This document shows, piece after piece, positions 1 to 33,002 of a stretch of 33,002 nt of DNA. The notes below the pieces were generated by a model. It worked only from the letters and a program-made list of their open reading frames with translations, did not search any database and was not told the origin of the DNA. This stretch comes from Arthrobacter sp. (GTDB lineage Bacteria > Actinomycetota > Actinomycetes > Actinomycetales > Micrococcaceae): assembly GCF_030540645.1 (NCBI RefSeq), contig NZ_JAUNVV010000028.1, forward strand, positions 1 to 33,002. The letters run 5' to 3'. Position 1 is the first letter of the stretch. The number at the start of each line of letters is the position of its first letter. Made by a program: the position numbers and the translations under genes.

Positions 1-1155
1 TTCGTTTTCTCAACAGCCCTGGCCGGACGATTCGCCTACCCGCTCGTCACGCTGCCATTACTGCTCGCTGTTCAAGCGGCTACCGGGTCCTTCTCGGCAG
101 CCGGACTGGCAGCCGGCACCTACGGCGCCACGGCTGGTTTCCTGGCTCCTTTGCGAGCCCGCGCAATCGACCGGTACGGCCGCCGTCGTGCCTTGTCCAC
201 CTTTGCCATACTCTTCGCAATGAGCCTTGCAGCGCTCGCCCTCGTCACCAGCTTGGGCACATCGGCGACGATTTGCGCTAGTATTGCCGCGTTGGCAGGG
301 GCGGTTGCGCCGCCGATCGGCCCAGCCATGCGAGTGCTGTGGGCCTTCCTGACTCCCACGAATGTGCTGCTGAAAAAGGCGCTGAGCGTTGATGCTGTGT
401 TCGAGGAACTTCTCTACTTGGCCGGGCCGGCGCTGGCAGGATTCCTGCTGCTGGGCATCAGCCCAAGCGCCGTGCTGCTCCTGCCCGCCGCCCTCGTGCT
501 GATGGGCACGCTGCTGATGGTTTCCTCGCCAGCTGCACAGGAGCGAGGTCGGCCCAACACCTCCGAGGACTCCCCCGCAGCTGAACCATCACTGTTGAAG
601 CAGCGAAATTTCCTCGCACTTCTGCTTCCGGTTGTTGCGACGGGATTTGTTGTCGGCACCGTCTACGTAACCATTCCCGCCGTCATGCACGGCCCACACA
701 CCGAGGCCGCTATTGGCCTCGTCCTGGCAGCGTTCGCCGCTGGGAGCGTGGTGGGCGGGTTGATGTACGGAGCATCGCAGCTGAAGGTGTCCTCGCACAA
801 GCAGCTTCTGCTACTGGCCACCTTCTTCACCGCAGCGACGGCGGCCATCATGACCACTTCGACGGCTCTCGGTCTGGGTCTGGTGCTGTTGGTGGCCGGC
901 CTTTTCCTCTCACCGATTATGATCGTTGCGTACTTCGCGGCGAACCGCTTCGACGGCGTGGCACGGCAAAATACGGCTACGACCTGGGTGAACACCTCAC
1001 ACAACATTGGAGCCGCGGGCGGGAGCGTCCTCGCGGGCATGATGATTGACTTGGCCAGCACAAATGATGCGATGCTCGCGGCAATGTGCGGATCGGCGGC
1101 AATCCTTTTGATCAGCCTGCGGCTCGGATTTCGCCCCGGTCCCGATACGCCCTGA
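1..1155 (+). CDS. MFS transporter, 5' end outside window
   Basis: The reading frame is open from base 1, so the gene starts before the window; about 384 residues are visible, ending at TGA. The visible part is very hydrophobic, with repeated membrane segments. A basic loop between early segments (RARAIDRYGRRRA, about residues 52-64) matches the loop 2-3 signature of the major facilitator superfamily (D-R-x-G-R-R). A hydrophilic central linker (ERGRPNTSEDSPAAEPS) separates the two halves, as is usual for 12-helix MFS proteins. The C-terminal half has the typical glycine-rich helices (AAFAAGSVVGGLMYG). It probably exports small molecules across the cytoplasmic membrane, but the substrate cannot be read from the sequence. 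It ends 22 bp from the end of the convergent LapA-domain gene. Confidence 0.8.
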   Translation, partial: FVFSTALAGRFAYPLVTLPLLLAVQAATGSFSAAGLAAGTYGATAGFLAPLRARAIDRYGRRRALSTFAILFAMSLAALALVTSLGTSATICASIAALAGAVAPPIGPAMRVLWAFLTPTNVLLKKALSVDAVFEELLYLAGPALAGFLLLGISPSAVLLLPAALVLMGTLLMVSSPAAQERGRPNTSEDSPAAEPSLLKQRNFLALLLPVVATGFVVGTVYVTIPAVMHGPHTEAAIGLVLAAFAAGSVVGGLMYGASQLKVSSHKQLLLLATFFTAATAAIMTTSTALGLGLVLLVAGLFLSPIMIVAYFAANRFDGVARQNTATTWVNTSHNIGAAGGSVLAGMMIDLASTNDAMLAAMCGSAAILLISLRLGFRPGPDTP

Positions 1156-1176
1156 TGAGCAGCGTCTCAGGGGAAC

Positions 1177-1575
1177 CTATTGGGCGGCCCGCTGACGACG
1201 GCGCTGCCTCCTGAGTTGCAGGATACGGACAGCCCCAGCCACAGCAACCAGCACCCCTCCCCCGACGGCGGCTATGAAAAGTGCCATGCCCAAGGACAGG
1301 TCGCCCACGGCGCCAAAGTACTTTACTGTCACCCCGTCCTGGTTTTGCAGAATAAAGGTGATGAGCAGTATCAAGACAACGAGACCGGCGCTCACGGCAA
1401 CCCAAACCATCCCAGCCCGAGTGACGTCGGCATTGCCCTCTGGCTGGGGGTTCTGTGGAACCGGCGTTCGAGCCTGTTCGGGTTCGATCACTGGAGTGTC
1501 GGATGGTTCCAGCGGTTCCAATGGTTCCAGTGACTCCGGCCCTGTGTACGGCTCCGGCGTTGGCTCGACTGTCAT
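1177..1575 (-). CDS. LapA-domain (DUF1049) small membrane protein
   Basis: Predicted 132-residue protein. The N-terminal half is proline- and glutamate-rich and probably unstructured, with a short LEP-LEP-LEP repeat near residues 16-24. Two transmembrane helices follow (about residues 56-75 and 92-115), then a very basic tail (RRQRRRQR). The segment between helices (LQNQDGVTVKYFGAVGDLSLGMALF) matches the conserved core of the LapA/DUF1049 family: N-x-x-x-V-x-F-hydrophobic, then a polar turn before helix 2. Family members are inner-membrane proteins; in Gram-negatives LapA acts in envelope lipid assembly, and the role in actinobacteria is not established. The start at 1575 is chosen because AGGGAG lies 8 bases upstream. 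In-frame ATGs at 1608 and 1620 lack a good ribosome site. Confidence 0.75.
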   Translation of the reverse strand: MTVEPTPEPYTGPESLEPLEPLEPSDTPVIEPEQARTPVPQNPQPEGNADVTRAGMVWVAVSAGLVVLILLITFILQNQDGVTVKYFGAVGDLSLGMALFIAAVGGGVLVAVAGAVRILQLRRQRRRQRAAQ

Positions 1576-1738
1576 TATGTCCGCTCCCTGACTGTCTGTG
1601 TGGTCCATGCCATTTTGCATGTGACTGCTGAGGTTAGGCCCATCGTAGTCCAGCCACGCTCCGCCGTCGCGTGCTGTTATCCGTCTGCAACTCCCGGCAA
1701 TGGAACGACCCGGAAACTAATGGGTGATCCAGCAATTT

Positions 1739-2089
1739 TTACGGCTCCTCCGGACCCAAAGAGCCGACGTGCACTTGATCCTGATTCCGGGCTGGCTCCT
1801 TAAGCTCAACAAAGAAAGCATGGGTATCCGTTTCCCCTATGTTTTCGCCAGAATGATCTTGGGAAGACATCCAGCGCGCGACGCCGGAGGGCAATTCCAC
1901 ATCTACGCTTTGCCCGTTGGACGACAGACGACGACGGAACGTGCTGGCCGTAATCATCACATTGTCAGGATGGTGATGCTCGATGGTCGAGCGTCCCGGA
2001 GAGTCCCTATACTCGAGCACACGAACACGGTCGTTCTCAGATATCACACTGTAGTTCTGCGGATTTGCCTCTACTGGATCCATTTCCAT
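1739..2089 (-). CDS. small cupin-like protein
   Basis: A 116-residue cytosolic protein with no signal peptide or membrane segment. The core reads RVRVLEYRDSPGRST, then a His cluster (HHHP, about residues 38-41), then RRRLSSNGQSVDVELPSG, SSQDHSGENIG and THAFFVELKEP. This layout (short beta-strands, one His cluster, a later D-H-x-G-E-N turn and a TH-x-FFVELKE strand) fits small one-domain cupins annotated only as cytoplasmic proteins in actinobacteria. The histidines could bind a metal, but no substrate or pathway is known. ATG 2089 and ATG 2083 are both possible starts, and neither has a strong ribosome site. It is divergent from the lipoprotein gene downstream. Confidence 0.6.
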   Translation of the reverse strand: MEMDPVEANPQNYSVISENDRVRVLEYRDSPGRSTIEHHHPDNVMITASTFRRRLSSNGQSVDVELPSGVARWMSSQDHSGENIGETDTHAFFVELKEPARNQDQVHVGSLGPEEP

Positions 2090-2281
2090 GACCAGAGCCT
2101 AACCCTACGACGCTTCCCGCCATAGAGGACAGACGAAAGTCAGCTGTTATTCCTTGCCACTGTCTTCAGACTGAGGATAATTAGGATTCAAGGGGTTGAG
2201 ATTCAAAGGCAGGCTACTGCATCATTGACCGGGCAGTGGACATGGATCGGTGTTGGGGCTGGCGGTGGTGGGAAGGTCACC

Positions 2282-3160
2282 ATGCTGTGGAGGGCGAACA
2301 CGCGGGTGTTGGCATTAGCCGGGGCGGCCGTTGTCCTGTTGTTGATGGGTGCTTGCAGCGCTCCCACTCCCGGTGCCGTGACGCCGTCGGCATCCTCCGC
2401 TGCTGCACCCGGGCAGGCCGTGTCCGAGATCAGCGTCGGCCCCAGCGGCGATGAGCCTGCGAGAGGCAGCGGGGCGAACAACGACGGATCGCTCGCTTGG
2501 GTGCCTCCGGGGCCTGTTGACCCCGCTGATCCACCGCAAGCCCAGTGGTATGTGTTGTTGCAGACCAAGGACTGTGCCGGTTTAGGCGCAGTCGTCAGCC
2601 CACGCAAGGCCAGCAGTGCTGATGGATTCACCCTGTGGAGTGCCGTAACAGCAATCTGCCGTGCCGTCGATGAAGGCGACGCCTCTGGGTGGAGGGACGC
2701 TGCGGCCATGCTGTCAACACTGGTCCAGCCTGGCCCCGAACGGTGCCTCGACAGGACCGCCTACAACCTTGTGGCGGCATTTATCGCCGTCCACACACAA
2801 AACCCCACAGCAACCCCGCCGCCATGGTCCGGGGCTAGTACAGCCTGCCCGTTGAGTCTGGCCGGGCTGGACGCCCTCCACGGCTTAGGACCCACACGCA
2901 CGCCGTCGAGTGGATTGGCTGGAGGCCGGTTCCAGCTGGCCGGGCACTTTCTCGACGTAGTCACGGTGATGGTTGGCGGGCAGCCGGTGGGCGTCGAGGC
3001 GGACCCCGCACGACCGGGACGCTGGATTGTCGTGATTCCGCCGGCCACCGAGGCTGGCCAGGTCCAGGTGACGGCCGTAGCATCTGACGGACCAATCCCC
3101 GGCTCCCTGACATTCACATACCTCCGGGATACGGAGGCAACCAACGCAGACGGTGAATGA
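2282..3160 (+). CDS. lipoprotein with C-terminal IPT/TIG-like domain
   Basis: Predicted 292-residue exported lipoprotein. The N-terminus has a basic start (MLWRANTR), a hydrophobic stretch and a lipobox LMGAC with the lipidated cysteine near residue 25. A low-complexity Pro/Ala/Ser linker follows. The middle (about 75-200) has several cysteines and no recognised fold. The last 85 residues (FQLAGHFLDVVTVMVGGQPVG... then VQVTAVASDGPIPGSLTFTYL) look like an immunoglobulin-like IPT/TIG domain. The start at 2282 has GGGAAGG 5 bases upstream and gives a clean signal peptide; the ATG at 2225 would put 19 hydrophilic residues in front. Function unknown, acting at the outer face of the membrane. Confidence 0.75.
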   Translation: MLWRANTRVLALAGAAVVLLLMGACSAPTPGAVTPSASSAAAPGQAVSEISVGPSGDEPARGSGANNDGSLAWVPPGPVDPADPPQAQWYVLLQTKDCAGLGAVVSPRKASSADGFTLWSAVTAICRAVDEGDASGWRDAAAMLSTLVQPGPERCLDRTAYNLVAAFIAVHTQNPTATPPPWSGASTACPLSLAGLDALHGLGPTRTPSSGLAGGRFQLAGHFLDVVTVMVGGQPVGVEADPARPGRWIVVIPPATEAGQVQVTAVASDGPIPGSLTFTYLRDTEATNADGE

Positions 3161-3455
3161 GGGGCACCGGCCGACGGGACAGCCATGCACCGCTGAGAAA
3201 GGTTCTGGTGATGGATTCATCCATCGGTCCGTCCGCCACCGTCGCCACAGCAGTGGCCTTTTTGGCTGGGTCTCTCCCGATGTGATGGCTCGGCCGATAG
3301 GACTCTGTCCATAGGCCTGAACGCCAGTTTGTTTGGCTAAACCCGGAGGAGTACTGCCTTCGACGAATCGGCTCCCTCTTTCTTTCCCGAGGTGTGCATC
3401 GTTCGGGTCAACCTCTTGTGGCTGGCCAGCCACCTCATCGGCGGCGATACGTCCC
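3161..3455. other. convergent intergenic stretch, nothing recognised
   Basis: About 295 bases lie between the 3' ends of the lipoprotein gene and the ketopantoate-reductase-family gene. A long minus-strand open frame crosses it, but it overlaps both neighbours and has no recognisable domain. No clear hairpin terminator, repeat or RNA gene was seen. Confidence 0.4.
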
Positions 3456-4412
3456 CTACGTTGATGACGGCGAAGGACCTCCCGGTTCAGGAAATCCCGG
3501 CAGCAACCGAGTGAGCTCAGGGGCGTCACCGCCACTCCCGTGGATGGCGGCCTGCAAATAGTGGGCAAGTGAACCCATTTCCTCCGATGAGCCACGGGTG
3601 GGGCCTGCGAACCACAATTCCCCCTTCGGACTGGCCAATACCCGCCTCCAGTAGGCAACGGCGAATGCCGCAGGCAAACGTAGGTAGAGGGTCCGCAGAT
3701 TGGCAGGGATCTCGGTGTTTCCGCTGGCTTGAAGGGCCCGGAATGCCTGCGCCGTGGCACGCACCATCAAGCGCAGAGTTTCCCTGTCGGCAGCCAACCG
3801 GGGCGCATCAGTGCCGAGCTTGTACAGCGCGTAGGACATGGGAACAATGAAGGCGGCGTGAGCCAGCAGCCAGCCGGGCATGTCGGCGGTGATCGCGGCC
3901 GGAAACCCGGCTTCTTCCATCACTTTTTTCAGGCGCAGCGTGCGGGGCGAAATCGTTCCGCTCGGCTCACCCAGCATTGTCTTTTGCTGTTTGATCAGGA
4001 CATATCGGGTGGTTACACCGTCCTGCACGCCGCCGGCGGCTGGAAAACCCAGCAAGACACGCCCGCCCAGTGCCTGGACAAGCTGGTCTTCGAGCCCAGC
4101 GGTGTTACCCATAAACAACACATCGGATCCGTCGTCCATGCTGCCCAGCACCGTCAAGGTGCTTGTGAGCTGCATGGCCCGGACGGCGACCACAACGACG
4201 TCGTACCTGTCTTCCGCGCCAACCGCGCCTATTGCCCTGATTGGCAAGGACGTTTTTTCCCCAGACTCCGAGTCAGCCATAATCAGCCCGAAATCCTGCA
4301 ACTCGGCCAGCCTTTCGCCGCGGGCCAGCATCACCACCTCGTGTCCGGCGCCCATCAGCTTGCCCGCGTACACACTGCCGATCACACCGGCTCCCAGCAC
4401 GAGAATCCGCAT
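3456..4412 (-). CDS. ketopantoate reductase (ApbA/PanE) family protein
   Basis: A 318-residue cytosolic oxidoreductase. It opens with a Rossmann motif (MRILVLGAGVIGSVYAGKL, GxGxxG at residues 7-12), followed by beta-2 ending in an Arg that would favour NADPH (VVMLARGERLAEL). The family motif for the second half of the cofactor domain (YDVVVVAVRAMQL) and a Gly-Asn segment (FMGNTAGLEDQ) follow. In E. coli PanE a catalytic Lys sits in WRKLAVN; the matching stretch here is GWLLAHAAFIVPM, where that Lys appears to be replaced, probably by His. So family membership is solid, but pantothenate biosynthesis is doubtful. The ribosome site is GGGAAGGGA, 6 bases before ATG 4412. It ends convergently with the lipoprotein gene. 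Confidence 0.8.
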   Translation of the reverse strand: MRILVLGAGVIGSVYAGKLMGAGHEVVMLARGERLAELQDFGLIMADSESGEKTSLPIRAIGAVGAEDRYDVVVVAVRAMQLTSTLTVLGSMDDGSDVLFMGNTAGLEDQLVQALGGRVLLGFPAAGGVQDGVTTRYVLIKQQKTMLGEPSGTISPRTLRLKKVMEEAGFPAAITADMPGWLLAHAAFIVPMSYALYKLGTDAPRLAADRETLRLMVRATAQAFRALQASGNTEIPANLRTLYLRLPAAFAVAYWRRVLASPKGELWFAGPTRGSSEEMGSLAHYLQAAIHGSGGDAPELTRLLPGFPEPGGPSPSST

Positions 4413-4721
4413 GAGCTGTCCCTTCCCTCAAGCAGCACTGCCAAAACCACAGGCAACCCGCCTCCCGGCGTCATTTCCCCTGCCAGGCACCGCCGGGCCC
4501 GCACCCATCAGGGTGTTAAATGCCACAGTATGCCCCTCAGGCGAGGAGTTCCACCATCAAATTCCGACCCGATCGACGTCTCGTTAGCGTGGCGGGCAAA
4601 CTCCCGCCCCTCCCCTTGATAATGTGTCGGGCGGCAGCACCCTGACAGCAGCAGTCGCAGCAACGCATAGCCCTTGCGCTGCGGCCAACCGCTCCGATGC
4701 AAGGCCTATAAATCAGGGGCA
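4413..4721. other. intergenic stretch, nothing recognised
   Basis: About 310 bases lie between two minus-strand genes. Short open frames exist on both strands, but none has a recognisable product or a convincing ribosome site. The upstream side of the ketopantoate-reductase-family gene should contain its promoter; no clear -35/-10 pair could be picked by eye. Confidence 0.4.
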
Positions 4722-5507
4722 TTAGACGGAGAAGCCTTGGTTGAAGGCCATGAGTTGCGCTTGCACCTCCCAGTAGGAGGTGGCTTCCGGTAGTTGCAGA
4801 CCGTCGCGTAAGGCTGTAACAGTTTTGAGAGCTGAGTCCACCGCTGCGCGGTAAGGCAACGAACCGGAGCTTACTCGTCGTACCCCCAACGCTCCCAACT
4901 CAGCAACAGTGAGGAATGGATGGGCCAATACGTTCACTGGCAGCCCGGTTCCGTCGGTGATGGCCCGAATTTCATCGGGATCAGCAAGTCCGGGGACGAA
5001 TATGCCGTCAGCACCAGCCTCTGCGTATGTGCGGGCACGCCGCAGTACGGCATCCGCGGTTGCTTGCTCAGCAAACCATAAATTGTCCACCCGCGCGTTG
5101 ATAAAAATGGTTGGGGTTCGTCGTTTGACCTCAATGACTTTCGTGGCAAAAGCCGCTGGATCCACTAAGTGTCCAGAGGTGCTGTCTTCGATGTTCACCC
5201 CGACGACACCATGGTCTGCCAGTTCAGCCACGAAATCCGCAACCTCGCCGGGGTCATCTGAGTATCCATCCTCAATGTCCGCTGTGATGTGCACGGGCAG
5301 GGGGCCCAACATCGCCACTAGAGCAGCAGTCGCCTGCTGGCTGGACCGGCCGCCGTCGGGCTGGCCAGTGCTGACTGCTATGCCGAAGCTTGTGGTACCG
5401 ATGGCAGAGAACCCTGCTGCAGCGAAAGCCAAGGCCGAACCCACATCCCAGGCATTAGGGAGGACCAGCGGAGTCTCAGCTTGATGGAGATCGTGAAACG
5501 AAACCAT
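4722..5507 (-). CDS. isocitrate lyase / PEP mutase family protein
   Basis: Predicted 261-residue TIM-barrel protein of the ICL/PEPM superfamily. Diagnostic segments in order are LVLPNAWDVGSA near the start, ITADIEDGYSDDPGEVADFV (the metal-binding acidic D-x-E-D-G-Y loop), GVNIEDS, FINARVDN, GADGIFVPGL and a late LPVNVLAHP strand. Members bind Mg2+ and cleave or rearrange C-C or C-P bonds of short oxo-acids, as in 2-methylisocitrate lyase, carboxyvinyl-carboxyphosphonate phosphorylmutase and oxaloacetate decarboxylase. The catalytic-loop Cys of true isocitrate lyases is not seen here, so the exact reaction is open. Candidate starts are TTG 5528, ATG 5519, ATG 5513 and ATG 5507; 5507 fits best, with GGGA 7 bases upstream and the N-terminal length usual for the family. 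Confidence 0.8.
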   Translation of the reverse strand: MVSFHDLHQAETPLVLPNAWDVGSALAFAAAGFSAIGTTSFGIAVSTGQPDGGRSSQQATAALVAMLGPLPVHITADIEDGYSDDPGEVADFVAELADHGVVGVNIEDSTSGHLVDPAAFATKVIEVKRRTPTIFINARVDNLWFAEQATADAVLRRARTYAEAGADGIFVPGLADPDEIRAITDGTGLPVNVLAHPFLTVAELGALGVRRVSSGSLPYRAAVDSALKTVTALRDGLQLPEATSYWEVQAQLMAFNQGFSV

Positions 5508-5812
5508 AGTCATTCCCATCTCGAGCAACAGCAGAGGCAGAATCCCCTTCAGACTACTAGAGACAGCTCAGGGCACAAGGTATCTCAGCTCTAAAGCCTG
5601 CACGGGCAGGATTGCTGCCCTCGTGCAAACAAGTTTGTTCGTGTCTGCACGGTTTGCCGGGTTGCCATGCCATACGACTATCCGAGTCCGCCTTACTCAG
5701 CAGAGCTCCATATGGGAAAGCCACTAATCTGTGGAGGACCATGCTCGAGACGTACCAGTTGCAGTGATTTTATGTTCGCCCACTACGAGCTTTAGAGAAT
5801 GTAGACCACCGA

Positions 5813-5849
5813 TGGGCCTCCTATGGGATTCGAACCCATGACCCCCGCT
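5813..5849 (-). repeat. left copy of tRNA 3'-end direct repeat (putative att site)
   Basis: On the minus strand these 37 bases read as the 3' part of a tRNA: a GGGGGTC junction, a T-arm with a perfect 5-bp stem and TTCGAAT loop (5823-5839), then the 3' acceptor strand AGGAGGC. No D-arm or anticodon arm can be found on the 5' side (5850 upward), so this is a fragment and not a tRNA gene. An identical 37-mer lies at 30273-30309 in the same orientation. The match continues outward as GACCACC (5804-5810), giving 44 of 46 identical bases. This is what attL/attR of an element integrated into a tRNA 3' end look like. Confidence 0.7.
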
Positions 5850-6174
5850 GTCGACGCGATCGACCAATTCGACTTGTCAAAAGCCATTTCTGGCCCTCAT
5901 CCTCGTGGCAGACGCATGACAATACATGGTACTGAAGAGTCGGCACTCGTCACCCAATTTAATGAGTTTCTAATGAGTCGGTTGCATCCAGCTGATGGTT
6001 TCAGTCATTCGTTTTCACCTGTGTGGAACAGCAGGCTTCTCAACCTGCCAATAATGGCCGTCACGAGCACTCTGCCAGGCAGTACAGCTCTGCAGACCAC
6101 GGCGGGTCAAATGGGGCTCGACGCTCTGGGCGCTCATGCGTAGATATACAGATTCATGACCCCGGTCTCATGAC
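5850..6174. other. left internal edge of island, non-coding
   Basis: About 325 bases between the left tRNA-fragment repeat and the fecB terminator. An open frame on the plus strand runs through it, but its first codons are the tRNA fragment itself and it has no recognisable product. The only structure seen is the tandem motif AATGAGT-TTCT-AATGAGT at 5961-5978, which has a counterpart at 29928-29945. Confidence 0.45.
5961..5978 (+). repeat. tandem AATGAGT motif, left end
   Basis: Two AATGAGT heptamers start 11 bases apart (5961 and 5972), preceded by AATTT and followed by CGGT. Near the right end, CATGAGT and AATGAGT at 29928-29945 have the same 11-base spacing, the same orientation and similar flanks. 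One helical turn between paired short repeats inside each end of the island is the arrangement expected of arm-type integrase binding sites. The role is inferred. Confidence 0.4.
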
Positions 6175-6222
6175 AACGGCAAAGGGCCGGGCAGCCCAAG
6201 GGGTGCCCGGCCCTTTGCCGTT
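6175..6222 (-). terminator. strong hairpin terminator after fecB
   Basis: A perfect 18-bp inverted repeat (arms 6175-6192 and 6205-6222; left arm AACGGCAAAGGGCCGGGC) encloses a 12-base loop. It lies 11 bases beyond the stop codon of the binding-protein gene. No T-run follows, which is common for actinobacterial terminators. Confidence 0.85.
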
Positions 6223-6233
6223 GAGGACGAGGC

Positions 6234-7238
6234 CTAGCTGAAGGTTGTCCCGAGCAGATCCACCAGCTGGGTGGAGCTGTAGTAGTCAAGGCGGAAGGAC
6301 GTCGGCCCCATGGCCACGACCAGTCCGGATTTGACCGACGGGAGGTTGGCGAGGACCTTCTCGCCCTCGAACGCCTTCACGACGGAGTCGTCGGCGGCGA
6401 GCAGGAAGACGGTGTTACCCATGGCCGCCTTGGTCAGGTTTTCAAAAGAAATGAAGGCGAAGTCCTGCCGGGCCTGGTCACTGGTGTCAAGGCCCTCCGG
6501 TACGTCGGCGATCATAAATCCGAGGGACTCGAGCACCTTGGCGTGGGTGCCTGTCAGCTTGGCGACGCCGTTGTCCTGGCCCGGGCCGTTGTAGCTGATG
6601 ATGTTAGATTCGCCGGCCGGGAGCTTGATCTTGGCTGCTACATCCTTCACGTGGGCATCGTACTTGGCGACCACGGCATCGGCATCGGCCTCATGTCCGG
6701 TTGCCTTACCCAGTTCTAGGGCCAGATCCTGCCAGGTCTTGTCACCGTAGTTCACCACGATGGTCGGGGCGATGGCACTCAGTTCCTTGTAATGATCCGC
6801 CGTGCTGTCGGCGCCGGAGGTGGAGACCACAATCAGGTCCGGAGCTGCTGCCACGACGGACTCGAGGTCAAACTCCAGGTTGGGGTACAGCACGCCCACG
6901 TTGCGTTCCTTGGCGACGTCAGCCCACTGCGAGAAGAAGCCCTGGCTGTCCGTGACGTCGCTGGGGTTGGTTGCCGCAGATGAGACGACAGGGGCCTCAA
7001 TAGCCAGCAGGGTGCCCGTGACACTCAGGGACGTGGAGACAATCTTCTTCGGCTGGGACGGGATGACGGTCTCGCCGTCCTCGTGCGTGATGGTCCGAGG
7101 CCACGATACCTCGCTCCCGGCGCCTACGGTTCCGGCATTCGCCGCGTCCTCGCCAGTGGTCCCCGAGCAACCGCTCAGAGCTATGCCCGCCGCGGCCGCG
7201 ACCGCGATTAAGGGCAGTAGTTTGCTTCTAAACTTCAC
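6234..7238 (-). CDS. fepB: ferric-siderophore ABC transporter substrate-binding lipoprotein
   Basis: A 334-residue exported lipoprotein. The signal peptide MKFRSKLLPLIAVAAAAGIA ends in lipobox LSGC (Cys24). Two lobes typical of cluster A/class III periplasmic-binding (FecB/FepB) proteins follow: PKKIVSTSLSVTGTLLAIEAPVVSSA, FDLESVVAAAPDLIVVSTSGAD and APTIVVNYGDKTWQDLALELGKATG in lobe one; FISFENLTKAAMGNTVFLLAADD and SFRLDYYSSTQLVDLL in lobe two. These resemble FepB, the ferric-enterobactin binder, and fit capture of the ferric form of the siderophore made by the neighbouring genes and delivery to FepDG. The start is GTG 7238 with GAGGAG 8 bases upstream. It has its own iron box (7332-7350) and a strong terminator, so it is a single-gene, iron-repressed transcript separate from fepDGC. 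Confidence 0.9.
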   Translation of the reverse strand: MKFRSKLLPLIAVAAAAGIALSGCSGTTGEDAANAGTVGAGSEVSWPRTITHEDGETVIPSQPKKIVSTSLSVTGTLLAIEAPVVSSAATNPSDVTDSQGFFSQWADVAKERNVGVLYPNLEFDLESVVAAAPDLIVVSTSGADSTADHYKELSAIAPTIVVNYGDKTWQDLALELGKATGHEADADAVVAKYDAHVKDVAAKIKLPAGESNIISYNGPGQDNGVAKLTGTHAKVLESLGFMIADVPEGLDTSDQARQDFAFISFENLTKAAMGNTVFLLAADDSVVKAFEGEKVLANLPSVKSGLVVAMGPTSFRLDYYSSTQLVDLLGTTFS

Positions 7239-7331
7239 AGTGTTTTCTCCTCAAAGGGGTGGTGCATGTGGGGTGGACGAGTGTGCCCGCAGATCGCGGC
7301 TCCGGTTTTCCGGATCGTCAATGCTGAAAAG

Positions 7332-7350
7332 TTAGCATAGGCTTACCTAA
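7332..7350 (-). promoter_or_regulatory. iron box (DtxR/IdeR/DmdR1 operator) of fecB
   Basis: Read on the minus strand this is TTAGGTAAGCCTATGCTAA, matching the 19-bp DtxR/IdeR palindrome TTAGGTTAGSCTAACCTAA at 16 positions. It ends 93 bases before the fecB start and lies between that start and the end of the PPTase gene. With iron-loaded repressor it should shut off fecB. Confidence 0.85.
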
Positions 7351-7370
7351 GAACATAATTGCCTATGGTT

Positions 7371-8123
7371 TTATGACGTAATTATGTGCGGCGTCTGGCC
7401 GGGGCGTAGGTCACCGGAATTCCCCCGCAGGAGCAGTGTCGCGACACCAGTTACGCACACGGCTGCCGAGTGCCCGGCACCCGTCGGGACGAGCTGCACA
7501 GTAAGGCGCTGGAGTGGTTGCTGGGATGCCGTCCATGCATCCGGGGACGCGAAGCAGAGCCGCGCGGGGTCTTGCCTCAGCCCCACCCCCGTTGCCTTAA
7601 GGAGCGCTTCCTTGCGAACCCAGAAGTCGGCGCGGGCCATCCCCCGCCGCGATGCCGGCAACCCGGCGACCCACTCCCGTTCCGCCGCCGACAGCGCAAT
7701 GTTGTCAAAGCCGGCAAAGGCAGTTGATGCGTGCGCTTCAACGTCGACGCCGATGGCGGGACCGTCCGTCACGGCCACCAGGACGTGGCCTTGTGCGTGC
7801 GAGACGCTGGCGCGCAGCTGCTCCACTGGCCGCCCGCCGCGGACATAGCGAAGCACAGGCTTGTCCTCCGGTGCGGTCCCGGCCGGTAGGTGGACACTTG
7901 CGGGCTCGATGCCGAAGTCCCTGGCCAGCAGGCCCTTAAGTAGGACCCTGGCCGTTGCCGAGCGGTCCCTATCCCCCTGCCGCCGTCTGCCGGAAAGTAG
8001 TTCACGCTCGGCCGCGCTCAAGAGTGGGGAAGCAGCGGCCGCTGGGTCGGGCGGGCCCTGAGCTATCCAGACCGTGGCTGGGTGCACCCAGCCGTTCCTG
8101 TCCCGCGCCGCATCGGCGTTCAT
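7371..8123 (-). CDS. 4'-phosphopantetheinyl transferase (Sfp/EntD type)
   Basis: A 250-residue cytosolic enzyme that moves phosphopantetheine from CoA to the carrier-domain serines, here most likely NRPS Ser1026 and Ser2571 and EntB Ser254. Visible motifs are SVSHAQGHVLVAV (residues 106-118), GVDVE (125-129, Mg2+ ligands Asp127 and Glu129) and FWVRKEALLKATG (167-179, with the conserved W-x-x-K-E-A core). Together they define the two-lobed Sfp/EntD family. Its ATG overlaps the stop of the exporter gene (ATGA), so it is the last gene of the biosynthetic run. Its stop codon lies 20 bases before the fecB iron box. Confidence 0.9.
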   Translation of the reverse strand: MNADAARDRNGWVHPATVWIAQGPPDPAAAASPLLSAAERELLSGRRRQGDRDRSATARVLLKGLLARDFGIEPASVHLPAGTAPEDKPVLRYVRGGRPVEQLRASVSHAQGHVLVAVTDGPAIGVDVEAHASTAFAGFDNIALSAAEREWVAGLPASRRGMARADFWVRKEALLKATGVGLRQDPARLCFASPDAWTASQQPLQRLTVQLVPTGAGHSAAVCVTGVATLLLRGNSGDLRPGQTPHIITS

Positions 8124-9457
8124 CGCTTGGCCTCAATTGACGGTTCACTCGTGGAACGTGATGCCTGTTCAACGCCCTCCCCTTGATCGCTGTCCACGAT
8201 CCGGTCCGCACGGCGCAGGGGCCCGAATCCGGTCAGGCCAGCAAGTCCGAGGACCATGGCCCCTGCGCCGAACAGGGTTACGGCGGCAGCAGCCGGCACA
8301 GCGCGCCCCAGTCCGCCCAGTCCCAGCGCCCCAGCGGAGTCGCCGCCTACTTCCTGGGCCATCCACAGTGCGTTGACGCGGCCCAGCAGCCGGTCCGGGG
8401 TGTGCGCCTGCACCAGCGCGTATTGCAGGATGCCGCTCATGGAACCCAGTGCCCCAAAAATAATCAGGAAAATCAGCGCCGAGCCCAGCCCTCCCCCCGT
8501 CCAGCTGGCAACCCCTAGCGCACCGAGGCTGACAAAAGACCCAATGGACAGAAGCATCATCGCCCTGCCCGGGCGCCGCAGGCCGGCCAGCGGGCCGCTC
8601 AGCAGCGTTGCGGCCACGGCTCCGCAGGGCACAGCCGCATACAGCAGACCCGTGCTCTGGGCGCCGATGCCAAGGGGCCCAGCTGCCAAGGCAGGCAACA
8701 TGACCCTGATTCCGGAAGCCATCGTCTCCAACGTGCCGAGCAGGACCACACCCCTGATCACCGGTTGGCGATACACGAACACGGCGCCTTCGACGGCGGC
8801 CCGCAAGGGGTGACCTGGCGGGGCGGAGGCATCGGGCTTCAGCGGCGGCAGGCCCGTTAACAAGGTGACGGTGAGCAGCGTCGCCGCGGCTGCACCCACA
8901 TAGGCCCAACCCACGCCAGCCACGGCGATGACGAATCCAGCCAGAGCGGGGGACACCATGGTTCCCAACCTCACTGTGAGCATGTTCAGTGCACCCGCTG
9001 CCGCCAACTTGTCCCGCGGCACGAGGGTCGGGGTGACTGCCATGAGCGCCGTGACGCTCAGTGCCCCAAAGAATCCGTCAAGTCCTCCGACCGCATAGAC
9101 CACCGCTACGGAGGGTTCGGGCAGCCAGGCATTGACGGCAAGTATGGCGAAGCCCGTCCCACCAATTATGCGGGAGTACAGAATGATCTTGCGCCGGTCC
9201 ATCCTGTCCGCGATGTCGCCACCCACCAGCATGCCGGCAAAGGCGCACAGCCCCTCCACCGTTGCGGCGGCACCGACCTGAAGGGTCGAGCCGGTGAGCC
9301 CATAGAGCTGGAGGGGAATGGCCACGGCCAGCATGCCCAGCCCGAAGATCGAGATGGTCCGGGCGATGAAGATCCGTCGGAATGCTGGGCTGGTTCGCAG
9401 GGGCCCCGTATCGATGACCAGCTGTCGCAAGCGGCTGGTAGTTTCAGTCTTGGTCAT
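8120..9457 (-). CDS. entS: EntS-like MFS siderophore exporter
   Basis: A 445-residue, 12-helix MFS protein. The N-terminal half closely follows E. coli EntS (YbdA), the enterobactin exporter: LRTSPAFRRIFIARTISIFGLGMLAVAIPLQ, GGDIADRMDRRKIILYSR (MFS loop 2-3), LNAWLPEPS-like AVNAWLPEPSVAVVY, DGFFGALSVTALMAVTPTLVPRD and GALNMLTVRLGTMVSPALAG. These are quoted from several segments and are not contiguous. It should pump the finished siderophore out across the cytoplasmic membrane. The start overlaps the end of the sip gene by 14 bases, and its stop overlaps the PPTase start, so it is translationally coupled to both. Confidence 0.9.
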   Translation of the reverse strand: MTKTETTSRLRQLVIDTGPLRTSPAFRRIFIARTISIFGLGMLAVAIPLQLYGLTGSTLQVGAAATVEGLCAFAGMLVGGDIADRMDRRKIILYSRIIGGTGFAILAVNAWLPEPSVAVVYAVGGLDGFFGALSVTALMAVTPTLVPRDKLAAAGALNMLTVRLGTMVSPALAGFVIAVAGVGWAYVGAAAATLLTVTLLTGLPPLKPDASAPPGHPLRAAVEGAVFVYRQPVIRGVVLLGTLETMASGIRVMLPALAAGPLGIGAQSTGLLYAAVPCGAVAATLLSGPLAGLRRPGRAMMLLSIGSFVSLGALGVASWTGGGLGSALIFLIIFGALGSMSGILQYALVQAHTPDRLLGRVNALWMAQEVGGDSAGALGLGGLGRAVPAAAAVTLFGAGAMVLGLAGLTGFGPLRRADRIVDSDQGEGVEQASRSTSEPSIEAKR

Positions 9458-10283
9458 CGTTGTCCTCGGCGTGATGGTCCAGACCGGCCACGCCGGCCTT
9501 CCAGTACCCGTCGATGTCCATGTGGCCCGCAGGTACGCCTAGGACGTCGCGCACGTGGCGGCGGATCGGACGGACCGCCGAAGCCTCTCCGGCCACCCAG
9601 ACAAAGAGCCCGTCCACAGGGGCGGCGAAGGCCCGGACCGCGTCAGCCAAGACGCCTGGCCCGTGGACGGAACGGTCTAGGTACCTGAGCGTGGTGCCCG
9701 CCCGCCGGGGCAGCTCCACCTTTTCGGCCATGGAGGCCAGGCTGGCGAAAACGTGGGCAGTGGCGCCGGCCGGCAGCTCCTCCATCCAGCGGGCCATGGC
9801 TGGCAGCGCCGTTTCGTCGCCCGCGATCAGGTAGTTCTCGAAGCCGCCGGGGTACAGGTGGGAGCCCCTGGGCCCCAGGAACCCCAGTTGGTCGCCGGTG
9901 GTGGCGGACCGCGCCCACCGGCCGGCCGGGCCGTGGTCGTGGAGGACGAAGTCGATCGTGAGCCTCCCCGCGACGCGGTCCAGGGCCCGCACCGTGTAGT
10001 CCCTGAAGAGGGGGCGCGGGCGCCCCGGCGGCATGACGAGCCTGCCGTCGGCGACGGCGGGTAGGTGGATCTCCCCCGTCGCGGGTTCCGGGAAGACGAG
10101 CTTGACGTGGTCGGCAACCGCCAGCGGCAGGAACGGGAACGGTTCGCGCAGGTCGTCCCCGCCGAAGACCAGCCGCCGCATTGACGGGGCCAGCATCACA
10201 TCGTCCACAACGCACAGCAGACGCGGCACGAGCCGGTGCATGCGCAGTTGGATCTCTTGGCCGTCAACGGCAGTGGTGTTCAA
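9444..10283 (-). CDS. siderophore-interacting protein (FAD-dependent ferric reductase)
   Basis: A 279-residue cytosolic flavoprotein of the SIP/ViuB family, which reduces Fe(III)-siderophore using NAD(P)H and FAD to release Fe(II). Features are RDYTVR (residues 94-99, FAD-binding R-x-Y-T-V-R), IDFVLHDHGPAGRWA (the family HG-x-AGRWA segment), GDQLGFLGPRG, a YLIAGDETALPA nucleotide-binding stretch, WVAGEASAVRPIRRHVRDVLG and the C-terminal GYWKAG. The start is TTG 10283, whose TTGA overlaps the NRPS stop, with GAAAGG 7 bases upstream; ATG 10241 is possible but would remove beta-strand-forming residues. Its position inside the operon suggests it acts on this siderophore, alongside the Fes esterase. 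Confidence 0.9.
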   Translation of the reverse strand: MNTTAVDGQEIQLRMHRLVPRLLCVVDDVMLAPSMRRLVFGGDDLREPFPFLPLAVADHVKLVFPEPATGEIHLPAVADGRLVMPPGRPRPLFRDYTVRALDRVAGRLTIDFVLHDHGPAGRWARSATTGDQLGFLGPRGSHLYPGGFENYLIAGDETALPAMARWMEELPAGATAHVFASLASMAEKVELPRRAGTTLRYLDRSVHGPGVLADAVRAFAAPVDGLFVWVAGEASAVRPIRRHVRDVLGVPAGHMDIDGYWKAGVAGLDHHAEDNDDQD

Positions 10284-13200
10284 GGGTTTGCCTTTCGATG
10301 GGTGTGGTTGTTTTGGCTGTGGTGGCCTTTGGTTCCGGCCAGCAGCCTGGCCAGGCGCGGACCGAGGTCGGGGAGCGTTTCCGGGGACAGGATGTCCTCG
10401 TGCCGGCAGTCAACCCCATGGGTGGAAAGCGACTGGACCCGGCCCGCCCACGCCGCCTGGGGCTCGTAGCCCTCGGGCAGGGTTTTGGCGGCAACGAACA
10501 GTTCCGCCTTGCCCGGGAAGTGCGGCGTGACTGCGCTTGAGAGCAGCCGGACGGAGTCCTTGTAGTTGGCCACGATGTCCGCATCCATGCCGTCGGGCCC
10601 CTGCCCGGCGGCCTGGCCTAGGTCCCGCTGTTCACGTTCGGCCTCGGCCTCGGCAGCTGCCTCCCCGGCGCTCCAGTCCTGTCCCTCGGGCGGGTAGGTG
10701 TCCAGCAACCCGAGGAAGGACACTTTCTCGCCCTCGTGCGCAAGCCTGGCGGCAAGGGCGTGGGCGATGGTCCCACCGAGCGAGTAGCCGAGCAGGCTGT
10801 AGGGGCCGTGCGGCTGCAGCGAGCGGATGGTGGCATAGTGCCGCTCGTGGACGTCCGACAACGCTGAGGCGCCCGCAAGGGCGCCGACGGGGCGCGGGGA
10901 CTGGAGCCCGACGAGCGCCTGGTCTCCGTCGAGGTACCGTGCCAGTGCCCGGTACTGCCAGGCGAATCCGGAGGCCGGGTGGATGCAAAACAACGGATTT
11001 CCGCTGCCTTGGCGGATCGGCAGGACCTCCCCGAACGCCTCACGCCCGTCCGAGGCGTCCTTGATCCGGCGGGCCAGGGCCTCGACGGTGCCGGCGGCCA
11101 TGATGCTGCCGACCGGGACCTTGCGGCCCAGCTCACGGCCCAGCCAGGCGGCCAGGCGCATGGCCAACAGGGAATGGCCGCCCAGGGCGAAGAAATCGTC
11201 CGCGGCGCCGGGGTCCGGCACGCCCAGAACGGCGGTGAAGCCGGCTGCGACCGCTTCTTCCAGCACGCCCCGTGGCCGACGGCCTGAGCGGCGGTCCGGC
11301 GCCGGGTCCGGCAGGGCATTGCGGTCAAGCTTTCCGTTGCTGGTCAGCGGAAACGCCCCCAACACCAGCACGGCGACAGGCACCATATGGGCAGGCAACA
11401 GGCGTTCGCACGCCTCCCTGCACCGTGCCACGAGTACCTCCGGGCCGGCGTCGGCACCCTGCCCGGGGTGATCGGTCGGGACGATGTACGCGGCCAGGAT
11501 CCGGTCGTCGGCGCCGTGCAGCCCGGCGGCAGCCCCGCCTCCAGAGCCCCCGGCGGCCCTGGCCGCCACCACGGCCGCCCCGATGCCCGGCACATCGGCC
11601 AGCACGGACTCAATCTCGCCCAGCTCGATCCGCTGTCCGCGGATCTTGACCTGGTCGTCGGCACGCCCCAGGTACTCCACGTCCCCGCCGGGCAGCCGTC
11701 TGACAATGTCGCCGGTGCGGTACATGCGCACCCCGGTTCCGTACGGGTTGGCCACGTAGCGCCCGGCCGTGAGCCCCGCCTTGCCCAGGTAGCCGGTGGC
11801 CAGCTGCGCTCCCGCCAGGTACAGCTCCCCCGCGACGCCCGGCGGAGCCGGGCGCAGCATCCCGTCAAGGACATGCAATTCGGTGTTCCACACGGGCGCA
11901 CCGATGGGCACCGATCCGGTCAGCTGCCCGGGCACCGGGTCGACACCCCGGAACCAGCTGACGTCCACGGCCGCCTCGGTGGGCCCATAGAGGTTGTGCA
12001 CGGCCACCCCGAACGCGGCCTCGGCCTTCGCGGCCAGCTCACGTGAGAGTGCCTCACCGCTGCAGAAGGCCCGGCGCAGTGCAGGCAGCCCAGCCCCTGC
12101 CGGGCCTTCGCCCGCGTCGGCAAGAAACGCGGCCAGCATGGACGGCACAAAGTGCACCGTAGTCGCGCCGCCGTCGCGCATCAGTTCGCGCAGCAGCACG
12201 GGGTCCTTGTGGGCCCCGGGCGGAACAACCAGTTGGGATGCCCCGGCTAGGAACGGCCAGAAGAATTCCCACACGGAGACGTCAAAGCTGGACGGGGTCT
12301 TTTGGACCACGACGTCTTCCGCACCCAGTGGGTGGGCGTCCTGCATCCACAGGAGCCGGTTGACGATGGCACGGTGGGGCACCACGACCCCCTTGGGGCG
12401 GCCCGTGGAACCGGAGGTGTAGATAACATAGGCGGGGTGGTCGGGAGTGAGTTCCGCCGCCACCTGCAGGCGCCAGCCCGCAGCGCAGCCGGTCTCCCCC
12501 ACTTGGACAGCACCGACGGCCGCTCCGTCGACCAAGATGGTGTTCGTGCCCGCAGGCAGCCCGGGCGCCAACTCCACCGTCGTCAGCACCGCCTGCGGGG
12601 CCGCGTCGGCCAGCATATAGGCCAGACGCTCTGCCGGGTACTCGGTGTCCAGGGGAAGGTAAGCGGCCCCCGCCTCGATGACGGCCAGCAGCGAAATGGT
12701 CAGTTCCGCGGAGCGGGGGACGCTGACGGCAACGATGTCCCCCGTGGCCACCCCTGCGCTGCGCAGGCGGCGGGCCAGGGCCAAGACCCGTTCCCGCAGC
12801 TCGGCATGGCTGTGACTGCGGGCGCCGTTGCGCAAGGCAACGGCGCCGTCCGCCAGCACGCCCCTGCCATCCAGCAGGTCCCGGAGCGTCACAGGTGGCA
12901 GCGCATGCCGGGTGTCGTTCGCGGCCTGCAGGGCGGCACGTTCAGCGTCCAGGAGGGTCTCGGCGGCCACAAGGGTTTTCCCGCCATCGGAAACCACTCG
13001 GGAGACCGCGGCCAGGAAACGCGGCAGGATGAAGGCGCCGGCCCCCTCGCCGAGGCGGTGTTCAACGACCACCCGGTACCCGGCGCTCTCCGGGAGCACG
13101 AGCACCGTCAGCGGGTAGTGGGTGTAGCCGCGGTTGCGGACACCGGAGAGGCGCAGCCCGGAGCCTTCCCGGCCTGAAGGGTCCCCGTCGGCCGGGTAAT

Positions 13201-16200
13201 TTTCCATGACGAAGAGTGAGTCAAACAGCGTTCCGGTGCCGGCAAGGTGCTGGATTTCGGCCAGGCCGAGCCGGGCGTGCTCGCGCAGTTCAGCCTGCTG
13301 CTCCTGTAGGTCCCCTAGTTGCAGGGCTGGAGGAAGAGTCGGGTCCAGCATCACGCGGACCGGGACAGTGTTGGTGAATAGCCCGATGAGCTCCTGCGAG
13401 CGCTCGTCCTCGCGGCCGGACACCGTGGTGCCGAAGACGACGTCGGTCCTGCCGGTCAGTTCCCCCAGCATGAGGGCGTGGGCGAGGGCGAAGATGGAGT
13501 TGTGGGTGGCGCCGTACCTTTGCGCGGCGGCCGTGAGGCCACGCAGCAGCCCAGCGTCCAGGAGCGTCGTCGCCTCCGCCGGCTCCCCGTCGTCGACGGC
13601 GGCCACAAGGGTGCCCTCCAGCAGGGTGGGGACGGCGCCTTTCAAGGCAGCCGACCAGGCAGCGCCGTCAGTGTCCGCCGGCAGGCGCGCTGCCGACGCC
13701 TCCCTGTACTTCCCCAGGGTGCTGGGACCGGCCTGCCCTGACTCGTAGCAGTCAAGCAGTGCACTAACGATGAGCGGGGTGGACCAGCCGTCGACCAGCA
13801 AGTGGTGCATCCCAAGCAGGAGACGTGCGGAACCGTCGGGCCACCGGACGAGGCGTGCCGACAGCAGCGGGCCGCGCCCGACGTCGAACACCCGGGCGGC
13901 CTCCCGGCGCTCCAGCAACAACGTTTCCACGGGTGCCTCGAAACCATCGGGGATCACGACCTCGGCAAAGTCCACGGGGCGGCGGAAGGCTGGGTGCGGC
14001 ACCACCTGCACGGGAGAGGGGCCGGCGGTGGTGTCAAAGGAGGCGCCCAGCTGCGGGTGCGTGTCAATGACGTGTTCGATCGCCTGTCGGAGCCTGTCTG
14101 CTGAGACCTGATCGTCGGCAAATTCCAGGACGGTCACCGAGCAGTAGTTGTCGCCATCCTTTCCGAGCTGGTCGTGGAAGAGCAGTCCCTCGTGCAGCGG
14201 GCCCAGAGGCAGCACGGCCAGCACGGGCCCGTGCCCCGCCTCGATGGCGGTGAGGGCGGCCGTGTCCAGGCCAGTGCCGGGGACGTCGGCCGGCACCAGC
14301 GTGGAGGCGGCCTCCACCGGTTCACGTTTGGCAAGTGCGCCCAGTGCGATGGCGGCCCGTTCAATGAGGCCCGCCAGGGCGGCAACGTCGTCCCCGTTGA
14401 GCAGTCGCGGCGCCCAGCTCCAGCACAGGGCGAGCCGCCCGCCGTCGAGAAAAGCGTTCAGTTCCAGCGGATGGCCCAGGGGCGCCTGCCCGTCCTGTGC
14501 GACGGCAAAGGCGTCCGCGAAGACGGTGCCGTGCGGAACGGGCGTGAAATGGCGGCCGGGGGTGGGGAACCGTCCGAGGTAGTTCAGGAGCAGGGCAGGC
14601 GGGTTGGCCGCGGCGGCGCCGGCCAGGGCGGCGGTGCTGTCCGGGTGCAGGTAGCGCAGGATTCCGTAGCCGATGCCGTTGCCGGGCGTGGAGCGCAGGG
14701 CCTGCTTCACGGCGCGCACGGCGGCCAGGGCGTCGGCGGAACCGGCGAGCGCAGCAGCGGTGTCGACCCCGTCCAACGGAATGAGGACGGGGTGTTCCGC
14801 CGTCAGCCACCCGACCGTGCGTTCGAGGTCTTCCTCGTCGCTGTGCCGTCCGTGCGTCTCGCGGGTCAGTGGCACGGCTCCGAGCTTGAAGTGGTGGGCG
14901 GCTGCGAGCGCGACGACTGTCATCAGCGTTTCTTCCACCGTCGCCTGGCAGGCTTGCGGCAGCGACTCCAGGAGCGCGGCGGTCGCGGCCTCGCTGAGCC
15001 TGATGCGTGCGTTGCCGGCCGTTGCCACTGTGTCGCGGACCGGGTCCAGTAGCCCGCGCCCGAGCGGGTCGGCACCGCCCTGCAACTGCCGGCGCCAGTG
15101 CTCCAGCTCGGTGCGGCGGGAGGCTGCCTGGCCGCTGATGAGCAGTCCCCACCGGCGCAGGGATGTCTGTTCCGGTTCGAGCTGGGGGTCACGGCCGTCC
15201 AGCAAGGCTGTCACCGCAGCTTCGAGGTCGGCCAGCAGTGTGCGCCAGGAGACGCCGTCGACCACCAGATGGTGGATGGCCAGGACCAGCCGGCGTGCCT
15301 GCGGCACCTCCTTCCCGGGCAGCGCGCCGTCAAGCAGGACGGCCTGGACCATGGCGCCCGCCGCGGGGTCCATGCGTTCGGCTGCGGCACCGAAAGCCTC
15401 CCCCGTCCCGCCCCCGCTCTCCCGAACGGTGCCGTCCGGCAGGCCGGAGGGCGCAGGGGTGGCGGGAATGTGCAGCACGTCCCCGACCACGCGGGCCCGC
15501 AGCGCCGGGTGGACCCTGAACACCTCGGCCAAGGCGCCGCGCAGGATTTCGGCGGTGACGGCCCCGGGGACCGTGACGCAGGTGCCTTGGGCGTAGCGGC
15601 TGCCCAGCCCGGCCGTTTCGCCCAGCCAGCGCTGGATGGGCAGGGGCTCGACGTCGCCCGTTGCCTCTAAGGCCCGGTGCGGCGCGATCTCCAGCGGCAC
15701 GAGCACCGCGGCCATGGCCGCGGGGGTGCGCTGGGCGAACACGTCGCGGGGCCGCAGGGCCTGTCCTGCCCGGCGGGCCGCCCCGCACACGGCCATGGCG
15801 GAAATGCTGTCCCCGCCCAGGACAAAGAAGTCGTCGTCGGGTCCCACGGCGGGCAGACCGACGACGTCGGCAACTGCCTTGCACAGCAGCGCCTCGGCCT
15901 GGTTGGCGGGGGGACGCCCGGAGACGGGCACGGCGACGGCCGGCGCTGGCAGCGATGCCCTGTCGACCTTGCCGTTGACGGTCAGCGGCAGTGCGGGGAT
16001 GCGCACCAGGACAGCGGGGACCATGTGATCGGGCAGTGTCTGGGCCAGCTCGGCCCGCAGCCGGGCCTCGGGCGCCCGCTCCCCGGACAGGGGGCTGCCG
16101 GCGCCGGGCACAAAATAACCGATAAGCCTGTTGGTGTGCCCGAGGGCCTCGGCGACCACGACGGCGGCCCCGACGCCGGGCAGCGCGCCCACGGCGTCCT

Positions 16201-18883
16201 CCACCTCGCCAAGCTCCACCCGGTGCCCGCGCACCTTGACCTGGTCATCAACACGGCCGAGGCAGTCGATCTGTCCGTCGTCCTGCCAGCGGACGAGGTC
16301 TCCCGTGCGGTACATGCGCCCGCCGGGATGTGCAGGGTCGGCCACGAAGCGGGCTGCCGTCAGGTCCGGACGGCCAAGATAGCCGCGGGCCAGCCCGGCG
16401 CCGGCAATGTACAGCTCTCCCACGACCCCTACGGGGACTGGACGCAGTGCGCTGTCAAGGACGTATACCCGGGTGTTGCCGATGGGCCTGCCCACGACAG
16501 GGTGCAGTGAGTCCGTGGTCGCGGCACCCAGCGTGTCCACCGTGTATTCGGTGGGGCCGTAGAAGTTGTGGCTATGGGTGCCCGGGGTGGCACGCAGTAC
16601 GTCCCACAGCGCGGCCGGGGCTGCCTCCCCGCCGAACAGCAGCAGGGCTGGGTGGTGTTCACCGGGGGCCAGCAGCCCGCATTCAAGCAGCTGCGTGCCC
16701 AGGGACGGGGTGACGTCCATGGCGTCGATGCGCGCGGCGCGGACCAAGTCAACAATGGCTTGGGGGTCGCGGCGCTGCTCATCATCCATGACATGAAGTT
16801 CATGGCCCAGGAACATCCAGATGAGCTGTTCCCAAGAAGAATCGAAGGAGAAGGAGGCGCTGTGGGCTGCCCGCACCCTGCGCCCGCCGAGTGACACCAC
16901 CGTTTGGCCAAAGACGCCGCACTCATGGTTGGCGAGCAGGTTGGATAGTCCCGCATGGGTGGTCATGACGCCCTTGGGGCGGCCGGTGGAGCCGGAGGTG
17001 TAGATGATGTAGGCAAGGTCGCCTGCCTGGACGGGACGGGACCTTTCGTCCTGCCGCACGGGACCCGGCTCCAGCGCGGCAACCGCTGCCTGTGTGGCTG
17101 CGTCGTCCACGGACACCACACAGCCGGCAAAGTCCAGCCTGTCCGCCAGGGCAGCCGTGGTGAGAAGGACCTGGGGCGCAGCGTCGTCGAGCATGTAGGC
17201 CAGACGCTCTTCGGGGTAGTCAAGGTCCAGCGGCAGGTAGGCGGCGCCGGCGGCGAGCGCGGCGGCAACCGCGACCACGGTGTCCAGTGAGCGTGGAAGC
17301 GCAATGGCGACGGTTGAACCGGGGCCTGCACCGAGTGCGATGAGGTGACGGGCAAGGGTGTTGGACCTCGTGCCCAGCTCGGCGAAGTCCATCCGTTCGC
17401 CTCCCGCCACAAGGGCTGTGTCGTTGCCATGGTCGGCGGCCTGCCGGTCCAGGCGGTCCATGACAGTTGCGCCGGCTGTCTCCAGTGCGGGCCCGCTGCT
17501 CCAGTCCGTCTGAATGGCGGCGATTTCGTCTGCGAGCGGGAGGGCCGCCTCATCGATGCCCGTGTCCTCACCGTCGGCCAGGGTTGCAAGCCAGGCCTGG
17601 AGCCTGGCAGCGTGCAGCGCCAATTCCGCGGCGGAGTAACGTCCGGGGGTGGCTTCCAGCTCGAGGGCGAAGTCGCCGTTCAGGCGGTAAACGGCAAATT
17701 CGAGGTCGTCCACGGGCCCGGCGGAGAGGTGTTCGGTGTGTACCGTGGCGCCTGGCAGCTCCGCGGCGTAGTCAAAGATCTTCAGGTTCAGCACGGGCCC
17801 GTGGAGCTGGCGGCCACTGCCGACGAGGCCGGCGTCGCGCAGGACGTGTTCCGCTCCGTAGCGGCTGTGCCGGCGGACGGCGGCCAGTTCCGCAGCGGCT
17901 TCCGCAGCCAGCCCGCCGAGGGTCTCATTATTGCCCAGTGCCAGCCGCAGCGGCATGACGGCCACAACGGGGCCCCCGGCCCGCAGGGCGGCCCCGCCTG
18001 TTCGATTCATGAACGGGATGCCGAGCACGGTCTCCCCGCTGTTGGTCATGCGGGCCACGTAGGAGCCGATCCCCGCCACAAGGACGTCGGCCCAGGTGAC
18101 CTTGTGCGCGCGCGCAATCGTGGAGATTGCTGCGGACAAGTCCGTGCCCAGTCGAACCTCGTGGCGGCGCGCCCGTCCCGGCCCCGCAGCCCTGGTGTCC
18201 ACAACGGCCAAGGTGACCGCCGGGGGAAGCCCTGCGCAGTAGCTGCGCCAGAAGGCTGCATCCTCCCCCTCCGCTGCCGAGTCTCGATAGTCCCGTTCGG
18301 CGGCAACGACGTCAGCGAAGGCCGTAAAGGCTGCGGGCGGGCAGGCGGTGCCTTCCACAATCGCCCGGTAGTGGGCGCAGGCCTGCCGGGTGACTGCGCT
18401 GAAGCTGTAGCCGTCGAGCAGGATGTGGTGGAAGCGCTGGTACCAGATCCACCGGGTGTCCCCGAGACGCAGCAACGCCTGGCGGTAGAGCCGATCCGCT
18501 CCGCCCAGGGAGACCGCGGTGCCAAGGTCGGCATCCATGAATGATTCAGCCGCCCCGCTGCCGGTGCCTCGCAGGTCCACGACCTCCAGCCCGTACCGCT
18601 GGGGTGGGCCCTGCCATTGCACTGGTTCCCCGCCAACCTCGCCGAAACGGAACCCCAGCGTGTCCACTTCCACCAGCGTGCGATGCACGGCAGTGGCGAA
18701 GGCGTCCTCGTCGAGCACGCCGTCGATGTGCATGCAGCGCGCCACGTTGAAGCTGCTGCCGGACTCCCCACCGAGCTGGTGGGCATGCCAAATGCCGGGT
18801 TGCGCCCCGGCAAGGGGCATCATTGCTGTCGCATCAAGGGGTGTCTGCGGCAGATCAATCACTGATGATGGCTGGGTGGTCAT
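10280..18883 (-). CDS. dimodular NRPS, C-A-T-E-C-A-T-TE, EntF-like
   Basis: A 2867-residue assembly line. C1 (about 15-450) has HHILLDGYS at 152-160 and receives DHB from EntB. A1 (about 470-970) has YTSGSTGRPKG near 625 and the hand-read code DSEDLGFVDK; Glu and Asp in the pocket suggest a basic residue (Lys, Orn or Arg). T1 has GGDS with Ser1026. E (about 1070-1480) has HHLVVDGVSW near 1203 and NYLGRF near 1433, so residue 1 should be D. C2 (about 1555-1985) has HHLLVDGWS near 1692. A2 (about 2010-2515) has code DVWHFSLVDK, the EntF serine code. T2 has GGHS with Ser2571. TE (about 2640-2867) has GYSLGG with Ser2701 and a late RHEDILSP His. It should make DHB-D-Xaa-L-Ser and oligomerise it on the TE, as EntF does. 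The start ATG 18883 lies 13 bases after the mbtH stop. Confidence 0.93.
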   Translation of the reverse strand: MTTQPSSVIDLPQTPLDATAMMPLAGAQPGIWHAHQLGGESGSSFNVARCMHIDGVLDEDAFATAVHRTLVEVDTLGFRFGEVGGEPVQWQGPPQRYGLEVVDLRGTGSGAAESFMDADLGTAVSLGGADRLYRQALLRLGDTRWIWYQRFHHILLDGYSFSAVTRQACAHYRAIVEGTACPPAAFTAFADVVAAERDYRDSAAEGEDAAFWRSYCAGLPPAVTLAVVDTRAAGPGRARRHEVRLGTDLSAAISTIARAHKVTWADVLVAGIGSYVARMTNSGETVLGIPFMNRTGGAALRAGGPVVAVMPLRLALGNNETLGGLAAEAAAELAAVRRHSRYGAEHVLRDAGLVGSGRQLHGPVLNLKIFDYAAELPGATVHTEHLSAGPVDDLEFAVYRLNGDFALELEATPGRYSAAELALHAARLQAWLATLADGEDTGIDEAALPLADEIAAIQTDWSSGPALETAGATVMDRLDRQAADHGNDTALVAGGERMDFAELGTRSNTLARHLIALGAGPGSTVAIALPRSLDTVVAVAAALAAGAAYLPLDLDYPEERLAYMLDDAAPQVLLTTAALADRLDFAGCVVSVDDAATQAAVAALEPGPVRQDERSRPVQAGDLAYIIYTSGSTGRPKGVMTTHAGLSNLLANHECGVFGQTVVSLGGRRVRAAHSASFSFDSSWEQLIWMFLGHELHVMDDEQRRDPQAIVDLVRAARIDAMDVTPSLGTQLLECGLLAPGEHHPALLLFGGEAAPAALWDVLRATPGTHSHNFYGPTEYTVDTLGAATTDSLHPVVGRPIGNTRVYVLDSALRPVPVGVVGELYIAGAGLARGYLGRPDLTAARFVADPAHPGGRMYRTGDLVRWQDDGQIDCLGRVDDQVKVRGHRVELGEVEDAVGALPGVGAAVVVAEALGHTNRLIGYFVPGAGSPLSGERAPEARLRAELAQTLPDHMVPAVLVRIPALPLTVNGKVDRASLPAPAVAVPVSGRPPANQAEALLCKAVADVVGLPAVGPDDDFFVLGGDSISAMAVCGAARRAGQALRPRDVFAQRTPAAMAAVLVPLEIAPHRALEATGDVEPLPIQRWLGETAGLGSRYAQGTCVTVPGAVTAEILRGALAEVFRVHPALRARVVGDVLHIPATPAPSGLPDGTVRESGGGTGEAFGAAAERMDPAAGAMVQAVLLDGALPGKEVPQARRLVLAIHHLVVDGVSWRTLLADLEAAVTALLDGRDPQLEPEQTSLRRWGLLISGQAASRRTELEHWRRQLQGGADPLGRGLLDPVRDTVATAGNARIRLSEAATAALLESLPQACQATVEETLMTVVALAAAHHFKLGAVPLTRETHGRHSDEEDLERTVGWLTAEHPVLIPLDGVDTAAALAGSADALAAVRAVKQALRSTPGNGIGYGILRYLHPDSTAALAGAAAANPPALLLNYLGRFPTPGRHFTPVPHGTVFADAFAVAQDGQAPLGHPLELNAFLDGGRLALCWSWAPRLLNGDDVAALAGLIERAAIALGALAKREPVEAASTLVPADVPGTGLDTAALTAIEAGHGPVLAVLPLGPLHEGLLFHDQLGKDGDNYCSVTVLEFADDQVSADRLRQAIEHVIDTHPQLGASFDTTAGPSPVQVVPHPAFRRPVDFAEVVIPDGFEAPVETLLLERREAARVFDVGRGPLLSARLVRWPDGSARLLLGMHHLLVDGWSTPLIVSALLDCYESGQAGPSTLGKYREASAARLPADTDGAAWSAALKGAVPTLLEGTLVAAVDDGEPAEATTLLDAGLLRGLTAAAQRYGATHNSIFALAHALMLGELTGRTDVVFGTTVSGREDERSQELIGLFTNTVPVRVMLDPTLPPALQLGDLQEQQAELREHARLGLAEIQHLAGTGTLFDSLFVMENYPADGDPSGREGSGLRLSGVRNRGYTHYPLTVLVLPESAGYRVVVEHRLGEGAGAFILPRFLAAVSRVVSDGGKTLVAAETLLDAERAALQAANDTRHALPPVTLRDLLDGRGVLADGAVALRNGARSHSHAELRERVLALARRLRSAGVATGDIVAVSVPRSAELTISLLAVIEAGAAYLPLDTEYPAERLAYMLADAAPQAVLTTVELAPGLPAGTNTILVDGAAVGAVQVGETGCAAGWRLQVAAELTPDHPAYVIYTSGSTGRPKGVVVPHRAIVNRLLWMQDAHPLGAEDVVVQKTPSSFDVSVWEFFWPFLAGASQLVVPPGAHKDPVLLRELMRDGGATTVHFVPSMLAAFLADAGEGPAGAGLPALRRAFCSGEALSRELAAKAEAAFGVAVHNLYGPTEAAVDVSWFRGVDPVPGQLTGSVPIGAPVWNTELHVLDGMLRPAPPGVAGELYLAGAQLATGYLGKAGLTAGRYVANPYGTGVRMYRTGDIVRRLPGGDVEYLGRADDQVKIRGQRIELGEIESVLADVPGIGAAVVAARAAGGSGGGAAAGLHGADDRILAAYIVPTDHPGQGADAGPEVLVARCREACERLLPAHMVPVAVLVLGAFPLTSNGKLDRNALPDPAPDRRSGRRPRGVLEEAVAAGFTAVLGVPDPGAADDFFALGGHSLLAMRLAAWLGRELGRKVPVGSIMAAGTVEALARRIKDASDGREAFGEVLPIRQGSGNPLFCIHPASGFAWQYRALARYLDGDQALVGLQSPRPVGALAGASALSDVHERHYATIRSLQPHGPYSLLGYSLGGTIAHALAARLAHEGEKVSFLGLLDTYPPEGQDWSAGEAAAEAEAEREQRDLGQAAGQGPDGMDADIVANYKDSVRLLSSAVTPHFPGKAELFVAAKTLPEGYEPQAAWAGRVQSLSTHGVDCRHEDILSPETLPDLGPRLARLLAGTKGHHSQNNHTHRKANP

Positions 18884-18896
18884 GGAGTCTTCCTTC

Positions 18897-19139
18897 TCAG
18901 TTGCGGGTGGTCTGGCGTGCGGCGGCGCGGATCTGATCGCGCAGGCTCAGCGGACGCAGGTCTGTCCACTCGCGTTCGATGTAGTCGATGCATCCAGGCC
19001 TCGAGTCCGGGCCGTGAATGAGGTGCCACCCGAGCGGGACCGGGATAAATTCGGGCCACAGGCTCTGTTGCTGCTCCGCGTTGGCCAGGACCAGGAAGCT
19101 GCCGTCTTCGTTGTCGAACGGGTTGCCGGTGGCGCTCAT
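18897..19139 (-). CDS. MbtH family protein
   Basis: An 80-residue NRPS helper that binds adenylation domains and is often needed for their folding and activity. It shows the full family signature: NPFDNEDGSFLVLANAEQQ, SLWPEFIPVPLGW, CIDYIEREWTDLRPLSL, with the two tryptophans that form the A-domain contact groove. The start overlaps the entB stop (ATGA) and the NRPS begins 13 bases after its stop, so the dose is tied to the NRPS. It most likely serves A1 and A2 of the adjacent enzyme. Confidence 0.95.
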   Translation of the reverse strand: MSATGNPFDNEDGSFLVLANAEQQQSLWPEFIPVPLGWHLIHGPDSRPGCIDYIEREWTDLRPLSLRDQIRAAARQTTRN

Positions 19140-20050
19140 GCCGGTGCCCCTGCCGTGCTCAGTTCCTGCGGGGCGCCTGGTTCCAGCGCCCGTGCCCAGT
19201 CATGGATGGTCGGCGCTGCGGCCAGGACTTCGAAGGCGGCCTGCAGCCCCTCCCCGCGCAGCGTCTCCACCAGGTCCATGAGCCGGATCGAGTCCAGGCC
19301 GAGCTCGAGCAGGTTGTCGTGGTCGCCTATCTCCGCGGGTTCCAAGTAGACCAGCTCCGCAACATGGCCCCGCACCACTTCGTCAATTCCCCTGCGGATG
19401 CTCTGGCCCGTGGCCCATGCCGTGGAAAGGGAGTCGGTGTCGGTGACCACCCCGCAACGCCCCGCCACCCATTCCAGGGCCTGTCGGTGGTGGCCGGCAC
19501 TGAAGTCGGCCACCGCGTCGGCCACCATGAATGGCTGCACGTCGTTCATGAAAGCGTCCGCGGCCGAGACCTGGCAGCCGATGTGGGCGTACACACCGGT
19601 GATGACCAGCTGGTCCCGCCCAAGTTCGCGCAGGGTCTCGGTGAGGTTGGAGCGCTGAAAAGCGGAGTAGCGCCATTTGGTCAGCACCGTGTCTCCGTCC
19701 TCCGGGGACAGCTCGTCAATGATTTGGGCGGCTTCCTCGTTGGCACCGATGCCGGCACCCCAGAAATCGTTCAGCAGTGCCCTGTCCCGAGGCTGCTGGT
19801 GGGCCGGCTGGGCCGTGTAGAACACGGGGATCCCCTGCTGCCGGGCCTGTCCAATGAGCCGGGCAGTGTTCGCTACGACGGATCGGGCTGGTTCCAGCCC
19901 GGTGCCATAGGGCCGCAGGAAGTGGCGTTGCATGTCATGTACCAGCAGCGCGGAGCGGGCGGGATCCGCGGTCCACGGCACGGCAGGCCTCGGCAGCTCG
20001 CCGCGGCCGGGCAATGTGTAGGAAATGGTCTGGGGCAGGTCGTTCTTCAT
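19136..20050 (-). CDS. entB: isochorismatase with aryl carrier domain
   Basis: A 304-residue bifunctional cytosolic protein. The N-terminal isochorismatase domain (about 1-215) hydrolyses isochorismate to 2,3-dihydro-2,3-dihydroxybenzoate and pyruvate. It carries [12 protein letters not shown] (Asp39), [11 protein letters not shown] (Lys125) and [18 protein letters not shown] (Cys159), as in E. coli EntB. The C-terminal aryl carrier domain (about 225-304) has LGLDSIRL with pantetheine-site Ser254, the arm on which EntE loads DHB for NRPS C1. The ribosome site AGGAG lies 7 bases before ATG 20050, and the stop overlaps the mbtH start. Fusion of both domains is the normal EntB/DhbB/VibB layout. 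Confidence 0.95.
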
Positions 20051-20105
20051 GGGTTTGCTCCTGGTGCTTGATGGGTGGTGTCAGGGATGCCGGTCGCCGG
20101 TGTTC

Positions 20106-21743
<1,638 letters not shown>

Positions 21744-21745
21744 GG

Positions 21746-22903
21746 TCAGCACACCCCCAGTCCGGCAAGGATGGTGCGGAACTTCGCCTCGGTCTCGGCA
21801 TGTTCGAGTTCCGGGTCGCTGCCGGGGACTATGCCGGCCCCGGCGTGGACGCGCAGCTCATCGGAGGCGATCTCGGCACAGCGGATGCTCACGGCCCATT
21901 CGCCGTCGCCCTGGGCGTCCATCCACCCCACGGCACCGGCATAGAATCCGCGGCTTGTCTCCTCGAGTTCCTCTATCAGGCTGCAGGCAGCCTCGGTCGG
22001 CCAGCCACAGACGGCCGGTGTCGGGTGCAGCGCAAAAGCCAGGTCCAGCGACGTCGTTTCCTCCTCACGTAGCCGTCCCTCGATGTGGGTGGACAGGTGC
22101 CACATGGAGCCGGTGCGGACCAGTTCGGGTGTGGCCGGGACCCGCAGCCCCGTGCACAGCCCGCTGAGCACCTCGGCAACCATGTCAACCACGATCGCGT
22201 GTTCACGCAGGTCCTTGGAGGACCCGAGCAGCTTGCGGGCGTTGGCCTGGTCGGCTGCGGAGTCCGCGCAGCGAGGCATCGAACCGGCCAGCGGGTTGCT
22301 GATGGCGCGGGATCCGCTGCGACGGACCAAGAGCTCCGGGCTCGCACCGACCAGCGTCCGCCCCTCCGGCAGCGGTGCTGCAAAGACGTAGGCCGAAGGG
22401 TTTTGCCCCACCAACCGGGCGAAGAGTTCGGCAATGTCCAGCGGGGACGCCAGCGAGGTGCGCAACGAGCGCGCGAGCACCACCTTTTGCAGGCCTTCCG
22501 GTGAGAACTTCTTCAGGGCCTTGGCCACGGCCGTGGTGTAGTGGTGGTCAGGGGAATCAGCCGCCATGGCCGCTCCATGTCCGGCAATGCCGCCCTCGTG
22601 CGGCGCCGTGCCGGCGCGAAGGCGCGGCCCGCGCAACGTCGAGTCCAGGGCGATGAACTCACCCATCCCGCCGGGCCGGAAAGGCAATACGCCGGCGATG
22701 GCCGACGGCTGGCTCGTCGCCGCACAATGGTCGGCGAGCTCTTTGCGGGCGGTGTCCGCCGTCATGCGCAGCCTCCGGCTTCCGCGGCCAAGGATGCTGC
22801 CGGCAGTGCCGGACATCAGGAAGTCCCCTGGCCGGTACTCGGCAATCGGGTCACGCAGCCATGCGGGACCGGGGAGCGGCCGTTCGTTTGCTTGAATGGT
22901 CAT
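21746..22903 (-). CDS. entC: isochorismate synthase
   Basis: A 385-residue member of the chorismate-utilising (MenF/EntC/DhbC) family, which converts chorismate to isochorismate, the first step to DHB. The C-terminal catalytic part shows KVVLARSL, SNPLAGSMPRC, HAIVVDMVAEVL, HLSTHIEGRL, HPTPAVCGWPTEAA (active-site His-Pro-Thr-Pro-A) and RGFYAGAVGWMD. An open frame runs upstream to 23533, but that part is the shadow of entA. The start at 22903 has GAAAGG 6 bases upstream and gives the usual length (E. coli EntC has 391). It lies 31 bases after the entA stop. Confidence 0.93.
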   Translation of the reverse strand: MTIQANERPLPGPAWLRDPIAEYRPGDFLMSGTAGSILGRGSRRLRMTADTARKELADHCAATSQPSAIAGVLPFRPGGMGEFIALDSTLRGPRLRAGTAPHEGGIAGHGAAMAADSPDHHYTTAVAKALKKFSPEGLQKVVLARSLRTSLASPLDIAELFARLVGQNPSAYVFAAPLPEGRTLVGASPELLVRRSGSRAISNPLAGSMPRCADSAADQANARKLLGSSKDLREHAIVVDMVAEVLSGLCTGLRVPATPELVRTGSMWHLSTHIEGRLREEETTSLDLAFALHPTPAVCGWPTEAACSLIEELEETSRGFYAGAVGWMDAQGDGEWAVSIRCAEIASDELRVHAGAGIVPGSDPELEHAETEAKFRTILAGLGVC

Positions 22904-22934
22904 GAAATGCCTTTCATTGAAGATTTCCTTGGGT

Positions 22935-23723
22935 TCAGGCGCGCAGGGTGGCGCCGCCGTCGACGTACAGGTCCTGCATGGTGATGTGCCGTGCGCGCTC
23001 GGAGAGGAGAAAAAGTGCGGCGTCGGCGATGTCTCCGGGGTCGGCCAGCCGCCCCAGCGGGATGCCGACACGGAACTGTGCCGGATCCCCGGTGAGCACC
23101 GAGTGCAGGCCCCCTTCCCTGTCAGAGCCCCACATGCGACGCTGCATGTCGGTGTCCGTCGATCCCGGGCACACGGTGTTGCACCGGATTCCTTGCGGCG
23201 CCAGCTCGAGCCCGATGGCTCGCATGAGCGCGGCGGCGGCCGCCTTTGACGCTGAATAGACCGGCATCGTGGCCCGTGGCACACCGGCGGCGTTGGATCC
23301 GATGTACACGATTGACCGGTTCCTGGCCGGGCTTTCCAGCAGCTGACGGGCCGCCGCGGTCGCCACCAGAAAGGTACCGTCGGCGTTGACGGACATGACG
23401 TGCCGCCACTCCGCAAGGCCTGTTGCCAGGGCGGAGCCCGTCGACAGGACACCGGCCGCGTGGACCACTGCCGCCAGATGGCCGTCCAGCCGCGAGATGG
23501 TCTCGAAGAGTCCGTCCACGGAATCCGGGTCACTCACGTCCGTCGGGACGGTCACCAAGTTGGGGCCGCCGAGCTCACCCGCCACGCCGTCAAGGCCCGC
23601 CGCATCATGGTCGGCAAGAACCAGCATGCAGTCGGGTCCGCTTTCGGCGCGGATCCGCAGGGCACATGCCCTGCCGATGCCCCCTGCCGCTCCTGTCACA
23701 AGCACCACTGTCCCTGGTGTCAC
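22935..23723 (-). CDS. entA: 2,3-dihydro-2,3-dihydroxybenzoate dehydrogenase
   Basis: A 262-residue short-chain dehydrogenase that oxidises the EntB product to 2,3-dihydroxybenzoate with NAD+. SDR marks are VTGAAGGIGRA (residues 9-19, cofactor loop), HAAGVLS (N-A-A-G position), Ser143, and Tyr156-Ala-Ser-Lys160 (in YSASK), then a PGSTDTDM loop and a YVDGGATL C-terminus. Assignment to EntA rather than another SDR rests on the neighbouring entC, entE and entB. The start is GTG 23723 with only a weak GAGG 10 bases upstream. It is the first gene of the biosynthetic run, 57 bases downstream of an iron box. Confidence 0.92.
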   Translation of the reverse strand: MTPGTVVLVTGAAGGIGRACALRIRAESGPDCMLVLADHDAAGLDGVAGELGGPNLVTVPTDVSDPDSVDGLFETISRLDGHLAAVVHAAGVLSTGSALATGLAEWRHVMSVNADGTFLVATAAARQLLESPARNRSIVYIGSNAAGVPRATMPVYSASKAAAAALMRAIGLELAPQGIRCNTVCPGSTDTDMQRRMWGSDREGGLHSVLTGDPAQFRVGIPLGRLADPGDIADAALFLLSERARHITMQDLYVDGGATLRA

Positions 23724-23780
23724 TGTCGTGGCCTCACTGTTGTTTGTTGGGTATACCGGCTTCCGGCTAACTGACCTGAC

Positions 23781-23799
23781 TTAGCATAGCCTTACCTAA
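23781..23799 (-). promoter_or_regulatory. iron box of the entA operon
   Basis: Minus-strand sequence TTAGGTAAGGCTATGCTAA matches 16 of 19 positions of the DtxR/IdeR consensus and differs from the fecB box at one base only. It lies 57 bases upstream of the entA start, the place expected for an operator that blocks the biosynthetic operon when iron is plentiful. Confidence 0.88.
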
Positions 23800-24128
23800 T
23801 TTATTTAGGGAACATTTTCGTAACGTTATCTCAATTCACAGGGCCCGCGACACTCCCGGCGGCCTCGGTGTGCGGATGCGAAGGGGATGGGCAAGTCGCC
23901 CTCCTGAATGGAATTCGCTGCGGCGAAGCTGCGGCGAAGTTCCCTGCATTCCGCAGGATTTCCCGCGCCCGGCGGACGCTGCGGGCACCTCGGCAGCACA
24001 ACCCCTCCATGCACGGGCCCCGCAGCCACGGCAGCAGCGAATGTGAAACGCCCCACACTTTTGCGCCATTGCGGCATGTTCTTCATGTTTCGCAACGGGC
24101 TTCCACCGCAGGGTAGTGTGTCAATGTC

Positions 24129-24147
24129 TTAGGTAAGGCTATCCAAT
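24129..24147 (+). promoter_or_regulatory. iron box of the fepDGC-fes operon
   Basis: Plus-strand sequence TTAGGTAAGGCTATCCAAT matches about 15 of 19 positions of the DtxR/IdeR consensus. The left half is identical to the other two boxes; the right half is weaker. It lies 66 bases before the fepD start. The weaker half-site may give looser repression of uptake than of synthesis (inference). Confidence 0.75.
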
Positions 24148-24213
24148 GCCCCGCCCCGGGTGGTCGCAGCTGTTGCGGCCACCCGCCCCCTCGCCAAAGG
24201 AGAATCCCCGGTC

Positions 24214-25263
24214 ATGTCCACCATCCACCTGCGGCCCGCAGCGACAGCAGCGCCGCGGCGCCGGCGCCCACGTCCGGTGCTGGGATGGGCGCTGGGCTTG
24301 GCGCTGCTGGGAATCCTGTGCCTGGCCAGCATCGCCACGGGCAGTCGCACCATCCCGCTGAGCGAAACCTGGCAGGCCCTGACGGCCTTCGACCCGGGGA
24401 AGAGCACACACCTGCTGGTGGTTGAATTGCGACTGCCCCGGACCGTGTTGGCGGTCGTGGTGGGCGCAGCCCTGGCCCTGGCCGGGGCGCTCATGCAGGC
24501 ACTGACGCGAAACCCTCTCGCTGAGCCCGGCATACTCGGGGTCAACGCAGGTGCGGCCGCGGCGGTGGCGGTGGGGCTGGCGTTCTTCGGCGCCACCGCC
24601 CCACAGGAGTACATGTGGTTCGGTTTCGTCGGGGCGGGGGCGGCGTCGCTGGTGGTTCACACTTTGGGACGGGCCCACGACGCGGGAAACAACCCCGTCA
24701 GGCTCGTCCTGGCCGGCGCCGGGCTGTCGGTCATGCTCGGCTCGCTTACCGCCATCATCATCATTGCCGGTGATTCGACGCGCCTGCGCAACTACGTCAG
24801 CTGGGCCAGTGGTTCCCTGCAAGGTCGGGGCTGGGACGTGCTGCTGTGGGTCCTGGGAGCGTGCATCGTGGCGGCCGTGGCAGGGCTGGCGACGGCCCGG
24901 AGCCTGGATTCGCTCTCTCTCGGCAACGATCTGGGCAACGCCCTCGGGCTGAAAATGCGAACGACTTGGCTGGTGGGCACCGCCACCATCGTGCTGCTGG
25001 CAGGGACGGCCACGGCGGCCGCCGGGCCCGTCGGTTTTCTCGGCCTGGCAGCCCCGCACATGGCCCGCATGATCGTGGGACCCAACCATCGCCGCATGCT
25101 CCCCTACTCCATGCTTATCGGTGCGCTCCTGTTACTCGTTGCTGACATCCTTGGCCGCGTCATTGCTGCCCCCGGCGAGATCGGTGCCGGTATCATGAGC
25201 GCCGTCATCGGCGCACCGGTGTTTATCGCCCTTGCCCGCCGCCGGAAGTTGGTACAGCTGTGA
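24214..25263 (+). CDS. fepD: ferric-siderophore ABC permease, FepD type
   Basis: A 349-residue FecCD-family inner-membrane permease with about ten transmembrane helices. The family core reads LRLPRTVLAVVVGAALALAGALMQALTRNPLAEPGILGVNAGAA, here quoted as consecutive short pieces (LRLPRTVLAVVVG, LAGALMQALTRNPLAEP, GILGVNAGAA). GPVGFLGLAAPHMARMIVG is the cytoplasmic loop that docks the ATPase. It forms the channel with FepG. The start ATG 24214 is chosen for AAAGGAGA about 10 bases upstream; an upstream GTG at 24160 would add 18 residues without a ribosome site. The stop overlaps the fepG GTG start. Confidence 0.93.
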   Translation: MSTIHLRPAATAAPRRRRPRPVLGWALGLALLGILCLASIATGSRTIPLSETWQALTAFDPGKSTHLLVVELRLPRTVLAVVVGAALALAGALMQALTRNPLAEPGILGVNAGAAAAVAVGLAFFGATAPQEYMWFGFVGAGAASLVVHTLGRAHDAGNNPVRLVLAGAGLSVMLGSLTAIIIIAGDSTRLRNYVSWASGSLQGRGWDVLLWVLGACIVAAVAGLATARSLDSLSLGNDLGNALGLKMRTTWLVGTATIVLLAGTATAAAGPVGFLGLAAPHMARMIVGPNHRRMLPYSMLIGALLLLVADILGRVIAAPGEIGAGIMSAVIGAPVFIALARRRKLVQL

Positions 25264-26300
25264 GCGCCACATATACCGACCGTAGGAACAGGTTCGGCAT
25301 CCCCGCACCTGCCCGGCCTGGCCGCACTGTCGGCATCGGCCTCCTCCTGGCCGCGGCCGCAGGGGTGCTGGGGATCATCTCCATGCAGACAGGCACCATC
25401 GCCTTTTCCTTCCATGAAGTCTTCGTCGCTGTCTTTGGCTCCTCGCCGGACCCAAGAGCCTCCCTGGTTGTCCAGAACATCCGCCTCCCCCGCACTGTAA
25501 CTGCCTTGGGCGTCGGCCTATGCCTCGGTGCAGCCGGCGCCACGTTCCAGTCAATTTCACGTAACGCCCTGGGCTCTCCCGACATCATCGGCTTCACCAC
25601 AGGGGCCGCGACGGGCGCTGTCGCGCAGATCATGCTGTTCAACGCCGGGCCCGCGGCGACAGCGGTGGCGGCTATCTGCGGGGGGCTTGTGACGGCCGCC
25701 GTCGTCTACATCTTGTCCCTGCACGGCGGGGTCACTGGAGGTTTCCGCCTGGTGCTGGTCGGCATCGGCGTCGGGGCTCTTCTTGCAGCAGTGAACACGC
25801 TGATGCTGGCCAAGGGCAACGAGGATCTGGCGGCCCAAGCCAACCTGTGGCTGTCCGGTTCACTTGCCTCCCGAACCTGGGATCATGCAGTCCCTGTCCT
25901 GGTGGCCGTGCTGTTGCTCCTCCCGATCCTGCTCGCCCAGGGGCGCAGCCTCGGGCTGCTGGAAATGGGCGACGACGTTGCTCGCGCCTTGGGGGTGAGA
26001 GTCGAGGCAAGCCGGCTCGTTTCCATGGCGGCCGCCGTTGGGCTGACGGCCGTGGCCACCGCCGCGGTGGGCCCGATAGCGTTCGTCGCGCTTGCCGGCC
26101 CACAACTTGCCGCCCGGCTCACCCGTTCCGTCCAGGTGCCCGTAGGGACCGGGGCCTTGATGGGGGCCGTGCTCATGGTCGCCTGCGACCTGCTCACGCA
26201 GCGTCTGCCCCTTGGCGCGCACGTGCCGATTGGGCTGATGACCGGGCTCGTGGGCGGCTGCTACCTGCTGTGGCTTATCACTAGGAGCAAGAACATCTGA
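25260..26300 (+). CDS. fepG: ferric-siderophore ABC permease, FepG type
   Basis: A 346-residue FecCD-family permease and partner of FepD. Features are NIRLPRTVTALGVGLCLGAAG, TFQSISRNALGSPDIIGFTTGAA (the second-subunit version of the RNPLA-P-ILG motif), a long hydrophobic core, and AVGPIAFVALAGPQLAARLTRS for contact with the ATPase. The start is GTG 25260, overlapping the fepD stop as GTGA; the stop at 26298-26300 shares one base with the fepC ATG. It therefore belongs to one coupled transcript, fepD-fepG-fepC-fes. Confidence 0.92.
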   Translation: MSATYTDRRNRFGIPAPARPGRTVGIGLLLAAAAGVLGIISMQTGTIAFSFHEVFVAVFGSSPDPRASLVVQNIRLPRTVTALGVGLCLGAAGATFQSISRNALGSPDIIGFTTGAATGAVAQIMLFNAGPAATAVAAICGGLVTAAVVYILSLHGGVTGGFRLVLVGIGVGALLAAVNTLMLAKGNEDLAAQANLWLSGSLASRTWDHAVPVLVAVLLLLPILLAQGRSLGLLEMGDDVARALGVRVEASRLVSMAAAVGLTAVATAAVGPIAFVALAGPQLAARLTRSVQVPVGTGALMGAVLMVACDLLTQRLPLGAHVPIGLMTGLVGGCYLLWLITRSKNI

Positions 26301-27220
26301 TGCACGCCACAAGAAAGACCTTTGATGGGAGAACCTCCGTGACCACCACCTCCACCTCGCCGGGATATAACGGCGGAACTGGGAATGCCGATGTGCTCTC
26401 CGGCCACGGCCTGGACATCGGCTACGACAGCCACCAAATTTCCCGTGGGCTGGACGTTGTCATCCCACCGGCGTCCTTCACAGCCATCATCGGCCCCAAC
26501 GCCTGCGGGAAGTCCACCCTGTTGCGGGCCCTTTCACGCCTGCTCAAGCCCACGGCCGGGACAGTACTGCTGGAGAGCAAAGACATCCATGGGTACCGCA
26601 CCCGCGACGTGGCCCGGCGCCTGTCGCTGCTGCCGCAGTCATCCACGGCTCCGGACGGCATCACGGTAGGCGACCTCGTGGCTCGCGGCCGCTTCCCCCA
26701 CCAGGGGCTACTGCGGCAGTGGACGGATCAGGACAGGTCCGCGGTGGCTTCGGCCATGGCCGCCACCGGCATCACCGAGCTCGCGGACCGGGCCGTCCGG
26801 GAATTGTCCGGCGGCCAGCGACAGCGCGTGTGGCTGGCCCTGGCCCTGGCACAGGACACTCCCATCATGTTGCTGGACGAACCGACCACTTACCTGGACA
26901 TCGCCCACCAGCTGGACGTACTGCGACTGTGCCGCAGACTTCATCGCACCGGCAACTACACCCTCGTCACGGTCCTGCACGACCTTTCCCTGGCGTTCCG
27001 CTTCGCCGACCACGTCATCGCCATGAAAGACGGGCGCATCGTGGCGCAGGGCCCGCCCGCGGAGATCGCCACGCCAGAGCTCATGCGCGAGGTATACGGC
27101 ATCGAGTCGGTCGTCATCGAGGACCCGGCCACAGGCGGGCCGCTCGTGGTCCCGCTGGAACCCGACGAGCTTGCAGGCCCGGCGGCGACCACCGCCGTGG
27201 GAACAAGGGCCCGGGCATGA
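26300..27220 (+). CDS. fepC: ferric-siderophore ABC transporter ATPase, FepC type
   Basis: A 306-residue cytosolic ATPase that powers import through FepDG. Motifs are Walker A GPNACGKST (residues 65-73), Q-loop SLLPQSS (109-115), signature LSGGQRQR (169-176), Walker B IMLLDEPT (189-196) and the switch His227 in VLHDLS. All catalytic residues are present. The start is uncertain: ATG 26300 overlaps the fepG stop, but GTG 26339 has a better-spaced GGAG 7 bases upstream. The N-terminal 30 residues are low-complexity either way. The C-terminal tail beyond about 285 is also unusual for the family and rich in Ala. Confidence 0.93.
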   Translation: MHATRKTFDGRTSVTTTSTSPGYNGGTGNADVLSGHGLDIGYDSHQISRGLDVVIPPASFTAIIGPNACGKSTLLRALSRLLKPTAGTVLLESKDIHGYRTRDVARRLSLLPQSSTAPDGITVGDLVARGRFPHQGLLRQWTDQDRSAVASAMAATGITELADRAVRELSGGQRQRVWLALALAQDTPIMLLDEPTTYLDIAHQLDVLRLCRRLHRTGNYTLVTVLHDLSLAFRFADHVIAMKDGRIVAQGPPAEIATPELMREVYGIESVVIEDPATGGPLVVPLEPDELAGPAATTAVGTRARA

Positions 27221-28560
27221 ACGCTCCTTCAATTCCCGGTGCCATGCCGGAGCCCTTCCCCGCACCGCGGGACCCAGTTCCCGGGCCTGCACCGTCCATC
27301 CCCGTGTTGCGCGGTCATTTCCGTTCCTCTTGGGATGGCTGGGGGCCCGCGCGCCGGGACGCGTTCCTCCAGAATCTCGCAGGCGGCACAGGGGCGCCCC
27401 TGGTCGACCCTGCCCCGGACGGCCGTAGCACCCACCGCGCCGTGACCTTTTTTCATCTGGATCCGGCTGCCTCGGCGGTGATCCTCTCCGCCAACGCCCT
27501 CGTCAACCACCTGGATGTGAGCGCTAGCGAGTTTGAGTGGCTCGGCAATTGCGGCTTCTGGGCGCTCACCTACCTGATGCCGGCCGACTGGGAGTCAGGC
27601 TACCGGGTCACCGTCCACACGGGACCCGGCCCGGCTCCGTGGCGGGCGGCCAAGGAGCGCCGACCCATCCGCATGGCAGCCGACGCCGGAGGGCCCGACC
27701 CCCTCAACCCCTTACTGGGTGCGGGCATGAACGGCGGGCCCACCTCGGTGGTGCGGCTGCCCGCGGCCCCTTCCGCCCCGTGGCTGGCAACCGTCTCTCC
27801 CCGCCCTTTCGCGGGCAGCCCGGCCATGGGCGGGGACCCCAGTGAGGGCGGGCTGCCCTGCAGTGAGGATGCCCCGGGCCTTGAATGCCTCAGGGTCACG
27901 GACTCGGGCGCCGGACGGGTGCGCACGGTGTGGCTTTATTCCCCACCCCCGGGATCCGCCACGGGCCCGACACCACTGCTGCTCCTGCACGACGGGCAGG
28001 TCTGGGCGAAGTACCTCAATCTCAAGGCGACCCTAGACGCGGCCGTGGGCGCCGGCGTCGTGCCCGCCATCCACGTAGCCATGATCGACTCCCTCGACGT
28101 CGAGACGCGCTCACGGGAGCTTAGTGGACCTACCGGTACCGTCGACTTCGTGGCCGTTGACCTCCTGCCGCTGCTCCGCCGACACCTGACCGTCCGTACC
28201 GACGCCCCGGGGACTATCGTCTCCGGCGCCAGCTACGGCGGACTCGCCTCGCTGTGGCAATTGGCCCGGCACCCTCACCTCGTGGGGGTGGCCCTGGCCC
28301 AGTCGCCCTCGCTGTGGCGCTACGACCTGGCCAGGCCGTTGCGAGACGTGGTGGACCGGGTCACGATCCGCCTCCAAGCCGGCATCTACGAACCCGACAT
28401 CCACGAGACTACGCAACGGCTTTACGCAGACCTTGTCCCGCTCGGGGCCGACGTCGGGCTGTGCACCGTCACCGGCGGTCACGACTGGGCCTGGTGGAAC
28501 ACCTGGCTCATCCATGGGCTCGCCGAGCTCCTGGACACCGCCCCGTCATGCTCGTCATGA
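27217..28560 (+). CDS. fes: enterochelin-esterase-like ferric siderophore esterase
   Basis: A 447-residue cytosolic hydrolase. The N-terminal part (about 30-200) is the enterochelin-esterase N-domain (AVTFFHLDPAASAVILSANAL, FEWLGNCGFWALTYLMPADW). The C-terminal part (about 225-447) is an esterase D-type alpha/beta hydrolase with a nucleophile elbow SGASYGG (Ser339), LLLLHDGQVWAK and the late GGHDWAWW (His422), all as in Fes. It should cut the serine ester backbone of the imported ferric siderophore, so its presence supports a Ser-lactone product. The frame is open upstream through fepC, but ATG 27217 overlaps the fepC stop as ATGA, with AAGGG upstream. It is last in the uptake operon apart from a small coupled frame. 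Confidence 0.93.
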   Translation: MNAPSIPGAMPEPFPAPRDPVPGPAPSIPVLRGHFRSSWDGWGPARRDAFLQNLAGGTGAPLVDPAPDGRSTHRAVTFFHLDPAASAVILSANALVNHLDVSASEFEWLGNCGFWALTYLMPADWESGYRVTVHTGPGPAPWRAAKERRPIRMAADAGGPDPLNPLLGAGMNGGPTSVVRLPAAPSAPWLATVSPRPFAGSPAMGGDPSEGGLPCSEDAPGLECLRVTDSGAGRVRTVWLYSPPPGSATGPTPLLLLHDGQVWAKYLNLKATLDAAVGAGVVPAIHVAMIDSLDVETRSRELSGPTGTVDFVAVDLLPLLRRHLTVRTDAPGTIVSGASYGGLASLWQLARHPHLVGVALAQSPSLWRYDLARPLRDVVDRVTIRLQAGIYEPDIHETTQRLYADLVPLGADVGLCTVTGGHDWAWWNTWLIHGLAELLDTAPSCSS

Positions 28561-28805
28561 ACGGTATTTTGCCAACCTCGTGCTGGGTAGCCGATCCGTA
28601 CTACACATGCCTACCGGGATCCAGACGTACCCCTGTTGAGTCAAAAGGATTGATGGGCGGAGTCGCTGCTCCGCGCGCAGCCGAAGCCACTGGCGACAGG
28701 CTTCACGGAATGCTCCCGGAGATCGACCGAAGGTTGGGCGCCCTCGGAGCGACAGAACCAGGACTTCCGATGCACGCGGAAAGACCACGCCCTTGGACGT
28801 TATGA
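28557..28805 (+). CDS. small unrecognised ORF coupled to fes
   Basis: A possible 82-residue protein whose ATG overlaps the fes stop (ATGA), the same coupling used throughout this operon. There is no recognised domain, signal peptide or membrane helix; two cysteines lie in the first 20 residues and the tail is Pro- and Arg-rich. Near 28795 an overlapping frame continues in coding-like fashion for 15 codons (to 28848), so this could be the decayed end of a former gene. Whether it is translated is unclear. Confidence 0.25.
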   Translation: MNGILPTSCWVADPYYTCLPGSRRTPVESKGLMGGVAAPRAAEATGDRLHGMLPEIDRRLGALGATEPGLPMHAERPRPWTL

Positions 28806-29164
28806 TCGCCAGGCTGATCGGGCCGGAACGGAACGTGGTGGAGAATTAAGCCTTCGTGGTAGCTTCCGATCCGCACTCACACACAAATGCCCTCAGCTGA
28901 CTCGCCGGCCCCATTGGCGGCATCGTCATTGCCCCGCATAAATCCCACATGCATCATGACGGCCATGGTGCGGGCGCCCTGCTTTCGTTATCTCCTATGG
29001 CATAGGAAGCGTCTGAAGTTCTAACCGTAAGAGTTGGCGTTCACTTCTCAGTCCGTGATGAAAAATAAGATACGAAAATGGCACTAATTAGTTTGGCGAA
29101 GGTGGGGGTACCGTGGACGTAATCGGGCCGAACTGGCCGGATCGAAACATACAAGGAGATCATC
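28806..29164. other. non-coding stretch upstream of DUF1540 gene
   Basis: About 360 bases without a recognisable gene. It holds a perfect palindrome with 6-bp arms (TCCTAT-GGC-ATAGGA, 28993-29007), about 160 bases before the DUF1540 start, and an AT-rich stretch near 29060-29095 that could hold its promoter. No iron box was found here. Confidence 0.4.
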
Positions 29165-29458
29165 ATGACTGTCACCGTCCCCATCTCGGAATGCGCCGTG
29201 GAGAACTGTTCCTTCAACAACCACACCCACTGTGGCGCCGCCGGCATCACCATTGGCGGGCACGCCGACCATGCCCAGTGCGCAACCTTCATCGACACTG
29301 GCGTCCACGGCGGACTGCCAAAAGTTCTGGCCTCCATTGGGGCTTGTCAACGGACCGAGTGCGTTCACAACGACCATCTAATGTGCAATGCGTCATCTGT
29401 CCGAGTGGGACCGGGCGCCGACAACGCGGACTGCCTGACGTACGAGCACTCCGTCTAG
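29165..29458 (+). CDS. tandem DUF1540 cysteine-rich protein
   Basis: A 97-residue cytosolic protein with an excellent ribosome site (AAGGAG, 6 bases before ATG). It consists of two DUF1540 units, each with exactly the spacing C-x4-C-x7-C-x15-C: Cys10, 15, 23, 39 and Cys61, 66, 74, 90. Four-cysteine units of this kind are expected to bind a metal such as zinc, though the family has no settled function. It is the last intact gene inside the right repeat. It is separated from the uptake operon by 600 bases and has no iron box of its own, so a link to iron handling is only suggested by position. Confidence 0.8.
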   Translation: MTVTVPISECAVENCSFNNHTHCGAAGITIGGHADHAQCATFIDTGVHGGLPKVLASIGACQRTECVHNDHLMCNASSVRVGPGADNADCLTYEHSV

Positions 29459-30011
29459 AACTACAGCCAGGTTTATTTTTGCATGCGTCGACGTACTCTT
29501 CAGATTTCAGCCGCGAATCCTACCAATTGTTGCGGGTTAGTGGTGATGTGTGGGCAGTAGCGGTACAGACGTGGGCTCGGCCCTAGAGTAAATCAGCAAT
29601 CTGATCGGGGATGGTTCACGCAGAGCGTGTCGCGGAATCCTGAGTCAATTATGCCCGCAGGCTGTTTGCGGGTAAGAGCCCGGAAGTTGTTGAATCTGAA
29701 ATCGCAGCTAGCCGAAGTTCCGTATCGAGGGCCCTACCTGCCACAGGCGCAGGGTGAACCCGGAAGAGAGGGCCGAATCAGCCGGGCCGGCCTGACCAGA
29801 CCCATGTTCGGGCATAATCTGGACGCTGGCATCGATATTGAACGCCCCACTGGGTCCGCGGTGTACCGGCGCTTCGCAATTCGGCATGGTGGGGGATTGA
29901 TCCGGCATGGGCCGTCGCCGTTAATTTCATGAGTTTGCAATGAGTTCGGTCGAAACGGCGTCACTGATGCCCCTTCCCTACAGCAAACCCGAAGGTCAGA
30001 GGCATCTTCCG
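29459..30011. other. gene-poor right edge of island
   Basis: About 550 bases without a convincing gene; short frames on both strands have no recognisable product. It looks less GC-rich than the biosynthetic genes. The only ordered element found is the AATGAGT-type tandem motif at 29928-29945. No transposase or integrase remnant could be identified by eye. Confidence 0.45.
29928..29945 (+). repeat. tandem AATGAGT motif, right end
   Basis: CATGAGT at 29928 and AATGAGT at 29939 are 11 bases apart, preceded by AATTT and followed by TCGGT. The spacing, orientation and flanks match the pair at 5961-5978 near the other end of the island. It lies about 75 bases inside the first of three tRNA 3' fragments. 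An arm-type integrase site is the suggested role. Confidence 0.4.
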
Positions 30012-30046
30012 GAGTATCTGTCGGATTCGAACCGACGACCTTTGCG
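30012..30046 (-). repeat. tRNA 3'-end fragment (second tRNA type)
   Basis: On the minus strand this reads AAAGGTC, a perfect T-arm (30020-30036, 5-bp stem GTCGG/CCGAC with TTCGAAT loop), then AGATACTCC. No D-arm or anticodon arm precedes it, so it is a fragment. It differs from the flanking 37-bp repeat, so it came from another tRNA species or another integration event. Confidence 0.55.
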
Positions 30047-30150
30047 TTCGAACACCAAAGCCATTTAGACGCGAAAAAACGGGGCGGAAACCCACCCCGC
30101 CACTGCGAAAACCCTGTAAATCCGGGCTTTTTGGCCCCAAAAAAACTCGA

Positions 30151-30182
30151 GGGCCCCTATCAGATTTGAACCGACGACGGTT
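30151..30182 (-). repeat. tRNA 3'-end fragment (third, degenerate)
   Basis: The minus strand reads CCGTC, then a T-arm-like segment (30159-30175, loop TTCAAAT, stem with two G-U pairs), then AGGGGCC. The 5' half of a tRNA is missing. It lies between the fragment at 30012 and the right island repeat at 30273, making three tRNA 3' fragments within about 300 bases. Confidence 0.45.
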
Positions 30183-30272
30183 GCAATCTATGCGGTCAAT
30201 ATCCCTGAAAATGGCCCATTTCGCGGCAAAAACGCCCATTGTTGAGGGCCCTTGGCAACTACCGACCACCAT

Positions 30273-30309
30273 TGGGCCTCCTATGGGATTCGAACCCATG
30301 ACCCCCGCT
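30273..30309 (-). repeat. right copy of tRNA 3'-end direct repeat (putative att site)
   Basis: Identical over 37 bases to 5813-5849 and in the same orientation, with the outward GACCACC also kept at 30264-30270. The T-arm is 30283-30299. The sequence 5' to it on the minus strand (30310 upward) does not form an anticodon or D-arm and runs straight into the 3' end of the permease gene, whose stop is at 30322. So neither copy is an intact tRNA gene; the original tRNA has been lost or lies elsewhere. Confidence 0.7.
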
Positions 30310-30321
30310 TTATAAACCATG

Positions 30322-31088
30322 TTAGAGCCTGAGCCGCCACCAAAAGAGTACGGTTCCCCAGACGGCAAGCACCGTTGTCGCCAGCAGAACAGCCAGTTGG
30401 ATTCCCAAAACTCCACTGCCCACGAAGTTCGACGCCGCCCACAGCCCTGGTGCGGCGAAGGGAAACCAACCGCCCACGCCCACGAGCACGGAGACTTGGG
30501 CGAGCACCAAAATCACGATCTCGGAGCCCATCCCGGCCAGCATGCTGCGGCAGATGCTGGCGATCAAGCCACAGACGACGGCGAGCGCGCCGGTGAGCAG
30601 CGTGGTGGCTGCAAGTTTGGCGACCAGCGCGAAGCTGCCGGCGGTCGGCACGTATCCGAGCACCCTCCCCAGCAGGGCGGTCACCCCAGTCAGAATCGCT
30701 GTAGCGGCGATCAACCAGAGACAAAGAACAATGAGCTTGGCACCGGCGATCATGGTGCGGGTGGTTGGCAATGCGAACAGTCCCGTGATGGTTCCTTGAC
30801 TGAACTCCCGTCCAAAGCTCCATGCGTACACGACGCCGAACGCCAGCAGCCCGGCGGCCGAGGACACCGCGGTGGTGACGGAGAGCAGGCCGTCCCAGCC
30901 GCCGTCGCCCGCGAAAGAAGCAGCTTTTGCAGCGGCGGGGCCTTCGCCTGCAGCCGCGGCAGAGAGGCGGCTGCGATGCCGGGAACACCCAGGACGAGCA
31001 GCACCGTCGCGGTGATCGGAACGGGCGCGGAGCAGAACTTGAGCCATTCGATACCGAGCGCTCCGGCAAACAGCGCGGCCGCCTTCAT
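30322..31088 (-). pseudogene. ABC-2 type permease, frameshifted
   Basis: The N-terminus is encoded in one frame (MKAAALFAGALGIEWLK, VTATVLLVLGVPG-type helix, LPRLQAK; start ATG 31088 overlapping the ATPase stop as ATGA). The rest is in another (GPAAAKAASFAGDGGWDGLL, FGVVYAWSFGREFSQGTITGLFALPTTRTMIAGAK, then four to five helices to FWWRLRL). The join falls near 30935-30950 at a CCCC run, and each frame alone gives nonsense on the other side. The FGREF-x-GTITGLFALP motif is typical of actinobacterial ABC-2 exporter permeases. It is either a true single-base mutation or a sequencing error in a homopolymer; the damaged partner genes favour a real decay. Confidence 0.75.
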
Positions 31089-31663
31089 GACTTCCCCACC
31101 AGCAATTTCGCTTCAACGTCTGCGTTGACAAGGTCAAAGAAGCGGCGTTCCAAGACAAACCCACCAAGGGCCAGCTCGCCGATGATCCGCCCTGCATTGA
31201 TCACGGTGATCTGATCGGCAATTCGCGCCACTTCGTCGAGATGGTGGCTTGACACCAACACCGAAGCACCAGCTTCGTGTACGCGCTCCAGTAGTATCCG
31301 CTGCAACGCTGCAGCGTGGGCATCGGCCCGGTTGAGCCCTGCCAGGCGCCCGGCGATCTGCAGATTCGCCTTGACGGTGAGCTCCGGATAGGCCAGCGGC
31401 GTGTCAATGAGGTGCCCCACACCGGCCCATCCAGCAGACCTCATCCGGGCAACATCAACACCGCGCACCAGCACTCTTCCTGCAGTGGGGGCGGTGATGC
31501 CCAGCACCAGCCGCATCAGCGTCGTCTTCCCGGCACCATTCAAACCAACCAAGGCATGCACCTGCCCTCGATGCAGCACCAAGTTAGTCGGCTGCAAAGC
31601 GGATCCCTCCCTGTACACCTTCGCTGCGGCCACAAGCTCGACGGCGGCCGGTTCAGTCGGCAT
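31085..31663 (-). pseudogene. ABC exporter ATPase lacking signature and Walker B
   Basis: A 192-residue frame with a good start (GAGGAGA about 6 bases before ATG 31663). It has Walker A GLNGAGKTT (residues 40-48), then the Q-loop region (GHLIDTPLAYPELTVKANLQIAGRLAGL). It then jumps from RADAHAAAL directly to RILLERVHEAGASVLVSSHHLDEVARIAD (about 31280-31312), which holds the switch His. The 60-70 residues that normally lie between, with the LSGGQ/LSLGN signature and Walker B LLLDEP, are missing without breaking the frame. Such a protein cannot hydrolyse ATP in the usual way, so it is called non-functional. It is coupled to the broken permease downstream. Confidence 0.75.
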
Positions 31664-32129
31664 CGGAACTCTCCTCGGGAACTGGCGCAAGATATGCCAG
31701 TGCGGCACGCAGCTGACAACCGAGCGACTTGGTGCCCACGCCGCCGTCGTGCAGCAGTGCCGCCGTCGACGCGCCAAGGCAAGCACCCGTGGTCACTTCC
31801 GCTTCCAACCGCTGCACGCCCGTGGACACCAGCGCATCCACAATCGCCAACTGCGTCGCCTGCGTGCTCTCCCACGTCTTGGCCCGCAGGCCCGGGTGTG
31901 CAGCGGCAATGCGAAGCCTGCGACGAGTGGCCTCGTCCTCACCTGCGTCCAGCTGGGCAAGAGCGATGCTGAAGGCTGTGCAGACCCGTTGTAAAGGCGA
32001 GAGCTCCGCCGGCTGTGCTGACACGATAGTGGCAATGATCGGGTCGTAGGGGTCGTCGATGGTCAACGCATCTTTCGTCGGGAAGTACCGGAAGAACGTC
32101 ATGGACGTCACCCCGGGCTCCGTAGCCAA
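31653..32129 (-). pseudogene. TetR-family regulator, 5' truncated
   Basis: About 158 residues remain. The frame begins within the DNA-binding domain: GVTSMTFFRYFPTKDALTIDDPYDP is the recognition helix and following turn of a TetR protein. The first helix and most of the second (some 25-30 residues) are absent; the upstream sequence becomes the 5' region of a plus-strand gene. The C-terminal ligand domain looks complete up to PEESSDAD. The stop overlaps the ATPase start by 11 bases, so it once headed an exporter operon as its own repressor. The listed start, TTG 32129, is only the first in-frame start-like codon. Confidence 0.65.
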
Positions 32130-32157
32130 GCCGGTGCACGGCGGGTACGCTACCGGG

Positions 32158-32739
32158 ATGGAAACCAATCAGCTTTTTCTCCTCTCGGACACCGCCCTTC
32201 GCAGCGTCATCGACCGCCTCACGCCCGAAGACTTGGGCAAGTCCGCCCCGGCTGAATGGTCGCAAAGTCCAGAACCGACCATTCTCGACATCCTGCGTGC
32301 GCACGCCTACGACGAAGCGTGGGTTCCGGATGTGCTCTCTGGGCTCTCTACCTCCGATGGCGACAAATGGCAGGAGCTTGACCTGCTCGGCGATGATCCG
32401 ATCGCAGCCTACGACGCGCTGAACGACACGGCCACGGCCGCTGTCCGGGGAGGGGTTACTCCGGATTCGGTGTTCCACTTCCAGTACGGCGACTATCCGG
32501 CAGAGGAGGGGCTCGTTCATTTGTCGCTCTACCGCGGGTTCCAAGCATGGATGATCGCCAAGCACCTCAACATCCCATTCCATCTCTCCGAAGAGCTCAT
32601 CGCCGGCTTGACGGAGCATGTGCTTCCCAACGCTGAGGAGTGGCGCGCTTTCGGCGTCTTCCCACCCGCCATTGACCCTCCAGCTAACGCCGACGCCGAG
32701 ACGCGGCTGCTCTGCGCCGTCGGGTATTGGGTGCCCTGA
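32158..32739 (+). CDS. DinB/maleylpyruvate-isomerase-like (TIGR03086-type) protein
   Basis: A 193-residue cytosolic protein with a four-helix-bundle look. The N-terminus ALRSVIDRLTPEDLGKSAPAEW, then ILDILRAHAYDEAWV (first metal-ligand His with an acidic residue following) and EEGLVHLSLYRGFQAWMIAKHL (second His in the H-x-x-x-x-R-G turn), resemble the mycothiol-dependent maleylpyruvate isomerase / DinB metal-binding superfamily. The substrate is unknown; many actinobacterial members are thiol-linked detoxification enzymes. An upstream ATG at 32059 lies inside the truncated tetR and is unlikely. No ribosome site precedes ATG 32158; a TACGCT at 32146 would allow leaderless transcription (inference). 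Confidence 0.65.
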   Translation: METNQLFLLSDTALRSVIDRLTPEDLGKSAPAEWSQSPEPTILDILRAHAYDEAWVPDVLSGLSTSDGDKWQELDLLGDDPIAAYDALNDTATAAVRGGVTPDSVFHFQYGDYPAEEGLVHLSLYRGFQAWMIAKHLNIPFHLSEELIAGLTEHVLPNAEEWRAFGVFPPAIDPPANADAETRLLCAVGYWVP

Positions 32740-32778
32740 CTTACTGGGTGAACTGCTGTGGGCACATCGGCCGGCGCG

Positions 32779-33002
32779 TCACTCAGAGCCGAAATACTCT
32801 CCTGCACGGCGGTTCATCTCATCGACAGAAACCTTCTCGAGGCGTTGGCACAGCATCCACTGTTGGCCGAAGGGGTCGCGCAGGCGGCCACCGTATTGCC
32901 GGGAGTTTCCTCCGTGATCATGACAATCGAATTGCCGATGCGCACTTCGGCGTGAATCACCATCCCCGACAGATCGGCAAATCGTTCACCGATTTCCTCC
33001 GC
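32779..33002 (-). pseudogene. VOC/glyoxalase (PhnB-like) gene fragment, broken, 5' end outside window
   Basis: Entering from the right edge, one frame gives HAEVRIGNSIVMITEETPG, the typical early beta-strands of PhnB-like VOC proteins. Another frame gives GGRLRDPFGQQWMLCQRLEK and VSVDEMNRRAGEYFGSE, the usual C-terminus (DPFG-x-x-W with the late metal-site region), ending at TGA 32779. The two meet near 32890 with a shift of frame, and the 40-50 residues that normally separate them are absent. The gene therefore carries an internal deletion plus frameshift. A plus-strand open frame over the same bases is its shadow. Confidence 0.65.

What the first reader, a model, noticed from the sequence alone, without database searches (positions are those of the whole stretch)
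5804..30309. Whole siderophore locus lies between direct copies of a tRNA 3' end
The same 37 bases (5813-5849 and 30273-30309), extending to 44/46 with the outer GACCACC, occur in the same orientation. They read as the T-arm plus 3' acceptor strand of a tRNA. Every siderophore gene lies inside; unrelated genes lie outside. This is the expected footprint of site-specific integration into a tRNA gene. Oddly, neither end has an intact tRNA and no integrase is visible, so the element may be an old or non-autonomous island that moved a complete iron-acquisition system as one cassette.
Basis: partly seen in the sequence, partly recalled or inferred. Interest (0 to 1): 0.8.

Follow-up and report, generated by a model that had tools for sequence, protein, structure and literature searches.

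The report
Siderophore island at tRNA-Thr attachment sites
In an Arthrobacter-like bacterium, a complete set of iron-scavenging genes sits between two copies of the tail of a threonine tRNA gene; its nearest held relative has the same chromosome with one copy and no iron genes, the mark of a passenger DNA island without an integrase of its own.

Summary
The repeat is real: 44 of 46 bases, direct, 24,460 bp apart. It is the T-arm and 3' acceptor strand of tRNA-Thr(UGU), matched intact in 20 of 23 genomes of the genus. The predicted empty site exists: in the nearest held relative, G008, left flank (window 1-5849) and right flank (from 30264) join across one repeat copy, without the siderophore block.

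Across the genus the fragment recurs; all 20 fragments on contigs that also hold tRNA-Thr share its strand. A tyrosine integrase gene abuts the tRNA in 16 of 20 genomes. One tRNA-proximal element has relaxase and type IV secretion genes. The window block has att cores and arm-type repeats but no integrase: a CIME-like island in a tRNA-Thr accretion system.

Refinements: two further core fragments lie at 30010-30045 and 30149-30184. The G008 site is a tRNA remnant. Recent exchange with a distant congener (98.2% over 22.4 kb) stops at the operon ends (6175, 28574), not at the repeats. Two congeners carry the cluster elsewhere without fragments. Closest precedent: Dehalococcoides ssrA islands. 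New member of a known kind.

The parts
5804..5849 (-). left att core: 46-bp direct repeat, T-arm plus 3' acceptor strand of tRNA-Thr(UGU)
   Evidence: the tRNA identified
5850..6112 (-). left-end (L-end) repeat that precedes cores in congeners
   Evidence: nhmmer hits in G001, G003, G005, G022; 77% to G022
5962..5978 (-). arm-type direct repeats ACTCAT at -130 and -119 from the 36-nt core (a further ACTCTT at 5935-5940, -92)
   Evidence: of 34 fragments, 15 have the motif at -119 or -118 and 6 at -130
6174..6223 (.). 24-bp inverted repeat, likely terminator of the siderophore operon; the 98% identity to G022 starts at 6175
6234..7238 (-). siderophore-binding protein (Peripla_BP_2)
7371..8123 (-). 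4'-phosphopantetheinyl transferase
8120..9457 (-). MFS transporter, probable exporter
9444..10283 (-). siderophore-interacting FAD-binding protein (SIP)
10280..18883 (-). NRPS; motif order fits C-A-PCP-E-C-A-PCP-TE (the E assignment is recalled from the LGGDS motif)
   Evidence: Pfam, motifs
19136..20050 (-). isochorismatase with carrier domain
20106..21752 (-). AMP ligase, probably 2,3-dihydroxybenzoate-AMP ligase (function inferred from context)
21746..23533 (-). isochorismate synthase (Chorismate_bind); the ORF as listed overlaps the next gene, so the true start is probably near 22.9 kb
22935..23723 (-). short-chain dehydrogenase, probably EntA type
24160..25263 (+). FecCD permease
25260..26300 (+). 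FecCD permease
26300..27220 (+). ABC ATPase of the uptake system
26719..28560 (+). ORF holding an enterochelin-esterase type hydrolase; true start probably near 27.2 kb
29920..30263 (-). right-end (R-end) repeat, recurring downstream of cores in G003 and G005
29929..29945 (-). arm-type direct repeats ACTCAT at +75 and +64 from the third core
   Evidence: the same offsets (+64 to +66 and +75 to +77) beside 14 of 20 intact tRNA-Thr genes
30010..30045 (-). third core fragment, the one with R-arms
30149..30184 (-). second core fragment
30264..30309 (-). right att core: second copy of the 46-bp repeat
4722..5528 (-). left flank: PEP mutase family gene, beside the empty site in G008
30322..31197 (-). 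right flank: ABC-2 type permease, beside the empty site in G008

Best explanation
The window holds an integrase-less genomic island, a CIME-like element, of the tRNA-Thr(UGU) site-specific integration system of this Arthrobacter-like genus. Steps: (a) tyrosine-integrase elements insert at the 3' end of tRNA-Thr(UGU), each leaving a 3'-end duplicate, so tandem accretion builds a series of cores in one orientation (the pattern is shown by comparison, the act inferred); (b) one such element carried the complete siderophore system and has lost, or never had, an integrase, but keeps a core and L-arms at one end and cores plus R-arms at the other (shown); (c) between the window's lineage and G008 the 24,460-bp block was gained or lost exactly at the core, next to the PEP-mutase-family gene (shown); (d) excision and integration are catalysed in trans or in cis by a resident tRNA-Thr element, which in one congener looks conjugative (inferred); (e) the cargo also spreads between species by exchange bounded by the operon ends (the boundary is shown, the mechanism inferred).
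For: Empty site: window 1-5849 matches G008:C30 up to 54609 at 93.5-94.2% (in two blocks) and window 30264-30975 matches from 54566 at 89.8%; the two overlap only in the core. Parent tRNA: tRNA-Thr(TGT) ends in the same fragment. Cores: 34 fragments of at least 27/36 in 1.53 Mb of fetched regions (chosen because they hold matches), none on the other strand; 20 of the 34 lie on contigs that also hold tRNA-Thr and all 20 are on its strand; 0 outside tRNAs in 1.69 Mb of control DNA. Arms: ACTC[AT][TC] at -119/-118 in 15 of 34 fragments and at +64-66 with +75-77 beside 14 of 20 intact tRNA-Thr genes, and at both ends of the window block. Integrase at 81-453 bp from tRNA-Thr in 16 of the 20 genomes with the tRNA, PF00589. 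G022's tRNA-proximal element encodes a TrbL/VirB6 protein, a TraG-type coupling protein, a TrwC relaxase and an ArdC-like protein. In G022 the siderophore block is the last element before an anchor shared with G001, which has no match to the ligase. Exchange: 98.2% over 22,418 bp between G000 and G022, NRPS third positions differ at 80 of 2,868, although a 3-kb chromosomal stretch is only 70-74% identical outside its RNA gene.
Against: R-arms sit beside the third core (30045), not beside the core that forms the empty-site junction (30308), so which core pair would recombine now is unclear. 19 of 34 fragments lack an L-arm motif at -119/-118 and 6 of 20 intact tRNA-Thr genes lack the R-arm pair. 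The G008 core differs from the G000 cores by 5 substitutions and 2 one-base gaps over 37 positions, more than the flanks' roughly 6-10%, so G008 is not a clean ancestor of either copy. The tRNA-proximal integrase of G022, the genome with the conjugation genes, is split over two frames, and that of G005 has an internal stop; a second G022 integrase has an open frame. G000 lacks tRNA-Thr(UGU) in its assembly and has no family integrase at E<=1e-60; the distance from this island to the tRNA is unknown, and 14 of 34 fragments are on contigs without the tRNA. The flanking PEP-mutase gene's relative lies far from the array in G005.
Confidence: 0.8

Rival explanations
1. The block was ancestral to both G000 and G008, and G008 lost it by ordinary recombination (RecA or slippage) between the two 46-bp direct repeats; no recombinase acted recently. 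(Compatible with the island origin in the best explanation.)
For: The repeats are near-identical and direct, and a deletion would leave the same single-copy junction. No integrase in the window's contig.
Against: Only 2 of 23 genomes have this version of the ligase (G000, G022) and 2 more a 73-75% version elsewhere. The G008 core differs more from the G000 cores than the flanks do. Gain or loss does not change the origin of the repeats as att cores, given the arms and the genus-wide pattern.
Confidence: 0.3
2. The siderophore cluster is an old chromosomal locus of the genus, and tRNA-like fragments merely happen to flank it in this lineage.
For: G002 and G012 carry the collinear cluster with no core, L-end or R-end at E<=0.1 in the 40 kb fetched. 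Identity to G022 falls at the operon ends, not at the repeats.
Against: The exact empty site, arms at the expected offsets at both ends, and T-arm fragments flanking the block in G022 too.
Confidence: 0.06
3. The cargo was moved by homologous recombination between already present island ends; the att sites served only in an older acquisition. (Compatible with the best explanation as a later step.)
For: G000 and G022 share diverged L-end (77%) and weakly similar right-end sequence around a 98% interior.
Against: Does not by itself explain absence of the whole block in G008 at the core. Homologous exchange without shared high-identity flanks is inefficient (general knowledge).
Confidence: 0.3

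Closest known systems
Dehalococcoides ssrA genomic islands (PMC3146451; passages read)
   Same: Tandem islands downstream of one RNA gene, each bounded by a copy of its 3' end; 15 islands there lack the integration module and are suggested to be cis-mobilizable; a sharp identity step (75.0 versus 99.4%) between integration module and cargo, as here between ends and cargo (77 versus 98%).
   Different: Target ssrA and a serine recombinase there; tRNA-Thr(UGU) and a tyrosine integrase here; cargo vcrABC there, siderophore system here.
CIMEs and accretion, as defined in PMC5704250 (passages read)
   Same: An element that lost integration and transfer genes but keeps attL and attR, found in tandem with ICEs or IMEs.
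   Different: Mobilization not tested; composite right end with three cores.
RUSTI and the iron-uptake composite transposon of cheese actinobacteria (PMC6579920; passages read; PMC5526665 seen only in the search listing)
   Same: Horizontal exchange of iron-uptake genes among actinobacteria.
   Different: [quoted passage not shown] here a full NRPS siderophore system.
Yersinia high-pathogenicity island at tRNA-Asn (recalled, nothing read)
   Same: Siderophore island at a tRNA gene.
   Different: Keeps its integrase beside a tRNA gene; different siderophore class (recalled).

Membership tests
CIME (cis-mobilizable element) | flanked by attL and attR of a site-specific recombination system | tested here: met
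   cores at both ends with arm motifs at the offsets seen elsewhere; empty site. Functionality of the sites not tested.
CIME (cis-mobilizable element) | no integration genes | tested here: met
   tblastn with 7 family integrases: no hit in the 35.9-kb contig at E<=1e-3; no recombinase domain in the ORFs scanned
CIME (cis-mobilizable element) | no transfer genes | tested here: met
   Pfam of the ORFs scanned inside shows only siderophore genes or nothing; not every small ORF was scanned
CIME (cis-mobilizable element) | in tandem with an ICE or IME | tested here: inconclusive
   ICE-like neighbour on the same contig in G022, its integrase split over two frames; not visible in G000, whose tRNA-Thr is not in the assembly
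CIME (cis-mobilizable element) | can be excised or transferred with a helper | not testable with these tools
   needs a wet experiment
tRNA-targeted tyrosine-integrase island | direct repeat equals the tRNA 3' end | tested here: met
tRNA-targeted tyrosine-integrase island | intact tRNA at one boundary | tested here: not met
   no tRNA in the window; the empty site in G008 is a core remnant
tRNA-targeted tyrosine-integrase island | own integrase | tested here: not met

The most novel reading that the evidence does not exclude
tRNA-Thr(UGU) in this genus anchors a cassette series in which conserved att ends are re-used while cargo is exchanged inside them: the siderophore module was swapped between species exactly between its terminator and its last stop codon while the surrounding ends stayed lineage-specific, and conjugative elements at the same tRNA drive the movement.
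Probability: 0.25. Interest if true: 0.65.

Novelty: new member of a known kind. Interest (0 to 1): 0.48.

Why it matters
It gives a clean natural case, with an exact empty site, an identified tRNA target, candidate arm sites and a candidate integrase, in which a whole iron-acquisition system became portable without carrying its own recombinase. Four literature searches, judged from titles and abstract starts only, listed no paper evidently describing a tRNA-Thr island series in Arthrobacter. It makes cis- and trans-mobilization by tRNA-Thr elements testable in a genus that is, to my knowledge (recalled), mostly environmental.

Tried and rejected
Rejected: an intact tRNA in the window. A phage or plasmid carrying the L-end: no match to window 5795-6020 among 50,697 phage and 72,556 plasmid records at E<=0.01. 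A virus as near source of the integrase: best phage match listed 39%; 21 viral contigs, 19 at 23-27% and two short stretches at 49 and 68%. Recombinase trios seen as the agent: not followed up, because the integrase beside tRNA-Thr is another gene. An ARAGORN 'tRNA-Lys' in G008:C30 (its DNA printed) and the 'tRNA-Ala' at a core in G012:C83 are taken as false positives (my judgement).

Limits. The one genome-contig scan (capped list of 80 loci) returned no member of this genus, so the genus name rests on one record: a plasmid of Arthrobacter sp. ERGS1:01 whose length, 754,192, and integrase coordinates equal those of contig C1 of G006. The 34-of-34 strand figure includes regions that I had oriented by their own core; the fair figure is 20 of 20 on contigs that also hold tRNA-Thr (21 of 21 if the G012 'tRNA-Ala' is counted as a fragment); for G005 (11 of the 20) 'downstream' assumes a circular chromosome. 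L-ends and R-ends are related by descent, so their arm offsets are not independent events. The chromosomal yardstick for G000 versus G022 is one 3-kb stretch plus one gene (81%). The threshold was 27 of 36 matches; the 30149-30184 fragment (26) and both fragments beside the G022 block (25 and 26) fall below it and are not in the counts. Lists were cut by the tool, and the table was cut in the middle, so I repeated the cluster comparison gene by gene.
Full report
Observation. Chance is excluded. Read on the minus strand they are the T-arm and 3' acceptor strand of a tRNA. The window has no intact tRNA. Two more fragments of this kind lie at 30149-30184 and 30010-30045, same orientation. In the whole 3.55-Mb assembly (164 contigs, 90.45% complete) the 66-base query matches only these two places at E<=0.001.

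Contents. Inside are a binding protein, phosphopantetheinyl transferase, MFS transporter, SIP-type protein, a 2,867-residue NRPS, isochorismatase with carrier domain, AMP ligase, isochorismate synthase, a short-chain dehydrogenase, two FecCD permeases, an ABC ATPase and an enterochelin-esterase-type hydrolase: by gene content a complete catecholate system (the product is inferred). NRPS motif order fits C-A-PCP-E-C-A-PCP-TE (the E assignment is recalled knowledge). Outside lie a PEP-mutase-family gene and a ketopantoate-reductase-family gene on the left, an ABC-2 permease and ATPase on the right. G+C in 1-kb windows is about 0.65-0.74 from 7 to 29 kb and 0.55-0.58 at both island ends.

The parent tRNA. 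In congeners the same 3' end belongs to tRNA-Thr(TGT). A pattern from its anticodon arm occurs once in each of 20 of 23 genomes of the genus; it is absent from G000 (the window's assembly), G010 and G017. The genus is Arthrobacter in the broad sense: contig C1 of G006 has the length, and the integrase coordinates, of a plasmid of Arthrobacter sp. ERGS1:01.

The empty site. G008 is the nearest held relative (96% over a 3-kb chromosomal stretch; flanks 93.5-94.2% left, 89.8-94.1% right). Window 1-5849 aligns to G008:C30 up to base 54609 (with about 1.5 kb extra in G008 near window 2000), and window 30264-30975 aligns from base 54566, with further blocks to the end of the contig. The overlap is one core copy, and the siderophore block is absent. 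G008's core is degenerate: 5 substitutions and 2 one-base gaps against the 37 bases, and it has no arm motif within 170 bp. Whether G000 gained or G008 lost the block is therefore not settled; the single-copy site is in either case a tRNA remnant.

The genus-wide system. The core query matched 23 of the 58 genomes searched as relatives: 22 of 23 of the window's genus (G000 included; some through the tRNA itself) and one other. With a 36-base scan (at least 27 matches), 34 fragments outside called tRNAs were found in 1.53 Mb of fetched regions, none on the opposite strand. These regions were chosen for holding matches and some were oriented by them; the fair test is the contigs that also hold tRNA-Thr, where 20 of 20 fragments (G001 2, G003 2, G005 11, G007 1, G012 1, G015 1, G019 1, G022 1) are on its strand. 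The other 14 cannot be placed relative to the tRNA. Eighty loci of other organisms plus five stretches of G002, G012 and G005 (1.69 Mb) gave none outside a tRNA. Sequence on either side is repeated as well: all L-end (window 5850-6172) and R-end (28575-30263) hits listed are in the tRNA's orientation, L-ends mostly just before and R-ends just after cores. At G005 79553-80061 the order is L-end, core, R-end: the junction expected between neighbouring elements or in a circle.

Arm sites. ACTC[AT][TC] occurs at -119 or -118 from the core in 15 of 34 fragments and at -130 in 6, and at +64-66 with +75-77 beside 14 of 20 intact tRNA-Thr genes. In the window the L-arms start at 5978, 5967 and 5940 on the minus strand, at these offsets (and -92) from the left core. 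The R-arms, at 29945 and 29934, are at these offsets from the third core (30045), not from the copy at 30308. So the right end is composite. In G022 the fragment beside the siderophore block at 79697-79732 has L-arms at -130 and -119 (the second as GCTCAT), while the one at 102894-102929 has none.

The integrase. A roughly 414-residue tyrosine recombinase (PF00589, 37.9 bits) lies 81-453 bp from the 3' end of tRNA-Thr, facing it, in 16 of the 20 genomes with the tRNA: G002, G004, G005 (one internal stop), G006, G007 (first 309 residues matched), G008, G011, G012, G013, G014, G016, G018, G019, G020, G021, G022 (split over two frames). In G003 it is 5.8 kb away with a remnant next to the tRNA, in G001 it follows a core fragment, in G015 none was found at E<=1e-60, and in G009 the contig ends 0.6 kb after the tRNA. 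No such gene is in the window's contig and none in G000 at E<=1e-60; since G000's tRNA-Thr is not in the assembly, this does not show that the strain lacks it. In G022 the tRNA-proximal element encodes a TrbL/VirB6 protein, a TraG-type coupling protein, an ArdC-like protein and a TrwC relaxase, and the next element begins with its own integrase, in one open frame. The plasmid copy of this site in ERGS1:01 likewise has type IV secretion genes beyond the integrase. A conjugative helper at this site is thus plausible in the genus, though not shown in the window's strain, and G022's own tRNA-proximal integrase may be broken.

Exchange between species. G022 carries window 6175-28574 at 98.2% over 22,418 bp; NRPS third codon positions differ at 80 of 2,868. 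Outside its RNA gene a 3-kb chromosomal stretch is 70-74% identical and the PEP-mutase gene 81%. This is recent exchange. Identity is uneven: 0.88-0.89 at 24250-24999, 0.92-0.94 at 6250-6749, 0.94-1.0 elsewhere in 250-base steps. It falls to about 77% left of the terminator hairpin and to about 68% past the last stop codon, although both genomes have related L-end sequence and core-like fragments outside. So what was recently exchanged was the gene module, not the island with its ends. In G022 the module is the last element before a conserved anchor: G001, with no match to the ligase, matches G022 at 95.6% up to tRNA-Thr, and again from 89 bp (G022) or 116 bp (G001) beyond the last core, at 94% for 300 bp and then 98.9% for 21 kb. 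G002 and G012 carry 12 of 12 compared cluster proteins in the same order (46-81% identity, ligase 75 and 73%) and neither compared flank protein within the 40 kb fetched, with no core, L-end or R-end there at E<=0.1.

Mechanism. Shown by comparison: the tRNA, the one-strand series of cores, the arm motifs, the integrase beside the tRNA, the empty site, the absence of integrase in the block, the exchange of the module. Inferred: that this integrase family made the cores, that it can still move the block, that a conjugative element carries it, and how the module is exchanged inside the ends.

What is known. CIMEs are defined as elements that lost integration and transfer genes but keep attL and attR, and tandem accretion with ICEs or IMEs is described (PMC5704250, passages). 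Dehalococcoides ssrA islands are the closest precedent: tandem islands bounded by copies of the RNA gene's 3' end, 15 of them without integration module, and an identity step at the cargo boundary of 75.0 versus 99.4% (PMC3146451, passages). Iron-uptake transfer among cheese actinobacteria is known (PMC6579920, passages). Searches with Arthrobacter, genomic island, tRNA and siderophore terms listed nothing that evidently describes this system (titles and abstract starts only). Hence: a new member of a known kind, unusually well delimited, with two open points of interest, the composite right end and the exchange of cargo inside conserved ends. On checking, counts of arms and strands were lowered, and the split integrase in G022 was added; confidence was lowered from 0.82 to 0.80 for that reason.

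Noticed in passing
30010-30045, 30149-30184, 30273-30308: Three tRNA 3'-end fragments 124 and 139 bp apart at the right end; R-end sequence spanning this composite also follows cores in G005 (62576-62920, 79720-80061) and G003 (139193-139542).
   Followed up: partly
G005:C1 4123571 and 56554-169550: Eleven core fragments over about 113 kb; 5 of 11 share the host tRNA's own one-base-shorter variant (AGCGGGGTC), suggesting local origin of those cores.
   Followed up: partly
G005:C1:35512-37950, G021:C1:1117059-1119408, G004:C45 and C72, G020:C16 and C4, G008:C85: Three adjacent tyrosine-recombinase genes (trios) recur in the genus (list cut); that of G021 lies 12 kb from tRNA-Thr and that of G005 19 kb from the first core fragment.
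   Followed up: no
window 18896-19168: Short conserved stretch (about 74% amino-acid identity over 81 residues to G012 and G002) between NRPS and isochorismatase, possibly an MbtH-like protein (recalled, not tested).
   Followed up: no
G000 assembly: No tRNA-Thr(UGU) found in the window's assembly, perhaps an assembly gap; also not matched in G010 and G017.
   Followed up: partly
window 24250-24999: First FecCD gene is only 88-89% identical to G022 within a module otherwise mostly 94-100%, suggesting a separate exchange or a mosaic.
   Followed up: no
window 1995-2000: G008 has about 1.5 kb more than the window here within the otherwise collinear left flank.
   Followed up: no
G022:C19 208-209 kb: The tRNA-proximal integrase is split over two reading frames next to otherwise ICE-like genes.
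   Followed up: partly
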